Below, one piece after another: positions 1-64,000 of a stretch of DNA of 64,000 bases (its first letter is position 1; each line of letters opens with the position of its first letter). Origin of the DNA: Azonexaceae bacterium (GTDB lineage Bacteria; Pseudomonadota; Gammaproteobacteria; Burkholderiales; Rhodocyclaceae); the NCBI GenBank assembly GCA_013335535.1, contig JAAXVL010000005.1, positions 62,001 to 126,000 of the forward strand, read 5' to 3'. A model generated the notes under the pieces. The model was not told the origin of the DNA and did not search any database. It was given only the letters and a program-made list of their open reading frames with translations. The translations under genes were made by a program, and so were the position numbers.

Positions 1-550
1 CCCAGGCGCCATCCGAGCCGAGTTTGGCCCAACTGCCGCCGCCAAGGGCCAGGATGACCGCGTCAGCAGCGACCGCGATCTCGCCGGCGGGTGTGGCAAA
101 ACGCAAGCTGCCATCCGGCGCCCAGCCGAGCCAGCGGTGACGCACATGAAACCCGACACCCTGCCCGCGCAGGCGATGCAGCCAGGCGCGCAGCAGCGGT
201 GCGGCTTTCATGTCGGTGGGAAAAACCCGGCCCGAGGTGCCGACGAAGGTGTCGATACCGAGACCATGAATCCATTCGCGCAGTTGCGTCGGGCCGAAGG
301 CGTCGAGCAGCGGCGCGATGTGCGTCGCGCGTTCGCCGTAACGCCCGATGAAATCGGCCAGCGGCTCGGAATGGGTGATGTTCATGCCACCCTTGCCGGC
401 CATCAGAAATTTGCGTCCGACCGAGGGCATGGATTCAAAAATTTGAATGTTTTTCCGGTTGACCGTGGAAACTGTGGCATTCGCGGCGGCGAGCATTTCG
501 GCCGCCATGAGTCCGGCCGGGCCGCCGCCGATGATGGCGACGCGCTGCAT
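1..550 (-). CDS. NAD(P)/FAD-dependent flavoprotein (TIGR03862/HI0933-like), 3' end cut by window
   Basis: The gene starts at ATG 550 and runs off the window edge, so about 183 residues are visible. The protein opens with a Rossmann dinucleotide-binding loop (GGGPAG, residues 8-13). It continues through MPSVGRKF and the AGKGGMN block typical of HI0933/BaiN-type flavoproteins, which bind FAD. Substrate is unknown. Residues about 28-37 (STVNRKNIQI) are encoded by a copy of the dispersed 40-bp repeat. It is placed where relatives, as I remember them, pass directly from the helix after the glycine loop to the second beta strand (IFESMPS). This looks like an in-frame insertion of roughly nine residues. 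The start overlaps the stop of the upstream transglutaminase gene by one base, so it is probably the last gene of that operon. Confidence 0.85.
   Translation of the reverse strand, partial: MQRVAIIGGGPAGLMAAEMLAAANATVSTVNRKNIQIFESMPSVGRKFLMAGKGGMNITHSEPLADFIGRYGERATHIAPLLDAFGPTQLREWIHGLGIDTFVGTSGRVFPTDMKAAPLLRAWLHRLRGQGVGFHVRHRWLGWAPDGSLRFATPAGEIAVAADAVILALGGGSWAKLGSDGAW
431..470 (+). repeat. dispersed 40-bp repeat, copy 1 (inside a CDS)
   Basis: Carries the exact 20-base core TTTTCCGGTTGACCGTGGAA at 451-470, preceded by the A/T-rich GATTC..AAATTTG-like half. It lies within the flavoprotein reading frame and is read antisense, giving STVNRKN. Confidence 0.85.
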
Positions 551-1563
551 CATTTGTCGTCCGGGTCGGTTTTTGCTGGCTTGGATGCGTCCGCCGCTTT
601 CGGCAGCCTGGACGGCGGCGAAGCATCCGCTTTGGCCACGAGCAGCTCCTCGGGAATATCTTCTTCGTCGAGCGGGATCACCGTCACCGCGACATCCGGC
701 TCGGTGCCGCCACCGCCGAGAATAATGCCGCGCAGCGGCGAAATGTCCGAGAAATCGCGGCCGAAAGCCAGGGTGATGTGCTCAGTGTTGGGCAGCAGAT
801 TGTTGGTCGGATCGAAATCCACCCAGTCATTTTCGCTGCCCGGCGCATAGACCGACACCCAGGCATGCGAAGCGTCAGCGCCGATCAGGCGTGGTTTGCC
901 GGGGGGCGGCCGGGTCAGCAGGTAGCCGCTGACGTAGCGCGCCGCCAGGCCGAGGGCGCGCAGGCAGGCGATCATGAGGTGGGCGAAGTCCTGACAGACA
1001 CCGCGCTTCTTTTCGAGCACTTCGAGAACCGGCGTCGATACCGTGGTCGCCTCCGGATCGAAGGTGAATTCGCGGAAAATCTTGGCCATCAGGGCCTGTG
1101 TCCCGACCAGCACGGGTGTCTCGGGCGGGAAACAATCGGCGGCGTAATCAGCCAGCTCGTGCTTGACACGCACGTGTGGGCTTTCGAACAGGAAACGCGT
1201 CGCATCGAGGTCGGACGGGATCGGATCGGTCGAATCGTAAGCCAGCCGGTCGCGGACCTCCTCCCAGGGCAGCGATGCCTCGATGTCCTTGGGCAGGTGC
1301 GGCATGACGGCGACGGTCATGGCCGAACGGATGAACAGTTCGTCATGCGGCGTATGGAAGGCCATCCACGTCACCGGATTGCCGAAGGCATCGCGTCCGT
1401 CGCGGCGCCAGGTCGGTACCGGCGTGATGTCGATGCGTTGCTCTTCGACCTGCTGCCAGTCGAGAACGCGCGGCGACAGATGCAATTGCTGTTGCGACAG
1501 CGACACGTTGCTGCCGTAGTCGTAACGGGTTTCGTGCAGGACGCGGTAGCGAACAGGTTCCAT
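550..1563 (-). CDS. Transglutaminase-like cysteine protease family protein
   Basis: 337 residues. An N-terminal bacterial transglutaminase beta domain (HETRYDYGSNVSLSQQQL) is followed by the core with a papain-like triad: Cys in RGVCQDF, His in ADASHAWV and Asp in DFDPTNN. There is no signal peptide, so the protein is probably cytoplasmic. The C-terminus is a charged Lys/Asp/Pro tail. It lies 2 bp downstream of the ATP-grasp/alpha-E gene and overlaps the next gene by one base, so the three are co-transcribed. Families of this type accompany ATP-grasp/alpha-E proteins and are predicted to cleave or form peptide or isopeptide bonds. The actual substrate is not known. Confidence 0.9.
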   Translation of the reverse strand: MEPVRYRVLHETRYDYGSNVSLSQQQLHLSPRVLDWQQVEEQRIDITPVPTWRRDGRDAFGNPVTWMAFHTPHDELFIRSAMTVAVMPHLPKDIEASLPWEEVRDRLAYDSTDPIPSDLDATRFLFESPHVRVKHELADYAADCFPPETPVLVGTQALMAKIFREFTFDPEATTVSTPVLEVLEKKRGVCQDFAHLMIACLRALGLAARYVSGYLLTRPPPGKPRLIGADASHAWVSVYAPGSENDWVDFDPTNNLLPNTEHITLAFGRDFSDISPLRGIILGGGGTEPDVAVTVIPLDEEDIPEELLVAKADASPPSRLPKAADASKPAKTDPDDK

Positions 1564-1565
1564 GG

Positions 1566-4085
1566 TCAGACCGCCATCGTCTGCCGGCTGACATCGCCGA
1601 CGTGCGTGAAATAGCGCATGCCAAGCGCCTCGGAAAGCTTGTTGGCGGCGCTGTCGAGCGATTGCAGGATGTCGGCGAGCTCTTCGCAGGCCGAATAATC
1701 GCGCGCGCTGTCGAACTGGATGTTTTCCAGGCGGCGCAGGTCGAAAGCTTGCAGAGGCGCCAGTGCCGCGGCCAGACCGGCACCGAAATCGTCGCCAAGC
1801 TCACGGCCCATGCGCTCGAGGTAGTTGCCGAGTACGTTGCCCTGGAAGACCACGCCGTGCGGGTTGCTCTCGTCGAAAACGAGCAGGTCGACGACCGGCA
1901 GCAGTTCCGGCTGGCGCGAGTAGCGCGAGCGGTAGGTAATGATCGAGTCGGACAGTTCGAGCAGCCATTCGAGCGAGCCCTGGCTGCGCGCCGCCGGCAT
2001 GCGCAGGAAATGGGCGACCATCATCGACAGGAAGGACAGCCGTTCGAGCCGCCGGCCGATGAACAGGAAGCGCCAGCCGTCGTCGCGCGTCATGTTGTCC
2101 ATGGCGAAACCGGTCAGCGAAGACGAGACGCCGAGCACGCGGTCGAGGAAGGCGATGGCTTCGGTCAGCGTCGGGTGCGTCTTGAGTGCGGCCTGCTGAT
2201 CGCGCTGCAGGCGGTTGAGCGAATGCCAGTGATCGAGCGACAAGCGCTCGCGAACGTGCGTTGCCGACCACATCAGGGCGCGGATGTTGCGGGCCAGACT
2301 GCCCGGCTGCTCGGGATCGTAAATGGCCTCAAGCAGCTCGTGCTCGCCGCCTTCCTTGACCTCGGTGTCCTCGCCCGGCTCGGGCAGGACGCCCAGGCGC
2401 CGGGCCAGTTCCATCGCGGCAATGACCACCGGCGTCTTCTGCCCGCCGCCGACGACAACACGCGACAGGGCGACGCGCAACATGCGGGCGCTATCGTCGA
2501 AGCGTTCGGAATAGCGGCCAAGCCAGAACAGGTTCTCGACAACGCGCGAAGTCAGGTTCGAACCCGCCCGCACCAGATCGCGCACGCCAACCGAAGGCTT
2601 GAGCAGCGAAAACTGGCTGACCGGGCCGTTGGTCAGCACCCAGCAATCCTTCGAAGCCCCGCCCCGCTGCATCGAAATGATGCGCGTGCCAGCCCCGGTC
2701 GTCACCCGGGCCAGGCCGCCCGGCATCACCGAATAACCGTCCGGCGTCGTCACGGCATAGGCACGCAGACCGACCGGACGGGCCAGCAGGCGACGTTCGT
2801 GCGCCCGGCTCCAGGTCGGCGCCTGCGACAGGTTGACCATTTCCTGAGCGACGTAGGCATGCGGCCGCGCTTCGATGCGGCGCAGCATTTCGGCCCGTGC
2901 CTCGCCCTTCAATTCGTTGCCGAAAACCGGATCCATGTTCTGGGTCGGGTAGGCCGGCTTGATGACCAGATCGTCGAAGTTTTCCTTGACGTAATCGAGG
3001 GCCGGTTTCTCGCCGCACCACCACGTCGCCACCGACGGCATGGCCAGCTTTTCGCCGAGCAGGTGGCGGCAGATGGCGGGCAGGAAGCCCATCAGCGCGC
3101 CGGAAGCAAGCAGGCCGCTACCCAGCGCATTGGCGATGACGACACGCCCGGCGCGCGCCACATTGAGCAGGCCGGGAATACCGAGTGCCGATTCACCCCG
3201 CAGTTCGAGCGGGTCGCAATAGGCGTCGTCCTGACGACGTAGGATGACGTGCACGCGCTTGAGGCCGCGCAGGGTCTTCAGATAGACCGTTTCGCCACGC
3301 ACCGTGAGGTCCTGCCCCTCGACGAGGGGGAAGCCGAGGTAGCGGGCCAGGTAGGCGTGTTCGAAATAGGTTTCGTTGTACGGCCCGGGCGTGAGCAGGA
3401 CCATGTGCGGCTGCTCGTCGCCCTCGACCGGCGCCAGCGCCGTCAGGCCGTCAAGCTGGTCGCGGAAGAAGTCGGCGACGTGCTGGACGTGCAGGTCGCG
3501 GAACATTTCGGGGAAGACGCGCGACACGATGAGCCGGTTTTCCAGCGCATAGCCCGCCCCCGACGGGGCTTGCGTGCGGTCGGCGATGACCCACCAGCGG
3601 CCGTTCGGCGAACGGGCCAGATCGACGGCGTAATTGTGCAGCCAGACCCCGCCCGGCGGCTTGACACCACGGCAGGGCCACAGGTAGCCGTGCTGGCCAT
3701 AGACCAGGGCCGGCGGCAGCAAACCTTCGGCGAGCAGCGTCTGCTCGCCGTAGAGATCGTCCAGAATGGCGTTGAGCAGGGTAGCGCGCTGGGCGACGGC
3801 GGCCGACAGCTCGGCCCACTCGTCGGGCGGAATGATGAGCGGCAACGGATCGAGCGCCCACGGCCGGTCAGCACCGTTGGGGTCGGCGTAGACGTTGTAG
3901 GTGACCCCGTTTTCCTGGATGCGCTGCTCGGAAAAATCGAGACGGCGGCGCATTTCCTCCGGCGTCACCGCATCGAGATGCTCGAGAAACTGGTTCCAGT
4001 GCGGACGGACGGACCCGTCCGCGGCCAGCATTTCATCGTAGCGGCGGGGACTGTGGGGATAGATTGCGAGGAGGGTGCGAGCCAT
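1566..4085 (-). CDS. Fused circularly permuted ATP-grasp and alpha-E protein
   Basis: 839 residues. The first roughly 480 residues are a circularly permuted type 2 ATP-grasp domain (formerly DUF404/DUF407), including GPYNETYFEHAYLARYLG and LPAICRHLLGE. The remainder is the all-helical alpha-E domain (formerly DUF403), beginning around SNLTSRVVENLFWLGRYSER. The two domains are separate genes in the second module of this window (41968-44331). ATP-grasp enzymes ligate carboxylates to amines, and this family is predicted to make a peptide or peptide tag together with the neighbouring transglutaminases. A hairpin terminator or attenuator lies immediately upstream. The start is ATG at 4085. Confidence 0.9.
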   Translation of the reverse strand: MARTLLAIYPHSPRRYDEMLAADGSVRPHWNQFLEHLDAVTPEEMRRRLDFSEQRIQENGVTYNVYADPNGADRPWALDPLPLIIPPDEWAELSAAVAQRATLLNAILDDLYGEQTLLAEGLLPPALVYGQHGYLWPCRGVKPPGGVWLHNYAVDLARSPNGRWWVIADRTQAPSGAGYALENRLIVSRVFPEMFRDLHVQHVADFFRDQLDGLTALAPVEGDEQPHMVLLTPGPYNETYFEHAYLARYLGFPLVEGQDLTVRGETVYLKTLRGLKRVHVILRRQDDAYCDPLELRGESALGIPGLLNVARAGRVVIANALGSGLLASGALMGFLPAICRHLLGEKLAMPSVATWWCGEKPALDYVKENFDDLVIKPAYPTQNMDPVFGNELKGEARAEMLRRIEARPHAYVAQEMVNLSQAPTWSRAHERRLLARPVGLRAYAVTTPDGYSVMPGGLARVTTGAGTRIISMQRGGASKDCWVLTNGPVSQFSLLKPSVGVRDLVRAGSNLTSRVVENLFWLGRYSERFDDSARMLRVALSRVVVGGGQKTPVVIAAMELARRLGVLPEPGEDTEVKEGGEHELLEAIYDPEQPGSLARNIRALMWSATHVRERLSLDHWHSLNRLQRDQQAALKTHPTLTEAIAFLDRVLGVSSSLTGFAMDNMTRDDGWRFLFIGRRLERLSFLSMMVAHFLRMPAARSQGSLEWLLELSDSIITYRSRYSRQPELLPVVDLLVFDESNPHGVVFQGNVLGNYLERMGRELGDDFGAGLAAALAPLQAFDLRRLENIQFDSARDYSACEELADILQSLDSAANKLSEALGMRYFTHVGDVSRQTMAV

Positions 4086-4102
4086 TTATCTTTATTCTAG
4101 AA

Positions 4103-4126
4103 AAACAGGCCGTCACCGGCCTGTTT
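4103..4126 (-). terminator. Hairpin between DUF2126-transglutaminase and ATP-grasp genes
   Basis: A 10-bp stem (AAACAGGCCG / CGGCCTGTTT) with a 4-base loop. On the minus strand it is followed by a short T run (TTTTTCTAG). It lies 17 bp upstream of the ATP-grasp start, so it could act as an intrinsic terminator or attenuator within the operon. Confidence 0.6.
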
Positions 4127-4150
4127 CCACGGTCAACCCGAAATTTGAAG
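4125..4150 (-). repeat. dispersed repeat, copy 2 (partial)
   Basis: Reads TTCCACGGTCAACCCGAAATTTGAAG on the plus strand. The core is intact up to CAACC, and the A/T-rich half is shortened. It abuts the terminator hairpin. Confidence 0.6.
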
Positions 4151-4226
4151 CAAAAACAAAATGTCGCGGAGCGGCGCTGGCTTTACATGCCAACGCCGGG
4201 GGCCTTAGGTTGACGCTTCTTTTTGA

Positions 4227-7200
4227 TCAAAACCGCCGCAAGTCTAGCGTAAACGGGTGCTCGGCGCTGACCTCCGGCGCCTTGACCTGCATCTTGCCCG
4301 GCGTGTGGCCGAAACGGAAGAAGCGGGCCAGACGACGGCTTTCGGCCTCAAATGCATTGACCGGGAAGGTATCGAAACTGCGCCCGCCCGGATGCGCCAC
4401 GTGGTACTGGCAACCGCCCAGCGAACGCTGCATCCAGGTATCGACGATGTCGAAAACCAGCGGCGCATGGACGCCGATGGTCGGGTGCAGGCACGACTCT
4501 GGCTGCCAGGCGCGGTAACGCACGCCAGCGACGAACTCGCCGTTGATGCCGGTGTTCTGCAGCGGCACGGGAACGCCGTTGCAGGTCAGCACGTAGCGGT
4601 CGGGCGCCATGCCCTTGATGCGGACCTGGACGCGTTCGACCGACGAATCGACGTAGCGCACCGTGGTGCCGGCACTGCCCTCCTCACCCATGACGTGCCA
4701 GGGTTCGAGCGCGTGACGCAACTCGAACTCCATGCCCTTGACGGCGAAATCACCGTATTTCGGGAAGCGGAATTCGAAGTGCGGCGCGAACCATTCTGCC
4801 TTGAACGGATAGCCGGCCTCAGCCATTTCCTGCATGACGTCCTTGAAATCCTGCTCGGCGTAGAAGGGCAGCATGAAACGGTCGTGCAGCTCGGTGCCCC
4901 AGCGCGCCAGACGGGCCGGCTCGTAAGGCGTCTCCCAGAAGCGGGCGATCATGGCGCGGAGCAGCAGTTGCTGGGCGAGCGACATGCGGGCGTGCGGCGG
5001 CATTTCGAAGGCGCGCAGTTCGAGCAGGCCGAGGCGGCCGGTCGGGCCGTCCGGCGAGTAGAGCTTGTCGATGCAGAACTCTGAACGGTGCGTGTTGCCG
5101 GTCACATCGGTGAGCAGGTTGCGAAGGATGCGGTCGATCAGCCACGGCGGCACGACGCCGCCCGGCTGCGGAATCTGCTTGAAGGCGATTTCGAGCTCGT
5201 AGAGGCTGTCGTTGCGCGCCTCGTCGACGCGCGGCGCCTGGCTGGTCGGGCCGATGAACAAACCGGAGAACAGGTAGGACAGGCTCGGATGGTTGTGCCA
5301 GTAGGCGACCAGGCTCTTGAGCAGGTCCGGCCGGCGCAGGAAGGGCGAATCGTTGGGCGTGGCGCCGCCGAGCACGAAGTGGTTGCCGCCACCTGTGCCG
5401 GTGTGGCGACCGTCAACCATGAACTTTTCGGTGGTCAGGCGCGAGTAATAGGCCGACTCGTAGAGGTGGGTGGTCTGATCGACAAGCTGGTCCCACGACT
5501 TGGCCGGGTGGATATTGACTTCGATGACGCCGGGGTCGGGCGTGACGCGGAAATGCGTCATGCGCGGATCGGACGGCGGCTCATAGCCTTCCATGATGAC
5601 CGGCATCTTGAGCTCTTCGGCTGTCGCTTCAACGGCAGCGACGATTTCGAGGTAGTCGTCGAGCTTCTCGGTCGGCGGCATGAAGACGTAGAGCCGGCCG
5701 TTGCGCGGCTCGGCGCACATGGCCAGACGGGTGATCCAGCCGGCGGATTCCTTGAAGCGCGGCATGGTATCGGTCGGCTTTTCCCACGGACGGAGCTTGC
5801 CGTCGCCAGTGGCCGAGGCAGCGGCACCAGCAGCGCCAGCGCCTGCACTACCGTGGCGCCCCTGCATCTGCGGCTCGCGGGCCCCGGCTTCGCCGCTGAC
5901 GCGGGAACGGAGCGCAGCCCAGCTGGCTAGCGGATCGGTCGCCATTTCGGCATCGGGCACATTGACGTAGGGATAGTCGCTCGTTGCCGTCCATGGCTGC
6001 GAATCGAAGGGCAAACGGTAGCCCATGGCCGAATCGCCGGGGAACAGGTAGCAGCGCTCGGCACGCAGGAACCACGGGCCGGTCTGCCACTGGTTCCAGA
6101 CATTTTTCATGATCGGCAGCACGTGACCGACGGTATGGGTCATGCCCTGCGTGAACACCTTCATGAGGCGCTCGCGCTCCAGCGCATCGTCGACGCGCGA
6201 ATCGAAAGGATCGACGTTGCCCGGCAGGCGGCGCTCGCGCCACATGTAGTAATAAACGTCCTCGAAAGCCGGGAAGACGTAGTCGGAGGTCATACCAAGG
6301 CGTTCAGCGACGCGCTTGAGGAAGCGCGCCGCGTGTTCGCTGGTCGCGCCGTAATCGACGCTTTCGTTGGCGTACAGCTCAGGGGCATTCCAGATCGGCT
6401 CGCCGTCCTTGCGCCAGAAGCAGTTCAGGCTCCAGCGCGGCAGTTGTTCGCCGGGGTACCACTTGCCCTGACCAAAGTGCATGAGGCCATTCGGCGCGTA
6501 TTTGCTGCGCAGGCGATGGAAGATATCGGCGGCGAAAATGCGCTTTGTCGGGCCGAGGGCGGCCGTGTTCCACTCGGCGCCATCGGGGTCATCGACGGCG
6601 ACAAAGGTCGGCTCCCCGCCCTGGGTCAGACGCACGTCGAGTTTGCCAAGGGTGTTGTCGATCTGGTGGCCTAGGCCTTCGATCTCGACCCACTGTTCAT
6701 CGGTATACGGCTTGGTGACGCGTGGCGCTTCCCAGATGCGGGTGACCTGCATGTGGTGAGAAAACTCGGTTTCGCATTCGTCGAGGCCGCCAGTCACTGG
6801 CGCGGCGGAACCGGGTTCCGGCGTGCAGGCAAGCGGGATGTGGCCTTCGCCGGCGAACAGGCCGGAAGTCGGATCGAGGCCGATCCAGCCGGCGCCCGGC
6901 AGATAGACTTCGGCCCAGGCGTGCAGGTCGGTGAAGTCGGCTTCGGGGCCGGACGGGCCGTCGAGCGACTTGACGTCGGCGGTGAGCTGGATCAGGTAGC
7001 CCGAGACGAAACGGGCAGCCAGGCCGAGGTGGCGCAGGACCTGGACGAGCAGCCAGGCCGAGTCGCGGCAGGAGCCGGAACGCTTGGTCAGCGTTTCCTC
7101 CGGGGTCTGGACGCCCGGTTCCATGCGGATGGTGTAGCTGATGGCCTTTTGCAGGTCAGCGTTCAGGGCGACGAGGAAATCGACGCTACGCACCGGCTCA

Positions 7201-7607
7201 CGCGAAATGCCGGCCATGTATTTCTTGAGCTCCGGCGTTTCCGGCAGCTTGTGCAGGTAGGGCGTCAGTTCATGGCGTTCCCAGGCCTCGTAGGCGAAGG
7301 GAATCTTCTCGGCGTGCGGCTCGAGGAAGAAGTCGAAGGGGTTGATGACCGACATCTCGGCCACCATATCGACCTCGATGCTGAATTCACGCGTCTTTTC
7401 CGGGAAGACCAGGCGGGCCAGGTAGTTGCCCTGCGGGTCCTGCTGCCAATTGACGAAATGCGTTTCTGGCCCGATCTTCAGCGAATAGGACAGGATGCGC
7501 GTCCGCGAATGCGGACAGGGGCGCAGGCGAACGACCTGCGGTCCGAGATTGATCAGGCGATCATAGTTGTAACGGGTAACGTGATTCAGTGCGACATGGA
7601 TCGACAC
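4227..7607 (-). CDS. Transglutaminase/DUF2126 large protein
   Basis: 1126 residues. The start is GTG at 7607, preceded by GGAG at suitable spacing. The N-terminal transglutaminase module has the triad Cys in SGSCRDSAW, His in DLHAWAEVY and Asp in GLDPTSG. The rest is the DUF2126 region, which has glutamine-synthetase/amidoligase character in family analyses (for example GGNHFVLGGAT and TGNTHRSEFCIDKLYSPD). A low-complexity Ala/Gly-rich linker occurs near residue 590. It is the first gene of the peptide-modification operon. The family is established but the substrate is not. Confidence 0.9.
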   Translation of the reverse strand: MSIHVALNHVTRYNYDRLINLGPQVVRLRPCPHSRTRILSYSLKIGPETHFVNWQQDPQGNYLARLVFPEKTREFSIEVDMVAEMSVINPFDFFLEPHAEKIPFAYEAWERHELTPYLHKLPETPELKKYMAGISREPVRSVDFLVALNADLQKAISYTIRMEPGVQTPEETLTKRSGSCRDSAWLLVQVLRHLGLAARFVSGYLIQLTADVKSLDGPSGPEADFTDLHAWAEVYLPGAGWIGLDPTSGLFAGEGHIPLACTPEPGSAAPVTGGLDECETEFSHHMQVTRIWEAPRVTKPYTDEQWVEIEGLGHQIDNTLGKLDVRLTQGGEPTFVAVDDPDGAEWNTAALGPTKRIFAADIFHRLRSKYAPNGLMHFGQGKWYPGEQLPRWSLNCFWRKDGEPIWNAPELYANESVDYGATSEHAARFLKRVAERLGMTSDYVFPAFEDVYYYMWRERRLPGNVDPFDSRVDDALERERLMKVFTQGMTHTVGHVLPIMKNVWNQWQTGPWFLRAERCYLFPGDSAMGYRLPFDSQPWTATSDYPYVNVPDAEMATDPLASWAALRSRVSGEAGAREPQMQGRHGSAGAGAAGAAASATGDGKLRPWEKPTDTMPRFKESAGWITRLAMCAEPRNGRLYVFMPPTEKLDDYLEIVAAVEATAEELKMPVIMEGYEPPSDPRMTHFRVTPDPGVIEVNIHPAKSWDQLVDQTTHLYESAYYSRLTTEKFMVDGRHTGTGGGNHFVLGGATPNDSPFLRRPDLLKSLVAYWHNHPSLSYLFSGLFIGPTSQAPRVDEARNDSLYELEIAFKQIPQPGGVVPPWLIDRILRNLLTDVTGNTHRSEFCIDKLYSPDGPTGRLGLLELRAFEMPPHARMSLAQQLLLRAMIARFWETPYEPARLARWGTELHDRFMLPFYAEQDFKDVMQEMAEAGYPFKAEWFAPHFEFRFPKYGDFAVKGMEFELRHALEPWHVMGEEGSAGTTVRYVDSSVERVQVRIKGMAPDRYVLTCNGVPVPLQNTGINGEFVAGVRYRAWQPESCLHPTIGVHAPLVFDIVDTWMQRSLGGCQYHVAHPGGRSFDTFPVNAFEAESRRLARFFRFGHTPGKMQVKAPEVSAEHPFTLDLRRF

Positions 7608-7629
7608 GAGCTTGCTCCAGACAGAATGA

Positions 7630-7666
7630 TTGCAAGCTTAAAAGCAAGACGCGAACCAGCTTGCAA
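7630..7666. promoter_or_regulatory. Inverted repeat in leader of DUF2126 gene
   Basis: TTGCAAGCT (7630-7638) and AGCTTGCAA (7658-7666) form a perfect 9-bp inverted repeat 19 bases apart, ending about 22 bp upstream of the GTG start. It may be an operator or a leader hairpin. The regulator is unknown. Confidence 0.4.
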
Positions 7667-7776
7667 GTCGTTGTTTTAAAACAAACCAAATCTTCAGACG
7701 CACCTAATCAAAGCCTCACGGCAGAATGTGCGCACCAAAAACGTGCAGTACGGCCCAGCGCTCTCCGAAAGAATAT

Positions 7777-8199
7777 TCAGGGAAGCTTTATGAAACCTGC
7801 GGCATCGAGCGCCACGAACGGGTTGAAGCAGACTTCCCACAGGAAGCCGTCCGGGTCGGCAAAATAACCGCGAAATCCGCCCCAGAAAACCTTGTCGGCC
7901 GGGCGGACGAGTCTTGCGCCGACCGCTACCGCCTCTTCCAGCGTGGCGATCACCGCCGCTTCGGAAGGCACGTTATGGGCCAGGGTAAATCCGGGAAAAC
8001 CACTGCCAGCCGGCGCTACCGCCGCATCCTCGGCCAGCGCCTCGCGCTGGAACAGGGCGAAGGCCACCGAACCGGCCTGGAAAAAGGCGATCGCCTCCTG
8101 GCTGGCCGACGATTCCTGCCAGCCCAGCGCCTTGTAGAAAGCCCGGCTGCGGGCCAGATCGGATACGCCGAGGGTGATGAAGCTGATGGTCTGGTTCAT
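7777..8199 (-). CDS. VOC (glyoxalase/bleomycin-resistance fold) family protein
   Basis: 140 residues with one vicinal-oxygen-chelate module: FITLGVSDLARSRAFYKALGW at the start and FWGGFRGYFADPDGFLWEV near the end. The C-terminal part keeps the usual Asp-Pro-Asp-Gly turn and Glu metal ligand. VOC proteins are metal-dependent isomerases, dioxygenases or resistance proteins, and sequence alone does not say which. It sits alone, with about 170 bp to the DUF2126 gene and a repeat copy upstream. Confidence 0.85.
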   Translation of the reverse strand: MNQTISFITLGVSDLARSRAFYKALGWQESSASQEAIAFFQAGSVAFALFQREALAEDAAVAPAGSGFPGFTLAHNVPSEAAVIATLEEAVAVGARLVRPADKVFWGGFRGYFADPDGFLWEVCFNPFVALDAAGFIKLP

Positions 8200-8242
8200 G
8201 TTCTTTTTGCACCGGAATGCCAGCCCGAATACTAATTGGGCG

Positions 8243-8280
8243 GATTTGAAATTGGGGTATTTTTCCGGTTGACCGTGGAA
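8243..8280 (+). repeat. dispersed repeat, copy 3
   Basis: GATTTGAAATTGGGGTA followed by the exact 20-base core. It is intergenic, between the VOC gene and the 3' end of the phytochrome gene. Confidence 0.85.
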
Positions 8281-8332
8281 GTCATGCCTTAGTGCCCCCT
8301 CGGGATATCAGGCCGCCAGGAACACGGCGAGA

Positions 8333-11300
8333 CTACCGTTCGCGCGCCACGAGCCAGCCTTCCAGACTGGGGCTGATCAGGGCTGGCGAAAACACGAATC
8401 CCTGGATGCTGTCCACCCGGCCATCGCGCAGAAAAGCCAGCTGCGCATCCGTTTCGACCCCCTCGGCGACAATGCTGACCTGCAGGCTGGCCCCCAGCGC
8501 GAGGATGGTGCGGACAATCGCCACATCGGCGGCGTTGCCGGGCAGCCCCTGGACGAAGGACTTGTCGATCTTGAAGCAGGTGATCGGGAACATTTTGAGA
8601 TGCGACAGCGAGGAATACCCCGTGCCGAAGTCGTCGACGGCCAGCTGGACGCCCAACGCCCGCAGCTTGTGCATGATCTGCCCGGCCGCTTCGCCCGACG
8701 ACAGGGCGCCTTCGGTAATTTCGAGCTCCAGGCAGCAGGCATCGATGCCAAACTGGTGGATCGCCAGGTCGACATCGGCGACAAAGCGCTCGCTGATCTG
8801 GATCGGCGCGACATTTACCGACACCTTGGGAATCCGGATGCCCCGTTTCTGCCAGTCACTCATCTGGCGGCAGGATTCGCGCAGCGCCCAGAGCCCGAGT
8901 TCGCCGAGCAGACCGATTTCCTCGATCAGCGGCAGGAATTCCGACGGCGGCAGCACGCCCCGTAGCGGATGCTTCCAGCGGGCCAGCGCCTCGACGCCGG
9001 TCAACATGCCTGTCGTCGGCGAGACCTGGGGCTGGTAGGCCAGGAAAAACTGGTTTTCCTGCAGCGCATGGCGCAATTCGACGGTGAGCTGCAGCTTGCT
9101 GACCAGATTGCGCGACATTTCCTGCGAGTAGAACTCGATGCAGTTGCCACCCCGCTGCTTGGCGCTGTACATCGCGGTGTCGGCCGCCTTGATCAGTTCG
9201 GAAGGCCGGCGGCCGTCCGTGGGATAGAGTGCGATGCCGATGCTGGCCGTCGGGATGACCTCCTGGCCGCCGAGAAGCGTCGGCACCGAGAGGTTCTGCA
9301 ACAGGCGCCCGAGCATTTCATTGATGACGCCGACGTCGCCGCAGTCCTCCATGACCAGCACAAATTCGTCGCCGCCCCAGCGGCCGAGAATGTCGTTTTT
9401 CCGGGTCGATGCCAGCAGACGCTCGGAAACGAGCTTGAGATACGAGTCGCCGTTGGTGTGACCCAGCGTGTCGTTGATGATCTTGAAGCGATCGAGGTCG
9501 ATGAACACCACCGCCGCCCCGCTGCCATTGCGCTTGCAACGCTGCAGGGACTGGTTCAGGCCCTGGCTGAAATTCATGCGGTTCGGCAGGTTGGTCAGCG
9601 AATCGTGGTTGGCCAGGTAATACAGCCGCTCCTCCGCCTGCTTCGCCTTGGAAATGTCGGAAAAGACCGAAACATAATTCTTGATCTGCCCGTTATCGCC
9701 CAGGATGGACGAAATGCTTCCCCACTGCGGGTAGATTTCGCCATTCTTGCGCCGGTTCCAGATTTCGCCAGCCCAGCGCCCCTTTTGCTCGAGCTGCGCC
9801 CAGATTTCCTCGTAGAAATGGGGCGTATGAACGCCGGATTTCAGCAGGCGCGGCGTCCTGCCCAGCGCCTCCTCCGTGCTGTAACCCGTGATTTCGGTGA
9901 AAGCGCGGTTGATCGAGACGATTCGCCCCAACGGGTCGGTCAGCATGACCGCCTCGGCCGCCGTATCCATGATGATGTCAGTCGGCAACACATTGCTGTT
10001 GGAACCGCGCTGACCGGATTCGCCGAACACCATGACGCAGCCAGTAATCATCGAGTCCTCAACGAGCGGCGTGCAGACATATTGGAGGGTAATAGCCATG
10101 CTGCCGTCACCGGCCAGGACGTTATAGCTCCCCTGCCGCGTTTCGCCGTCCTGCAAGGTGGCGATGAACGGACAGTTATCGGCATCCAGGCCGGACTCCG
10201 TGCTGCACAGGATGTCGCAGCAATCCTTGCCGGTGAGGAAACCCTCGTCGCAGCCCAGCATCTTGGCCGCAATTTCGTTGGCAAACACGATGCGCCCGTC
10301 GATATCGAGGCTGATCAGGCCCTCCCCGGCGGCTTCGAGAATCTTGGTGTGGCGCCGATGAACCTCCTCGATGGCCAGCTGGTAGTTGTAGCGCTGGGTG
10401 ACGTTGCGCGCGTTGATCAGGATCTCGCTTTCACCATTGGCACCGAGAGTGTGCTTGAATGTCGCTTCCACCCAGAGTTCATTCTTGTCCGGCCGCCGCC
10501 CGCGCATGACGCGGGTCAGCTGCGTGCCGAGCGGACGCAGCACGTCGAGCAGGCCAAGTGCGGCGTCCGACGGCTCATCGACGACATCGCTCAGTTTGAG
10601 GCCGGTCATCTGGGTGCTTTCCAGACCGAAAAGATCTCGGCAAGCGGGCGAGGCAAAGCGAAACACGCCATCCAGCGAAAGCCTGGCGATGACATCGGTC
10701 GAATTCTCGGCGAGCAGACGGTAGCTTTCCTCGCTGTTTTTCAGGGCGCGCTGGGCCATGACTTCGATCAGCGCCAGGGACAACGAGCTGGCGGCATCCT
10801 TCTCGATGCGCGTCCACGGTGGCGACTTGTCGTTGTAGGACTGGATCCACGTCGCGAACGAAGTGCGCGGCGAAACGCGCGGGCCGTTTTCGTCGATCAC
10901 CACCTTTTTCTGCGGGTTTCCGGCCCAGTGCAGGGTTCTCAGGATGCCCTGGCGGAACCACATGATGAAGTTGTCCATCCGGTGGTCGAGCGGCGCCACG
11001 ATCATCCCGCTCAGTTCCTCGGCGCCATGGGCTTTCAGTTCCCCAGGTTCGAAGAGGTCGCCGAGCGTGTCGGTGGCAAACACCGAGGCCACCGGCAAAT
11101 GCTTCATGCGCTCGACCAGAATGTCGATCAGTTCGGGGGGCAGCACACTGCCGATGGCATGGCGAATTCCGTCGATGCTGAGCACTGCTCCGGCGGCATG
11201 GACAAGACCCAGCAGCTTGTCCTTGACGACCAGAATCGCCGGATCGAGCGCCTTCGAGCTGCGAATGAGGTCGGTCAGCTCGTGCAACAGGTTGCGAATC

Positions 11301-12304
11301 CGGTCCTGCAACTGCTCCCGCTCCTGATTGTCCATGTTGATAAGCTTGAGCGACACAATGCGCCCGATGAACTCGTCCATTTCGCGGGCGCGCAAGCCGA
11401 CGTGCTTGGGCGTGAAATGGTGACAGGCGATCAGTCCCCAGAGCTGGCCATTCTGCACCAGCGAAATACTCAGACTGGCGTGCACGCCCATGTTGCGGAG
11501 ATATTCGATATGGACCGGCGACAGGCTGCGCAGCCAGGAATCGCTCAGATCGAGGGGCTCGGCCTGCTGGCCGGACGTCACGATGGGAATCGGCTCGGCT
11601 GCCACATCGCTGATGACGCGAACAAGGTTGCGCACATACAGCGCCCGGGCCTGCGGCGGGATATCGGATGCCGGAAAACGGTTACCCAGATAGGAATCGA
11701 CTGTATCGACCTTGCTCTCGGCGATCACCTCGCCATCCCAGTTGCTGTCGAAGCGATACATCATCACCCGGTCGAATCCGGTCAATAGCCGGACCTGCTC
11801 GACCGTCAGCTGGGCGTAGCGCTGCAGATTGGACTCGGAGTCGAGTTTCCAGAGCGAATCGCGAATCGGCACGAACAGGTTGTGAAAGACATCGCCGCTT
11901 TCCGCCGGGGAATACTCGATCTCGATGATCACGAGCGAATCGTTGAGGAAAGCCTGGCCATCAAAATAACGCTTGCAGCCGTCGATTTCAAACTCGAAAA
12001 AACAGATGCGCCCGCCCTCCCAGGCCGGTCCTTGCAACATGTTCCGGATGCCAGCGAGCTGCGACGAACCGAGCACGTTATCCAGCGGCTGGCCGATGAT
12101 GTCGCTGGCAGAGAAAGGGAAAAGCCAATCGACATTGCCACTGGCCGCCTGCACGACCAGATCCTCACGCCGCGCGGCGAGCAGGACGCCGAAGGGCTGG
12201 ATGCTGCCTATTCGATGGATTGGCTCTGCGGCACAGGTTCTGAGCGCTTCCTCGAGCGCGGAATTCGACAGTTCAGGCGAGGAGGCTAGCGGCATGTTCA
12301 TCAA
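8333..12304 (-). CDS. bphP: Bacteriophytochrome with PAS, GGDEF and EAL domains
   Basis: 1323 residues. PAS_2 (about 20-125) carries Cys24 in TCAAEPIHRIGSIQPFG, the position that binds biliverdin in bacteriophytochromes. GAF (about 145-310) has the PASDIPPQAR motif and the CHH pair. PHY (about 325-500) has the tongue motif PRTSF. Several PAS domains follow. GGDEF near residue 978 is intact, with an RxxD inhibitory site five residues upstream (RKND). The EAL domain has EAL near 1104 plus DDFGTGYSS. The protein should sense red/far-red light and make and/or degrade cyclic di-GMP. Its start overlaps the heme oxygenase gene by 32 bp, so chromophore supply and apoprotein are translationally coupled. 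Confidence 0.95.
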   Translation of the reverse strand: MMNMPLASSPELSNSALEEALRTCAAEPIHRIGSIQPFGVLLAARREDLVVQAASGNVDWLFPFSASDIIGQPLDNVLGSSQLAGIRNMLQGPAWEGGRICFFEFEIDGCKRYFDGQAFLNDSLVIIEIEYSPAESGDVFHNLFVPIRDSLWKLDSESNLQRYAQLTVEQVRLLTGFDRVMMYRFDSNWDGEVIAESKVDTVDSYLGNRFPASDIPPQARALYVRNLVRVISDVAAEPIPIVTSGQQAEPLDLSDSWLRSLSPVHIEYLRNMGVHASLSISLVQNGQLWGLIACHHFTPKHVGLRAREMDEFIGRIVSLKLINMDNQEREQLQDRIRNLLHELTDLIRSSKALDPAILVVKDKLLGLVHAAGAVLSIDGIRHAIGSVLPPELIDILVERMKHLPVASVFATDTLGDLFEPGELKAHGAEELSGMIVAPLDHRMDNFIMWFRQGILRTLHWAGNPQKKVVIDENGPRVSPRTSFATWIQSYNDKSPPWTRIEKDAASSLSLALIEVMAQRALKNSEESYRLLAENSTDVIARLSLDGVFRFASPACRDLFGLESTQMTGLKLSDVVDEPSDAALGLLDVLRPLGTQLTRVMRGRRPDKNELWVEATFKHTLGANGESEILINARNVTQRYNYQLAIEEVHRRHTKILEAAGEGLISLDIDGRIVFANEIAAKMLGCDEGFLTGKDCCDILCSTESGLDADNCPFIATLQDGETRQGSYNVLAGDGSMAITLQYVCTPLVEDSMITGCVMVFGESGQRGSNSNVLPTDIIMDTAAEAVMLTDPLGRIVSINRAFTEITGYSTEEALGRTPRLLKSGVHTPHFYEEIWAQLEQKGRWAGEIWNRRKNGEIYPQWGSISSILGDNGQIKNYVSVFSDISKAKQAEERLYYLANHDSLTNLPNRMNFSQGLNQSLQRCKRNGSGAAVVFIDLDRFKIINDTLGHTNGDSYLKLVSERLLASTRKNDILGRWGGDEFVLVMEDCGDVGVINEMLGRLLQNLSVPTLLGGQEVIPTASIGIALYPTDGRRPSELIKAADTAMYSAKQRGGNCIEFYSQEMSRNLVSKLQLTVELRHALQENQFFLAYQPQVSPTTGMLTGVEALARWKHPLRGVLPPSEFLPLIEEIGLLGELGLWALRESCRQMSDWQKRGIRIPKVSVNVAPIQISERFVADVDLAIHQFGIDACCLELEITEGALSSGEAAGQIMHKLRALGVQLAVDDFGTGYSSLSHLKMFPITCFKIDKSFVQGLPGNAADVAIVRTILALGASLQVSIVAEGVETDAQLAFLRDGRVDSIQGFVFSPALISPSLEGWLVARER

Positions 12305-12884
12305 GAGCGGTTTCTATCAATCGGAAAGTTCTGTTGGCTGACAGGATGGCGCTGTCGAGTGCCGCCGGCCCGGTCAGCCGGTCATTGAGCAGCGCCACGA
12401 TTTCGCCCCAGCGCTGATCGATCTCATCGCCATACCCGGCAAAGAAACGGGCGCCTTGCGCTGGCGTCAGCCCGAGGTGTTTACTCAGTCCCTGACCAAT
12501 GACCCGCCCGCCCAGGGAAGAGCCTTCAATGGCGTACAGCACGCCAAACAGCCCATATTGATCGTCGATAAGCTCAGGCAAGGCAGAAGTCCGCCCCACT
12601 GGCGCATCAATTCCGAACCAGGCGAGATCCGCATTCAGCCACGGCAGCTTGCGCCGGGCAGCATAGGAAAAATTGACGGGCCAGCGCCGCAGCGCGTCGT
12701 CGATTGACGCTTCAATACGCGCGTAGCACCCGAAATACGCCGTCAGCACTTTCCGGTAATGGGCCAGCGGATATCCGGGTGAGGTCAGATGGTTGAGCAG
12801 TGGATGCTTGTTCAGGCGGACGTGTGCCGGGTGGGTCGCCTCGCGCAGGACTTTCCGGGCATCCTTCGGTTCGCTCAGGGACAC
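12273..12884 (-). CDS. bphO: Heme oxygenase (biliverdin-producing)
   Basis: 203 residues. The GTG start at 12884 lies inside the stop region of the upstream MerR-B12 gene and was chosen because homology begins right after it. The TxxxH pattern (THPAHVRL, His21) fits the proximal heme ligand. EGSSLGGRVIGQGL matches the distal-helix glycine motif. The enzyme opens heme to biliverdin, carbon monoxide and iron, supplying the chromophore for the phytochrome encoded immediately downstream. The order (regulator, chromophore enzyme, photoreceptor) and the overlaps suggest one transcript. Confidence 0.92.
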   Translation of the reverse strand: MSLSEPKDARKVLREATHPAHVRLNKHPLLNHLTSPGYPLAHYRKVLTAYFGCYARIEASIDDALRRWPVNFSYAARRKLPWLNADLAWFGIDAPVGRTSALPELIDDQYGLFGVLYAIEGSSLGGRVIGQGLSKHLGLTPAQGARFFAGYGDEIDQRWGEIVALLNDRLTGPAALDSAILSANRTFRLIETALDEHAASLLA

Positions 12885-13795
12885 TGTGCCACGTCCGCAC
12901 TTCGCCCGCAGACGAACTGCTCCAGATGTTGCCCCGCCAGCACCAGATCGGAAAATATCCGGACATCGGGCAGCTTTCGGCGAATGCCGGCCGCCCCGGC
13001 GCCACCTGCCCATATCACCTTGCCGGGCGGCAACAACCCCTGTAACTTGGACAACCAGGGACGCACCAAGCGCTTCGGATAGGCAAAGCTGAACGACACG
13101 GCGACGATATCGGCCTGACAGGCATGAACGGTCATGGCGATTTCATGGACCGGGACCTGGGGGCCGAGACTGATGCAGTTGGCGCCAAGGTCGGCAAAGA
13201 CACATTGGGCCATCAGAAGACCGAGCAGATGCGGCTCATCCACGGGCGTGCCAAAGACAATGGTCGGAAAATCCGGCGTGGGAGAGACGGTTAGCAACTC
13301 TGCCGAAAGCAGGCTGACCAGAATGCCGGTACAAAGATGCTCGTGGTGAATGCCGATTTCGTTCCTGACCCACGCCACTCCCATGGCGCTGGTGAGCGGT
13401 GAAATGACGTTGCAGACATACTCGCTCAGCGTCACCCCGGCCCGCGCTTGAAGCAGCAGCGTCTTCAGCCCGTTAAGGTCATAGGCCTTCAAGCGGTCGA
13501 TGGCCTGACGGGAAAACGGATGCGCCATCACCAGCGCCTCGTCGCCCAGGCAGCCACTCGCCAGGGAGTCCAGCTCTTTCAAGGTCTTGCCGACGATCTG
13601 GGCGGGACGAAAACCGTCATCGATCAATCGCCGGATCAGGCGCAACTGGGCAAGCTGCTCCGCGCTGTAAATTCGTCCGTTGTGACTCGCGAAGACGGGA
13701 AACCCGTAACGCATGCGCCATTTCCTGAGCAAATCGTTACTAAAACCGGTTTCCAGCTCCAATACGGTTGCAGTAATGATTTGGCTAGGCTTCAT
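12875..13795 (-). CDS. MerR-family regulator with B12-binding domain (CarH/LitR-like)
   Basis: 306 residues. The N-terminal MerR winged helix (about 1-75) is followed by a helical bundle and a C-terminal cobalamin-binding domain. The Wx9EH signature of adenosylcobalamin photoreceptors is present (W142, E152-H153). So is the ExHxxG cobalamin ligand motif (EPHLLG, His189). Proteins with these features repress in the dark with adenosylcobalamin bound and release DNA in light. It is the first gene of the heme oxygenase-phytochrome operon and probably controls it. A paralogue lies at 40987-41892. Confidence 0.92.
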   Translation of the reverse strand: MKPSQIITATVLELETGFSNDLLRKWRMRYGFPVFASHNGRIYSAEQLAQLRLIRRLIDDGFRPAQIVGKTLKELDSLASGCLGDEALVMAHPFSRQAIDRLKAYDLNGLKTLLLQARAGVTLSEYVCNVISPLTSAMGVAWVRNEIGIHHEHLCTGILVSLLSAELLTVSPTPDFPTIVFGTPVDEPHLLGLLMAQCVFADLGANCISLGPQVPVHEIAMTVHACQADIVAVSFSFAYPKRLVRPWLSKLQGLLPPGKVIWAGGAGAAGIRRKLPDVRIFSDLVLAGQHLEQFVCGRSADVAQCP

Positions 13796-13845
13796 AGCGC
13801 GCCATACTATATGAATTCGGCGATGCTACTGTGACGCTACCTAGC

Positions 13846-13894
13846 GGACAAATACACGCTCCTGGCGGTTTTTGTCCTGATTTTGGCGGACAAG
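13846..13894. promoter_or_regulatory. Candidate CarH/LitR operator half-sites
   Basis: GGACAAA (13846-13852), TTTGTCC (13871-13877) and GGACAAG (13888-13894) form convergent and divergent inverted pairs upstream of the MerR-B12 gene. The same TTTGTCC/GGACAAA half-sites occur upstream of the paralogue at 40897-40985. Operator function is inferred. Confidence 0.5.
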
Positions 13895-13977
13895 AAACCC
13901 AAGAAATCACGCCCCGGGAAATGCCCCCATTCCGTCAATTCCCGACTTGCATAAACGACCATCCGCCATTTGTCTTG

Positions 13978-15669
13978 TCAGGCGCCCCTTGGGAGTGTTT
14001 CGCTCAAAGTCGCTTCATCAAGCTGGCGCGGCAAGATGACCGTAAATCGCGTGCCCTTGCCGACTTCGCTGCTCACTTCGATGCGGCCATGATGTTTCCT
14101 GACAATGCCGTAGGACAGAGAAAGCCCCAGCCCGGTGCCCTTGCCGACCGGCTTGGTGGTAAAGAAGGGCTCGAAGATGCGGCTGAGGTTTTCCGGCGGA
14201 ATGCCCCGTCCGGTGTCTTCGATTTCGACGCGCACTTCTTCGTCCGTGAATGAGGTCCGGATGCTGATCTGGCCGTGCTCTTCGATGGCCTGCGAGGCAT
14301 TGACGAGAAGGTTCATGAAGACCTGGTTGAGCTGTGACGGCGCGCACATGATTTCCGGAATGGCGGCGTATTCCTTGACGACCTTGGCCTTGTACTTGAG
14401 TTCGTTCCAGACCACATTGAGTGTGCTGTCGAGCCCCATTTCGAGGTTGGCCAGGACGATTTCGGAACTGCTGACGTGGGAGAAGTTCTTGAGATCGCGG
14501 ACGATGTCCTGAACGCGCTGGACGCCGTCGTTGGTTTCGGCGAGCAGCAGCTCGAGATCTTCCTGCAGGTAATCGAGTTCGAGGTCCTTCTTCAACTGTG
14601 TCACGCTGGCCTTGGAGGCTTCACCCAGTTCGTGCTCGATTTCGGCGTAGGCGTCGAGCACCTTGCCCAGGTCCGCGATGTAGCGTTGCAGCGTGCCGAG
14701 GTTGGATTTGACGAAGCCGACGGGATTGTTGATTTCGTGCGCCACCCCTGCCGCCAGCTGGCCGATGGAGGCCATCTTCTCGGACTGGATCAATTGGCTT
14801 TGCGCCTCTTCGAGACGGGCGATCAGTGCGGCCTGCTGCTCGCGCTCGGCCTTCAGTTTGCTGTTGGCCGACAGCAGTTCCCCGGTACGCTGCTCGACGC
14901 GCCGTTCAAGTTCATCGCGGGATTCGCGTAGCGCGTCCTCGGCGGCGACCCGGCGGGTGACGTCGGCAAAGCTGAAAACGCGGCCGACGATGTGCTCGTC
15001 AATGTATTGCGGCCGCGACTTGCATTCAAAAACCCGGCCATCGGCAAGACTGAAATACTCTTCGCTCTCCTCGCTGTCCACGATGGCGCTCAGCCTTTCG
15101 CGGCAGGCTGCCTGCTCCTTCACCAGGCTCGACACATGCTCGATGATTTCATCATCCTTGCGCTGTTCGAGCAGGTCATCGGGAATCCGCCACATGGCCG
15201 AGAACATCCGGTTCATGCTGACGATCCGGCCGTGCCAGTCGATGGCCAGAATCCCGTTGCCGGTGGCTTCGAGCGTGGCGCGCAGGCGGGACAAAGTCTG
15301 CTCGAGCTGCTCCTCGGTTTTGCGTTCCTGGCGGATATCCCGGGCCTGAACGAGCAGATAGGTTTTGCCCTCATGCTCAATCAGCGAGATCGATTTCGAT
15401 ACCTCGATGAGCTCGCCGTCGGCGCCGCAGTAAAGCCCCTCTTGCCATTCGATTTCGGTAAAAGTGCCCGCCGCGACCTCTTCCCAGTAAAAGACATCCG
15501 GCAGCGAACTTTCGATATCAATGATCTTGCGCTCAAGCAGCTCTTCCTCGGTGTACCCGAGGACCTGTCCGGCCTGGCGATTGGCGCGGACGATCTGCAG
15601 GCCATCGCTATCTACCAGCAGAACCATGCTGGCGCTGTGATCGAGCATCTTTTGCTCGAGAGAGATCAC
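13978..15669 (-). CDS. PAS-PAS sensor histidine kinase
   Basis: 563 residues without transmembrane segments. It has two PAS domains (about 10-115 and 130-240), then a coiled coil. The HisKA site AAGVAHEINNPVGF has its His near 308. The HATPase carries N (NLLVNASQAI), G1 (EDTGRGIPPE) and G2 (GKGTGLGLSLSYGIV) boxes. Its start overlaps the upstream HD-GYP stop by 4 bp (ATGA), so the two are translated together. No receiver domain is visible nearby on this strand. The kinase may signal to the HD-GYP output or to a distant regulator. The sensed ligand is unknown. Confidence 0.9.
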   Translation of the reverse strand: MISLEQKMLDHSASMVLLVDSDGLQIVRANRQAGQVLGYTEEELLERKIIDIESSLPDVFYWEEVAAGTFTEIEWQEGLYCGADGELIEVSKSISLIEHEGKTYLLVQARDIRQERKTEEQLEQTLSRLRATLEATGNGILAIDWHGRIVSMNRMFSAMWRIPDDLLEQRKDDEIIEHVSSLVKEQAACRERLSAIVDSEESEEYFSLADGRVFECKSRPQYIDEHIVGRVFSFADVTRRVAAEDALRESRDELERRVEQRTGELLSANSKLKAEREQQAALIARLEEAQSQLIQSEKMASIGQLAAGVAHEINNPVGFVKSNLGTLQRYIADLGKVLDAYAEIEHELGEASKASVTQLKKDLELDYLQEDLELLLAETNDGVQRVQDIVRDLKNFSHVSSSEIVLANLEMGLDSTLNVVWNELKYKAKVVKEYAAIPEIMCAPSQLNQVFMNLLVNASQAIEEHGQISIRTSFTDEEVRVEIEDTGRGIPPENLSRIFEPFFTTKPVGKGTGLGLSLSYGIVRKHHGRIEVSSEVGKGTRFTVILPRQLDEATLSETLPRGA

Positions 15670-16937
15670 TTCTTGGTCCCCTCCTGCCCCTGGCTGGCGT
15701 CAAAGTAGTAGCTGACCCGCGTACGGGGACTCAGGTAATTGTAGATATGGCGCGGCACCAGGGCCGGCTTGATCGCCTTGGCGATATTGAGGTCGGACTC
15801 CAGCGACAGGTCGATCAGGATCGCCTCGTCGCGGGGCACCGATTCGTCGTAGACAACGAGGATGGGCTTCATCGGCTGGCCGGTGTTGACCGTCGCCACC
15901 ATGGCCATGGCGCCGTTCGACAACTGGACCACGGTCCCCGGCGGATAGACGCCAAGCCGGCGAATGAGCAGTTGCAAAAGGCGCGGGTCAAACTTGCCGC
16001 GCAGCCTGGCGAACATGAGCGACAGGGCTTCGTGCGGCATCAGCGCGTTGGCGATATTGACCGGGTTGCACAGCTCGTCGTAGTAATTGGCGAGGCCGAC
16101 AATGCGCGCCAGCAGGTTGATGCCCTCGCCCTTGAGACGCTGCGGATAACCCGAGCCGTCGAACATTTCGTGGTGCTGCTGGATGATGGCGAGGACGGGT
16201 GGTGAAAAGCCAAGACGCTTGCCGAGGGTCACGCCGTAATCGCAGTGCTGCTCGTAGAGATGCTGCTCGGCCTGCGTCAGGGGCTCGATCTTGAGCAGGA
16301 TGCGGCTGGGAATTTCGGAGCGCCCGAGGTCGTGGAACAAGGCGCCCATGCCGAGTGCCGTAACGGCTTCCTGCGGCACACCAAGGTCGCGGGCAAGCAT
16401 GAGCGACAACATGGTGACGTTGAGCGAGTGAAAATACAGCTCCTCGCCGCCGGCCATGTCGCCCATGACGTGAATGGCCAGTTCCGGCGCGCTGAGGATG
16501 GATTCCGAAATCTGGGTGACCAGCTGATTGGCTGATTTGACCGTCTCGGCCGGCTTGGTCAGGATGTTCTTTTCGACCTCGCGGATAGTGCTGGCGGTGA
16601 CGATGAAGGCATTTTCGATGCGCGCCGCCGCGGCGCGTTGGACGCGAATGCGCTCGATCATCTGCTTCTTGGCCGCCAGCGCCTGAGCGATGACCGGGCT
16701 GACCTCATCCCGGGCCGGCTCGGCTGGCGGCGGCTTTTTGACCCGGATTTCGCGGTCGCTCAGTTCCAGGCTGTAGCGCACGCGCTTGAGCCCCAGCCCG
16801 CGGATGGTCCGGATCTGTTCCTCGTTCTTGATCTTGAAGTGGCCGAGGGCAAACGGATGCTCGAACCAGCGCAAGTCGAGATAGACGTACAGCCCTATCC
16901 GAAGTTCGCTGACATCAATGGTGGGATCGCTGTTCAC
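15666..16937 (-). CDS. HD-GYP domain cyclic di-GMP phosphodiesterase
   Basis: 423 residues. An N-terminal DUF3391 domain (VSELRIGLYVYLDL) precedes the HD-GYP hydrolase: FHDLGRSEIP near residue 202, then QQHHEMFDGSGYP, which holds the HHE and GYP elements. All metal-binding motifs I can see are intact, so activity against cyclic di-GMP is expected. It is the first gene of a pair with the PAS kinase (4-bp overlap). About 3.4 kb further on the same strand is the phytochrome GGDEF-EAL gene, which makes this region a concentration of cyclic di-GMP functions. Confidence 0.92.
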   Translation of the reverse strand: MNSDPTIDVSELRIGLYVYLDLRWFEHPFALGHFKIKNEEQIRTIRGLGLKRVRYSLELSDREIRVKKPPPAEPARDEVSPVIAQALAAKKQMIERIRVQRAAAARIENAFIVTASTIREVEKNILTKPAETVKSANQLVTQISESILSAPELAIHVMGDMAGGEELYFHSLNVTMLSLMLARDLGVPQEAVTALGMGALFHDLGRSEIPSRILLKIEPLTQAEQHLYEQHCDYGVTLGKRLGFSPPVLAIIQQHHEMFDGSGYPQRLKGEGINLLARIVGLANYYDELCNPVNIANALMPHEALSLMFARLRGKFDPRLLQLLIRRLGVYPPGTVVQLSNGAMAMVATVNTGQPMKPILVVYDESVPRDEAILIDLSLESDLNIAKAIKPALVPRHIYNYLSPRTRVSYYFDASQGQEGTKK

Positions 16938-17041
16938 GGTTTTTGATAGCGGGAAGCTGACAGGAACTGAGTCGCATGGCCCATTCTATCCCTCTCCGGC
17001 ACCGGGCAGGCAACCTGGCGTCCGCTTGACTGAATCGGCTA

Positions 17042-17080
17042 TTCCACGGTCAACCGGAAAAAATGGCTCATTTTGAAATC
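17042..17080 (-). repeat. dispersed repeat, copy 4
   Basis: Exact core in inverted orientation (TTCCACGGTCAACCGGAAAA) followed by AATGGCTCATTTTGAAATC. It is intergenic, between the HD-GYP start and the Crp/Fnr 3' end. Confidence 0.85.
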
Positions 17081-17158
17081 ACCGGATACGCCAAGTCTGA
17101 TGTCGCGGATGCTCCGCTGCATCGTTTCATGCGGGCTGCTTCAAGAATAAAGCCGCGC

Positions 17159-17857
17159 TCAGGCCGGCTGATGTTTTTGCAGTTTTGGCACGCTGGGAAT
17201 GCGTATCCGCTTGCCTTCGACGATGATCAGCCCAAGGCTGCTCAGGTCGTGCAGGATGCGCGAAAAATGCTCCTGGGTCAGATTGAGCCGGGAGGCAATC
17301 ACGCCCTTGTTCGAAGAAAGCTCAAGCGCGACGTTCTCTGCGCCCCACTGGCTTTCCGGCAGTTCGTGCATGAGGAAATGGATGACGCGCTGCGTGCCCG
17401 AATGCAACGAATAGGCTTCGACGTCGGTCATCAGTTGATGCATGCGCATGGCCATGCCGGCCATCATTTTTCGGACGAAGGCATGGTCATTCTGCAATTC
17501 CTGATAAATCGCCGCCCTTGAGACATGCAGAACCAGCGAGTCGCTCAGCGCCTGGGCAAAGACAAAATAGGGCTTTTCCATGAACATGATGGCTTCACCG
17601 AAACTTTGCCCGGGCTGGATGATCTCGACCACCTTGTCGGTCCCCTGAGCCGAGGAGAGCGCCAGTTTTATCTGGCCATAGACCAGGACATGAAAGCCCG
17701 TGCAGGCGTCGCCATGGCGAAACAGCATGTCCCCCTTGGTCAGGCGCACTTCATGTACGCCTTTTGCCATTCGGGCAAGTTCATCCGGAGACAGCCCCTC
17801 GAACAGGGGAATACGACTTAAAAGGCTCTCGACTTGTACCGGCTGAAAATCCCGCAT
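17159..17857 (-). CDS. Crp/Fnr-family transcriptional regulator
   Basis: 232 residues. The cyclic-nucleotide-binding-like barrel (IPLFEGLSPDELARMA to about 120) leads through the dimer helix to a C-terminal winged helix (NKGVIASRLNLTQEHFSRILHDLSSLGLI). The four-cysteine iron-sulfur signature of Fnr is absent, so it is closer to the DNR/NnrR or general Crp type. A perfect TTGATGAGAATCAA box lies about 70 bp upstream, which suggests control by an Fnr-type protein or by itself. The effector cannot be told from sequence. Confidence 0.88.
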   Translation of the reverse strand: MRDFQPVQVESLLSRIPLFEGLSPDELARMAKGVHEVRLTKGDMLFRHGDACTGFHVLVYGQIKLALSSAQGTDKVVEIIQPGQSFGEAIMFMEKPYFVFAQALSDSLVLHVSRAAIYQELQNDHAFVRKMMAGMAMRMHQLMTDVEAYSLHSGTQRVIHFLMHELPESQWGAENVALELSSNKGVIASRLNLTQEHFSRILHDLSSLGLIIVEGKRIRIPSVPKLQKHQPA

Positions 17858-17911
17858 GCTGTCTCCTTGCTATTAAACCGTGCTCGACGCCAATTCACTT
17901 GGCATTTTCCG

Positions 17912-17924
17912 GTCACATTGTGAC
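17912..17924. promoter_or_regulatory. Palindrome GTCACATTGTGAC
   Basis: A perfect 6-bp-arm palindrome just upstream of the Fnr-type box in the Crp/Fnr promoter region. It may be a second operator. Confidence 0.35.
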
Positions 17925-17926
17925 TT

Positions 17927-17940
17927 TTGATGAGAATCAA
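17927..17940. promoter_or_regulatory. Fnr/Anr/DNR-type box
   Basis: TTGATGAGAATCAA matches the palindromic consensus TTGAT-N4-ATCAA exactly and lies about 70 bp upstream of the Crp/Fnr gene start. It predicts oxygen- or nitric-oxide-dependent control of that gene. Confidence 0.75.
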
Positions 17941-18169
17941 TTCAAGCCATGATAACCGCAATCAATGCACCAGCGCGCTGATCGCGAGGACAGGCAAGAT
18001 GTTTGCGCCAGCAGCGCTTTGCGGGCTTGGATCAGGAAAAAACGGGTTCAGGGGATTGAATCGCCGTCGCAAATCAGGCAACGGTATTCACGAAACGCCG
18101 TGACAATTTGGCAAGACTTCCCAATGCGCCAATTGGGCAATTGGGCAATTGGCCTTTCATCGCAGGCGC

Positions 18170-18195
18170 TTGCCATGGTCAACCGGATTTTCTGC
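18170..18195 (-). repeat. dispersed repeat, copy 5 (degenerate)
   Basis: TTGCCATGGTCAACCGGATTTT keeps most of the core in inverted orientation with several changes. Probably a decayed copy. Confidence 0.4.
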
Positions 18196-18236
18196 GTAAA
18201 ACGCAAAACTGACCCAATCGGAAATCGCCATCGGCC

Positions 18237-18908
18237 TCAACGGGCTCCGCCATACTCCTCAGCCAACTGGTCGTAGTGGGCATGCGCCTCGGTTTCGGTG
18301 AGCGCCGCGGCGTACCATTCCTGCATCGCCGGATGCGCCAGCATGGCGTCGCGGTAAGCGGCGGCAACGGGTGGCAGCGGCACGTTGTAAACATTGAAGC
18401 GGCAGACGATGGGTGCATACATCGCATCGGCCACCGAAAAATCGCCGAACAGCCACGGGCCGTTGCCAGAGGCAAACTGGCTGCGCGCTTCGCTCCATAT
18501 TTCGATGACACGGTCGATGTCGCGCTGGACTTCCGGCGTCGCCGGTTTGCCCTTGAGTTTGAGCTTGAGGTTCATCGGCATGGCGGTGCGCAATTTGGCG
18601 AAGCCGGCATGCATCTCGGCCGAAATGCTGCGCGCCCTCGCCCGGGCCCGGGCGTCGGCCGGCCACATCTGCGAGTAGCGTTCAGCCAGTGTTTCGGCAA
18701 TGGCGATACTTTCCCAGACCTGAAACCCGTCTTCGTGCAGACAGGGCACGCGGGCATTGCCGGCCAGCGGCTTGAGCGCCGCGTTGTAGTCGCGCCCGGC
18801 CACCGACACCATGTGCTCGGTGAAGGGGATGGCGAAATGCTTCATGAGCAGCCAGGGCCGCAACGACCAGGAAGAGTAGTTCTTGTTACCGATGTAGAGA
18901 TCGAACAT
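18237..18908 (-). CDS. Glutathione S-transferase family protein
   Basis: 223 residues. The N-terminal thioredoxin-like domain (LYIGNKNYSSWSLRPWLLMKHF) has the Ser-rich glutathione site and the cis-proline region ARVPCL followed by ES (WESIAIAETLAERY). The C-terminal helical domain contains WLFGDFSVADAMYAP. It should conjugate or otherwise use glutathione in the cytoplasm. The substrate is unknown. It is a single-gene unit with the next gene divergent. Confidence 0.9.
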   Translation of the reverse strand: MFDLYIGNKNYSSWSLRPWLLMKHFAIPFTEHMVSVAGRDYNAALKPLAGNARVPCLHEDGFQVWESIAIAETLAERYSQMWPADARARARARSISAEMHAGFAKLRTAMPMNLKLKLKGKPATPEVQRDIDRVIEIWSEARSQFASGNGPWLFGDFSVADAMYAPIVCRFNVYNVPLPPVAAAYRDAMLAHPAMQEWYAAALTETEAHAHYDQLAEEYGGAR

Positions 18909-19060
18909 GAAATCCTCGCGATAAATTCAACGGTCAGCCCCACGGAATGGGCCTGACCATTTATCTTAGACCGGCCTCCTCCCGTTCGGTGCAATTTTCC
19001 CGACAGTCGAAAAAGCAGCCATATCGAATCGCATGTGCAAGCAAGCTTGCGCTAGCTATC

Positions 19061-19819
19061 ATGCACAACATGCACATTCGACACCTGACCTGCCTTGCCT
19101 TGTTGCTTCCCGCGATTGCCTGGGCCGATGCCTCGCGTCCGGGCGCTGCGGAGCCAGTCGATACCGAACGCGAAACTTGGGAATTCAAATTAACGCCGTC
19201 CTACTACGCGACCACCCACCAGACCTCGGCGTTCGACCTCAATCTGCGTGCCAATAACGGCCCTCACGCCGTCTGGCTTGCCTATTTCCAGCAGGGCAAC
19301 GAATTCGAGCAGGCGCGTACCGGCTACGAGCTGACGCTTGAAGCGGAGTACGCCCGGCTTATTCCCTCCGTGCAACTGGCAACGCACGGTTTTGCCGGCA
19401 TGGCCGCCAACCTGGAACTGGGGAGCGCCGTATTTGCGCTGCTCGGTTATGGCCGAACAAATGCCCGGGATTATTACAACCTGAATTTCGACCCGAACGA
19501 TGCGCTCACCTTTGGCATCGGCACCCGCCTGATTCCGCGAACCACGCTGTCGCTGTTCACCGTCAAGGACAACCGCCTGCACACGGAGCAGGTCATCACC
19601 CATCTGCTCGCCCGCATCCAGCTTCCCGACCAGCAACGCCTGACGGCGGACTTCTTCGGCAAGTCCGGGCGGCAAAGTCCGGGCGACCCCAAGGTTTCCG
19701 GCCACGGCATCGCGCTGACCTACGACTTTCACGACCTCTTCATCCGCGCCGCCCGCGACCAGAAAGTCAATTTCTCCATGGACGACCAGACACGCGTATC
19801 GGTCGGCCTGCGCTTCTGA
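19061..19819 (+). CDS. Exported protein of unknown function, possible outer-membrane barrel
   Basis: 252 residues from ATG 19061 (an alternative ATG at 19070 gives 249). A signal peptide is clear (MHIRHLTCLALLLPAIAWADA). The mature part is rich in alternating hydrophobic/polar stretches typical of beta strands (GYELTLEAEYARLIPSVQL, LTFGIGTRLIPRTTLSLFTV). It ends in the aromatic VSVGLRF pattern of outer-membrane barrels. I do not recognise the family. A longer frame upstream (from 18947) lacks signal-peptide character and was not used. Confidence 0.7.
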   Translation: MHNMHIRHLTCLALLLPAIAWADASRPGAAEPVDTERETWEFKLTPSYYATTHQTSAFDLNLRANNGPHAVWLAYFQQGNEFEQARTGYELTLEAEYARLIPSVQLATHGFAGMAANLELGSAVFALLGYGRTNARDYYNLNFDPNDALTFGIGTRLIPRTTLSLFTVKDNRLHTEQVITHLLARIQLPDQQRLTADFFGKSGRQSPGDPKVSGHGIALTYDFHDLFIRAARDQKVNFSMDDQTRVSVGLRF

Positions 19820-19864
19820 TCGGACGCTTGCGCCGGCCACAGCATCAGCCGGCTGCAAAAGAAA

Positions 19865-19893
19865 AACCCCTCGGGTTTGGACGCCGAGGGGTT
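19865..19893 (-). terminator. Intrinsic terminator of the Ala/Lys-rich gene
   Basis: A 10-bp stem AACCCCTCGG / CCGAGGGGTT with a 9-base loop. On the minus strand it is followed by TTTTTCTTTT. It may also serve the convergent plus-strand gene. Confidence 0.8.
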
Positions 19894-19909
19894 GTTGGGG
19901 GCAGCCGAC

Positions 19910-20227
19910 TTACTTGGTCGTCGGCGCAGCAGCCGGGGCTGCCGCTTCGGCCTTCGCGGCCTTGGCCTTGTGCTCATGCTTCTTGACCTTGGCGGGCTTG
20001 GCCGCCGGCGTGGCAGCTTCGGCTTTCGGTGCCTCGGCCTTCACTTCGGCCTTGACCGGCTCAGCCGCCTTCGGGGCTTCGACCTTCTTCTCGACGGCAG
20101 CCGGTGCCGGTGCGCTCACCTTGGCCGCCGGGGCGGTCGTGGCGGCAGGCGCCGTGCCCTGGGCAAACGAAGCGGAAGCAAAACCGGCAGCAACGGTCAG
20201 CGCAACGATGATTTTGGAAACTTGCAT
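19910..20227 (-). CDS. Exported Ala/Lys/Pro-rich low-complexity protein
   Basis: 105 residues. The signal peptide MQVSKIIVALTVAAGFASASFAQ is followed by a low-complexity mature region built from Ala, Lys, Pro and Glu (EAPKAE- and PAAKPAK-type repeats) with a short His patch (KKHEHK). Composition resembles histone H1-like tails, but the signal peptide places it in the periplasm. Function is unknown. The gene has its own terminator and is preceded by a region with CTGTATCCG repeats. Confidence 0.75.
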   Translation of the reverse strand: MQVSKIIVALTVAAGFASASFAQGTAPAATTAPAAKVSAPAPAAVEKKVEAPKAAEPVKAEVKAEAPKAEAATPAAKPAKVKKHEHKAKAAKAEAAAPAAAPTTK

Positions 20228-20681
20228 TTTGATTCTCCTGAATGGGTAGTGTGTTGGTCACTCGGTGCTGACATTCATTTGCAGCGCCTTGAGGGAAATA
20301 ACGCGGCCGGATACAGGACGGATGTCATGAGAAACGTAATGCTCTGTATCCGGGCGTGACCAAGCTGTATCCGAATATTCGCCCCCGGCCGGACAGGCAA
20401 CTTGCCGCTTCCGGCCGGAACGTCAAAGCCATCTCGCCCCTCTCATTGGCCGCCTTGCGCCTTCTGGCGAGCGGCGACCCTGAATATGACGATTTCAAAT
20501 TTGGCCTATTTTTCCGGTTGACCGTGGCAACTCGTTTTCGGCGGCGATACAGAATTGGCTTGCCGGCTGCCATCCTGTCGTTCGCTGCAACACGCTTGCA
20601 GCAGCGGCATGGACACCATTTATCCGGTCTGCGTTATCCTTTGTCGAACGCTGCAATTTCACGAATGAAGAGACGGGGGAC
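20228..20681. other. Intergenic region between divergent genes
   Basis: A 454-bp gap. It contains CCGGATACAG (20307-20316), CTGTATCCGG (20344-20353) and a third CTGTATCCG (20365-20373), followed by dispersed repeat copy 6. It should also hold the promoters of the Ala/Lys-rich gene and of the kinase gene. No coding sequence is convincing. Confidence 0.5.
20491..20530 (+). repeat. dispersed repeat, copy 6
   Basis: GATTTCAAATTTGGCCTA followed by the core with a one-base insertion at the end (GTGGCAA). It shows the full 40-bp consensus well and is intergenic, upstream of the kinase gene. Confidence 0.85.
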
Positions 20682-22484
20682 GTGTTGAATCAACCATTGG
20701 CCGATAGTCAGCTTCAGCTGCAAACCGTCCTCATGCTCAGCCCGCTTGGCATTTATTTCGCGCGGCTCAGCGATGGTGCGATCAGCGAATGCAACGATGC
20801 ACTGCTGGCAATCATTGGCCGTGAACGCGCAGAGACCGTTGGCCGGCCATCATCCGAACTCGCGATGTGGGCTGCGCCCGAGCAAGGCGCCGGGATTCTT
20901 TCGAGCATTGCCGCGGGGGAAGTCATTCGGGAAATGCCGGTCGTCGTTCGCCACAAGAGCGGTGAGCTGCGCCGGGCTTATTTTTCGGCCTCGCGCTTGC
21001 CACTGGCGGGCGAGCCGCAGTTTGTCGGGCAACTGCGCGACGCGACGAACGAAATCGCGATCGAGCAGAAACAGGAAAAGACCTCGCGACATCTGCAAAC
21101 CGTTCTCGACAGCATCCCGTCTCTGATTGCCTATTGGGACTGCGACCTTAAAAATCGTTTTGCCAATCATGCCTATCAGCTCTGGCTGGGAGTTGATCCC
21201 GACCAAATGCCGGGAATGCACATAAGGCAAGTGATCGGCGAAGAGCGCTACCGTCTCAATCTGCCCTACATCGAAGGCGTGCTGCGCGGGGAAAAGCAGA
21301 CTTTCGAACGGGCCGTTCCATCCCCCGACGGCAGCCATATCCGTCATTCTCTGGCTGAATACATTCCGGACATCGTCGATGGCGAGGTACTTGGTTTTTA
21401 CGTTCTGGTATCCGACATCACGCCGATCAAGAAGGCCGAACAGGCGCTGCGGGCAAGCGAGGAACGCTATCGCAAGGTCGTAGAAGACCAGACTGAACTG
21501 ATCGGTCGCTATCGGCCGGATGGAACCATGATTTTCGTCAACGAGGTTTATTGCCGCTTCTTCGGCAAGACCGAGCAGGAGTTGGCGGGTCGCACCTGGC
21601 ATCCCGCCGCCCACCCCGATGATATCGAGATGATCGAAGACAAGTTGTCATTGCTGTCACCGGACAATCCTGTCGCGATCATCGAAAACCGGGTCTATGC
21701 CGCCGATGGCAGCGAACACTGGATGCAGTTCGTCAATCGTGCCTTTTTTGACGACACAGGAAAATTCGAGGAGATCCAGTCGGTCGGGCGCGACATCTCG
21801 GCCCGCAAGCAGGCCGAGCAGGAGCTCGCCGCATCCAGAACCCGCCTGCATGAGCTTCTTGCCGCGAATGATCACGTCAGGGAAGAGCAGAGAAAGGAAT
21901 TCGCCAGGGAAATTCACGATCAACTGGGCGCCCTGCTGACTGGCATCGGTTTTCGTATTGACGCGCTCAATCGCCTGCTTGGCGACAAGCCGCTGCTCGC
22001 CGAGGAAGTCATCCGGATCAAGTCGCTTGTCTCACGGGCCAGTATTGCCGCACGAAACATCTGCGATCGCCTGCGCCCGCCAGCGCTCGACGACCTCGGC
22101 CTGATCCCGACCTGCCGCTGGTATTTGTGGGACTGGTCCAGGGTGGTCGGGATTAGTGCCAAGGGACGCTTTGGCCCATTGCGCGCCGAAATTTCCGATC
22201 AGCTGAGCACCGATCTGTTCCGAATTTTTCAGGAGTTGCTGACCAATGTCGCCAGGCATTCCGGCGCATCCACCGTTCGCGTCAGCATATCGAGCACAAG
22301 CCATGCGCTGCGCTTGCGGGTCAGCGATGACGGCGGCGGTTTCGGCGCCGAACGTACCAGCGCCGGCTACGGACTGGCCGGCATCAGGGAACGCATGGCC
22401 AGACACGGCGGCGAGATCAGCATCAAGTCGGAGCCAGGCGCCAGCTCGGTAACCGTCACCGTGCCACTGGAGCCAGCGCCGTGA
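20682..22484 (+). CDS. PAS-containing sensor histidine kinase, NarX/DegS type
   Basis: 600 residues. GTG 20682 was chosen because GACGGGGGA precedes it. There are three PAS domains (about 10-125, 130-250, 255-375), the second with the AYWDCDLKNRFANHAY pattern. A HisKA_3 dimerisation site follows (FAREIHDQLGALLTGIGF, His near 410), then a HATPase (FRIFQELLTNVARHSGAS, DDGGGFG). No transmembrane segment is seen, so sensing is cytoplasmic. It overlaps the response regulator gene by 4 bp (GTGA), a classic cognate pair. A related PAS domain occurs in the hybrid kinase at 23310. Confidence 0.93.
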   Translation: MLNQPLADSQLQLQTVLMLSPLGIYFARLSDGAISECNDALLAIIGRERAETVGRPSSELAMWAAPEQGAGILSSIAAGEVIREMPVVVRHKSGELRRAYFSASRLPLAGEPQFVGQLRDATNEIAIEQKQEKTSRHLQTVLDSIPSLIAYWDCDLKNRFANHAYQLWLGVDPDQMPGMHIRQVIGEERYRLNLPYIEGVLRGEKQTFERAVPSPDGSHIRHSLAEYIPDIVDGEVLGFYVLVSDITPIKKAEQALRASEERYRKVVEDQTELIGRYRPDGTMIFVNEVYCRFFGKTEQELAGRTWHPAAHPDDIEMIEDKLSLLSPDNPVAIIENRVYAADGSEHWMQFVNRAFFDDTGKFEEIQSVGRDISARKQAEQELAASRTRLHELLAANDHVREEQRKEFAREIHDQLGALLTGIGFRIDALNRLLGDKPLLAEEVIRIKSLVSRASIAARNICDRLRPPALDDLGLIPTCRWYLWDWSRVVGISAKGRFGPLRAEISDQLSTDLFRIFQELLTNVARHSGASTVRVSISSTSHALRLRVSDDGGGFGAERTSAGYGLAGIRERMARHGGEISIKSEPGASSVTVTVPLEPAP

Positions 22485-23101
22485 AGGCCCGTATCATCCT
22501 GGCCGACGACCATCAGGTCGTGCGCCAGGGGCTGCGTGAAATACTGGCACGGACAGCCGATCTGGCGGTCGCCGGAGAAGCGGTCGACGGGGCGGAAGCC
22601 GAAGCGCTGGCCCGGGCCGGCCAGGCCGATTTGCTGATTCTTGACATTGCACTGCCGATTCGTCGCGGCATCCAGGTTCTCGAGTCCCTGCGCGCCGACG
22701 GCATCAAATTACCGGTACTATTTTTCTCGATGTATTCGGCCAGCCAGTATGTCGAATATGCCAAGCGAGCAGGCGCCCAAGGCTTTGTCGGCAAGGAGGC
22801 CGATGAAGCCGAGCTGCTGCGCGCCATTCGGCGGATTCTGGCCGGTGGCACCAGCTTTCCGGCGCAACATCGGGCGGCGGCGGATGCCCTGGCGGGCAAC
22901 GATCCGTTCAAGTCGCTGTCACGTCGCGAGTTTGAGGTCATGCAAGCCCTGGCGAGCGGCACCAGCATTCTGGAAATAGCGGCCAGACTTGGCGTCAGCA
23001 CCCAGAGTGTCACCACCTACCGCCGCCGACTGCTCGAAAAACTCGGTGTCAAAAGCAATGCCGAGCTCGTCACACTGGCAATCCTTCACGGCCAAATCTG
23101 A
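22481..23101 (+). CDS. Response regulator, NarL/FixJ family
   Basis: 206 residues. The receiver domain (IILADDHQVVRQGLREIL, phospho-acceptor Asp in LLILDIALPIRRG, Lys in GFVGKEADEAEL) is followed by a LuxR-type helix-turn-helix (LSRREFEVMQALASGTSILEIAARLGVSTQSVTTYRRRLLEKLGVKS). It should bind DNA after phosphorylation by the overlapping upstream kinase. Target genes are unknown. Confidence 0.94.
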   Translation: MKARIILADDHQVVRQGLREILARTADLAVAGEAVDGAEAEALARAGQADLLILDIALPIRRGIQVLESLRADGIKLPVLFFSMYSASQYVEYAKRAGAQGFVGKEADEAELLRAIRRILAGGTSFPAQHRAAADALAGNDPFKSLSRREFEVMQALASGTSILEIAARLGVSTQSVTTYRRRLLEKLGVKSNAELVTLAILHGQI

Positions 23102-23309
23102 AAACCTTCCGTTTGTAGTTGAACGCTGACAGACAAGACGGGCCAGTGACATCATCATTTGCCGGTAGAGCGGTGCGCACCATAGAAAACACCGCCATTG
23201 GCGCCCCCTCCAGAAAAAATGACCTCACTCTTCCCGCGCACCGGCAAGAGACGGATTTGGCATCGAGAAGAAACTGGAAACCTAACAGCGTGAACGCAAT
23301 CCATTAAGC

Positions 23310-26300
23310 ATGGCAAAACCCCCTTCGTCGAACACTCAGTCAGGCAAACCAGCGGGGATTTCGCTGCATCGATTTCTCACGCGCCTGATCTGGCTATGCG
23401 TCTTGCCACTGCTCCTGTTGGCTGCCTATCTGGCATTTGCCCACGTCCGCTTCATCCAGTCCGAACGCGACCTGACCATCAGGAACTTGGGCAACAACTT
23501 TGTCGCCGCCCTCGACAAAGAACTGGAAGCCCGCATCAGCGGCCTGCAGATGCTTGCTGAGTCGCCGATGACCGACCATCCGGAACAATGGCCGGATCTC
23601 TATCGCGAAGCCGAAGGGTTCAAACACAGCTTCGGTAGCGATGTCATTTTCGCCAGCGCTGACAAGCAGATGCTGTTCAACACGCGTTCGCCCTTTGGTT
23701 CCAAGCTGCCCAAACTGCCCGTTCCAGCCGGGCAATCGGCGGCAAAAACAGCGCTCGACACAGGCAAGCCAGCTATTGGCGACACCTTGCTCGGCCCGGT
23801 CAGCAAAGTACAGCTCATTGCCATAGCCGTGCCGGTTAACCGGGCAGGACAACCAGCCCATCTGCTCCTGACAACGATCGAGACAGAGCAGTTTCAACAA
23901 CGTCTTGAGCGTGTTTCGCTGCCCGAAGGCTGGGGCATGAGCATTGTGGACAGCGCGCAGAAAGTGATCGCCCGAATTGGACCATCAAACTCGAACCCAG
24001 CCCCGAAAGAAAACACAGCAGGCCGCTTTGTCGTCCATTCAGCGATATCGCCGTGGTCGGTGGTGCTGGAAATTCCGCAAGAAACCTATCAGCTACCTGT
24101 ATTTGTGGCCGGTGTGATGCTGGCCATCGGCTTGCTGGGCGCGGCATTGATCAGCGTCGTTGGCGGCAAGCTGGCCAGTCGTCGTCTGGCCGCGGCGGTA
24201 GGCTCAATCATCCCATCGCACCAGTCGGCAGCCCAATCCGCAAGCCTCGACATTACCGAAATCACAGCAGCGCGCACCCTGCTCGATGAACTCATGAACT
24301 CCCGCCTCGCGGCATCTGCAGCCTTGCGCGAGAGTGAGGCATCCTTGAAGGAATCCCAGCGAATTGCCGGTATCGGCAGTTATACGCTGGATATTCAAAC
24401 CGGCATTTGGTCCTGTTCGGAAGTGATGGACGCGATACTGGGCATAAGCAGTGACTACGATCATTCTGTGGAGAGCTGGGCGGCATTGATTCACCCGTCG
24501 GACCAGGAGCGGATAGCCCGCAATTTTGCCGAAAACGTGCTCCGGCTAGGGCAGGACTTCAACGAGACGTACCGGATTATTCGCCCTAACGATCGGGCAG
24601 AGCGCTGGGTGCACGGACTTGGCGTTCTCGAATTTGATGCAAACGGGCAAGCAGTCAGGATGCGCGGCACGATGCAGGATGTAACCGAACGCAGGCTTGC
24701 CGAATTGGCCCTGCTCGACCGCGACTTCAAGCTGGGGGCCATTGTTGAAAACTCGCCTTCCGCCCTTTCGCTCAAGCATCCCGATGGACGTTATGCCCTG
24801 GCCAATCCCAACTTCCAGCACCTCCATCACCTGTCCGAAGCGGAAATCATCGGCAAGACCGACTTCGATCTCTATCCGACCGAGACGGCGCAGCAGATCA
24901 AGTCCAACGATGAACGTTTGCTGCAGTCGATGTCTCGGCAATCCGTCGAGGAAATCCTGCCGGTTGATGGCGAGCTCCGGAACTTCATGGTGCATATGTT
25001 CCCGATCCTCAATGCCTCGGGTGCGGCGAGCTTCATCTGCCGGATTTCCTTCGATATCACGGTAGCCAAGCGGGATGCAGCAGAACTTGAGCGGCATCGA
25101 CATCATCTGGAAACGCTGATTGAAACCCGGACACGTGAACTGGGTGAGGCCAATGCAGCCCTGGCCCTTCACTCAACCGAGCTGGAGACGCTTTACAGCC
25201 AGGCCAAATCACTCGAGTCGGCACTGCGCAAGAGCGAGGTCATGCTGCATGGCGTTCTGGACAATACGCCGGCGATGATCGCTTACTGGACCCGCGATCT
25301 GACCAATGAATTTGCCAATCACGCTTTCGAGGACATCTACGGCATTTCGCCTGAAGAAATTCGCGGCCATCATCTGCGTGAAGTGATCGGCGAGCAGGCA
25401 TTTGCCGTGAGCCAGCCTTACATCGCACGCGCGCTGCGCGGCGAACGGCAGTCGTTCAGCCGTGAACTGATCGATCTCAACGGCCATCGGCGCTGGACTC
25501 AGGTGCAGTACATTCCCGACGTCCGTGGCGGAGAGATCAAAGGCTATTTTGCCCTGGTCTCGGACGTCACTCCGCTCAAGGAAAAGGAGCAGGAAATCGA
25601 GGCGCTCAACGCCGCGCTGGCCATTCGCGCTGAAGAGGCAGAAGTGGCCAACCGGGCAAAAAGCGCCTTCCTTGCCAACATGAGCCATGAGATCCGGACG
25701 CCGATGAATGCCATCATCGGTCTGACCCATCTGATTCGTCATACCGGCGCCGAGCCCCATCAGATCAAGCGACTGGACAAGATCGACAACGCTGGCCGGC
25801 ACCTGTTGTCCATTCTCAACGACATCCTGGATATCTCGAAAATCGAGGCTGGCCGGCTCCAGTTGGAAAGCGCGGATTTCCATCTGTCGGCCATTCTCGA
25901 CAATGTTCAGTCCATCGTCGGCGAGGCGGCACGGAGCAAGGGGCTGTCGATCGAACTTGATCGCGACTCGGTCCCGCTCTGGCTGCGGGGCGATCCGACC
26001 CGTCTTCGTCAGGCACTGCTCAACTATGCCGGAAACGCGATCAAGTTCACCGAGAAAGGCAGCATTGCCCTGCGTGCCCAACTGCTCGAGGCGCGCGACG
26101 ATGAGTTGCTGGTGCGCTTTGAAGTTGAAGATACGGGTATCGGCCTGACCGAGGCGCAAATTGGTCGATTGTTCCAGGCTTTCGAGCAAGCAGAAACTTC
26201 AACCACGCGAAACTTCGGCGGGACCGGACTGGGGCTGGCCATCACTCGGCGCCTGGCGCGGCTGATGGGCGGCGATACCGGTGTCGAAAGCAGGCCGGGT

Positions 26301-27269
26301 CACGGCAGCAGGTTCTGGTTTACGGCGCATCTGCAACGTGGGCACGGCATCATGCCCAGCGAACCAACCACCCTGGGTATCAATGCCGAAGCCGAGTTGC
26401 GCTTGCATCATCGGGGCGCCAGTATCCTGCTGGCTGAAGACAATCCGATCAACCAGGAGGTGGCGCAGGAACTGCTGCACGGTGTCGGCCTGGCAGTGGA
26501 CACGGCAGGCGACGGCCGGGAGGCAATCGAGATGGCGCGAAACCATGACTACGATCTGATCCTCATGGATATGCAGATGCCCAACATGGATGGTCTCGAC
26601 GCGACACGAGGAATCCGCGCCTTGCCCGGCTATGCAGGCAAGCCAATTCTGGCCATGACCGCCAACGCCTTCGAGGATGACCGCCGCGCCTGCGAAGCCG
26701 CCGGCATGAACGATTTTGTCGCCAAGCCGGTCGACCCCGACCTGCTTTACACGATCCTGCTGAAATGGCTGCCGGCCACAACCGCAAAAACGCGCCCTGA
26801 GGCCAGCACAAACACGAGCGCGATGGAAAGAGCGCCATCCCCCGAGCCAGGTGACACGAGCGCCGACGAAGCTCTCGCCCGCCTGGCTGGAATACCCGGG
26901 CTGGATCTGGTTCAGGGGCTATCCATGGTGCGCGGAAACGTCGTCAAATTTCTCGAACTGATGCACCGATTCGCGACCTCCCACGGCGACGACATGGCGC
27001 AAGTGACCGAGCTTTTGGCCAATGGCGAACGAGATGCGGCTCACCACGTGATCCACTCGCTCAAAGGCGTTGCTGCCACATTGGGGGCGGAGACGATTTC
27101 CTTTATGGCCAGAGAGCTGGAAATCGCCTTGGGCCAAAGCCAGGATGACGAGAATATTCACCCGGAAATCCGGATGAAGATCGACGCGATCAGCGTTGAA
27201 CTGTCCACCCTGGTGGCAGCGCAAATTTACCGGGCAGGCAGCGGCGACGAATCTTCGCCGACGACCTAA
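23310..27269 (+). CDS. Hybrid sensor histidine kinase with HPT domain
   Basis: 1319 residues. A transmembrane helix near 30-50 and a second near 265-290 flank a periplasmic sensory region of about 210 residues. Three PAS domains follow (about 350-460, 475-590, 645-760), the last containing [17 protein letters not shown]. HisKA has [12 protein letters not shown] (His about 792). HATPase has [10 protein letters not shown] and [14 protein letters not shown]. The receiver has [10 protein letters not shown] (Asp about 1086), and a C-terminal HPT domain has [13 protein letters not shown] (His about 1248). A complete internal phosphorelay is expected. The final partner may be the nearby NarL-type regulator or a distant one. 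Confidence 0.94.
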
Positions 27270-27285
27270 GCCGCCGAAACGGCTT
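27268..27285 (+). terminator. Hairpin after hybrid kinase gene
   Basis: A 6-bp stem AAGCCG / CGGCTT overlapping the stop codon of the kinase gene. It runs straight into dispersed repeat copy 7. A weak terminator at best. Confidence 0.4.
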
Positions 27286-27323
27286 TCCACGGTCAACCGG
27301 AAAAAACAGCCAAATTTCAAATC
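27285..27323 (-). repeat. dispersed repeat, copy 7
   Basis: Exact core inverted, then AACAGCCAAATTTCAAATC, a full-length copy. It lies 15 bp past the kinase stop and about 100 bp from copy 8, which is in the opposite orientation. Confidence 0.88.
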
Positions 27324-27421
27324 AGGCGTCGCCGCCTTGCCAAGTGCGCCGTGCAGCGCCCCTGCCCCGCAGCCCGTATAATTCGCGCTCCCGGGTACCG
27401 CCCCGCTTCCGATCGCCAGCC

Positions 27422-27877
27422 ATGTTCCAGCATTTGAAATTTCCGCTTTTTTTCCTGTTGACCGTGGCAATGCTCTCCGGTTGCGGCGAAGTCGAAGACA
27501 CGCGGCCCGGACAGCCGGTGAAGCACCGGCAGGTGGCGTTCAAGGAGATCGTCAAGACTTTCGAGCCGATGGGCGTGATGCTGCGCAAGGGAGAATACAA
27601 CGCCGACAAGTTCCTGCCCCTGGCCGAAGCGCTGCTCGCCAGGCGGGATGGCCCGTGGGCATATTTCGGTGCGGACACCAACTACCCGCCGACCAAGTCG
27701 ACGCCCGATGTCTGGAAGCAGCCCGAGCAATTCGAGAAGGACAAGAATGCCTTCATCGCTGCTACCGACGCCCTGTTGGTCGCCGCCAAAAACAAGGACC
27801 AGGCGCAGGTCGAAAAGGCCTACGACGCTGTGCACGACGCCTGCAAGACCTGCCACAAGCAGTTCAAGGAACGCTGA
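27422..27877 (+). CDS. Cytochrome c' family lipoprotein
   Basis: 151 residues from ATG 27422. A lipoprotein signal (LTVAMLSGC, lipobox ending at Cys21) precedes a helical domain with the heme site CKTCH at residues 141-145 near the C-terminus, the class II cytochrome c arrangement. It should be a periplasm-facing, membrane-anchored heme protein that may bind NO or transfer electrons. Residues 4-16 of the signal peptide (HLKFPLFFLLTVA) are encoded by dispersed repeat copy 8, with CGG changed to CTG so that the usual Arg becomes Leu. A longer upstream frame from 27344 lacks signal character. Confidence 0.88.
   Translation: MFQHLKFPLFFLLTVAMLSGCGEVEDTRPGQPVKHRQVAFKEIVKTFEPMGVMLRKGEYNADKFLPLAEALLARRDGPWAYFGADTNYPPTKSTPDVWKQPEQFEKDKNAFIAATDALLVAAKNKDQAQVEKAYDAVHDACKTCHKQFKER
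27431..27470 (+). repeat. dispersed repeat, copy 8 (encodes a signal peptide)
   Basis: CATTTGAAATTTCCGCTTT followed by TTTTCCTGTTGACCGTGGCAA, a full-length copy with one core change plus one inserted base. It lies entirely in the cytochrome c' signal peptide and is read LKFPLFFLLTVA. Confidence 0.82.
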
Positions 27878-27895
27878 GATTTCCGGACGATTTTC

Positions 27896-29512
27896 ATGCT
27901 GAGACTGACCGAACTGAAGCTGCCGCTCGACCACGCTGCCGATGCGCTGCGCCCGGCACTTTGCCAGCGCCTGGGCATCGCGGACAGCGAACTGATCGAC
28001 TTCACGATTTTCAAGCGCAGCTACGATGCGCGCAAAAAGTCGGCGATCACGCTGATTTACACGCTCGATTTCAATGTCCGCGACGAGTCGGCGCTGCTCA
28101 ACAAACTGGCCGATGATCGCAACGTCGGCCCCCGGCCGGACACGCAATACAAATTCGTCGCCCAAGCCCCGGCCGATCTGCCGGTCCGCCCGGTCGTCAT
28201 CGGCACCGGCCCGTGCGGCCTGCTGGCCGGCCTGATCCTGGCCCAGATGGGCTTCAAGCCGATCATCCTCGAACGCGGCAAGGCCGTGCGCGAGCGCACG
28301 AAAGACACCTGGGGCCTGTGGCGCAAGAACAAGCTCAACCCGGAATCGAATGTCCAGTTCGGCGAAGGCGGTGCCGGCACTTTCTCGGATGGCAAGCTCT
28401 ACAGCCAGATCAAGGACCCACAGCACCACGGCCGCAAGGTGCTCGAGGAGTTCGTCAAGGCCGGCGCGCCCGAAGAAATCATGTACGTCAGCAAGCCGCA
28501 CATCGGCACCTTCCGGCTGGTCAAGATGGTCGAGAACATCCGCACCACGATCACCGAACTGGGCGGCGAAATCCGTTTCGGCAGCAAGGTCGAACGCCTC
28601 GTCATCGAGGACCATCAAGTGCGCGGCGTGGTCATGGCTGACGGCCAGACCATCACCACCGACCACGTCGTCCTCGCCGTCGGCCACAGCGCCCGCGACA
28701 CCTTCCAGACCCTGCACGAGCAAGGGGTTTACATCGAGGCCAAGCCCTTCTCCATCGGCTTCCGCATCGAACACCCGCAAACGCTGATCGACCACGCCCG
28801 TTTCGGCCCCAATGCCGGCAACGAAATCCTCGGCGCCGCCGACTACAAGCTGGTCCATCACTGCAAGAACGGCCGTGCCGCCTACAGCTTCTGCATGTGC
28901 CCGGGCGGCCAGGTCGTCGCCGCCACCTCCGAAGAAGGCCGCGTCGTGACCAACGGCATGAGCCAGTATTCGCGCGCCGAACGCAACGCCAACGCGGCGC
29001 TCGTCGTCGAAGTCAAACCGGAAGATTTCCCCGGCGATTACCGGACCAACCCACTGGCCGGCATCGACTTCCAGCGCCAGTGGGAATCAGCGGCCTTCGT
29101 TGCCGGCGGCAGCACCTACGAAGCCCCCGCCCAGCGGGTCGGCGACTTCCTTGCCGGCCGGCCATCGACCGCCCTCGGCAATGTCGATCCCTCCTACCAG
29201 CCCGGCGTGCACATGACCGATCTGGCCAGCTGCGTACCGCCCTACGTCATCGACGCCCTGCGCGAAGCCATCCCGGCCTTCGACAAACAGATTCGCGGCT
29301 TCGCCATGGCCGACGCCGTGCTGACCGGCGTCGAGACGCGCACCTCCTCACCGATCCGCATCAAGCGCGGCGCCGATTACCAGAGCATCAACACACGCGG
29401 CCTCTACCCGGCCGGCGAAGGTGCCGGTTACGCCGGCGGGATTCTGTCGGCCGGCGTCGATGGCATCAAGGTGGCCGAGGCCGTCGCCATGTCGATGGCC
29501 AGCCAGCGCTAG
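27896..29512 (+). CDS. FAD-dependent dehydrogenase (COG2509-like)
   Basis: 538 residues. About 100 residues of N-terminal domain (MLRLTELKLPLDHAADALR) precede the dinucleotide site GTGPCGLLAGL near residue 102, then GEGGAGTFSDGKL and FCMCPGGQVVAATSE. The C-terminus has GEGAGYAGGILSAGVDGIK. This matches the large 'uncharacterised FAD-dependent dehydrogenase' family, whose substrate is unknown. It starts 18 bp after the cytochrome c' stop, so the two may be co-transcribed. Its stop is immediately adjacent to the convergent FUSC gene stop. Confidence 0.88.
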   Translation: MLRLTELKLPLDHAADALRPALCQRLGIADSELIDFTIFKRSYDARKKSAITLIYTLDFNVRDESALLNKLADDRNVGPRPDTQYKFVAQAPADLPVRPVVIGTGPCGLLAGLILAQMGFKPIILERGKAVRERTKDTWGLWRKNKLNPESNVQFGEGGAGTFSDGKLYSQIKDPQHHGRKVLEEFVKAGAPEEIMYVSKPHIGTFRLVKMVENIRTTITELGGEIRFGSKVERLVIEDHQVRGVVMADGQTITTDHVVLAVGHSARDTFQTLHEQGVYIEAKPFSIGFRIEHPQTLIDHARFGPNAGNEILGAADYKLVHHCKNGRAAYSFCMCPGGQVVAATSEEGRVVTNGMSQYSRAERNANAALVVEVKPEDFPGDYRTNPLAGIDFQRQWESAAFVAGGSTYEAPAQRVGDFLAGRPSTALGNVDPSYQPGVHMTDLASCVPPYVIDALREAIPAFDKQIRGFAMADAVLTGVETRTSSPIRIKRGADYQSINTRGLYPAGEGAGYAGGILSAGVDGIKVAEAVAMSMASQR

Positions 29513-30607
29513 TCACACACTGCGCGATGGCCACAGCCGCCTGATCTGGCGGCCCAGTTTGTTGCGGAAGCCCGGGCTGTGGAGACACAGTCCGCCAACA
29601 AATCCGACCAGCGAACCGAGCACCGTGTCGACCAGCCGCGCCTCAAGAATGGCGTTCGTCGAGCCGTGCCCGAGTTGGGTGGCATCGGCCAGCAGGATGG
29701 TCAATGGCGTGATGAAAACGGCAGCCAGTCCGTAATGCCTGACTATCAGCATTTCGATGATGAAAGCCAGCGCCATCATGAGCAGCGAGACGCTCCATTT
29801 TTCGAGCGGTAGCGTCAGCAGGCCCCAGGCCAGGACCAGACCAATGCCAGTGCCGACGATGCGATGCACCTGCTTGTTCCAGACCGCGCGCAGCGAGGCG
29901 CCCTGAATCACGGCCAGGCAACTGACCGGCACCCAGTAAGGCCGGTCCAGCTGCATGAACTGGGCGAGCAAGAGCGAGATGCCGACGAAGGCGCCAATCA
30001 CGATCGAATCGAAGACGACAAAATCGAAATCCAGCGCCGGCAAGGGACGGACCGCTTGCGGCGCTGAGACGCGCAGCGTGTAAAGGCTGTAAAAGAAGGC
30101 AATCAGGCCGGCCAGCAGGCAGCCCATGGTCAGCAGCCCGACATAGGTCGGCATCTGCAGGAACTCGATGGGGGAGTACACGCCGATGGCTGCTGCCATG
30201 ACGAAAAACAGGCTACCTGGCGGACCGAGAACGAAGAAGCGGCAAAGCATCGACACCAGGACGGCAATGAAGGTCAGCACCGGTACGATCAGGATCGGCA
30301 CGAAGTGGGTCATCACCCCCAGGATGTAGCAGGCGCACAAACCGAAGGCCGAGGCCATGAGCGCCGCCATGCGATGCGCCAACGGCGTGGCAGGCAGATA
30401 CAGGAAGGTCAGCCCGCCCATCGACGAGACGAGGCCGTAATCGAGGTGATCGAACCAGGCACCGACAAGCAATGGCAGGCCGCTGGCCAGCGCTGCGCAG
30501 AAAGGCATCGGCCAGCGCCGGTCGCTGACATTGAACGTCGCCAGATGGCTTATTTCGCGACGCATCAGCGCCTGAAATTTGTCCCAACCACGCCAGTCCA
30601 TTACCAC
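29513..30607 (-). CDS. FUSC-family inner-membrane protein
   Basis: 364 residues with about seven to eight hydrophobic segments grouped in two blocks (ALASGLPLLVGAWF and TFLYLP near the start; LLMMALAFIIEMLIV and FITPLTILLA near the end). This fits the fusaric-acid-resistance-like/YccS superfamily. The conserved HRIVGTGIGLVLAWG segment is present. It is probably an aromatic-acid efflux component. No periplasmic adaptor gene is adjacent. Confidence 0.85.
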   Translation of the reverse strand: MVMDWRGWDKFQALMRREISHLATFNVSDRRWPMPFCAALASGLPLLVGAWFDHLDYGLVSSMGGLTFLYLPATPLAHRMAALMASAFGLCACYILGVMTHFVPILIVPVLTFIAVLVSMLCRFFVLGPPGSLFFVMAAAIGVYSPIEFLQMPTYVGLLTMGCLLAGLIAFFYSLYTLRVSAPQAVRPLPALDFDFVVFDSIVIGAFVGISLLLAQFMQLDRPYWVPVSCLAVIQGASLRAVWNKQVHRIVGTGIGLVLAWGLLTLPLEKWSVSLLMMALAFIIEMLIVRHYGLAAVFITPLTILLADATQLGHGSTNAILEARLVDTVLGSLVGFVGGLCLHSPGFRNKLGRQIRRLWPSRSV

Positions 30608-30667
30608 CTTGCCTTTCGCCTGCGCAGCATTGCACGAATCTTCATTTTACGTTGTCGATGCGTAGAG

Positions 30668-31882
30668 TCAGGCAAACTGACCTGCGACCCAGCCCGACGA
30701 CCAGGCCCACTGGAAGTTATAGCCACCCAGCCAGCCGGTGACGTCGACGACTTCGCCGACGAAATAGAGGCCGGGTGCGGCCTTGGCTTCCATGGTCTTC
30801 GACGACAGCGCATCGGTCGACACGCCGCCCAGCGTCACCTCGGCCTTGGCAAAACCCAGGGTGCCGGCCGGCACGAGCGACCAGGCGTTGAGTCTGCTGG
30901 CGATCAACTCGAGATCACGCCGGCCAAGTTCGCCAATCGGGCGCGTCACGAACTTTTCTCCGCCGAGCAGCGCACACCATTCGTGGGCGAAGCGTCGGGG
31001 CAGACGTTCGGCCAGCAGGTTGGGCAGATGCACCCGCCCCTGCCGGTGTTCTTCGAGCCATGTCCCGGCGTCAAGACCAGGCAGCAGATCGATTTCGACG
31101 GGGAGCTTTTTGCCGCTACGGTATTCCTGCATCTGCCAGTAACTCGAGATCTGCAGGATGGCCGGGCCGGACAAGCCGCGGTGGGTGATCAAGACATTCT
31201 CGCGAAACTGCGCATCCTCAAACTGGGCGACGGCGTCGAGCGTGGCGCCGGCCAGCGGCTTGATCGGTTCGAGCACCTCGGGGCCCAGCGCCAGCGGGAC
31301 GAGTGCCGGCTTGGGCGCAACGACGGGAATGTCGAACTGCTCGGCCAGCCGGTAGCCGAACGGACTGGCACCGATTTTCGGGATGGCCAGGCCGCCCGTG
31401 GCGACCACCAGCGACTGGCACGAAAATCGGCCTTTTTCCGTGTTCACCGTGTAGCGTTTGGCAGCCTCACCCGGATGGCGCTCAATATGTTGCACGGCAC
31501 AGGGGAAAGCCCATTGGACGCCAACGTCGTCGCAGGCATCGCGCAGCATGTCGATAATCTGCTCGGCCGACTCGTCGCAGAACAATTGACCGTGTTCGCG
31601 CTCGTGATAGGCGATGCGCCGCTTGTCCATCATCGCGATGAAATCGAACTGCGAGAAGCGCGCCAGCGCCGAGCGACAGAAGTGCGGATTCTGCGACAGG
31701 TAGTTCTCGGCGCTCACCGTGCGATTGGTGAAATTGCAACGTCCGCCGCCCGAAATGCGGATGCGTTCGCCCAGCGTCGCGGCGTGGTCGATGAGCAGCA
31801 CGCGCCGGCCGCGCGCCCCGGCCTGGGCCGCACACATCATGCCGGCCGCGCCGGCGCCAATGACGATGATGTCGAAATGCAT
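30668..31882 (-). CDS. BaiN/HI0933-family flavoprotein
   Basis: 404 residues. It has the N-terminal FAD site IVIGAGAAGMMCAAQAG, the glycine block ISGGGRCNFTN, the mid-protein LVVATGGLAIPKIGASPFGY, and the C-terminal VGEVVDVTGWLGGYNFQWAWSSG. This is the typical full-length family architecture. Family members are FAD/NAD(P)-dependent reductases or oxidases with poorly defined substrates. The partial flavoprotein at 1-550 belongs to the same superfamily. Confidence 0.9.
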   Translation of the reverse strand: MHFDIIVIGAGAAGMMCAAQAGARGRRVLLIDHAATLGERIRISGGGRCNFTNRTVSAENYLSQNPHFCRSALARFSQFDFIAMMDKRRIAYHEREHGQLFCDESAEQIIDMLRDACDDVGVQWAFPCAVQHIERHPGEAAKRYTVNTEKGRFSCQSLVVATGGLAIPKIGASPFGYRLAEQFDIPVVAPKPALVPLALGPEVLEPIKPLAGATLDAVAQFEDAQFRENVLITHRGLSGPAILQISSYWQMQEYRSGKKLPVEIDLLPGLDAGTWLEEHRQGRVHLPNLLAERLPRRFAHEWCALLGGEKFVTRPIGELGRRDLELIASRLNAWSLVPAGTLGFAKAEVTLGGVSTDALSSKTMEAKAAPGLYFVGEVVDVTGWLGGYNFQWAWSSGWVAGQFA

Positions 31883-32318
31883 GAGGTCCGATCGGGAGAA
31901 ATAGCTTGCGCTGAAACGCTGCGGATTCTATCACCCGGGGCCAGGCCGCCTGCCCGGACCGCCAAGAGGTACCAAATCAATGTACGGCTCGACCCCGCCA
32001 TCGATTATTTGTCGTAAACGCAACAGTCAAAAATTTATTCATAATGCATAATTGGCGCTTGCCGATCTGGCCGGCAAATTGTTTCAGGAATCACATGAAA
32101 TAGTGATGAGAGAATGGTTTTAGCGCTTTTTCCTCCGGAAAAGGGCGTATTTGAAATCACATTCATGCAATATGTTTGAAACGGATGTTTGGCATACTGC
32201 TTCCAAACTCTTTGCCCAGGCCATACCGGCAGCATTGCTGCAATGCAGCATTTTGTTAAAAACATTGTTACAATGCATCCGCTGCAACTATCTACTTACC
32301 CAATTCAAGGAGCGTCCG
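31883..32318. promoter_or_regulatory. Phasin promoter region
   Basis: A 436-bp gap between divergent genes with no convincing reading frame. A TACAAT -10-like element at 32269-32274 lies downstream of the palindrome at 32236-32250. The palindrome overlaps the expected -35 position. Confidence 0.5.
32236..32250. promoter_or_regulatory. PhaR-like operator TGCTGC-N3-GCAGCA
   Basis: TGCTGCAATGCAGCA contains the CTGC-N3-GCAG pattern described for PhaR repressors of phasin genes. It overlaps the presumed -35 region of the phasin promoter, which fits repression when free PhaR is available. Confidence 0.6.
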
Positions 32319-32855
32319 ATGTCCATCAATCCCGAGCAATTCGCCGCCGCCAACAAAGCCGCTGTCGATTCCCTGTTGTCTGTCGCCAACACCGCCCTGG
32401 CTTCTGCTGAGCGCATCGCCAGCCTGAATCTTGAAACCGCCCGTTCCGTGCTGGAAGACTCCGTCTCCGGCGCCAAGGCCCTGATGGGTGCCAAGGATCC
32501 GCAAGAAGCCCTGTCCATCCAGGCTTCCCTGGCCCAGCCGAGCGTCGAGAAGGCCGTTGCCTACTCCAAGTCGGTTTACGAAATTTCCACCGAAACCCAG
32601 GAACAACTGGCCAAGATGGTTGAAGCCCAATTCGGCGACTTCCAGAAGAACGTTGCTTCCATGCTCGAAAAGGCTGCCAAGTCGGCCCCGGCTGGTTCTG
32701 ATGTTGCCGTTGCTGCCGTTCAAAGCGCCATCGCTGCCGCCAACTCTGCTTTCGACAACATGCGCAAGACCGCCAAGCAAGTGACCGAGCTGGCCCAGTC
32801 CAACGTTGCCGCCGCTACCAGCGCAACTGCCAAGGCTGTCAAGAAGTCCAAGTAA
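32319..32855 (+). CDS. phaP: Phasin family protein
   Basis: 178 residues from ATG 32319, preceded by AAGGAG. The protein is helical and Ala-rich with the phasin_2 pattern (MSINPEQFAAANKAAVDSLL at the start, SKSVYEISTETQEQLAKMVEAQF in the middle) and a Lys-rich end. Phasins coat polyhydroxybutyrate granules. A PhaR-like palindrome lies in the promoter, and a thiolase for acetoacetyl-CoA metabolism is encoded at 44531. A longer upstream frame from 32151 would lack a ribosome site. Confidence 0.94.
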   Translation: MSINPEQFAAANKAAVDSLLSVANTALASAERIASLNLETARSVLEDSVSGAKALMGAKDPQEALSIQASLAQPSVEKAVAYSKSVYEISTETQEQLAKMVEAQFGDFQKNVASMLEKAAKSAPAGSDVAVAAVQSAIAAANSAFDNMRKTAKQVTELAQSNVAAATSATAKAVKKSK

Positions 32856-32878
32856 TTTTCAGCCTCTGCTGAAGCAAG

Positions 32879-32906
32879 AAGGCCCGCAGCGATGCGGGCC
32901 TTTTTC
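32879..32906 (+). terminator. Intrinsic terminator after phasin gene
   Basis: AAGGCCCGCA / TGCGGGCCTT stem with a 4-base loop and a T run on the plus strand. It may work in both directions, because the convergent NTF2-like gene ends at 32926. Confidence 0.88.
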
Positions 32907-32925
32907 TTTGTGCGTGAACTTAAAT

Positions 32926-33348
32926 TCAGGCCGCCAGCATGCGCCGCAAGCCACGCATCAGCGTACCGATGGCCGGCAGTTTCATGTACAGCTCCTCGGC
33001 GGCATCCCAGTAGTCGCGGTGATAGCAGACCTTGCCGTCGGCATCAAATCTGAGATGCGACACGCCGCGCATGACCTGCGCCTCGCCTTTGCCCCACAGC
33101 TTCACGCGGTAATAAAACTCCCAGACCAGCATGGCGCCGTTATCGTCGGCGACCTTTTCAGTCACGACAAAACGCGGCTCGGCGACCTGCCCGAACATGT
33201 GGGTGAAGATGCGCTGAATGGCCGGAATGCCACGCACCTCGTTGAACGGGTCCTTGAAATAAGCATCGTCGCTATAGAACTCGGGAAAGCGGGCAACGCT
33301 GGTCGGGGCGAATTCGTTGTAGAAGACGATGAGTTCGTCGAGGGTCAT
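32926..33348 (-). CDS. NTF2/SnoaL-like domain protein
   Basis: 140 residues with the cone-shaped NTF2-like pattern (MTLDELIVFYNEFAPTSVARFPEFYSDDAYFKDPFNEVRG; YHRDYWDAAEELY near the end). Members are often small enzymes or ligand carriers. It is the last gene of a minus-strand cluster that runs from the glutathione peroxidase gene. In related clusters that I remember, a protein of this type accompanies the SDR, DUF3833 and CFA-like genes. Biochemical role unknown. Confidence 0.85.
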   Translation of the reverse strand: MTLDELIVFYNEFAPTSVARFPEFYSDDAYFKDPFNEVRGIPAIQRIFTHMFGQVAEPRFVVTEKVADDNGAMLVWEFYYRVKLWGKGEAQVMRGVSHLRFDADGKVCYHRDYWDAAEELYMKLPAIGTLMRGLRRMLAA

Positions 33349-33349
33349 G

Positions 33350-34111
33350 TCAGCCTCCGGTCGTGCGGCGAATGAGCGGGAAATACCAGCGATAGGGCAG
33401 CAGCGAGAAAAGCTTCATGAGGCGGGTAAAGCGCTTGGGAAAATGGATTTCGAAATTAGCCGACTTAAAGCCGTCGACCGTGGCAATCGCCGCCTGTTCC
33501 GGCGTCAGCAACGCCGGCATGGTGAAATCGTTTTTTGCCGTCAGTTGGGTTGAAACGAAGCCGGGGTTGATGACCCAGACGCCGATGCCTTTTGGCGTCA
33601 GATCGAGGTGCAGCACTTCGGCGAAGTGAATGAGCGCCGCCTTGCCCGGGCCGTAGGCCAGGGCTTTGGGCAGGCCTCGGTAGCCGGCGACGCTGGCGAC
33701 GAAGGCAATGCCGCCACCCGGCTTGAGGTCGCCGAGCACCGTCGAGGCGAGGCGCATGGCGGCGTTGAAATTGACGGAGACCACCTTTTCGGCGACCGCC
33801 AGATCGAAGCTCTCGGCGCGCATTGGCACGTAGTCGCCGGCCAGATAAATGACCAGATCGACACCGCCCCAGGCAGCCACCATTTTTTCGCGAGCAGCAC
33901 TCAGGCTACTCACATCGGTCGCATCGCAAGGCAATAGCAAGGCATCGGTAATGGCCAGCGCGGCCAGCTTGTCGGCGCTCCGGGCCGACAGGGCCAGTCG
34001 GGCACCGCGCTGCTTCAATTCGCGGGCGACCGCCGCGCCAATACCGCTCGAGGCGCCGACCAGCCAGACGCGCTTGCCCTTCCAGTCGGAGATGATCGGG
34101 TTGGAGAACAT
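33350..34111 (-). CDS. Short-chain dehydrogenase/reductase (SDR)
   Basis: 253 residues. The Rossmann glycine motif VGASSGIGAAVAREL binds NAD(P). The catalytic Tyr-Lys pair is in AYGPGKAAL and the Ser is likely in FVASVAGYRGLPKA. The C-terminus (NFEIHFPKRFTRLMKLFSLLPYRWYFPLIRR) is an extension shared by SDRs of this cluster type. It is 1 bp from the next gene and clearly co-transcribed. Substrate unknown, perhaps a lipid intermediate. Confidence 0.92.
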   Translation of the reverse strand: MFSNPIISDWKGKRVWLVGASSGIGAAVARELKQRGARLALSARSADKLAALAITDALLLPCDATDVSSLSAAREKMVAAWGGVDLVIYLAGDYVPMRAESFDLAVAEKVVSVNFNAAMRLASTVLGDLKPGGGIAFVASVAGYRGLPKALAYGPGKAALIHFAEVLHLDLTPKGIGVWVINPGFVSTQLTAKNDFTMPALLTPEQAAIATVDGFKSANFEIHFPKRFTRLMKLFSLLPYRWYFPLIRRTTGG

Positions 34112-34121
34112 GGCCGCCGCC

Positions 34122-34643
34122 CTAGCGCTTAACGAAAGTCAGCGTCACCTCACCCAGGTTGAAGCCCCACTTCGACATGTAGGAGCGGTTCATCATGACC
34201 TTGTCGTCCATCAGGAACATCCAGTCGTCGAAATCGACGTTGTACACCTTGCCGTCGACCGGCAGCGCCAGCACGTAGCGCCAGCGCAGGGCGTTACCGG
34301 CCACTTCGCCGATGGCCTCGCCGACGACATCGTCAGCCCGGCCGCGGAAGGTGCCGTCGGCCTGTTTGGTCAGCGTCCAAACCCGGCGCGAGGTCGTACC
34401 GTCCGACCATTTGAAATTCTCGTCGAGAACGCCGGTATCGCCCGTCCACTTGGCGTCGATGACGACGTGGAAACGTTTTTTCACCTCGCCGGAACGGCCC
34501 TGGAACATGCCCCAGGCGTCGAGGGTGCCGTTGAGGTAGGTTTTGAGGTCGAGTGCCGGTTGTTCGGCCCGGTATTGTTCGACGCCGGTCGAGGCGCAGC
34601 CGGCAAGACCGAGGGTAAAGGCGGCAGCAAGCAAGAGTTTCAT
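34122..34643 (-). CDS. DUF3833 lipoprotein
   Basis: 173 residues with a lipoprotein signal (MKLLLAAAFTLGLAGCAS, Cys16). The mature domain is a lipocalin-like beta-rich fold with family blocks GTLDAWGMFQGRSGEV and VDFDDWMFLMDDKVMMNRSYMSKWG. DUF3833 proteins sit almost always in clusters with CFA-like methyltransferases, DUF1365 and amine-oxidase genes, and probably handle the lipid product or its export. The role is inferred only from context. Confidence 0.9.
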   Translation of the reverse strand: MKLLLAAAFTLGLAGCASTGVEQYRAEQPALDLKTYLNGTLDAWGMFQGRSGEVKKRFHVVIDAKWTGDTGVLDENFKWSDGTTSRRVWTLTKQADGTFRGRADDVVGEAIGEVAGNALRWRYVLALPVDGKVYNVDFDDWMFLMDDKVMMNRSYMSKWGFNLGEVTLTFVKR

Positions 34644-34646
34644 GGT

Positions 34647-35864
34647 TCAGATCTCCAGAGTATGGCGCCAGCGCCAGAGCAGCGCGCCGGCCAGCGCCTT
34701 GAAGGCGAGTGGCAACAAGGCGTAGGCAAAGGTCAGCGCGGGCAGCCCGGCGCTACCGCCCGGCACATAGCCGAGCGCACCGAGCAGGGGTAGTGAAAGC
34801 CCGGCGGCCAGCGCCAGGTTGAGTTTGGCCACGAAATTCCAGACGCCGAAACAGGCCCCGGCCTGCCCCTGCCGTTCACCGAGATCGGCAGCAATGGCGG
34901 CCGGCAGCGCGAGGTCGGCGCCGAGGGCGAGACCGGAGGCGATGCAGATGGCCGCGAAGGCCCAGACATCCCCCGCGCCGAGCAGACTGGCCCCGGCAAA
35001 GGCAAGGATGGAAACGCCCATCGCCACCAGCCAGGCGAAGACGCGACCACGCTTGGCCGAGAGCATGACCCAGAGCGGTAGCGAAGCGGCACCGGCGATG
35101 AAGTACAAGGCAAGCAGCGGGCCGCTGGCCGACTCGGCACGCAATACGTCGGCAACGAAGAACAGGAAGAGTGTCGCCGGCAAGGCCGCGGCGATGCCGT
35201 TGGCGACGAAAACAATGAGCAGGCGGCGGAAAGCGGGGTCGGCGAAAACGCGACGCAGGCTGGGGAGCAAGGGCTGGCTGATGGCAGGAATGGGTTTGCC
35301 GACGCCGACGCGGCTGAAGGTGGTGGCGGCCGCGATCAGCAACAGCGGCGGCAGTATCCAGCTCAGTCGCGCGATGCCGTCGCTCAGGGTGGCCGCCAGC
35401 ACAGCCGGCAGCGCCGCAGCGAGCACCACGCCGAGCAGGCCGAAGCCTTCGCGCGCGGCGGTCAGCCGGGTTCTCAGGGCGGAATCCTCGCCGATGTCCG
35501 CCCCCCACGCCTGATAGGCCACGCTGGCGGCCGAGAAACCGAGGTAGGTCAGAGCCAGTGAGCCGAGCAGCCAGAGCGCAGCGTGCTCGGCCGGCGGATT
35601 GAGCAGCGCGACGAAACCGATGGCGAAGGGCAGCAAGGCCAGCGCCACCATGCGCGGCCGGGAAACACGGTCGGCCAGCCAGCCGAGCCAGGGGTCGATG
35701 CCGGCATCGAGCAAGCGGGCGCCGAGCAGGATGAAGCCGAGCAAGGCCAGCTCCATGCCGGCGGTTTCGGCGTAGTAGCGGGGGACGTGGACGTAGATCG
35801 GCAAGGCGGCGAAGGCCAGGGGGAGGCCGAGGAGGCCGTAGGAGAGGATGCGACCGTTGGTCAT
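34647..35864 (-). CDS. MFS transporter (GPH-like)
   Basis: 405 residues from ATG 35864. The frame continues upstream into the inverted-repeat element, but MTNGRILSYGLLGLPLAF begins the first membrane helix. About twelve hydrophobic segments are visible. The DXXXGXXXDRxxRxR-like loop appears as DPWLGWLADRVSRPRM. It resembles glycoside-pentoside-hexuronide-type major facilitators found in DUF3833/CFA clusters. It ends 3 bp before the DUF3833 start. Substrate unknown. Confidence 0.88.
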   Translation of the reverse strand: MTNGRILSYGLLGLPLAFAALPIYVHVPRYYAETAGMELALLGFILLGARLLDAGIDPWLGWLADRVSRPRMVALALLPFAIGFVALLNPPAEHAALWLLGSLALTYLGFSAASVAYQAWGADIGEDSALRTRLTAAREGFGLLGVVLAAALPAVLAATLSDGIARLSWILPPLLLIAAATTFSRVGVGKPIPAISQPLLPSLRRVFADPAFRRLLIVFVANGIAAALPATLFLFFVADVLRAESASGPLLALYFIAGAASLPLWVMLSAKRGRVFAWLVAMGVSILAFAGASLLGAGDVWAFAAICIASGLALGADLALPAAIAADLGERQGQAGACFGVWNFVAKLNLALAAGLSLPLLGALGYVPGGSAGLPALTFAYALLPLAFKALAGALLWRWRHTLEI

Positions 35865-35888
35865 GGCTTGGTGCCTGACAACTGGCAT

Positions 35889-36420
35889 GGGGTTCCGCCT
35901 TGCTGGCGGGCGTACTTTCTTTTGCTTCGCCAAAAGAAAGTAGCCAAAGAAAAGGCGACCCCTGGGGCGGTGCCGGCTGCGCCGGTTCCCTGTGCTACTC
36001 GGAAGGCCGGGCGGCTGCGGAACTCGGGGCTGCGCCCCTCAAACAGTCCTCGCCGAAAGCCCCCGGCCTTCCTGCGTTGCTCGGCACCTCTCAAGGGGCC
36101 CGAAAAACCATCCGGGGTTAAACGGGGAATTTCATTTTTGGGCTTTTTTTCCGGTTCACCGTGGGAATGCAAATTCAATTCGCGCTGCTTGAGCACAGAC
36201 GCCTTTCGGGTCCCCGTGGAAGGCGCTGAGCAACGCAGGGGCTGGCGGAAAAGGGGCGAGGACTGTCTGAGGGCGAAGCCCGAGTTGCGCAGCCCCCGCC
36301 AGTCCCGAGTAGCGCAAGGGACCGGGCAACGCCCGGCGCCGCCCTCGGGGTCGCCTTTTCTTTGGCTACTTTCTTTTGGCGAAGCAAAAGAAAGTACGCC
36401 CGCCAGCAAGGCGGAACCCC
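35889..36420. repeat. 532-bp inverted-repeat element
   Basis: The outer 74 bp (35889-35962 and 36347-36420) are perfect reverse complements. The next roughly 150 bp on each side are similar but diverged. Each arm also holds its own hairpin (TACTTTCTTTTG / CAAAAGAAAGTA). The centre (36127-36167) is dispersed repeat copy 9. Open frames here on both strands are by-products of the symmetry. It separates the MFS gene from the chalcone-isomerase-like gene. Confidence 0.85.
36127..36167 (+). repeat. dispersed repeat, copy 9 (centre of inverted repeat)
   Basis: GAATTTCATTTTTGGGCT then a mutated core (CCGGTTCACCGTGGGAA). It lies in the non-paired middle of the 532-bp inverted repeat. Confidence 0.7.
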
Positions 36421-36468
36421 AAGCCTGAGAACGGGAAACCGCCAACGGCAAGCAGGAAGCAGCAGCCA

Positions 36469-36969
36469 TCACGAACGCCTCAACAACGCCGCCCGCAAAT
36501 CCGGCGCACTCGTCTTCACATCCAGCCAAATCCCAAAAAACCACCGCGCGAAATCGGCATCGGCCACTTCCCCAAGCAAACGACCATTGAAATGAAACCG
36601 CGCAACCCCGGGCACGTATTCCCCGATGATGAAATCGCCTTCCTTCACATTCGGGAAAATCCGCGTCATCTGCTCGCCCCAACGCTTGAGCGCCGGCTCA
36701 TCCGCCCCCAGCGCGCGCATTTCCTTGACGCTGGCGTCGGCAATCGCCGCCCCGGCAAGGGTGCGTTTGTAGTCGAGGCGCAGCGCCAAAGGTGGCCGTT
36801 GCGGGTCGTCGCCGGCCCATAGCGTGGCTTCGTAGACGAGGAAGCCGAAGCGGCGGAACTGACCGTTACCCCAGCGTTTGAGGCCGGCCGTCGGGTCGGT
36901 GTTGGCGAATGCCGCGAACGGCGCCGCGGCCAGCGCCAGCAAAAGCCGACGACGTCCGCCCGAGGCCAT
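36469..36969 (-). CDS. Chalcone-isomerase-like exported protein
   Basis: 166 residues from ATG 36969. A signal peptide (GGRRRLLLALAAAPFAAFA) precedes a chalcone-isomerase-like domain (RFGFLVYEATLWAGD, FPNVKEGDFIIGEYVPGVARFHFNG, FARWFFGIWLD). Bacterial members of this fold are not true chalcone isomerases. They often bind fatty acids and occur with CFA-like/DUF1365 genes. The longer frame reaching 37185 runs through repeat copy 10 and was rejected. Confidence 0.88.
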   Translation of the reverse strand: MASGGRRRLLLALAAAPFAAFANTDPTAGLKRWGNGQFRRFGFLVYEATLWAGDDPQRPPLALRLDYKRTLAGAAIADASVKEMRALGADEPALKRWGEQMTRIFPNVKEGDFIIGEYVPGVARFHFNGRLLGEVADADFARWFFGIWLDVKTSAPDLRAALLRRS

Positions 36970-37005
36970 TTCGGTTTTGGCCGTTTTTTCCGGTTGACCG
37001 TGGAA
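36968..37005 (+). repeat. dispersed repeat, copy 10
   Basis: ATTTCGGTTTTGGCCGTT followed by the exact 20-base core. It touches the start codon of the chalcone-isomerase-like gene and occupies its upstream leader, so it may affect translation of that gene. Confidence 0.88.
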
Positions 37006-37036
37006 CCCGCTGCTGCGGGCTCCCGGCGCCACCAGA

Positions 37037-38221
37037 TCAACGATGCGTGAGTTCAAACTGGACGACATCGATATTCCCGGCCAGGAAGCCGGCCTCGCAA
37101 TAGCAAAGGTACAGGCGCCAGAGTCGGCGGAAGGGCTCGTCGAAACCGAGCTTCTGGATGTCGGGCCAGTTGGCCTCGAAGGCATGGCGCCATTCGGCCA
37201 GGGTCTTCGCGTAGTCCTGCCCGAAGGCGTATTCGTTGCGGACGATCAGTCCCTGTTTGGCGGCAGCGGCGCGGAAAGCCGAACGCGAGGGGAGCATGCC
37301 GCCCGGGAAAATGTATTGCTGGATGAAATCGGTGCTGCGCCGGTATTCCGGGAAGATGTCGTCGCGGATGGTGATGCTCTGGACGACCGCCCTGCCCTCG
37401 CTCTTGAGCGCCTTGGCCAGCGTCTTGAAGTAGGTCGGCCACCAGCGTTCGCCAACGGCTTCGAACATTTCGATGGAGACGACGTGGTCGAACTGCTCGT
37501 CGAGATCGCGGTAGTCCTGCAGCCGCAGATCAGCGCTCGGTACGCGCTTCTGGGCCCATTCGAGCTGGGCTGGCGAGAGCGTCAGGCCGGTCGTCTTGAG
37601 GCCATCCTGCACCGCCATTTCGGCGAAGCCCCCCCAGCCGCAGCCGATTTCGAGCACATTCTGGCCGGGCACGGCTTTCAGACAATTCAGGATGCGGCGG
37701 TATTTGGCGTGCTGGGCCGTTTCGAGCGCCCCGTCGTCGGCTTCCCGGTAGATCGCCGATGAATAGCTCATGCTCGGGTCGAGCCACAGCTTGTAGAAAT
37801 CGTTGCCGAGGTCGTAGTGCGCCATGATGTTGCGCTTGCTGCCGCTGCGGCTGTTGGCGTTGAGCCAGTGGCGGACACGCGCTGCAAGCAGGCTGCGCCA
37901 CGAACCATAGACGGCCCGCTTGAGCTGTTCGCGATTGGCCGCCAGCAGGCGGAGCAAGCCAGTGACGTCCGGCGAATCCCATTGGCCGTCAAGATAGCTT
38001 TCGGCCAGTCCGATGTCGCCGCGAGCCAGCACCTGGCCGAACATGGCTTCATCGTGAACCTGCATGGTGACGCCATGTTCGCCGTCACCAAAAAGCGCGC
38101 TGGCGCCGCCCGGCAGACGAATTTCGAGCATTCCGCCCTGCAGTTTTTCGAGCAGTTCGAAGACCAGTCGGGTATCGCGAGCCAGCCTTTCGCTGCTGCG
38201 TAGCGTCATCGTATTGTTCAT
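37037..38221 (-). CDS. cfa: Cyclopropane-fatty-acid synthase-like methyltransferase
   Basis: 394 residues. ATG 38221 overlaps the upstream DUF1365 stop by 4 bp. The SAM-binding motif VLEIGCGWGGFAEMAV, the acidic segment SIEMFEAVGERWW and the family end motif YLCYCEAGFLAGNIDVVQFEL are present. Members add a methylene or methyl group to membrane phospholipid acyl chains. Next to an amine oxidase-like protein and DUF1365 this is more likely a methylating branch (for example furan fatty acids) than housekeeping cyclopropanation, but this is inference. Confidence 0.93.
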   Translation of the reverse strand: MNNTMTLRSSERLARDTRLVFELLEKLQGGMLEIRLPGGASALFGDGEHGVTMQVHDEAMFGQVLARGDIGLAESYLDGQWDSPDVTGLLRLLAANREQLKRAVYGSWRSLLAARVRHWLNANSRSGSKRNIMAHYDLGNDFYKLWLDPSMSYSSAIYREADDGALETAQHAKYRRILNCLKAVPGQNVLEIGCGWGGFAEMAVQDGLKTTGLTLSPAQLEWAQKRVPSADLRLQDYRDLDEQFDHVVSIEMFEAVGERWWPTYFKTLAKALKSEGRAVVQSITIRDDIFPEYRRSTDFIQQYIFPGGMLPSRSAFRAAAAKQGLIVRNEYAFGQDYAKTLAEWRHAFEANWPDIQKLGFDEPFRRLWRLYLCYCEAGFLAGNIDVVQFELTHR

Positions 38222-38979
38222 TTGGTGGGTTCTCTGAGGGGGTGGGGAACGTGGGCGCCGCGGAACGGCACCCCTTTGAGCCACAGCTTCATGGCTTGCC
38301 AGTGGATGCGGAACATCACGCCGGCAGTCAGGAAAGGCATTTTCAGGAAGGCAGCAAGGAGGGCCGCGGACGACCAGTCGCGGCCCTTGCCGGAAATGGA
38401 GGTGAGCAACAAGGCACCGTCGGCATCGTCGTAGTCGATGCGGGCCAGCGGTACCGGACGGTCGAGATGGAAACGGAAACGGTAGCCGCCTTCGATCTCG
38501 TTGAACGGCGAAACATGGAATTCCTTTTCCGCACGCAGCTCCTGACCATCGACCAAGGGCGCGCCGTCCGGGTTGTGCAGCAGATAGCTGTGACAACCGC
38601 CGAAGGTATTGTTGACCTCGGCCAGCACGGCGATCAACGCCCCTTCTCGATTACGGCATAACCAGAAGCTAACCGGATTGAAGACGTAGCCGAAGACGCG
38701 CGGAAAGCATTGCAGCGTGATCTCTCCGTCGTCAGGCAGGCCGCGCCGACGCAATTGCGCCTGTATCCACGGCAACAAGGGGCTGCCGTCGCGGGGCCCG
38801 TGGTCTTTCTGGCGGAAGCTGAGCAGGTTTGCACGGTCAACCGAGAAAATTGGGCAATTTGCCGATGTCAGATCGCGTACCGGCAGTTGGATGTAGAAGA
38901 CCGGATAGACGAAGGCATTGACCGCCGGACGCAGGCGCCGGTGCATGACGTGGCCGAGGAAGAGGTGCGGGCCGTTCAT
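38218..38979 (-). CDS. DUF1365 family protein
   Basis: 253 residues from ATG 38979. It contains the family signatures LGHVMHRRLRP, AFVYPVFYIQL, DHGPRDGSPLLPW, CFPRVFGYVFNPVSFW and LKGVPFRGAHVPHP. The role is unproven, but members are co-regulated with CFA-like and amine-oxidase genes. Its IFSVDRANLLSF stretch corresponds to a conserved family motif, yet the DNA there (38829-38866) closely matches the dispersed repeat. A longer frame reaching 39243 overlaps the upstream gene and was not used. Confidence 0.92.
   Translation of the reverse strand: MNGPHLFLGHVMHRRLRPAVNAFVYPVFYIQLPVRDLTSANCPIFSVDRANLLSFRQKDHGPRDGSPLLPWIQAQLRRRGLPDDGEITLQCFPRVFGYVFNPVSFWLCRNREGALIAVLAEVNNTFGGCHSYLLHNPDGAPLVDGQELRAEKEFHVSPFNEIEGGYRFRFHLDRPVPLARIDYDDADGALLLTSISGKGRDWSSAALLAAFLKMPFLTAGVMFRIHWQAMKLWLKGVPFRGAHVPHPLREPTK
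38829..38866 (-). repeat. repeat-like sequence inside DUF1365 gene
   Basis: On the gene strand CAAATTGCCCAATTTTCTCGGTTGACCGTGCAA resembles the dispersed repeat over its whole length. The encoded FSVDR motif is natural for the family, so it may be a coincidence or a gene-derived ancestor. Confidence 0.35.
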
Positions 38980-38986
38980 GGCTGGC

Positions 38987-40309
38987 TCAGACCATTTCCA
39001 GTTCGGGGGTGACAGCCGCCTCGGCAAGCTGCCACGGTGCCAGGACACCGAGGCCATTGACGACGCGCAGCGCCGATTTGAGGCCATCTTCATGGAAACC
39101 GTAGCTGCCCCAGGCGCCAGCCAGCCAGATGCCGTTTTCACCCTGAACGTCGGCCAGGCGCTGCTGGGCGGCGATGGCCGGCGCGTCGAAAATCGGGTGT
39201 GCGTAGTCGAACTCGGCCAGTACAGTGGCCGGATCCGGCTCACGCGCCGGGTTCAGCGTGACGACGACCGGCGTCTCGAACGGCAGGGGTTGCAACTTGT
39301 TGATCAGGTAGGAAACGCCAACCGGCTGCTCGCCGGGCTCGCCGCTACCGGCAAAGTAGTTCCACGCCGACCACAGCTTTTCGTCGCGCGGCAGCAAGGC
39401 GCGATCGGTGTGCAATATCGCCCGGTTGGGCTGGTAACGCACGGCCGACAGCACCTCGCGCTGGCCATCGGTCGCCGTAAAGCCGAGGATGGCCTGGGAT
39501 TGATCGCTATGGCAGGCCATCACGACCTGATCAAAATGTTCGCTGCCGGAAGCATGCGTCACTTTCAGGAAATCACCCTCGCGTGAAACGGCGCTGACCG
39601 GGCAAGCCAACCGGATTTCCCCGCCATTGCTGACGAAGCGGTAAGCGATTTTCCGCACGTAAGCGCGACCACCGCCCTGCACCGTACGCCACATCGGCCG
39701 GTCGAAAACCTGCAACAGGCCATGGTTCTGGCAGAAACGAATGAAGGTGGCCAGCGGCATGTCACGCATCTGCCCGGTCGGGCAGGACCAGATGGCAGCG
39801 GCCATGGGCAGCAGATACCAGTCGGCGAAGGCGCGCGAATAGCCGCCATTGGTCAGAAAATCCTGCAGGCAGCCTTCGTTGTCCGGATGCTTGGCCAGCC
39901 ACGCCGTGCTCTCGCGGTTGAAGCGCAGGATATCGCTGAGCATGGACCAGAATTGCGGGCGGAAAATATTGCGTTTTTGCCCGAAAACCGTCGCCAGATT
40001 GCTGCCAGCCCATTCGAGATCGGGATTTTCCAGACTGACGGCGAAGGACATCTCGGTTTCGACGCTCTCCACCCCGAGCAGCTCGAACATCGCAATCAGG
40101 TTGGGATAGGTTTTGTCATTGAAAACCAGAAAGCCCGTATCGACCGGATGCGTCTTGCCTTCCAGGGTCACGTCCACCGTGTTGGTATGGCCGCCCAGGT
40201 AAGCGCCGGCTTCGAACAGCGTCACGTCGTACTTGCTGCTGAGCAGCCAGGCGCTGGCCAGCCCGGAAATTCCGGCGCCAACCACTGCGATGCGTTTTTT
40301 GGTGTTCAT
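38987..40309 (-). CDS. FAD-dependent amine oxidase-like protein
   Basis: 440 residues. The N-terminal FAD site is IAVVGAGISGLASAWLL, followed by EAGAYLGGHTNTVDV. Near the end GENGIWLAGAWGSYGFHEDGLKSALRV completes the cofactor site. This matches the flavin amine-oxidase/desaturase-like proteins that accompany CFA-like and DUF1365 genes in LitR- and ChrR-controlled clusters. A fatty-acyl desaturase role is plausible. It is followed after 7 bp by DUF1365. Confidence 0.92.
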   Translation of the reverse strand: MNTKKRIAVVGAGISGLASAWLLSSKYDVTLFEAGAYLGGHTNTVDVTLEGKTHPVDTGFLVFNDKTYPNLIAMFELLGVESVETEMSFAVSLENPDLEWAGSNLATVFGQKRNIFRPQFWSMLSDILRFNRESTAWLAKHPDNEGCLQDFLTNGGYSRAFADWYLLPMAAAIWSCPTGQMRDMPLATFIRFCQNHGLLQVFDRPMWRTVQGGGRAYVRKIAYRFVSNGGEIRLACPVSAVSREGDFLKVTHASGSEHFDQVVMACHSDQSQAILGFTATDGQREVLSAVRYQPNRAILHTDRALLPRDEKLWSAWNYFAGSGEPGEQPVGVSYLINKLQPLPFETPVVVTLNPAREPDPATVLAEFDYAHPIFDAPAIAAQQRLADVQGENGIWLAGAWGSYGFHEDGLKSALRVVNGLGVLAPWQLAEAAVTPELEMV

Positions 40310-40317
40310 GCCAGCCC

Positions 40318-40878
40318 CTACTTGCCCAGAAACTCGTTGATTTTTTTGACCAGATCGCGGTCATCCGGCTTGGTGAAGCTCGAATAGGCGACGACCTGCG
40401 TGGCGTCGCGATTGATCAGATATTTGTGGAAGTTCCACTTCGGTCGACTGTCCGTCACATCAGCCAGCTTCAGGTAGAACGGGTGGGCGCCCTTGCCCTT
40501 GACCACGGTTTTACCAACCATCGGGAACTCGACGCCGTAAGTCAGACGGCAAAATTCGGCAATTTCCTTTTCGCTGCCCGGCTCCTGTTCGCCAAAATCG
40601 TTGGACGGAAAACCGAGAACAACCAAGCCCTTGTCCTTCAAGCGCGCATAGAGTTTTTCCAGCCCGTCGTATTGCGAGGTGAAACCGCAATAGCTGGCCG
40701 TATTGACGACAAGAATCACCTTGCCGGCGTACTGGCAAAGCGGCATCGGCTTGCCATCCTGGAGGCTGACGAAATCGTGCCGGAGCAGGGCCGGACATTC
40801 GTCGGCCGCTGCTGCCGGCAGAATAACCGTCGACATAAGTAGCGCGGCGGCGGCCCAGCGTTTGAAAGTTGAAATCAT
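40318..40878 (-). CDS. Exported glutathione peroxidase
   Basis: 186 residues from ATG 40878 with AAGGAG upstream. The signal peptide (MISTFKRWAAAALLMSTVILPAAAA) precedes a peroxidase domain with peroxidatic Cys in NTASYCGFTSQY. The FPSNDFGEQEPGS glutamine motif and KWNFHKYLI Trp/Asn motif complete the usual tetrad. It reduces hydroperoxides, probably lipid peroxides, in the periplasm. It is the first gene of the cluster and divergent from the MerR-B12 regulator, as expected for a light-stress response. Confidence 0.93.
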   Translation of the reverse strand: MISTFKRWAAAALLMSTVILPAAAADECPALLRHDFVSLQDGKPMPLCQYAGKVILVVNTASYCGFTSQYDGLEKLYARLKDKGLVVLGFPSNDFGEQEPGSEKEIAEFCRLTYGVEFPMVGKTVVKGKGAHPFYLKLADVTDSRPKWNFHKYLINRDATQVVAYSSFTKPDDRDLVKKINEFLGK

Positions 40879-40896
40879 GTTCGGCTCCTTATTTGT

Positions 40897-40986
40897 TTTG
40901 TCCTAGACAAACAGGACGTTTGTTCGTAAGATAGCCATCAAAGATTCACTTGTCAACGGTTTGTCTAACATTTGTTTAGGACAAAT
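40897..40986. promoter_or_regulatory. Divergent promoter with CarH/LitR-type operator candidates
   Basis: TTTGTC-CTA-GACAAA (40897-40911) and ATTTGT-TTAGG-ACAAAT (40970-40986) are palindromes, with TTGTC half-sites at 40950 and 40960. TTTGTCC (40897-40903) and GGACAAA (40979-40985) match half-sites upstream of the paralogous regulator gene at 13795. The second palindrome touches the MerR start codon, fitting autoregulation. Confidence 0.6.
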
Positions 40987-41892
40987 ATGAACACCGCTAC
41001 TTTCAATATTGCCGCCGTCGAGCGCGACACCGGGCTCTCCAAGGATGTCCTGCGCATGTGGGAACGCCGCTACGGATTTCCCGTGCCCAGCCGCGACAAC
41101 AATGGGGAACGCTGCTATCCGGCCGAGCAGGTCGATCGCCTGCGCCTGATAAAACGCCTGATGGACCTTGGCCACAGGCCCGGCAAGCTGATCGCCACAC
41201 CTCAGGAAGAACTGGGCTCGCTGACCTCACGCCGGTCAAAACCGGCGGTGAAGGATGCTTCGGCGGACGATGGCGAATTGGGCGAACTGCTCACCCTGAT
41301 CAAACAGCACGATGCCGCCGCCTACCAGCAAGCCATGTTGCAACGTTTGGCCCGGCAGGGATTGCAGCGTTTTGTCCAGGACACTGTCTCGCCGCTGACT
41401 CGACAGGTTGGCGAGAAATGGGAGGATGGCAGCTTCGAGGTATTTGAAGAGCACCTGTTTACCGAGCTGACCAAGCGCCTGTTGCGCCAGGCTATCGCCA
41501 CCCTGCCCGGTGGCCCGCGCGGCCCGCGCGTGCTGCTCACCAGCGTGCCGGAAGAACCGCATGTACTCGGCCTGTTGATGGTCGAAGCCCTGTTCGCGCT
41601 GGAAGGCGCCGAGTGCATTCCGCTCGGCACGCAAATGCCGCTGCTCGAAATCGGCCGCGCCGCCCAGGCCCATCAGGCCGACATCGTCGCCCTCTCCTTC
41701 TCACTGGCCTTCCCGCAACGGCAGATTCCCGGCCTGCTCCAGCAACTGCGGCTGGTCCTGCCAGAAAAGACGGCGCTGTGGGCGGGCGGTGGCGGCGTTA
41801 CCCGCATCGCCAGGACAGACGACGCCGAACTGATCACGACGCTCGACGATGCGCTTGCCGCACTGGCTAACTGGCGCGCCCAACACGCCTGA
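40987..41892 (+). CDS. MerR-family regulator with B12-binding domain (LitR/CarH-like)
   Basis: 301 residues from ATG 40987. The MerR helix-turn-helix (FNIAAVERDTGLSKDVLRMWERRYGFPVPSR) is followed by the cobalamin-binding domain with Wx9EH (W145, E155-H156) and ExHxxG (EPHVLG, His192). This is the motif set of adenosylcobalamin-dependent light-responsive repressors. It is divergent from the glutathione peroxidase/amine oxidase/DUF1365/CFA cluster, the usual LitR regulon genes. It likely represses that cluster and itself in the dark. Confidence 0.94.
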   Translation: MNTATFNIAAVERDTGLSKDVLRMWERRYGFPVPSRDNNGERCYPAEQVDRLRLIKRLMDLGHRPGKLIATPQEELGSLTSRRSKPAVKDASADDGELGELLTLIKQHDAAAYQQAMLQRLARQGLQRFVQDTVSPLTRQVGEKWEDGSFEVFEEHLFTELTKRLLRQAIATLPGGPRGPRVLLTSVPEEPHVLGLLMVEALFALEGAECIPLGTQMPLLEIGRAAQAHQADIVALSFSLAFPQRQIPGLLQQLRLVLPEKTALWAGGGGVTRIARTDDAELITTLDDALAALANWRAQHA

Positions 41893-41910
41893 GAGCAGCC
41901 CCCAAAAGCA

Positions 41911-41940
41911 CTTCGGCGCCGGAATGACCCGGCGCCGAAG
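41911..41940. terminator. Strong hairpin between convergent genes
   Basis: A 12-bp perfect stem CTTCGGCGCCGG / CCGGCGCCGAAG with a 6-base loop, between the MerR-B12 stop and the alpha-E stop. It probably ends both transcripts. T runs are short. Confidence 0.7.
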
Positions 41941-41967
41941 CGAGCGACTATCGACCGATACGGGCCG

Positions 41968-42915
41968 CTACGCCGCTTCTTCCATCGGCATCAGGAAGTC
42001 CTTGCTGATACCGTTGCCAAGCAGATAGATGCGATCCATGAAGTCGCTGAGCCATTCGTGCAGGCCATGTTCGAGGATGTCCTCGATACGCCCGTAACGC
42101 AAATGGGCGTGCAGCATGCCAGCCTGACGCTGGGTTTCGCCGGAATTGCTGTTGGCGACCAGATCGAGATTCTTGACGACGCTGTTCAGGCAGAACTGCA
42201 GCGAACGTGGCATGTCCTCGTTGAAGATCAGCAGTTCGGCAACCCGCTCCGGCGTAATGACGTCGCGGTAAACCTTGCGATAGACCTCGAAGGCCGAGAC
42301 GGAACGGAGCAGCGCCCCCCATTCGTAGAAATCCGTCGCCCCCTCGTCACCCTGCGGACGCAGCACGTGATATTTGACGTCGAGGATGCGTGCCGTGTTG
42401 TCGGCACGTTCGAGCAGGGTGCCGAGGCGGATGAAGTGGTAAGCCTCGTCCTGCAGCAAGGTGCCGAGCGTCGTGCCGCGCGATAGCGATGAGCGCATCT
42501 TCACCCACTCGAAGTAATCGCCGATGCCAGCATTGTAAAGCTGGTCGAAGGTCTTCTCGCGCGCTTCGAGCCAGGTCGAATTGAGCGTTTCCCACATTTC
42601 CGTGGTCAGCGTGCCGCGCACGGCATGGGCGTTTTCACGCGCCATGCGCAGACAGCTGTGAATCGACGAAAAATTGTCCGGGTCGCTGACCATGAATTTC
42701 AGGACATTTTCCCCGTTGACCGTGGAATACTTCTTCGCATAAGCCTCTTCGAGGCTGTTCAGGGCAATGATGGCGGCCCAGCTCTGATTGACCGCATCGA
42801 GCGATTGCGGCACGAGCGACATTTGCCAGGTGACGTCCAGCAGGCGGGCAAGGTTCTCGGCACGCTCGATGTAGCGCGACATCCAGAACAGGTGATCGGC
42901 AGTTCGACTCAGCAT
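41968..42915 (-). CDS. Alpha-E domain protein
   Basis: 315 residues, all helical. The family start MLSRTADHLFWMSRYIERAENLARLLD and the SIHSCLRMARENA and LGTLLERADNTARILD blocks are present. Alpha-E proteins are predicted partners of the permuted ATP-grasp enzyme encoded 3 bp upstream. In the other module of this window (1566-4085) the two are fused. Residues encoded around 42691-42727 (STVNGENVLKFM) coincide with DNA very like the dispersed repeat. Confidence 0.9.
   Translation of the reverse strand: MLSRTADHLFWMSRYIERAENLARLLDVTWQMSLVPQSLDAVNQSWAAIIALNSLEEAYAKKYSTVNGENVLKFMVSDPDNFSSIHSCLRMARENAHAVRGTLTTEMWETLNSTWLEAREKTFDQLYNAGIGDYFEWVKMRSSLSRGTTLGTLLQDEAYHFIRLGTLLERADNTARILDVKYHVLRPQGDEGATDFYEWGALLRSVSAFEVYRKVYRDVITPERVAELLIFNEDMPRSLQFCLNSVVKNLDLVANSNSGETQRQAGMLHAHLRYGRIEDILEHGLHEWLSDFMDRIYLLGNGISKDFLMPMEEAA
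42691..42727 (+). repeat. repeat-like sequence inside alpha-E gene
   Basis: CATGAATTTCAGGACA then TTTTCCCCGTTGACCGTGGAA, which matches the 21-base extended core at 19 positions. It is read antisense as STVNGEN, the same frame as in the flavoprotein gene, but here without evidence of added length. Confidence 0.5.
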
Positions 42916-42918
42916 GAC

Positions 42919-44331
42919 TTAATCCTCCAGAACCCAGGTATCTTTGGTACCGCCGCCCTGCGACGAATTGACGACGAGCGAGCCCTTGGTCAGGGCGACA
43001 CGAGTCAGGCCGCCCGGCACCATGTCCACACACTTGCCCGAAGACAGCACGAAGGGGCGCAGATCGAGGTGACGCGGCGCAATGCCTTCCTCGACGAAGG
43101 TCGGGCAGTTGGACAGGGCCAGCGTCGGCTGGGCAATGTAGCCATCAGGCTTGGCGATCAGCAACTGGCGGAAGTGTTCGATCTGCTCCTTGGTCGACGC
43201 CGGGCCGACCAGCATGCCGTAGCCGCCAGCACCATGCACTTCCTTGACGACCAGCTTGGCCAGGTTGTCGAGCACGTACTTGAGATCGTCCGGCTTGCGG
43301 CACATGTAGGTCGGCACATTGTTCAGTGTCGGCTCCTCGCCGAGGTAGAAACGGATCATGTCCGGCACGTACGGGTAGATCGACTTGTCGTCGGCAACGC
43401 CGGTGCCGATGGCATTCGACAGCGTCACGTTGCCGGCCTGGTAAGCCTTCAGGATGCCCGGTACACCGAGCGAAGAATCGGCACGGAAAGCCAGCGGGTC
43501 CATGTAGTCATCGTCAAGGCGGCGATAAATCACGTCGACGCGCTGCGGCCCCTGCGTCGTGCGCATGTAGACCACCTCGTCCTTGACGAAGAGATCGCGG
43601 CCTTCGACCAGTTCGACGCCCATCTGCTGGGCGAGGAAGGTGTGTTCGAAATAGGCGCTGTTGTAAGCGCCCGGCGTCAGCACGACGACGGTCGGGTTCG
43701 ACACGCCCTTCGGCGCCACGGCGCGCAGCTTTTCAAGCAGCATGTCCGGGTAATGCTGGACGGGCGCCACCTTGTGCTTGGCAAACAACTCGGGGAAAAG
43801 GCGCATCATCATCTTGCGGTCTTCGAGCATGTACGAGACGCCGGATGGCACGCGCAGATTGTCTTCGAGGACGTAGAACTCGCCCTCGCCGGCACGGACA
43901 ATATCAACGCCGGCGATGTGTGCGTAGATGTTGCCCGGCAGATCGACGCCCATCATTTCCGGGCGGAACTGCGCGTTGTTCAGCACCTGTTCGGCCGGAA
44001 TCTTGCCGGCCTTGAGGATTTCCTGACCATGATAGACATCGTGCAGAAACATGTTGAGCGCCTTGACGCGCTGACGCAGCCCAGAGCGCAGGGACTTCCA
44101 TTCGGCCGACGGAATGATGCGGGGAATGATGTCGAACGGAATCAGGCGCTCCTTGCCTGCTTCCTCACCATAGACGGCAAAGGTGATGCCGACCCGGTGA
44201 AAGGCCAGATCGGCCTCGGCCCGCTTGCGGGCGATTCGCTCAGGCGGGGTCGCCTTGAGCCAGTCTTCGTATCCCTTGTAATGCGCACGGACACCATCGT
44301 TGGAGTCATACATCTCGTTATAGAAGTTCAT
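42919..44331 (-). CDS. Circularly permuted type 2 ATP-grasp protein
   Basis: 470 residues from ATG 44331, where family similarity starts (MNFYNEMYDSNDGVRAHYKGY). Alternative starts at 44382 (ATG) and 44397 (TTG) would add a Ser/Ala-rich leader. Motifs include VLTPGAYNSAYFEHTFLAQQMGVELVEGRDL and VKEVHGAGGYGMLVGPAS. It should be an ATP-dependent carboxylate-amine ligase acting with the alpha-E partner. Unlike the module at 1566-7607, no transglutaminase gene is adjacent. Confidence 0.9.
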   Translation of the reverse strand: MNFYNEMYDSNDGVRAHYKGYEDWLKATPPERIARKRAEADLAFHRVGITFAVYGEEAGKERLIPFDIIPRIIPSAEWKSLRSGLRQRVKALNMFLHDVYHGQEILKAGKIPAEQVLNNAQFRPEMMGVDLPGNIYAHIAGVDIVRAGEGEFYVLEDNLRVPSGVSYMLEDRKMMMRLFPELFAKHKVAPVQHYPDMLLEKLRAVAPKGVSNPTVVVLTPGAYNSAYFEHTFLAQQMGVELVEGRDLFVKDEVVYMRTTQGPQRVDVIYRRLDDDYMDPLAFRADSSLGVPGILKAYQAGNVTLSNAIGTGVADDKSIYPYVPDMIRFYLGEEPTLNNVPTYMCRKPDDLKYVLDNLAKLVVKEVHGAGGYGMLVGPASTKEQIEHFRQLLIAKPDGYIAQPTLALSNCPTFVEEGIAPRHLDLRPFVLSSGKCVDMVPGGLTRVALTKGSLVVNSSQGGGTKDTWVLED

Positions 44332-44480
44332 ATTTCCACTCGTCGCTGAGGAAGCTCTCGAAGACGTTTCAGCAGGTTCCATGCCACCCGGAAACAACCC
44401 TTAAATCATGCGCCGAATACGACTTTTTAACTATTGACGCACCGCAAAGGTGCGGCCGATTTTCAAGATGGTGCAAATAA

Positions 44481-44510
44481 AAAACCCGCCGGATTTCTCC
44501 GGCGGGTTTT
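44481..44510. terminator. Intrinsic terminator after thiolase gene
   Basis: A 13-bp stem AAAACCCGCCGGA / TCCGGCGGGTTTT with a TTTC loop. U-tracts occur on either strand. It lies 20 bp past the thiolase stop. Confidence 0.9.
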
Positions 44511-44530
44511 TAGCTGAATCAGCGCAGTGA

Positions 44531-45712
44531 TCAGGCGCGCTCGAAGATCACGGCAATACCCTGGCCGCCACCGATACACATCGTGACGAGAGCATATTTG
44601 CCGCCAATGCGTTCCAGTTCGTACAGCGCCTTGGTAGCGATGAAAGCACCGGAACAGCCGACCGGATGGCCGAGAGCGATGGCGCCGCCGTTCGGGTTGG
44701 TCTTGGCCGGGTCGAGACCGAGCACCTTGGAAACGGTCAGCGCCTGGGCGGCGAACGCTTCGTTGGATTCGATGACGTCCATCTGGTCCAGGGTCAGGCC
44801 AGCCTTCTTGAGGGCCAGCTTGGTTGCCGGGATCGGGCCTTCGCCCATGATGTCGTTCGGCACACCGGCAACGGCATAACCAGCGATACGGGCACGGGCC
44901 TTTTGGCCGTTCTTGGCGGCAACATCGGCAGCAGCCAGCACGAAGAAGGCGGCGCCGTCGTTGATGCCGGAAGCGTTACCGGCGGTGACGGTACCATCCT
45001 TCTTGAAAGCCGGCTTCATCTTGGCCAGCGATTCCATGGTCGTGCCACGCTTCAGGTGCTCGTCGGTATCGAACACAACGTCGCCCTTGCGGGTCTGCTT
45101 GACGATCGGCACGATCTGCGACTTGAAGTAACCGGCGTCGATGGCAGCAGCGGCGCGACGCTGGGATTCAACAGCCAGCGCATCCTGGTCTTCACGGGTG
45201 AAGCCATGCTTGGTTGCAAGGTTTTCAGCGGTGATACCCATGTGGCCGACGCCGAACGGGTCGGTCAGCACAGCAACCATGGAGTCGATGGCCTTGGTGT
45301 CACCCATGCGGGCGCCGGAACGCAGCGCCGGCATCAGGTAAGCGGCCTTGGACATGACTTCGACGCCACCGCCGATACCGTAATCGGCATCGTTCAGCAT
45401 GATGTTCTGGGCGGTGGTGACGATACCTTGCAGACCGGAGGCGCACAGGCGGCTCACTTGCATGGCGACGGAATCCATCGACAGACCAGCCTGGATGGAA
45501 GCAACGCGGGAAACGTAGGCGTAACGGGAATCGGTCGGCATGGTGGTGCCGACGGTGACGTAATTGATGGCTTGCGGATCAACACCGGAGCGGGCTATCG
45601 CTTCCTTCATGACGATGCCAGCAAGTTCGGTGCTTTCAAAATCAGCCAGGGAACCACCAAAGGCGCCGATAGGGGAACGAACTGCGCTTAGAACGACGAC
45701 ATCTCTGCTCAT
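44531..45712 (-). CDS. Acetyl-CoA C-acyltransferase (thiolase)
   Basis: 393 residues. Nucleophile Cys90 is in SRLCASGLQG. NEAFAAQAL, the catalytic His of GGAIALGHPVGCSGA and the second Cys in CIGGGQGIA are all present. The length is standard for the family. It condenses or cleaves acyl-CoA, in the biosynthetic direction making acetoacetyl-CoA for polyhydroxybutyrate. BktB-like or PhaA-like use cannot be separated by eye. No phaB or phaC gene lies next to it. Confidence 0.95.
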   Translation of the reverse strand: MSRDVVVLSAVRSPIGAFGGSLADFESTELAGIVMKEAIARSGVDPQAINYVTVGTTMPTDSRYAYVSRVASIQAGLSMDSVAMQVSRLCASGLQGIVTTAQNIMLNDADYGIGGGVEVMSKAAYLMPALRSGARMGDTKAIDSMVAVLTDPFGVGHMGITAENLATKHGFTREDQDALAVESQRRAAAAIDAGYFKSQIVPIVKQTRKGDVVFDTDEHLKRGTTMESLAKMKPAFKKDGTVTAGNASGINDGAAFFVLAAADVAAKNGQKARARIAGYAVAGVPNDIMGEGPIPATKLALKKAGLTLDQMDVIESNEAFAAQALTVSKVLGLDPAKTNPNGGAIALGHPVGCSGAFIATKALYELERIGGKYALVTMCIGGGQGIAVIFERA

Positions 45713-45734
45713 GTAAATCTCCTGTAAGAATTAT

Positions 45735-46658
45735 TCAGCCCACCAAGGTGGCAAGCCCTAACAAAAACAGCAACAACATCCACAACACAGTAGCTCGCCA
45801 GACAAGGCCGACGGCACTTTGCATGAAATCCACATCGGCCGGGTCACCCAACCCCAGTTCGGCCCGGTCGGACACCTCGACGCCATCAACCACCGGTCGC
45901 CCCAACTGGACACCGAGTGCGCCAGCGCCGGCAGCGAGGACAATGCCAAGGTCGCGGTCCGGCCATTGCGCCGGCTGGGTACGCCAGCAATAGACCGCAT
46001 CCTCGAAGTCACCGACGATGGCGAAGGCCGCAGCCGTTGCCCGGGAGGGTAGCCAGTCGATGATACCGAAAACCAAACGCGAGAATGCAGAAAAATCAGT
46101 TTGCTGGGCGATGTTTTTGGCGTTCCAGCGGTCACGAACAAGGAGCGACAACCGGTAGAGCAGCGCACCGCAAGGACCCGGCAATAGAACGAAGCAAAGC
46201 ACGACAGCAAAGACGTGGCGATGCGAGGCGGCCAGCGCGCCTTCGATGGATAGCCGGGCGATATCTTCCGAGCCGAGGCCGTAGGTCGAAATGCCTTGCC
46301 ACTCGGCGAGCAGATGACGTGCTCGCTCCAGGTCACCGAGGCGCAGGGCCAGCTGAATTTCGGTGTAGTGGTGGCTGAACTGGCGGAATCCCATGGTCAG
46401 GTAGAGCACGCCGACATTGAGCGCCCAGCCGAAAAGCGGGTTCAGGGAATAAAGCAGACCGTAAGCGACGGCAAGCAGTGCCACCGGCAACAGGACGGCC
46501 AGGCACCAGGCGAGGACGCCATGCCGGTAGGCACCAGCATTGAAGCGGGATTCGATGAAATCAGCCCATGCGCCGAGAGGCTCGGCGACAATGCGGCGAT
46601 AATCAAGAGGTTGCAGTTGCTCGAGGAGGAAAACTGCGATGAGCGAGAGAAGACTCAT
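45735..46658 (-). CDS. CobD/CbiB-family membrane protein
   Basis: 307 residues with hydrophobic segments near 1-15, 48-70, 80-92, 150-170 and at the C-terminus (ATVLWMLLLFLLGLATLV). It contains the ARHLLAEWQG and RLSIEGALAASHRHVFAVVLCFVLLPGPCGALLYRL patterns of the CobD/CbiB/AmpE superfamily. True CobD attaches aminopropanol to cobyric acid. In betaproteobacteria this stand-alone version next to a Nudix gene has unknown function. No cobalamin riboswitch is evident upstream. Confidence 0.8.
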   Translation of the reverse strand: MSLLSLIAVFLLEQLQPLDYRRIVAEPLGAWADFIESRFNAGAYRHGVLAWCLAVLLPVALLAVAYGLLYSLNPLFGWALNVGVLYLTMGFRQFSHHYTEIQLALRLGDLERARHLLAEWQGISTYGLGSEDIARLSIEGALAASHRHVFAVVLCFVLLPGPCGALLYRLSLLVRDRWNAKNIAQQTDFSAFSRLVFGIIDWLPSRATAAAFAIVGDFEDAVYCWRTQPAQWPDRDLGIVLAAGAGALGVQLGRPVVDGVEVSDRAELGLGDPADVDFMQSAVGLVWRATVLWMLLLFLLGLATLVG

Positions 46659-46722
46659 GGGGTGCCGATGATTGCCGTATTCGGCTTATTTTCATGTCGT
46701 AAAGTGTCACGATACCACAAGC

Positions 46723-47319
46723 TCAAGTACCGTGGAGAAGGCCAAGACGCTCGCTCAGCGAACGAATCATGCCGGCGGTGGCGCCCCAGATGAAATAGTC
46801 GCCATAGGGCATGGCAAAGTAATTCCGCAGTGCGCCGCGATAGTGAAGGGAATGCTGTTGATGATTGGCCGGATCGAGCAGAAAGGCGAGTGGGACTTCG
46901 AAGACCTCGGCCACCTCAAAGGGATCCGGTCGCAAATCGAAAGGAGGCTGGACCAGGGCGACAACGGGTGTCACGCGAAAGCCTGTTCCGGTCCGGTATT
47001 CGGGCAGAAAACCGAGGATTTCGATACGTTCGCGCGGCAAGCCGATTTCTTCCTCGGTTTCGCGCAAGGCGGTGTGGGATGGAGAAAGATCCTCGACCTC
47101 GACCCGCCCGCCAGGAAAACTGATCTGCCCGGCATGGTCGCGCAGATGCGCCGTGCGCTGCGTGAGGAGTACTGTCTGTCCGCCATCGCGCAGGACGATC
47201 GGAAAAAGCACTGCGGCCGGGGTCAGGGGCTGGTCATCGACACCATCTTCCTGGACGAAATGCCCACTCAGCGGCTCGGGCAACAGGCTGGCGCGCAGGC
47301 GCTCCAGATCAAACGTCAT
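46723..47319 (-). CDS. Nudix hydrolase, CoA pyrophosphatase-like
   Basis: 198 residues. The Nudix box is complete (GRVEVED then LRETEEEIGL), preceded by QISFPGG, the arrangement of CoA diphosphatases (NudL/YeaB type). It would hydrolyse CoA or related pyrophosphates. Its start overlaps the stop of the small upstream gene by 4 bp. Confidence 0.9.
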   Translation of the reverse strand: MTFDLERLRASLLPEPLSGHFVQEDGVDDQPLTPAAVLFPIVLRDGGQTVLLTQRTAHLRDHAGQISFPGGRVEVEDLSPSHTALRETEEEIGLPRERIEILGFLPEYRTGTGFRVTPVVALVQPPFDLRPDPFEVAEVFEVPLAFLLDPANHQQHSLHYRGALRNYFAMPYGDYFIWGATAGMIRSLSERLGLLHGT

Positions 47320-47573
47320 GCGGCCTTGGAGTCTTCCTCGATTTCAGCGTTGACCGCAGCCAGCGCATCCTGCAGCGTTTCTTCGGAGAGGTCGTTGATG
47401 GTTGTCGCGACCAGATCGGCTGACTCGATGGCCCCAACCGGCAAGCGTTTGCTGTCCATGCTGGCAATCATCACGGCCGATGCACCCGCCACGCGCAACA
47501 GCGCCTGCCGTTCGCCCATCAGCATTTCCAGTTCGTCACGCAGCAAGGCAATTTCCTGATCTTTTTGGGGCAT
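47316..47573 (-). CDS. Small conserved-looking hypothetical protein
   Basis: 85 residues. The N-terminal third is a likely coiled coil (KDQEIALLRDELEMLMGERQALL). A hydrophobic stretch follows (VAGASAVMIASMD) and the C-terminus is acidic. I do not recognise the family. It overlaps the Nudix gene by 4 bp and is 9 bp from the retropepsin-like gene, so the three form one unit. Confidence 0.65.
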   Translation of the reverse strand: MPQKDQEIALLRDELEMLMGERQALLRVAGASAVMIASMDSKRLPVGAIESADLVATTINDLSEETLQDALAAVNAEIEEDSKAA

Positions 47574-47582
47574 TTCTCTCTC

Positions 47583-48221
47583 CTAGAATCTTTTTTTCAG
47601 TGTCATGGTACTGCCATCGCGCTGCATTTCCATGCGGTTCAGAAAACTCATGCCAAGCAAGGCGATCGGCATTTCAGTCGGCAGCACCACCGCTTCCACG
47701 TTGTGCATGGTCACACCGCCAATTCTGACCGTATCGAGCGGTATGCGTGTGACAACCACAGTTCCGTTCGCCGTGCTCGTCAAGCCACGCTGCCCCTGCC
47801 GGAGGTCCAGGCCGATGCGCCGGGCGTCGTTGGGGCCGAGCGCAATTGAGGTGGCGCCCGTATCGACGACAAAGCGCACTGATGTGCCGTTGACCGTGCC
47901 GGTCGTATAAAAATGTCCCTGGACATCGGCTGTCATGACGATCTTATCCGAACCATCACCACCAGAAACGCCGATGGCATGTTGGCCGACGCGCAAGGGG
48001 CGTTTTTTGCCCCCGATTTCGACGATCACCTGGTCATCCTGAATCGACAGCAATTTGACGCCATCCACCGTCTTGCCAAGCGGCACGCTCTGCGGTTCAC
48101 CACCGTTGATCATGAGCATCGCCTTGCTGCCCATGATCCCGGCCAGGCCGACATCCTGCGCCATTCCCGCCGCTGGGAGCAGCAACGCCAACAGGGCAAG
48201 CAGCGTAAAATGACGCTTCAC
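47583..48221 (-). CDS. Retropepsin-like aspartic protease (clan AA)
   Basis: 212 residues from GTG 48221, which begins a signal peptide (VKRHFTLLALLALLLPAAGMAQ). Longer starts at 48245 or 48278 add a non-signal leader and overlap the divergent gene. The single catalytic site is VDTGATS near residue 120, followed by ALLGMSFLNRMEM. It should dimerise to form an active retropepsin-type protease in the periplasm. Targets are unknown. Confidence 0.85.
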   Translation of the reverse strand: MKRHFTLLALLALLLPAAGMAQDVGLAGIMGSKAMLMINGGEPQSVPLGKTVDGVKLLSIQDDQVIVEIGGKKRPLRVGQHAIGVSGGDGSDKIVMTADVQGHFYTTGTVNGTSVRFVVDTGATSIALGPNDARRIGLDLRQGQRGLTSTANGTVVVTRIPLDTVRIGGVTMHNVEAVVLPTEMPIALLGMSFLNRMEMQRDGSTMTLKKRF

Positions 48222-48243
48222 TTTTCCGAATCCGAACGCTGCC

Positions 48244-48957
48244 ATGCAACCTGTCGCCATCTTTCGCCACTCCCCCACTGAAGGTCCGGGCTATTTTGCC
48301 ATATTCCTCGAGCAGCAAGGCATTCCGTGGCGCCTGATTGCCATTGATGAAGGCGAGGCGGTACCGGCCAGCACCGATGCTTTCTCCGGACTTTGTTTCA
48401 TGGGCGGACCGATGAGCGTCAACGATCCGCTGCCGTGGATAGAACCTGTTTGTGCGCTGATTCGCGACGCGGTGGCGAAAGATGTGCCGGTCATCGGCCA
48501 TTGCCTCGGCGGGCAACTGATGAGCAGGGCGCTCGGCGGGCAAGTCACACGCAACCCGGTCAAGGAAATAGGCTGGAGCGCAGCCCACGGCGAGGACAAT
48601 GGCATTGCCCGCCACTGGCTCGGTGATTTCGGCGGCAATAGCGGCACTGTTTTCCAATGGCACGGCGAGACTTTCAGCATCCCGAGCGGAGCGACCCGCC
48701 TGCTGGCCAATGGCTACTGCGCCAACCAAATGTTCGCGATGGGCCCTCACCTTGGCATGCAATGCCACGTCGAGATGACACCCGAAATGATCGCCACGTG
48801 GTGCGAACAGTGGGCCGACGAGGCGATTGCGGTCGCCGATCAGCCCAGCGCACAAACGCCGGAAACCATGCTGGCCGAAATTTCCACCAAACTACCGGTC
48901 ATGCGACAACTCTCGGAACAACTCTATTCGGTGTGGATCAAGGGTCTGGCGCGCTGA
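48244..48957 (+). CDS. Class I glutamine amidotransferase
   Basis: 237 residues. The nucleophile elbow is GHCLGGQL, and the His/Glu pair is in CHVEMTPE. It has the free-standing GMP-synthase-like GATase1 fold with PVAIFRHSPTEGPGYFA at the start. It hydrolyses glutamine to supply ammonia or cleaves gamma-glutamyl bonds. The partner is unknown. It is divergent from the retropepsin-like gene. Confidence 0.92.
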   Translation: MQPVAIFRHSPTEGPGYFAIFLEQQGIPWRLIAIDEGEAVPASTDAFSGLCFMGGPMSVNDPLPWIEPVCALIRDAVAKDVPVIGHCLGGQLMSRALGGQVTRNPVKEIGWSAAHGEDNGIARHWLGDFGGNSGTVFQWHGETFSIPSGATRLLANGYCANQMFAMGPHLGMQCHVEMTPEMIATWCEQWADEAIAVADQPSAQTPETMLAEISTKLPVMRQLSEQLYSVWIKGLAR

Positions 48958-48969
48958 ATCGCCAATAAA

Positions 48970-48999
48970 AAAACCGGACTGCTCGCACAGTCCGGTTTT
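48970..48999 (+). terminator. Intrinsic terminator after amidotransferase gene
   Basis: An 11-bp stem AAAACCGGACT / AGTCCGGTTTT with an 8-base loop. Its 3' side merges into dispersed repeat copy 13. Confidence 0.88.
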
Positions 49000-49033
49000 C
49001 AATTTTGGCCGTTTTTTCCGGTTGACCGTGGAA
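48996..49033 (+). repeat. dispersed repeat, copy 13
   Basis: TTTTCAATTTTGGCCGTT followed by the exact 20-base core. It sits between the terminator and the yajQ stop codon (49040). Confidence 0.88.
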
Positions 49034-49039
49034 GGTCGC

Positions 49040-49534
49040 TTAATCCCGGAAATTGCCGTACTTGATCGGAAAGTCGGTAATCGATTTGGTGATCAAGGCG
49101 ATGCAGGCTTGCAAATCGTCCCGCTTGGCGCCCGTGACACGCACGGTTTCGCCCTGGATAGCAGCCTGGACCTTGAGCTTGCCGTCCTTGACGAGCTTGA
49201 CGATCTTCTTGGCCAGATCGCTGTCGATCCCGTCCTTGATCTTCATTTCCTGCTTCACCTTGTTGCCGGAAACGCTGACGATCTTCTGGTGATCCAGGCG
49301 CTTGACGCTTTCCTTCTCTTTCTTTTCCATGGCCGGAAAAAGCAGGTCCTTGATCTGGTCAAGCTGAAAGTCAGAGTCGCCCCACAGGGTGATGACCTTG
49401 TCCTTCTCGTTCAACTCAACCTTGGCTGTAGTGCCCTTGAAGTCGTAGCGATTGTCGATCTGGCGTGAGGTGACATCGATGGCGTTCTTCAACGCCACCA
49501 TGTCCGCTTCGGAGGTGAAGTCAAAGCTCGGCAT
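49040..49534 (-). CDS. yajQ: YajQ-family cyclic di-GMP-binding protein
   Basis: 164 residues, full length. It has the family start MPSFDFTSEADMVALKNAID, the central DRYDFKG-like NRYDFKGT and the end DFPIKYGNFRD. YajQ-type proteins bind nucleotides, including cyclic di-GMP in Xanthomonas and Pseudomonas members, and affect transcription or ribosome-associated processes. Together with the HD-GYP and GGDEF-EAL proteins it adds a possible effector, though linkage is only by presence in the window. Confidence 0.94.
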   Translation of the reverse strand: MPSFDFTSEADMVALKNAIDVTSRQIDNRYDFKGTTAKVELNEKDKVITLWGDSDFQLDQIKDLLFPAMEKKEKESVKRLDHQKIVSVSGNKVKQEMKIKDGIDSDLAKKIVKLVKDGKLKVQAAIQGETVRVTGAKRDDLQACIALITKSITDFPIKYGNFRD

Positions 49535-49539
49535 GATGA

Positions 49540-49857
49540 TTACCCGAAGTGGCAGACGTAGTGATAGGACTCGCCTTCGGCGACGGAAATTTCAAAGCTC
49601 GAATTACCCGGCACGTTGAAAGACTGGCCATCGCCGTAGGTCTTCCATTCCGACTCGCCCTTGAGCTTGACGCGGCACGAACCGCCGACGCCTTCCATGA
49701 TTTCCGGCGCACCGGTATTGAAAGTCAGGCTGGACGGCAGAATGACGCCAACGGTCTTCTTCGTGCCATCGGCCAGCACCACAGTGTGGCTGACGCACTT
49801 GCCGTCAAAATAAACATTGGCCTTCTTGACCACGGAAACGTTGTCGTATTGCGACAT
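49540..49857 (-). CDS. ppnP: Pyrimidine/purine nucleoside phosphorylase
   Basis: 105 residues, a cupin-type beta barrel (DUF1255/YaiE family): [48 protein letters not shown]. The Escherichia coli member phosphorolyses several nucleosides. It is separated from the DUF2788 gene by no intergenic bases and from yajQ by 5 bp, so all are co-transcribed. Confidence 0.94.
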
Positions 49858-50082
49858 TTACATACCCCAGATTTTTTGAATGACTGATTTGGCGATGAAC
49901 CCGACCATGCCGAAAGCCAGCACAAAGAAGAGCACAAACGTGCCCGTCTTGCCAGCCTTCGACTTCCAGGCTATCTCGCCAATAATGAACAACATGAAGA
50001 GGATGAAGGCGCCGACACCCCAGGTCGAGAAGAAATCTGCGATCTGTTCTTCGTTCAGCCCGAATACGGTACCGCCATCCAT
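49858..50082 (-). CDS. DUF2788 small membrane protein
   Basis: 74 residues with two transmembrane helices (VGAFILFMLFIIGEIAW and FVLFFVLAFGMVGFIAKSVI). The first helix is preceded by NEEQIADFF. This is a small betaproteobacterial family without known function. It is 3 bp from the argG stop and directly abuts ppnP. Confidence 0.9.
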   Translation of the reverse strand: MDGGTVFGLNEEQIADFFSTWGVGAFILFMLFIIGEIAWKSKAGKTGTFVLFFVLAFGMVGFIAKSVIQKIWGM

Positions 50083-50085
50083 CGA

Positions 50086-51585
50086 TTAACCCTTCTTCTT
50101 CGCAGCCGGCTTCTTGGCCGCTGCCTTGACGGGTGTTTTGACAGCCTTGGCGACCACGGCCTTGGCCGCAACCGGCTTGACCAGCGGCTTGGCTGCAGCC
50201 TTGGCCGCAGGCTTCGCTGCCGGCTTGGTCACAGCCTTCTTGGCAACAGGTTTAGCGGCCGGTTTGGCAGCAGCCTTTGCAACCGGTTTTGCCACAGGCT
50301 TTGCCGTAACCTTCTCTGCGCCAACCTTTTTGGCAGCTGCCTGTTTCACCGGCTTGCCCGCTTTCTTGGCAGCCAGATTGGCGGCAATGCGCATACGCAA
50401 CGCGTTGAGCTTGATGAAACCACCCGCATCGCGCTGGTCGTACGCACCGGCATCATCCTCGAAAGTAGCGATGGTCGAATCGAACAGCGAATCAGTCTTC
50501 GAATCGCGACCAACGACGATCACATTACCCTTGTACAGCTTCAGGCGAACCACGCCATTGACGCTGCCTTGGGTATGGTCGATCAGCACCTGCAGGGCCT
50601 TGCGCTCCGGACTCCACCAGTAACCGTTGTATACCAGACTGGCGTAGCGCGGCATCAGGTCGTCCTTGAGGTGGGCGACTTCACGGTCGAGCGTCACCGA
50701 TTCGATGGCGCGGTGGGCGCGCAACAGAATCGTTCCCCCCGGTGTTTCGTAGCAGCCACGCGACTTCATCCCGACGTAGCGATTCTCGACCAGATCAAGA
50801 CGGCCGATGCCATGTTTGCCACCGAGCTCGTTAAGCAGGGCCAGCACTTCATGGGCCTTCAGCTTCTTGCCATTGACTGCAACCACATCGCCCTTGGCGA
50901 ATTCGAGATCAAGGTACTCGGCCTTGTTCGGCGCCTTTTCCGGCGACACGGTCCACCGCCACATCGACTCTTCGGCTTCAGCCGCCGGATCTTCGAGGTG
51001 ACGGCCTTCGTAGGAAATATGCAGCAGGTTGGCGTCCATCGAATATGGCGAGCCACCCTTCTTGTGCTTCATGTCGATCTCGATGCCATGCTTCTCGGCA
51101 TAAGCCATGAGCTTTTCGCGCGACATCAGGTCCCACTCGCGCCATGGGGCGATGACCTTGATGCCCGGCTTCAGCGCGTAGGCGCCAAGCTCAAAGCGGA
51201 CCTGGTCGTTGCCTTTGCCGGTCGCGCCATGACAGATGGCATCGGCACCGGTTTCATTGACGATCTCAATCAGGCGCTTGGCGATCAGCGGACGAGCGAT
51301 GGAAGTACCGAGCAGGTACTCACCTTCATAGACAGTATTGGCACGGAACATCGGAAAGACGAAATCGCGCACGAACTCCTCGCGCACGTCGTCGATGTAG
51401 ATGTTCTTGGGCTTGATGCCCGCCTTCAGCGCCTTGACACGTGCCGGCTCCAGCTCTTCGCCCTGGCCCAGGTCAGCCGTGAATGTAACAACCTCACACT
51501 TGTAAACATCCTGCAGCCACTTGAGGATGACCGAGGTATCCAAACCGCCCGAATAGGCCAGCACAACCTTCTTGATGTCGCTCAT
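50086..51585 (-). CDS. argG: Argininosuccinate synthase with C-terminal Ala/Lys/Pro-rich tail
   Basis: 499 residues. The enzyme part ends near residue 411 ([18 protein letters not shown]). Its ATP loop [15 protein letters not shown] and citrulline/aspartate motifs ([24 protein letters not shown]) are intact. It joins citrulline and aspartate in arginine synthesis. The last 88 residues (412-499) are made of repeats such as [10 protein letters not shown] and end in AAKKKG, like a histone H1 tail. As far as I know argininosuccinate synthases normally stop near 400-410 residues. It follows argF and argD on the same strand. Confidence 0.95.
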
Positions 51586-51622
51586 TTGCGTTCCCTTGTT
51601 TCGATTAATTCAACATGCCCAC

Positions 51623-52543
51623 TCAGCCCTGAAGGCGACCCAGCAGCAGATATTCCATCAACGCCTTCTGCACATGCAGACGATTCTCAGCCTCGTCCCA
51701 GACCACCGATTGCGGCCCATCGATCACCTCGGCGGTAACTTCCTCGCCACGATGCGCCGGCAGACAATGCATGAAAACCGCCTGAGGATTAGCCACTCGC
51801 ATCATCTCGCCATCAACGCACCAGTCGGCGAAATCCTTGATCCGTGCCTCGTTTTCAGCCTCGAATCCCATTGACGTCCAGACGTCAGTAGTCACCAAAT
51901 CGGCGCCCCGGCACGCATCCATCGGATCGGCAAAGACCTTGAAGCGGGCCGGATCGATCTTACCGACCAAATCGGCATTGATCTCGTAACCGGGTGGCGT
52001 GGACACATGCACCTTGAAATCGAGAACCTCGGCAGCCTGTAGCCAGGTGTTGCACATGTTGTTGGCGTCGCCCACCCAGGCCACCGTCTTGCCCTGAATG
52101 CAACCGCGATGCTCGATGAAGGTATAGATGTCAGCCAGAATCTGACAGGGGTGATATTCGTTAGTCAGTCCGTTGATCACCGGCACGCGCGAATTTGCGG
52201 CAAAACGCTCGATGATGTCCTGCTCGAAGGTACGGATCATCACGATGTCGCTCATTCGCGAAATAACCTGGGCCGCATCCTCGACCGGTTCGCCGCGCCC
52301 CAACTGTGAGTCGCGCGTATTGAGGTAGATTGCCGAGCCCCCCAACTGCTGCATGCCCGCCTCGAATGACAGACGCGTCCGCGTACTGGCCTTCTCGAAA
52401 ATCATCACCAGCGTCCGGTCAGATAGTGGCCAGTACTTCTGGTAAGACTTGAACTGGTTCTTGATCCATCGCGTCCGCTCGAAAACATACTCAAGCTCGT
52501 CACGCGTGAAGTCCTTGAACTGCAGAAAGTGTTTGATCGCCAT
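51623..52543 (-). CDS. argF: Ornithine carbamoyltransferase
   Basis: 306 residues. The carbamoyl-phosphate loop is STRTRLSFEAG and the ornithine-binding loop is HCLPAHRGEEV. It has the family-standard start KHFLQFKDFT. It converts ornithine and carbamoyl phosphate to citrulline. It lies 3 bp from argD and 37 bp before argG, forming argD-argF-argG. Confidence 0.96.
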   Translation of the reverse strand: MAIKHFLQFKDFTRDELEYVFERTRWIKNQFKSYQKYWPLSDRTLVMIFEKASTRTRLSFEAGMQQLGGSAIYLNTRDSQLGRGEPVEDAAQVISRMSDIVMIRTFEQDIIERFAANSRVPVINGLTNEYHPCQILADIYTFIEHRGCIQGKTVAWVGDANNMCNTWLQAAEVLDFKVHVSTPPGYEINADLVGKIDPARFKVFADPMDACRGADLVTTDVWTSMGFEAENEARIKDFADWCVDGEMMRVANPQAVFMHCLPAHRGEEVTAEVIDGPQSVVWDEAENRLHVQKALMEYLLLGRLQG

Positions 52544-52546
52544 GAT

Positions 52547-53719
52547 TTAGGCCGCCAAAAATTCCTTGATGAGAGGAGCGCACCGGTCAACCAGCTCCCG
52601 GGCATCATTTTCACTAAAAATCAGCGGCGGCAGGAAGCGAACTACCGTATCGGCCGTCACGTTAATCAACAAGCCCGCCGCTAAGGCCTTGCCGACCAAT
52701 TCACCGCAAGGGCGATCGAGCTCAATGCCGATCATCAAGCCGTGACCGCGAATCTCGACAAGCCCGGCCGTACCAGCAAGGGCCTCGGCCATCAACGAGC
52801 GAATCAAGACGCCGATACGTTCAGCGTTGGCCATCAAGCCTTCTGCTTCAATCGTTTCAATGGTTGTCAGTGCGGCGGTGGACACTAGCGGGTTACCACC
52901 AAAAGTGGAACCGTGATTACCTGGGCCGAAAAGCCCGGCCGCCTTACCGCCAGCCATGCAGGCACCAATCGGCACCCCTGAACCCAGACCTTTGGCCAGC
53001 GTTGCAATATCCGGCTGAATGCCGGCGTGCTGATATCCGAACCACTTGCCGGTGCGCGCCATACCGCATTGCACTTCGTCACAGATCAGCAACCAGCCGT
53101 GCTCGTCACACAACTGACGCAACGCCTTCTGGTATTCAAGAGAGGCAAGATGAATGCCCCCCTCTCCTTGAATAATTTCAAGCATAACTGCGACGATATT
53201 CTGGTTGTGTTCGGCAACTACTTGGATCGCAGCCAGATCATCATAAGGAACGCGGATAAAACCGGAAACCAGCGGCTCAAAGCCAGCCTGCGCCTTGCGA
53301 TTACCCGTTGCCGAAAGCGTCGCCAAAGTCCTGCCATGGAAAGCCTTTTCCATGACAATAACCGTCGGGTTTTCTATTCCTTTTTTGTGCCCGTAATAAC
53401 GGGCCAGCTTGATCGCTGCTTCATTGGCTTCGGCGCCGGAATTGGAGAAAAAGATCTCCTGCATCCCGGAAATCTCGGCGAGCTTGTCAGCCAGCAGTTC
53501 CTGCTCGCGAATTCGATAAAGATTGGAAGTGTGCAGCATGCGCCCGGCTTGAATAGCAATCGCCGACACCAGCTTGGGATGGGCGTGACCAAGCGTAGAA
53601 ACGGCAATCCCGGACAACGCATCCAGGTATTCCTTGCCCTCGGTATCTGTAATCCGGCACCCCTGGCCATGGCTAAAAGCCACTGGCAACCGGGCATAGG
53701 TATTCATGACATGCGACAT
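52547..53719 (-). CDS. argD: Acetylornithine aminotransferase
   Basis: 390 residues from ATG 53719 (another ATG at 53707). The PLP lysine is in TLAKGLGSGVPIGA, with CDEVQCGMARTG upstream and the GHAHPKLV substrate loop near the start. It makes N-acetylornithine from the semialdehyde and can also act in lysine synthesis. The upstream extension of the frame (to 53773) has no ribosome site. It is the first gene of the arg operon. Confidence 0.95.
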   Translation of the reverse strand: MSHVMNTYARLPVAFSHGQGCRITDTEGKEYLDALSGIAVSTLGHAHPKLVSAIAIQAGRMLHTSNLYRIREQELLADKLAEISGMQEIFFSNSGAEANEAAIKLARYYGHKKGIENPTVIVMEKAFHGRTLATLSATGNRKAQAGFEPLVSGFIRVPYDDLAAIQVVAEHNQNIVAVMLEIIQGEGGIHLASLEYQKALRQLCDEHGWLLICDEVQCGMARTGKWFGYQHAGIQPDIATLAKGLGSGVPIGACMAGGKAAGLFGPGNHGSTFGGNPLVSTAALTTIETIEAEGLMANAERIGVLIRSLMAEALAGTAGLVEIRGHGLMIGIELDRPCGELVGKALAAGLLINVTADTVVRFLPPLIFSENDARELVDRCAPLIKEFLAA

Positions 53720-53963
53720 GAGGCAACCCCAAAAAACGAAAACGGCGGTCATCGCCGCCGGAATAATCGCCACTCAGCGGACGAGCACCCCGCAAGAGCA
53801 ATAGAAGCTCGGATTTTAGGTCAAAAGCAAGGCCTTGTATAGAACGACAAAGACCACCGCGCATGCCGGCCCCAGCGCCCATACGCCATAATTATGGAAA
53901 GGCTTCGGGCTTCTGCTAGAATTCGCCAACGCAAGGTCGCATCGCCCAACGCAGATTAGAACA

Positions 53964-54257
53964 ATGACAACTACAGACTCGACCACATTCATCATTGTTG
54001 GCCTCACCAAGCAAGGCAAGAAGTTTCGCCCCAGTGACTGGGCAGAACGCCTGTGTGGCGTCATGTCCGCCTTTGGCGCCGAGCGCAAGATGAAATACTC
54101 CCCCTACGTTGGCCCCGGTGACTACAACGGTGAAAAAGCTGTCTTCGTAGACGGTCGCCTCGGCGAAATTGAACCAATGGCCTACCGCTTCATGCTCAAC
54201 TTCGCCCAAGACAACGACCTGCAGATCATTGACGGCGTTTGCTCGCTGGAAAAATAA
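53964..54257 (+). CDS. DUF3579 family protein
   Basis: 97 residues. The sequence IIVGLTKQGKKFRPSDWAERLCGVMSAFG and YSPYVGPGDYNGEKAVFVDGRLGEIEPMAYRFMLNFA matches DUF3579, a betaproteobacterial family of unknown function that often lies between argD and rpsT. It is a single-gene unit with a terminator after it. Confidence 0.93.
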   Translation: MTTTDSTTFIIVGLTKQGKKFRPSDWAERLCGVMSAFGAERKMKYSPYVGPGDYNGEKAVFVDGRLGEIEPMAYRFMLNFAQDNDLQIIDGVCSLEK

Positions 54258-54282
54258 AACAAACAACCAAAACCACGAAAAT

Positions 54283-54312
54283 AAAAAAGGCGCCTAAAGG
54301 CGCCATTTTTAT
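54283..54312. terminator. Bidirectional terminator between DUF3579 and rpsT
   Basis: A short GC-rich stem GGCGCC-TAAA-GGCGCC flanked by A and T tracts. It can end the plus-strand DUF3579 transcript and the minus-strand rpsT transcript. Confidence 0.88.
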
Positions 54313-54329
54313 TTGAGCAATCAACTCGA

Positions 54330-54599
54330 TCAGGCAGCAGCAAGCGCCTTGATCTGGGCAGAAAGACGACTCTTGGTGCGTGAAGCCTTGTTCTTATGAA
54401 CAATCTTCTTGTCAGCGATGCGATCGAGAACCGCAACGGATTGCTGAAAGACGCCCTGAGCGGCGGCTTTATCACCAGCTTCGATCGCCTGACGGACGCG
54501 CTTGATTGCGGTACGCAGGGTCGAACGCAGGCTGGCGTTATGGGAACGCTGCCCGTCAGCTTGACGGGCGCGCTTGCGGGCTTGTGCGCTGTTGGCCAT
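54330..54599 (-). CDS. rpsT: 30S ribosomal protein S20
   Basis: 89 residues, highly basic and helical, starting [21 protein letters not shown] and ending [13 protein letters not shown]. This is the normal length. S20 binds 16S rRNA early in small-subunit assembly. It is a stand-alone gene with a terminator 18 bp past the stop. Confidence 0.97.
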
Positions 54600-54689
54600 G
54601 GAAGGAATCTCTACAAGTCAGTAAAACGATGGATTATCTTACAAAAACGCAGCCACAGCAAGCAATCGATTCTACTTTGGCAACCATTG

Positions 54690-55352
54690 CTACAAAAGCT
54701 TTTTGGTGCTTACGACATCCGGAGAAATTTCGTCGCCTTGATGCGGTAGGAATTCGAACTCAACCTCAATCCGCTTGATGGATTTCACCGCCCGTCCATT
54801 GAGTAAAGCAGGGCTAAACAATGCCGCCAGGAAGGCTTTTCGAGCCGCTTCTTCCATGACTGGCGAAAGCGTATGTCCGTCAGGCACAACATCCCTAACA
54901 CGACCCAATTCGTCTATAAATACTGTGAACACTGCACTCTTCACCCCCATGACAGGCAAGCCAGGCGGCCACGGAATATTGATTTCCGATACCGGCTGCG
55001 CCGACACAGAAATGCGATCCCGTGTCAAATAGTCTTCAGATGCAGGTGGGCTGAGCACTGGTGCATCAGTCGCTTCGCCCGGTGATTTTTTCTGTGGTAA
55101 CTCATCTGGGATAGCACTTTTCGACACCACCGCTTCACCCTTCGCGCTTAAAGACGCTAGACCAAGCGCATGGTAAGGCTCCAACAAGACAGACAGCCCC
55201 CCTCCCCGGGACGCCACACCACCCCAACCGGGAATAGACAGGAACACAACTCCCCCCCACTCCGCCAGCACGACACAGTGCAACAAGATCGACGTAACGG
55301 CAGCGACTGCCAGCCTACCCCGCCCGCCGCCGGCGGGGCTGAACAGATTCAT
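54690..55352 (-). CDS. TonB-like C-terminal domain protein
   Basis: 220 residues from ATG 55352. One N-terminal membrane helix (LAVAAVTSILLHCVVLAEWGGVVF) and a Pro/Ser-rich periplasmic linker lead to a TonB C-terminal fold (SAVFTVFIDELGRVRDVVPDGH to RIEVEFEFLPHQ). It is the last gene of the minor-pilin operon, 2 bp after pilY1. ExbB/ExbD genes are not nearby, so it may be a structural rather than energy-transducing protein. Role uncertain. Confidence 0.75.
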   Translation of the reverse strand: MNLFSPAGGGRGRLAVAAVTSILLHCVVLAEWGGVVFLSIPGWGGVASRGGGLSVLLEPYHALGLASLSAKGEAVVSKSAIPDELPQKKSPGEATDAPVLSPPASEDYLTRDRISVSAQPVSEINIPWPPGLPVMGVKSAVFTVFIDELGRVRDVVPDGHTLSPVMEEAARKAFLAALFSPALLNGRAVKSIKRIEVEFEFLPHQGDEISPDVVSTKKLL

Positions 55353-55354
55353 GG

Positions 55355-58300
55355 TTAGTCGATAAGTTCTCGCCACGACGTCCGACGCGAAGATGCTCCA
55401 CCCGGAGTTGCGCCAGGGCCGGCAGACTTGGGCGTTGTAACGCCACTGCTGTCCTTTACGAGAACCTTGGTCGAACCATCCGAGGTAGTGACTACAGTCA
55501 AGCCAACGATCAGGTACTGATTGCTGAAGGCCTCACCGGTCCCAGAACCACTTAGCAAATTGATCGTATAGAGCCGAGAAGCGCCACCCGATACGCAAGC
55601 ATCACCAGTTGGCAACGCTGAGCCAGCAAAAATCGTATTTCCGGACAGCGCCAAGGGCGTCACAATGCGCTCACCCGACGTCGGCAAATCAAACCACCAT
55701 CCATTTTTTGCAGTCCAGTCTACCGAATTCGTCGACGAACCGACAGTCGCCCCTCCAGCAGCAACTGTATAAGTCTGCTGAACCATAGTCGAATTGGTAC
55801 GAATATCACCCCACCCCGAGTTGGTCAGCGTCTCCTTGAAGGCTGCGATAGTTTGTGTGGTTGTATCCGTAATATCCGCCGTTCCCAAGTAGCGCCCAGT
55901 ACCTACGATAACGACGGGACTACCGTTCACTTCCTTCAACCTGGGGGGGACGGTAATTGGCTGCGCCGTGCCCGTCCCCGTGGCAAAACTCGCCAGCAAT
56001 TGCGCCGATTGATGGGGGAGTACGAGATTATCAACATCAAAGCGCCAGAGATTGCCGAACAGGTCCCCGCCGTAATAACGCAAAGCTGTATTGTTCGAAC
56101 TATCAGCAATCCAGGCATTGATCTTAGCCAACCCACTAGGACTACCAGAAGAACCTACAAGTGTTGGAATATCGAGCAACAAAATACCAGATCCAGCATC
56201 CACAATAAACAGATGCCCCTGCCCATCACCACTCATATTGTTGTATCCGGAGGTGAGTGCAACAACCCACGTGCCGTCTGCCCTCTTCGCAATGATCGGA
56301 TTTCCGTAACTCAACCCCAAATTGGTATCGGAAAACTCCCAAAGCAGGACCGGACTTTCCGGCGTCGTAATATCAAGGGCGTAATAACCCTTGCCGCCAC
56401 CATTCAAACCACCAACAAGAATTGTTTTCCAGGCACCACCGACATACACATCACCGATGACAGGCGTGCCGTCTACGAAGTAGGCATGTCGCGAACCGTA
56501 TGAACTGTCTGCCAACTTATAAAGATTGGGCATCACAGCGGTAGGGATAAATGCCCAAGCCTCTTTCCCTGCATTCGTACCAGAGGCGTAAAACGCATGC
56601 AGCATCCCGTCATTGGCACCGACGTAAATCATATGCGTACGCGATGCACTGGCACTCTTGAATGCAGCGTAACCGGTGTCCGTATAGCCAAACAGCGGAG
56701 GCCCAACGTAAACCGGAGTACTGGATACGATATCGCCCAAAACCGAGCTACGCTTGCGGTACAGTATGTCTTCCTTAGTGCGATCGCCGCGAAGGAAATT
56801 GACCAAATAGGTACCATCATTGGCATCGGTCAGATTACCTGAACTTAAGCTGGAGCATTGCGACGAGACCACCGTCTTGCTACACAAACCGTCGAAATAG
56901 CTCTTCTGCCCAGCCGTCATATTACTGTAGGCAAAACTCGTCAATGTACCGCTCTTGTTGAAATAGATCGCTCGGCTGGAAGGCGTCGTCGCATCAAGCA
57001 AGTCCTTTGCAGACCACTCCGAAGTCGAGGAGATAACGGCCGTCTCGGCGTCAATCTTGTAAGATTTTACGTCGCCGACCCAACTCGACGTCGTATAGCT
57101 AGCCTGGTAAACATAGTTGTTAGCACCCGCAACGAGTTCCAGCGTATTGGTACTCGCTGCTGAAGCTGCACCTGTTTTTTCCTGAATTGACGTTACGACC
57201 CCGCTAATTGCATTCTTGAGCTCGTCGGCATTGAGCGCCGAATAATACTGACCGCGGCCGTCTACAGCAGCGTGCCACAGGTCGTCAATATTCACCGCAC
57301 CTGCGCCATCGTAGGGAACTGGCCAATTGGCCGCCCCCGTCGTGAGATTCTTGTATGAACCCGATGTCTGGGTCAAATAATTCTTGTCGTACGCAAGGGT
57401 ACCGCTGACCCCCAACCCGATAGTGTAGGTCGTCATATGCTGCCATGTAGCAGCGTCACGATCAGTGCCTCGCAAACTGTTCTCACAAACATCGCGACTG
57501 GTTCCAGAAGTGCTCGAGGAGCAGTTTCCCAGGGAACTTGTACGCAAATCGGTTTTGTAAAAGTACTCGGCAACGTCCGCCAGCGAATCGGTACTTCCCC
57601 CGATGATCCCGTCCGTATAAGTAACAGCGCTATACGTGATCGAGTTGGAAAGCGCAGCAACCGTGGAGCCGTTCACAACATGCGTACCGGACTCACACGT
57701 GGTGGTTGTGCTTCCATCTACCCAGGTAGTACCGGAATCGGTTGATGTCTGCGGGGTAACCGCCACCGAATACGTGGTTGCGCTACATCTGCGACGACCC
57801 AATCGTCCAATATCGTATTTCGTCCGCGACTGAATCGTTCCGGCCGTTGCTCCGTCATGCATTGGGCGGGACTCGGAGGCATCCTGATTGCCGACGTTGG
57901 TACTTCCGTCAAGCCTGAAGGGAGCGTAGGTAGACGTTTCGATGTTCGTATTCCAATAGCCGTCCGTCGACAAAATGGCATAGTTTCGCTGACATGAATA
58001 TTCCATTGGATCGTAGGTCTGCCCCGAAATACTCTTGGCAAAATAGCGTCCGACCTTGGACAAGGATGCACGAAGTGGCGTCCAGTCATTCGCCGACTCC
58101 GCATAAAGGCTGCTGTAGAAATTTGATTTTTGCGTCGCATCGAACGTCTTCACGTCACGAAAATTATTGGTCCCGTCCGTAATCCCGGTATCCCTGATCG
58201 AGGTAAATCCAATTCTGTATCCGCTATCCAATGCAGAAAACGCATGCCCAACAGCTGTTCGCATCAAGAGTGTGCGTTTCCGATAATACGTATACCAATT

Positions 58301-59146
58301 CGCATAATTGGTTGCATCTGCCGATGCGGCATTAACTTTCACCAAGGTAAAAACACTGCTTGCCCCACTTGTCTGCGCCATGCATTCTGCATAAAATGTA
58401 GTAGTGGAATCGACGACCCCTGCTGACCCGGTATAGCTCCACCCCATGGCACCTTGACTACCAGAATAGTTGTAGTAATGAGCCCCCAAGGGAAATGACC
58501 ACGAAGAACTGGATGTCGAACCTGACGATGACGTAACGTTAATTACCAAAGTTCCTGCCGAACCACTCGTCCTGCTCCAGGATGTCACCGTACCTGTAAG
58601 ACGACGAGAACTACCACTAGACAACGTAATCGACTCACCTGCCACAAATGTATTTGTTGTCAGGAAAAGCGACGAGGAATTTATGTTGAATGTTTTGCTT
58701 CCCGTGCTCGGCGTAACACCGGTAGATGTTCCGATACTCACGCTCACACCAGTATTGGCAAGATTGGTAGTCGACCCGCCTGTGGCAAAGCCATCATCCG
58801 GTGCCGCCGAAAAACTGGAATTGGCGTAATCCGTTGGGGTTGATGTAACGGGCGGTTTGTAGGTGTAATTCGGGTTGTAGGCCAAACCATTGCATTGTGA
58901 AGACCAATATCCGTAACTTCCTGTATCGGACATGTCGTCAGGCATATATTCTGAATCCATACTGCCCGAGCTATCCAGAATGAACATGATATTCGGCTTG
59001 GCTGTTATGTTGTCTTTGGTGATCAAAGGCTCATTGGCTATATCGGTACTGGCGGCGTCAACACACATCGATGCCAGCAGAGCCGTCGAGCAAACCGCCA
59101 CAAATCGAAGCATGGCAAGCAAGCGGGGGAATTTGAGCGATGTCAT
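55355..59146 (-). CDS. pilY1: Type IV pilus adhesin/assembly protein PilY1
   Basis: 1263 residues from ATG 59146, preceded by GGAG. A signal peptide (about 1-32) is followed by a von Willebrand A domain with MIDAS DxSxS (D58-S60-S62 in FILDSSGSM). The domain contains a Ser/Thr/Gly-rich insertion at about 115-225. The C-terminal beta-propeller has YVGANDGMLHAFYA, GSRHAYFVDGTPVIGDVYV and GGLNGGGKGYYALDI. It sits at the pilus tip, controls retraction, and supports adhesion or surface sensing. It follows the minor pilin genes in the same operon. Confidence 0.94.
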   Translation of the reverse strand: MTSLKFPRLLAMLRFVAVCSTALLASMCVDAASTDIANEPLITKDNITAKPNIMFILDSSGSMDSEYMPDDMSDTGSYGYWSSQCNGLAYNPNYTYKPPVTSTPTDYANSSFSAAPDDGFATGGSTTNLANTGVSVSIGTSTGVTPSTGSKTFNINSSSLFLTTNTFVAGESITLSSGSSRRLTGTVTSWSRTSGSAGTLVINVTSSSGSTSSSSWSFPLGAHYYNYSGSQGAMGWSYTGSAGVVDSTTTFYAECMAQTSGASSVFTLVKVNAASADATNYANWYTYYRKRTLLMRTAVGHAFSALDSGYRIGFTSIRDTGITDGTNNFRDVKTFDATQKSNFYSSLYAESANDWTPLRASLSKVGRYFAKSISGQTYDPMEYSCQRNYAILSTDGYWNTNIETSTYAPFRLDGSTNVGNQDASESRPMHDGATAGTIQSRTKYDIGRLGRRRCSATTYSVAVTPQTSTDSGTTWVDGSTTTTCESGTHVVNGSTVAALSNSITYSAVTYTDGIIGGSTDSLADVAEYFYKTDLRTSSLGNCSSSTSGTSRDVCENSLRGTDRDAATWQHMTTYTIGLGVSGTLAYDKNYLTQTSGSYKNLTTGAANWPVPYDGAGAVNIDDLWHAAVDGRGQYYSALNADELKNAISGVVTSIQEKTGAASAASTNTLELVAGANNYVYQASYTTSSWVGDVKSYKIDAETAVISSTSEWSAKDLLDATTPSSRAIYFNKSGTLTSFAYSNMTAGQKSYFDGLCSKTVVSSQCSSLSSGNLTDANDGTYLVNFLRGDRTKEDILYRKRSSVLGDIVSSTPVYVGPPLFGYTDTGYAAFKSASASRTHMIYVGANDGMLHAFYASGTNAGKEAWAFIPTAVMPNLYKLADSSYGSRHAYFVDGTPVIGDVYVGGAWKTILVGGLNGGGKGYYALDITTPESPVLLWEFSDTNLGLSYGNPIIAKRADGTWVVALTSGYNNMSGDGQGHLFIVDAGSGILLLDIPTLVGSSGSPSGLAKINAWIADSSNNTALRYYGGDLFGNLWRFDVDNLVLPHQSAQLLASFATGTGTAQPITVPPRLKEVNGSPVVIVGTGRYLGTADITDTTTQTIAAFKETLTNSGWGDIRTNSTMVQQTYTVAAGGATVGSSTNSVDWTAKNGWWFDLPTSGERIVTPLALSGNTIFAGSALPTGDACVSGGASRLYTINLLSGSGTGEAFSNQYLIVGLTVVTTSDGSTKVLVKDSSGVTTPKSAGPGATPGGASSRRTSWRELID

Positions 59147-59171
59147 AACAACTCCAATTCGAGGGAAGCCC

Positions 59172-59840
59172 TCAGAAATGCACAATGGTTTCGGTGTAGC
59201 TGGTTGTATTTCTGGCACCTGAAACGCGAACGACAATGCGCACATAGGGCAGAACCGTACTCTTGCTAACACCGGTCCCGGCGCTGTAGTCACGCACTTC
59301 GTTGGTACCTGATGTAGTGGATGCCTTTAGCGGCCTGGCACAATTTATGGTGGCGCCAAGAGAAGAGCCAGTCGCATCGCAAAGCCTGAAAGCAATATAA
59401 CTTGCCGTATTACCATTGATCTTTCCGGCAAGGGTCACTGGCGCCAGTGTGCAAGTTGCATAGCTACCGGAAATCTGCTCGCCGCAGTAAGTATCGGTCC
59501 ATTTGACCAATTTTCTTGTAGTTGCCGTCAGTTGCGAGCCGGTCACATCCACCAGTTCATCGGTACTTGCGTAGTAAGCGATATCAGCAATGTTTTCGTC
59601 CAACCCTGCGGAATTTCCGTTGATCTTTGAGTAAAGCGTCGCAATGACCTGGCGTGTAGCCTGATCCGCTGCGGCCGTTGCCTCTTGCTGAAAACTCAGG
59701 TTGCCAGCTACCGTTGAACTCATGCTGACCGCACGCATTAGTCCGATACTGGCGATGGCCAATGCCGCCAAGGCAAGCATGGCGTATAACAGGGACAAGC
59801 CACTCTGGTGCTTGCCGGAACGGGTATTCAGGAGTTCCAC
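59172..59840 (-). CDS. pilX: Minor pilin/assembly protein PilX
   Basis: 222 residues with an N-terminal hydrophobic helix without the pilin Phe-Glu pair (QSGLSLLYAMLALAALAIASIGLMRAV) and the PilX_N region MSSTVAGNLSFQQEATAAADQAT. It lies between pilW (overlapping by 13 bp) and pilY1, the standard position. It contributes to the priming complex of the pilus. Confidence 0.9.
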   Translation of the reverse strand: MELLNTRSGKHQSGLSLLYAMLALAALAIASIGLMRAVSMSSTVAGNLSFQQEATAAADQATRQVIATLYSKINGNSAGLDENIADIAYYASTDELVDVTGSQLTATTRKLVKWTDTYCGEQISGSYATCTLAPVTLAGKINGNTASYIAFRLCDATGSSLGATINCARPLKASTTSGTNEVRDYSAGTGVSKSTVLPYVRIVVRVSGARNTTSYTETIVHF

Positions 59841-60880
59841 AGCATATTCCTCAAAGGAATCAGGGTGTCATACACCTTGTATCGATAGTGTTTCCAGTTC
59901 GTCAGATTATCCACTTTGATCTGAACGCACTTGCCGCCACTGCCACTGGCACAGTCGACCGCGCCTGAAACCGTAATCGCGGTTCCGATATCCCATTCCG
60001 GAAGGCTCGGTGTAACCTCTTCCCGCTCGTACTCCATGCTGCGAGAAACGAGTGCGACCCTGACCGCAATTACCTGCTGCCAACCAGCAGCAGTGGTTGG
60101 CGTTGTCGTATCGTAGGCATCGATAACCTTGTCTGCATTCGTATCCTTGCCGTACAAGGCTTGCAGATTGACAATTTCCGGGGCTATATCCTGCGTCGCG
60201 CCACCGAACTCCGTCATCTGCAACACGTTCTGGGAACTGATGGAGTAGGATCTTGAACGAAGAGAATTTCCAAGGTTCAAAATGTAGCTATCTGCGTCAT
60301 AGCCGGAAGTTGGCGCATTGGTACTAAAATCAGCGTGATCTACTGTTGTTGTGGTGACTGCCGTTGCCTTGAAAAGCGTGCACCACTGACCGGCACTCCA
60401 AGTTTCGGGAACAGCCACCAGGTAATCGTTTACCGCAACCGAAAATGACCCCTTGACCACGAATGACGTACCGGCTTGCAAATGAAGCTCTGTAACATCA
60501 AGAGGAACCGCAGCACCACGCCTGTTGCTTGAAAAAACACCTAGAACATCGGGCGCCCCACTGGCACCATCCGTAATAACGATCGGCGCCAAGGTCATGG
60601 TGACATCGCTCCCACCGTAGTTACCCTTCACCTGACAGCCTAAAGCTGCGGGATTCCCACCCAAGCCATACCCAGCCTGTCGCAATTCCCGCTGAATCGC
60701 ATGAAGGCTCACCGACCCACTAACCTGGGCATCACCACCAGACGTTGCCGCACGCCTTTGCCCTTCTGCCAAGGAAAGCACCTGGGTAATTGCCAAGGTG
60801 GTCAACAAACCGATAAACAGACCAACCATCAGTTCGATCAGCAGCAAACCCTGTTGATATTTTCCGCTCATGTTAGGCAT
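59828..60880 (-). CDS. pilW: Type IV pilus minor pilin PilW
   Basis: 350 residues. The helix GLLLIELMVGLFIGLLTTLAITQ has the Glu5-like residue after a modified cleavage site (QQG). SLHAIQRELRQAGYGLGGNP and the late AVRVALVSRSMEYEREEVTP block are typical of PilW. It overlaps pilV at its start by 8 bp and pilX at its end by 13 bp. Confidence 0.92.
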   Translation of the reverse strand: MPNMSGKYQQGLLLIELMVGLFIGLLTTLAITQVLSLAEGQRRAATSGGDAQVSGSVSLHAIQRELRQAGYGLGGNPAALGCQVKGNYGGSDVTMTLAPIVITDGASGAPDVLGVFSSNRRGAAVPLDVTELHLQAGTSFVVKGSFSVAVNDYLVAVPETWSAGQWCTLFKATAVTTTTVDHADFSTNAPTSGYDADSYILNLGNSLRSRSYSISSQNVLQMTEFGGATQDIAPEIVNLQALYGKDTNADKVIDAYDTTTPTTAAGWQQVIAVRVALVSRSMEYEREEVTPSLPEWDIGTAITVSGAVDCASGSGGKCVQIKVDNLTNWKHYRYKVYDTLIPLRNMLWNS

Positions 60881-61331
60881 CCGTTTTAGCGATGGTCGTA
60901 GCCGTCACATACTGATGTGCATCACCACCCGGCATGGTCCAACTTACCGTAATGGTAACGTCGCCATTTGCGGCATTGACAGTGACTGTTGACGACCCTG
61001 ACGGCAGATTCACAGCAACCTTATTCGACCAGTCTGCGCACTTCGTGTATCCATTGCAGTTACCGCTGGCGTATTGGGACAGATTTGGAATATCAACCCA
61101 CATTTCACCAATCAACTGGCTGGCCAAGTAAGCCGCATCAGCCCGAATTTTCGAAGATGTCTGCTCCCTTGTCATGGCAGCCTGGACACCGACCAAACCC
61201 AGAATCCCCAGCGCGAAAACCATAATTGCGACCATTGCTTCGAGAATGGCGAAGCCTTTTTGCAATCTGCCAGCAACATCTGGATATTGTTGCCCAGACT
61301 TATGATCGGAAATTTGCGAACGGGACGACAT
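60873..61331 (-). CDS. pilV: Type IV pilus modification protein PilV
   Basis: 152 residues from ATG 61331, preceded by AGGAG. The prepilin site is RLQKG followed by FAILEAMVAIMVFALGILGLVG, then AAMTREQTSSKIRADAAYLASQLIGEMW, typical of PilV. A longer frame reaching 61505 overlaps fimT and was not used. The start lies 14 bp after the fimT stop. Confidence 0.92.
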   Translation of the reverse strand: MSSRSQISDHKSGQQYPDVAGRLQKGFAILEAMVAIMVFALGILGLVGVQAAMTREQTSSKIRADAAYLASQLIGEMWVDIPNLSQYASGNCNGYTKCADWSNKVAVNLPSGSSTVTVNAANGDVTITVSWTMPGGDAHQYVTATTIAKTDA

Positions 61332-61344
61332 GACAACTCCTGGG

Positions 61345-61953
61345 CTACAGCTTGCAAGCACGAGCATCGGTGCTCGCAACTGCGGGGTCACACATGCGGA
61401 AGGCGCCGATACCGGTAATTTCCACGCGAAGGCTACGGTACCTTGTGCTGCTCGACGACGATTCCACATCGATCCGGGCAATGTGATCCGCAGTGTTGAC
61501 CACACTGCCTACGCCGTTGAACTCAACTCTATTGGCACTCGTTGATCCGTCAGCCTGTACTGCCGCGATGGAAACTCCACGAACCCCATCGCCTATAGGG
61601 TGCGTACTAACAATCATGGGGGCTGTCGTGGTTGACGGAGCAGAACCGCAGCCACCCGCCGGTGAGCGAACGCTGACAACCCAGGAGCCACTTGAACCGG
61701 AAAGCGTGCATGTGTTGTCTAGCGACGATGTGTCTCCGGCAGCGTTCGTCACCAACCAGAAACTCACGTTCTGGTTGCGCCGGACTGCCTCCTGCCGGGC
61801 TTGTTGCAGCCCGTTCAGCAACGCATCAGTTGCGTTCCGAATGCGAAGATTCACCATCCAGTCCATCAGACTTGGAGAAACCAAACCCAGCAGAACAGCC
61901 ATTATGGCTATGACAACCATGAGTTCAACTAGCGAAAATCCTCTGGATTTCAT
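61345..61953 (-). CDS. fimT: Pseudopilin GspH/FimT family
   Basis: 202 residues. The prepilin signal is MKSRG followed by FSLVELMVVIAIMAVLLGLVSPSL, with the Glu at position +5. NATDALLNGLQQARQEAVRRNQNVSFWL is the GspH/FimT domain block. It is a minor pilin that helps start pilus assembly. Confidence 0.92.
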   Translation of the reverse strand: MKSRGFSLVELMVVIAIMAVLLGLVSPSLMDWMVNLRIRNATDALLNGLQQARQEAVRRNQNVSFWLVTNAAGDTSSLDNTCTLSGSSGSWVVSVRSPAGGCGSAPSTTTAPMIVSTHPIGDGVRGVSIAAVQADGSTSANRVEFNGVGSVVNTADHIARIDVESSSSSTRYRSLRVEITGIGAFRMCDPAVASTDARACKL

Positions 61954-61961
61954 GGTGTGCT

Positions 61962-62447
61962 CTAGCAGCTGGAAGCTCTCAACCAGCAGTTCGCGCTCGA
62001 CGATCCACCGGCGTATTGCGTTGTCTTCTTGGCACCACTCTCATCGACCGTATACACAAAACCGGTGGTGAGAGTTCCACTACCTGTAGCCGTCAGAGTG
62101 AAGCCCTGATCGGTATTGGTCAACGCACAGGAATAAGTGAAATATTTGCGATCCGGTGGCGAAAAAGAATTCCAGGAATTGGCGGAACTCGCGCTGGCAC
62201 AAGCTCCACCAGCACCATAATTTTTCCAGTCCTGATAATACTGTTCCATCTTGACTCGATAGTCAGACAGCGAGGTAAATGCCTCCTGAAGCTGCCCTTT
62301 CCGAATATAGTCATTGTAAGCGGGCAGAGCAATCGAGGCTAGAATGCCAATGATTGCAACGACCACAAGCAACTCAATCAATGTAAAACCTTTGATTGAA
62401 AGTCGGTGAACAAAAATTCCGATGGGTTTATCTTGGGAATGCCACAC
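61962..62447 (-). CDS. pilE: Type IV pilin PilE-like protein
   Basis: 161 residues from GTG 62447, with GGAG seven bases upstream. The prepilin site is IKG followed by FTLIELLVVVAIIGILASIALPAYNDYIRKG. The leader of about 20 residues is longer than usual. Two Cys near the C-terminus (NCWLRASSC) probably close the D-loop. In betaproteobacteria this pilin heads or ends the fimT-pilV-pilW-pilX-pilY1 operon. Here it is first. It may be a minor pilin rather than the major one. Confidence 0.9.
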   Translation of the reverse strand: MWHSQDKPIGIFVHRLSIKGFTLIELLVVVAIIGILASIALPAYNDYIRKGQLQEAFTSLSDYRVKMEQYYQDWKNYGAGGACASASSANSWNSFSPPDRKYFTYSCALTNTDQGFTLTATGSGTLTTGFVYTVDESGAKKTTQYAGGSSSANCWLRASSC

Positions 62448-62563
62448 GTTGCTTCTCCATCCGTAGAATTAAAACAACTTTCACAGCGTCACTATAGGAC
62501 AACTGCTTTTCCAGATGGAGGATGATACGACGAACGGTTATGTTTCACCTGCGGATGGTGAAA

Positions 62564-63490
62564 TCAAGACCCAATCAAGCCCTTCGGCAAAGAAAAGGAA
62601 ACTCCTTCTTCAGCCCCAGCCAATTCAGTCACTGTTGCGTCTGTCAGTTGCCTTACTCTCTCGATTACCCGCCTGACCAGAATCTCAGGAGCAGATGCTC
62701 CTGCTGTAATTCCAATATTGCTTTTCCCGAGAAACCATTCGGGGACGATCTCGTCAGGTCCATCTATCAGGAACGCATCGCGGCCACGAGAAATAGCAAC
62801 CTCTTTAAGACGTCTCGAATTTGAGCTGTTTGTACTGCCCACTACGATGACCAGCTCACACTGTTCAGCCAACGCCTTAACTGCATCCTGCCGATTCTGG
62901 GTGGCATAACAAATGTCATCTTTCTTGGGTCCCTGGATTTCTGGAAAGCGGGTCTTCAGAGCTTCTATGACGACGGAGGCATCATCCACGGAAAGAGTGG
63001 TCTGAGTGACGTAAGATAGGTTTTTGGGGCGAAGTACTTTCAGGCTGGCTACATCGCCAACCGTTTCCACAAGATACATTCCACCGGTACTCTGCCCCAT
63101 CGTCCCTTCGACTTCCGGGTGGCCTTTATGGCCGATCATCACGACTTCGCGGGTCTGGTTGCGCATCTTGCCGACTTCGACGTGCACCTTGGTAACGAGC
63201 GGACAGGTCGCGTCGAATACTTTCAGGCCGCGCTCTTCGGCTTCGGTGCGAACGGCCTTGGAAACACCGTGGGCACTGAAAATGACCGTGCTGCCGGAAG
63301 GCACTTCACTCAATTCCTCGATGAACACCGCCCCCTTGGAACGCAGGTCGTCGCAGACGAATTTGTTGTGTACAACTTCGTGACGGACGTAGATCGGCGC
63401 CCCGAATTTTTCCAGCGCCCGCTCGACGATGGCGATGGCGCGCTCGACGCCGGCGCAGAAGCCGCGGGGGTTGGCGAGGATAATTTCCAT
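62564..63490 (-). CDS. ispH: 4-hydroxy-3-methylbut-2-enyl diphosphate reductase
   Basis: 308 residues. Three cluster cysteines (C12 in RGFCAG, the one in [11 protein letters not shown], and [10 protein letters not shown]) bind the iron-sulfur centre. SAHGVSKAV and TNSSNSRRL complete the active site. It performs the last step of the methylerythritol phosphate isoprenoid pathway. Base composition changes inside the gene: its 3' part matches the adjacent pilus region and its 5' part the GC-rich fkpB-lspA side. The start overlaps the fkpB stop by one base. Confidence 0.96.
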
Positions 63491-63921
63491 TACATGATTC
63501 CGATGATTTCCACCTCGAAGCGGATCGTTTTTCCGGCCATCGGGTGGTTGAAGTCGAACAAGGCGTGCGTGGCGTCGAGCTCGCGCAGGAAGCCGGCGAA
63601 GGTGCCGCCGTTAGGGGCGGTGAATTCGACGACGGAATTCTCCTTGAGTTCCATGCCGGCGGGCAATCCGCTCAGGGCGATGCGTTCGACGAGACGATCG
63701 TTATGCATGCCGAAGGCTTGGGCAGGTTCGAGTACGAAGACGAATCTTTCATGCGCCGGCAAGCCGATCAGCACAGATTCAAGATTCTCAGCCAACTGAC
63801 CGCTGCCCATTTGCAGCGTAGCCGGGCTCATGTCGAAGGTGGAGAGAAACTCTTCGCCATCCAGCGCATTGATGCGGTAATGCAGGGTCAAAAAGCTGTC
63901 GGAGCGGACGGTGGCAGTCAT
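63490..63921 (-). CDS. fkpB: FKBP-type peptidyl-prolyl isomerase, SlpA-like
   Basis: 143 residues: [42 protein letters not shown] and [14 protein letters not shown], with the insert-in-flap domain of SlyD/SlpA proteins. The metal-binding His-rich tail of SlyD is absent. It isomerises Xaa-Pro bonds in the cytoplasm. It is linked to lspA and ispH in the order seen in many gammaproteobacteria and betaproteobacteria. Confidence 0.94.
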
Positions 63922-64000
63922 CAGGAAATCTCTTTTTTGTTGGTTGCGGTCAGTTGCTCGATAACGAGCAGAACCGCGCCAAGCGTTATGGCGGAATCGG
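63921..64000 (-). CDS. lspA: Lipoprotein signal peptidase, C-terminal fragment at window edge
   Basis: Only the last 26 codons are visible, translating to DSAITLGAVLLVIEQL and then a short polar tail. The DSA motif carries the second catalytic aspartate of signal peptidase II and is followed by the last membrane helix. Gene order lspA-fkpB-ispH supports the call. The rest lies beyond position 64000. Confidence 0.85.
   Translation of the reverse strand, partial: DSAITLGAVLLVIEQLTATNKKEIS

Follow-up and report, generated by a model that had tools for sequence, protein, structure and literature searches.

Two families of bacteria, the Neisseriaceae and the Pasteurellaceae, are named in passages of a 2025 paper as the only ones known for self-DNA uptake tags (PMC12616744). 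In the Pasteurellaceae, as portions of PMC1626085 have it, the uptake signal sequence (USS) combines a core of 9 bp with an AT-rich segment 2 and, in the Hin type, a segment 3 whose centre lies 12 positions on, and is argued to arise by substitution, not by insertion; subclade variants are described there and in part of PMC7811141. The Neisseriaceae counterpart (DUS) exists as species ‘dialects’ with a common centre, according to a portion of PMC3630211. The repeat that we describe here lies in a 64,000-nucleotide stretch of DNA from an Azonexaceae bacterium (‘the window’; source genome G000), and recurs across the genus Azonexus/Dechloromonas. That genus falls in the same class of bacteria as the Neisseriaceae. 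The initial annotation took the repeat to be undescribed, and we likewise found no description of it in the literature searched, nor, at the level of titles and listings in the open-licence literature, any relevant report of a repeat, an uptake sequence or natural transformation in Dechloromonas or Rhodocyclales; further searches brought up work on Neisseria and Pasteurellaceae, general papers on pili or competence, and unrelated ones. Judging from sequence comparisons, we suggest that the repeat is probably a third such tag, a DNA uptake signal sequence of USS/DUS type that evolved independently and was spread by biased transformation.

Abundance and form of the repeat

The core of the repeat, TTTTCCGGTTGACCGTGGAA (given also as CCGGTTGACCGTGGMA), has 12 matches at up to three mismatches within the window, six of them exact, against a mean of 0.01 and a largest value of 1 in 100 dinucleotide-preserving shuffles. 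In the source genome as a whole (4.25 Mb in 72 contigs) we counted 312 forward and 310 reverse matches at the same tolerance, with 0 and 0 for a reversed-pattern control, i.e. a strong over-representation on both strands; 81 of the 622 are exact. The dense, dispersed repeat in both orientations that had been reported from the window is therefore borne out, as are its six exact cores at 451, 8261, 17042 (inverted), 27285 (inverted), 36986 and 49014, and its copies number far more than a few genome-wide. The tally of 13 copies holds for 12 as core matches, the thirteenth (18170) being weaker, with five core mismatches and a PWM score of 29.4, where the top scores of the window controls were 17.5 (shuffled) and 12.1 (reversed). 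The copies in the window, and one pilin gene considered further below, are as follows (strand in brackets):

433..470 (+): motif copy with an exact core at 451; intergenic by our own gene calls
4125..4162 (-): motif copy, 2 core mismatches; intergenic, adjoining a terminator-like hairpin
8243..8280 (+): motif copy with an exact core at 8261; intergenic; present in G011 too
17042..17079 (-): motif copy with an exact core; intergenic
18171..18208 (-): degenerate copy, 5 core mismatches (18170 above); intergenic
20492..20529 (+): motif copy, 1 core mismatch; intergenic
27285..27322 (-): motif copy with an exact core; intergenic
27432..27469 (+): motif copy in a cytochrome c' gene (27422-27877), close to the gene start; G034 lacks the motif and aligns gap-free
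36129..36166 (+): motif copy, 2 mismatches, within a long dispersed inverted repeat (35884-36425)
36968..37005 (+): motif copy with an exact core at 36986; intergenic
38829..38866 (-): motif copy, 3 mismatches, in a DUF1365 gene (38218-38979)
42690..42727 (+): motif copy, 2 mismatches, in an Alpha-E gene (41968-42915); G034 and G011 align gap-free
48996..49033 (+): motif copy with an exact core at 49014; intergenic, immediately after a terminator-like hairpin
61962..62447 (-): type IV minor pilin of the ComP_DUS family; as a receptor candidate, possible but unsupported

The motif is bipartite and some 38-44 bp long, with the core CCGGTTGACCGTGGMA and two T-rich blocks; on the complementary strand, the core is followed by an A-tract and then, some five bases on, by another AT-rich block. 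Across 89 copies sampled from 464 kb, information goes up at -18 and down after +19 relative to the core start; other species show some conservation for a few bases beyond this right end. Within these limits, position -3 is random (0.07 bits) and positions -14 to -10 alternate among a few letters, whilst the left halves of 20 exact-core copies share a mean of 62% of bases, as against 26-27% in the flanks. A random inner position, together with these shares, gives the profile expected of protein recognition rather than of a copied element, and the left half is, on its pattern of conservation, a degenerate motif, not a copied sequence. What had been described as a 40-bp repeat therefore stands as a dispersed motif, but one of about 38 bp (-18 to +19) with a left half that is not a copied sequence; the imperfect palindrome noticed in the core is weak in the source species. 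Single-stranded folds of six window copies were no better than those of shuffles (z -0.61 to 0.86), with no stable palindromic hairpin among them, and Rfam gave no match in the window; a hairpin RNA or terminator was rejected on these two grounds. As a separate observation, several copies in G065 (L122-L126) are near-perfect palindromes, for example TTTTTACGGTCGACCGTAAAAA, perhaps because two inverted motifs overlap there, or perhaps as a form resembling a terminator.

Origin, placement and distribution of copies

Occupied and empty orthologous sites were compared at 130 sites (drawn from 80 named loci and from parts of the window and of G034), which fell into 38 orthologous groups, 16 of them including relatives without the motif. 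The raw script count placed 13 of these 16, ties included, as mostly without a large indel; three of these groups read another group's place on the second strand, 13 bases off, which leaves 13 independent places, and since raw pair counts are dominated by the DUF1365 site, it is the count of places that is the fair measure. Nine of the 13 lack a large gap, pointing to an origin by point substitution in pre-existing sequence; one is a tie, and three (36986, 36147 and one in L162) mostly show large gaps. The clean-gap empty site that would mark an insertion element, with 32-46 bp missing, was seen at 36986 only (one place of 13), in 3 of 29 sequences. That copy (36968..37005) is shared with G002 and G011, is present as a variant in G028, and is missing in G034, G013, G020 and G015, where the intergenic gap is shorter. 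At the gene-internal window sites 27450, 38829 and 42708, relatives without the motif align gap-free, including all 35 of the sequences that lack the DUF1365-gene copy (present in 41). The result parallels the case made in the literature against insertion for the USS, though it is less clean between genes than within them; taken over all places, insertion is not favoured.

With genes called by our own simple gene caller, 56 of the 89 sampled copies are intergenic, in roughly 10% of the sequence, 32 are inside genes (14 on the same strand as the gene, 18 on the opposite) and one is on an edge. The intergenic copies divide into 35 tandem, 11 convergent and 9 divergent, with one unassigned, against 27.9, 6.1 and 9.8 kb of such sequence available, and several adjoin terminator-like hairpins. 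The earlier placement of copies at gene ends, leaders and terminators was accordingly half right: intergenic sequence is enriched, but 32 of 89 copies are genic and there is no clear convergent or divergent preference. Exact copies are almost all intergenic (19 of 20), whilst 11 of 16 three-mismatch copies are inside genes, a difference which suggests coding constraint on the substitution process.

Two side observations concern individual sites. Four of the 32 gene-internal copies (27432-27469, and copies on C32a and C1a) have the same frame and strand, sit within the first 4-8% of the gene, and would, by eye only, encode a hydrophobic, signal-peptide-like stretch. Separately, a dispersed element some 540 bp long occupies 35884-36425. 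Its long inverted arms (93 nt) are 96% complementary, and it encloses a motif copy; the element recurs many times, on either strand, in G000 and in further species of the genus.

In three of four stretches the copies are spaced more evenly than chance would give (CV 0.66, 0.59 and 0.64; P <0.001, 0.002 and 0.004), the evenness of the fourth not being significant (CV 0.78, P 0.10). Insufficient evenness has been used, in a passage of PMC1939737, as an argument against a compaction role of DUS/USS; even spacing here is ambiguous, as it also fits an architectural role. On two complete chromosomes, sites were present in 20 of 20 samples, and these samples gave no sign of clustering at ori or ter. 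Sites modestly favour the G-rich strand (51 of 77, p 0.006; 28 of 47, p 0.24), a bias that may reflect the motif's own composition.

A looser pattern, TTTTNNNGNYGACCG, with which a palindromic copy may count on both strands, was run over 76 Azonexus/Dechloromonas genomes: 22 have at least 100 matches, 22 are intermediate (some marginally so) and 32 are at control level, by cut-offs that we set ourselves. An order-wide sample of 250 genomes included 247 from outside the genus, 5 of these in the same family, and none of the 247 showed a comparable density (highest total 24, with a control of 26); a single one, G277 (22, control 8), would just pass the intermediate cut-off. The G000 core itself had at most one match in each of 24 order relatives. 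Inside the genus, G002 and G011 are motif-rich and G034, 81% identical over 3.45 kb, is at control level, and a one-gene tree (68 of 82 sequences; stretches below 12 kb dropped) gives a patchy distribution with weak support.

The motif also differs between lineages around a shared centre. Using an iterated PWM, for which training and scored sequence are the same, so that counts lean high, we obtained ...CCGGTTGACCGTGGaA for G000 (G011 being similar, with a varied tail), ...GctGACCGTAGCAtT for G028, ...GTTGACCGtaGca for G098, ...GTtGACCGtgGcAatc for G073 and ...GTcGACCGCaGCa for G033; it is in these six genomes that the ‘dialects’ are clearest. G065 has a looser form, the consensus is also loose for G013 and for G020, perhaps through drift, and G034 yielded one site in 80 kb. 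In G073, its own PWM found 54 sites in 100 kb, where the general PWM found 39; the latter gave 47 sites in a different 200 kb. Over the 80 named loci, 1.41 Mb in all, this general PWM found 151 places, against 5 for the reversed control. Isolates that bear the motif include Azonexus fungiphilus DSM 23841, with 5 places in a 21-kb locus, Azonexus hydrophilus ZS02, with 4, and Dechloromonas sp. Dech2017, with 6. A search with one 81-base copy and its flanks found no plasmid match, and viral sequences with the 18-base core came to no more than 3 stretches.

Uptake machinery and mobile DNA in comEC

The genus carries machinery for DNA uptake, though comEC is interrupted in G000: ComEC was matched in 75 of the 76 genomes (above the cut-off in 68), ComEA was above the cut-off in 11 of 12, the exception being the motif-rich complete genome G098, and type IV pilins were found in 6 of 6. 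The ComP_DUS family is present in 70 of 76 genomes irrespective of the motif, and the best solved-structure sequence matches are PilA-type and other pilins. No pilin was restricted to motif-rich genomes, with GspH and N_methyl proteins (few genomes) and ComP_DUS (76 genomes) occurring in rich and poor alike. The window's pilin belongs to a GC-poor type IV minor pilin operon (55355-62447) that also encodes PilY1, PilW and a GspH/FimT-like protein, and contains no motif copy.

In G000, comEC is split by an insert of about 34 kb (33.7 kb; C33:109617-143311; L130, L131), which opens with a large serine recombinase gene adjoining the N-terminal part of comEC and encodes a type ISP restriction enzyme, CHAT and DUF4917 proteins, a family-B DNA polymerase and a VapE-like protein, some of its genes being restriction- or defence-like. 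This insert contains no motif copy, as against 9 in the surrounding 42 kb (Poisson 0.007), and a 43-kb comEC insert in G086 has one weak match against 7 in its 37-kb surroundings; recently acquired DNA, as represented by these two elements, is thus poor in the motif. Besides G086, large insertions split comEC in G090, G064, G070, G004, G099, G017 and G035, at several different positions and in several species of the genus. Mobile elements seem to strike this gene again and again, a pattern that points to transformation being of importance in Azonexus/Dechloromonas. With 5 partial genes set aside, 71 genomes could be scored, and comEC is broken (split or frameshifted), among the matches listed, in 4 of 22 rich, 3 of 21 intermediate and 8 of 28 motif-free genomes; no significant link emerged between a broken comEC and motif loss (Fisher p 0.25, rich plus intermediate against motif-free).

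Readings of the repeat and known systems

We prefer the uptake-signal reading on account of the abundance, layout, dialects, substitution origin and coding constraint of the motif, its near-restriction to the genus and its scarcity in two mobile elements. Against it stand the low share of exact copies (81 of 622), the three places of 13 with mostly large gaps, the strand excess, the ambiguity of even spacing, a copy density well below that of Haemophilus, the split comEC of G000, the want of a significant link between broken comEC and motif loss, the missing ComEA match in G098, and the fact that no receptor was found. The strongest rival is that the repeat is bound inside the cell by a protein that organises the chromosome or processes DNA (a nucleoid, segregation or repair factor), its sites being kept by selection and turned over by point mutation. 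We regard this as unlikely: a binding-motif profile, spacing that is even in three of the four stretches, sites right round two chromosomes and a modest strand excess all suit it, and scarcity in young mobile DNA fits it equally; there are also points against it. Such a protein's usual sites are short compared with this motif, the 20 samples gave no ori or ter clustering, and patchiness among close relatives would be odd for a housekeeping site; rich G002 and G011 beside G034 at control level favour instead a dispensable signal maintained by drive.

A mobile or once-mobile short element (REP, MITE or other non-autonomous repeat), spread by insertion and then decayed, is in our estimation improbable. 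It would account for the sharp right edge at +19, the two orientations, the mostly intergenic location, and those places, three of 13, with mostly large gaps, one of them with the 32-46 bp gaps in 3 of 29 sequences and the shorter spacer in relatives at 36986; the nine places without a large gap, the random inner position, the unequal conservation, the want of a hairpin and exact-core left halves just 62% alike all speak against it, and an insertion element was rejected on the count of places. The likeness to REP or Rickettsia palindromic elements raised in the initial annotation, and with it a REP/RAYT origin, did not survive, as a search confined to Y1 transposases gave 0 matches in G000 and the six folds were no better than shuffles; G011, G002 and G004, the next richest relatives covered, gave no Y1 match either, and G010 (59 copies) has two Y1 transposases. 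Least probable of all, to our minds very much so, is a transcription signal, whether terminator, leader element or global-regulator operator. The intergenic share and the copies adjoining terminator-like hairpins are in its favour, yet 32 of 89 copies are genic, both orientations occur, tandem, convergent and divergent gaps are used nearly in line with the kb available, and there is neither a hairpin nor an Rfam match in the window. The genic copies and lack of a clear gap-type preference led us to reject an ordinary regulator site, and on this point the initial annotation is borne out.

Returning to the uptake-signal reading, we infer from sequence that the motif would be read during uptake, that some protein reads it, and that transformation drives it. 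We speculate that a surface receptor of the type IV pilus uptake machinery would prefer DNA with the core CCGGTTGACCG, a species-specific tail and the adjoining T-rich blocks, such that better-matching fragments would be imported more often and then recombine into the chromosome. This drive might accumulate point-mutated, near-consensus copies genome-wide, most freely between genes, with recently arrived mobile elements being without copies, and receptor and motif could drift together to give species dialects. On balance, we lean slightly towards a fuller version of this proposal, in which the long bipartite motif, unlike DUS and resembling USS in layout only, would mark a third origin of self-recognising uptake, the dialects would act as mating barriers, and mobile elements would ‘strike back’ via comEC. 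If true, a third case, unrelated to the other two and from an environmental genus, would mean that uptake specificity evolves repeatedly; rich species beside motif-free relatives would offer a comparative test of a mating signal against a by-product of a biased receptor; and the repeat would supply a sequence tag for genetic work in Azonexus/Dechloromonas.

Amongst known systems, REP elements too occur as many short, mostly intergenic copies in both orientations, and in this the repeat is like them; unlike REP/RAYT, it has no Y1 transposase in G000 and no stable hairpin, and arises mostly by substitution. The DUS of Neisseriaceae, a 10-12-mer that lacks flanking motifs, occurs mostly as exact copies, unlike the repeat here (81 of 622 exact), and the ComP-family pilin of Azonexus/Dechloromonas does not follow the motif; the likeness to DUS lies in dialects around a common centre, as set out in part of PMC3630211, and in a ComP_DUS-family pilin in nearly all genomes. 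Set against the Pasteurellaceae USS, the core is unrelated, the order of bacteria is different, the motif is longer and more degenerate, and copy density in G000 is well below that of Haemophilus. With the USS, as the relevant portions of PMC1626085 and PMC7811141 present it, the repeat nonetheless shares its build of a core with two AT-rich segments, its abundance (hundreds of copies, in both orientations), a substitution origin and subclade variants.
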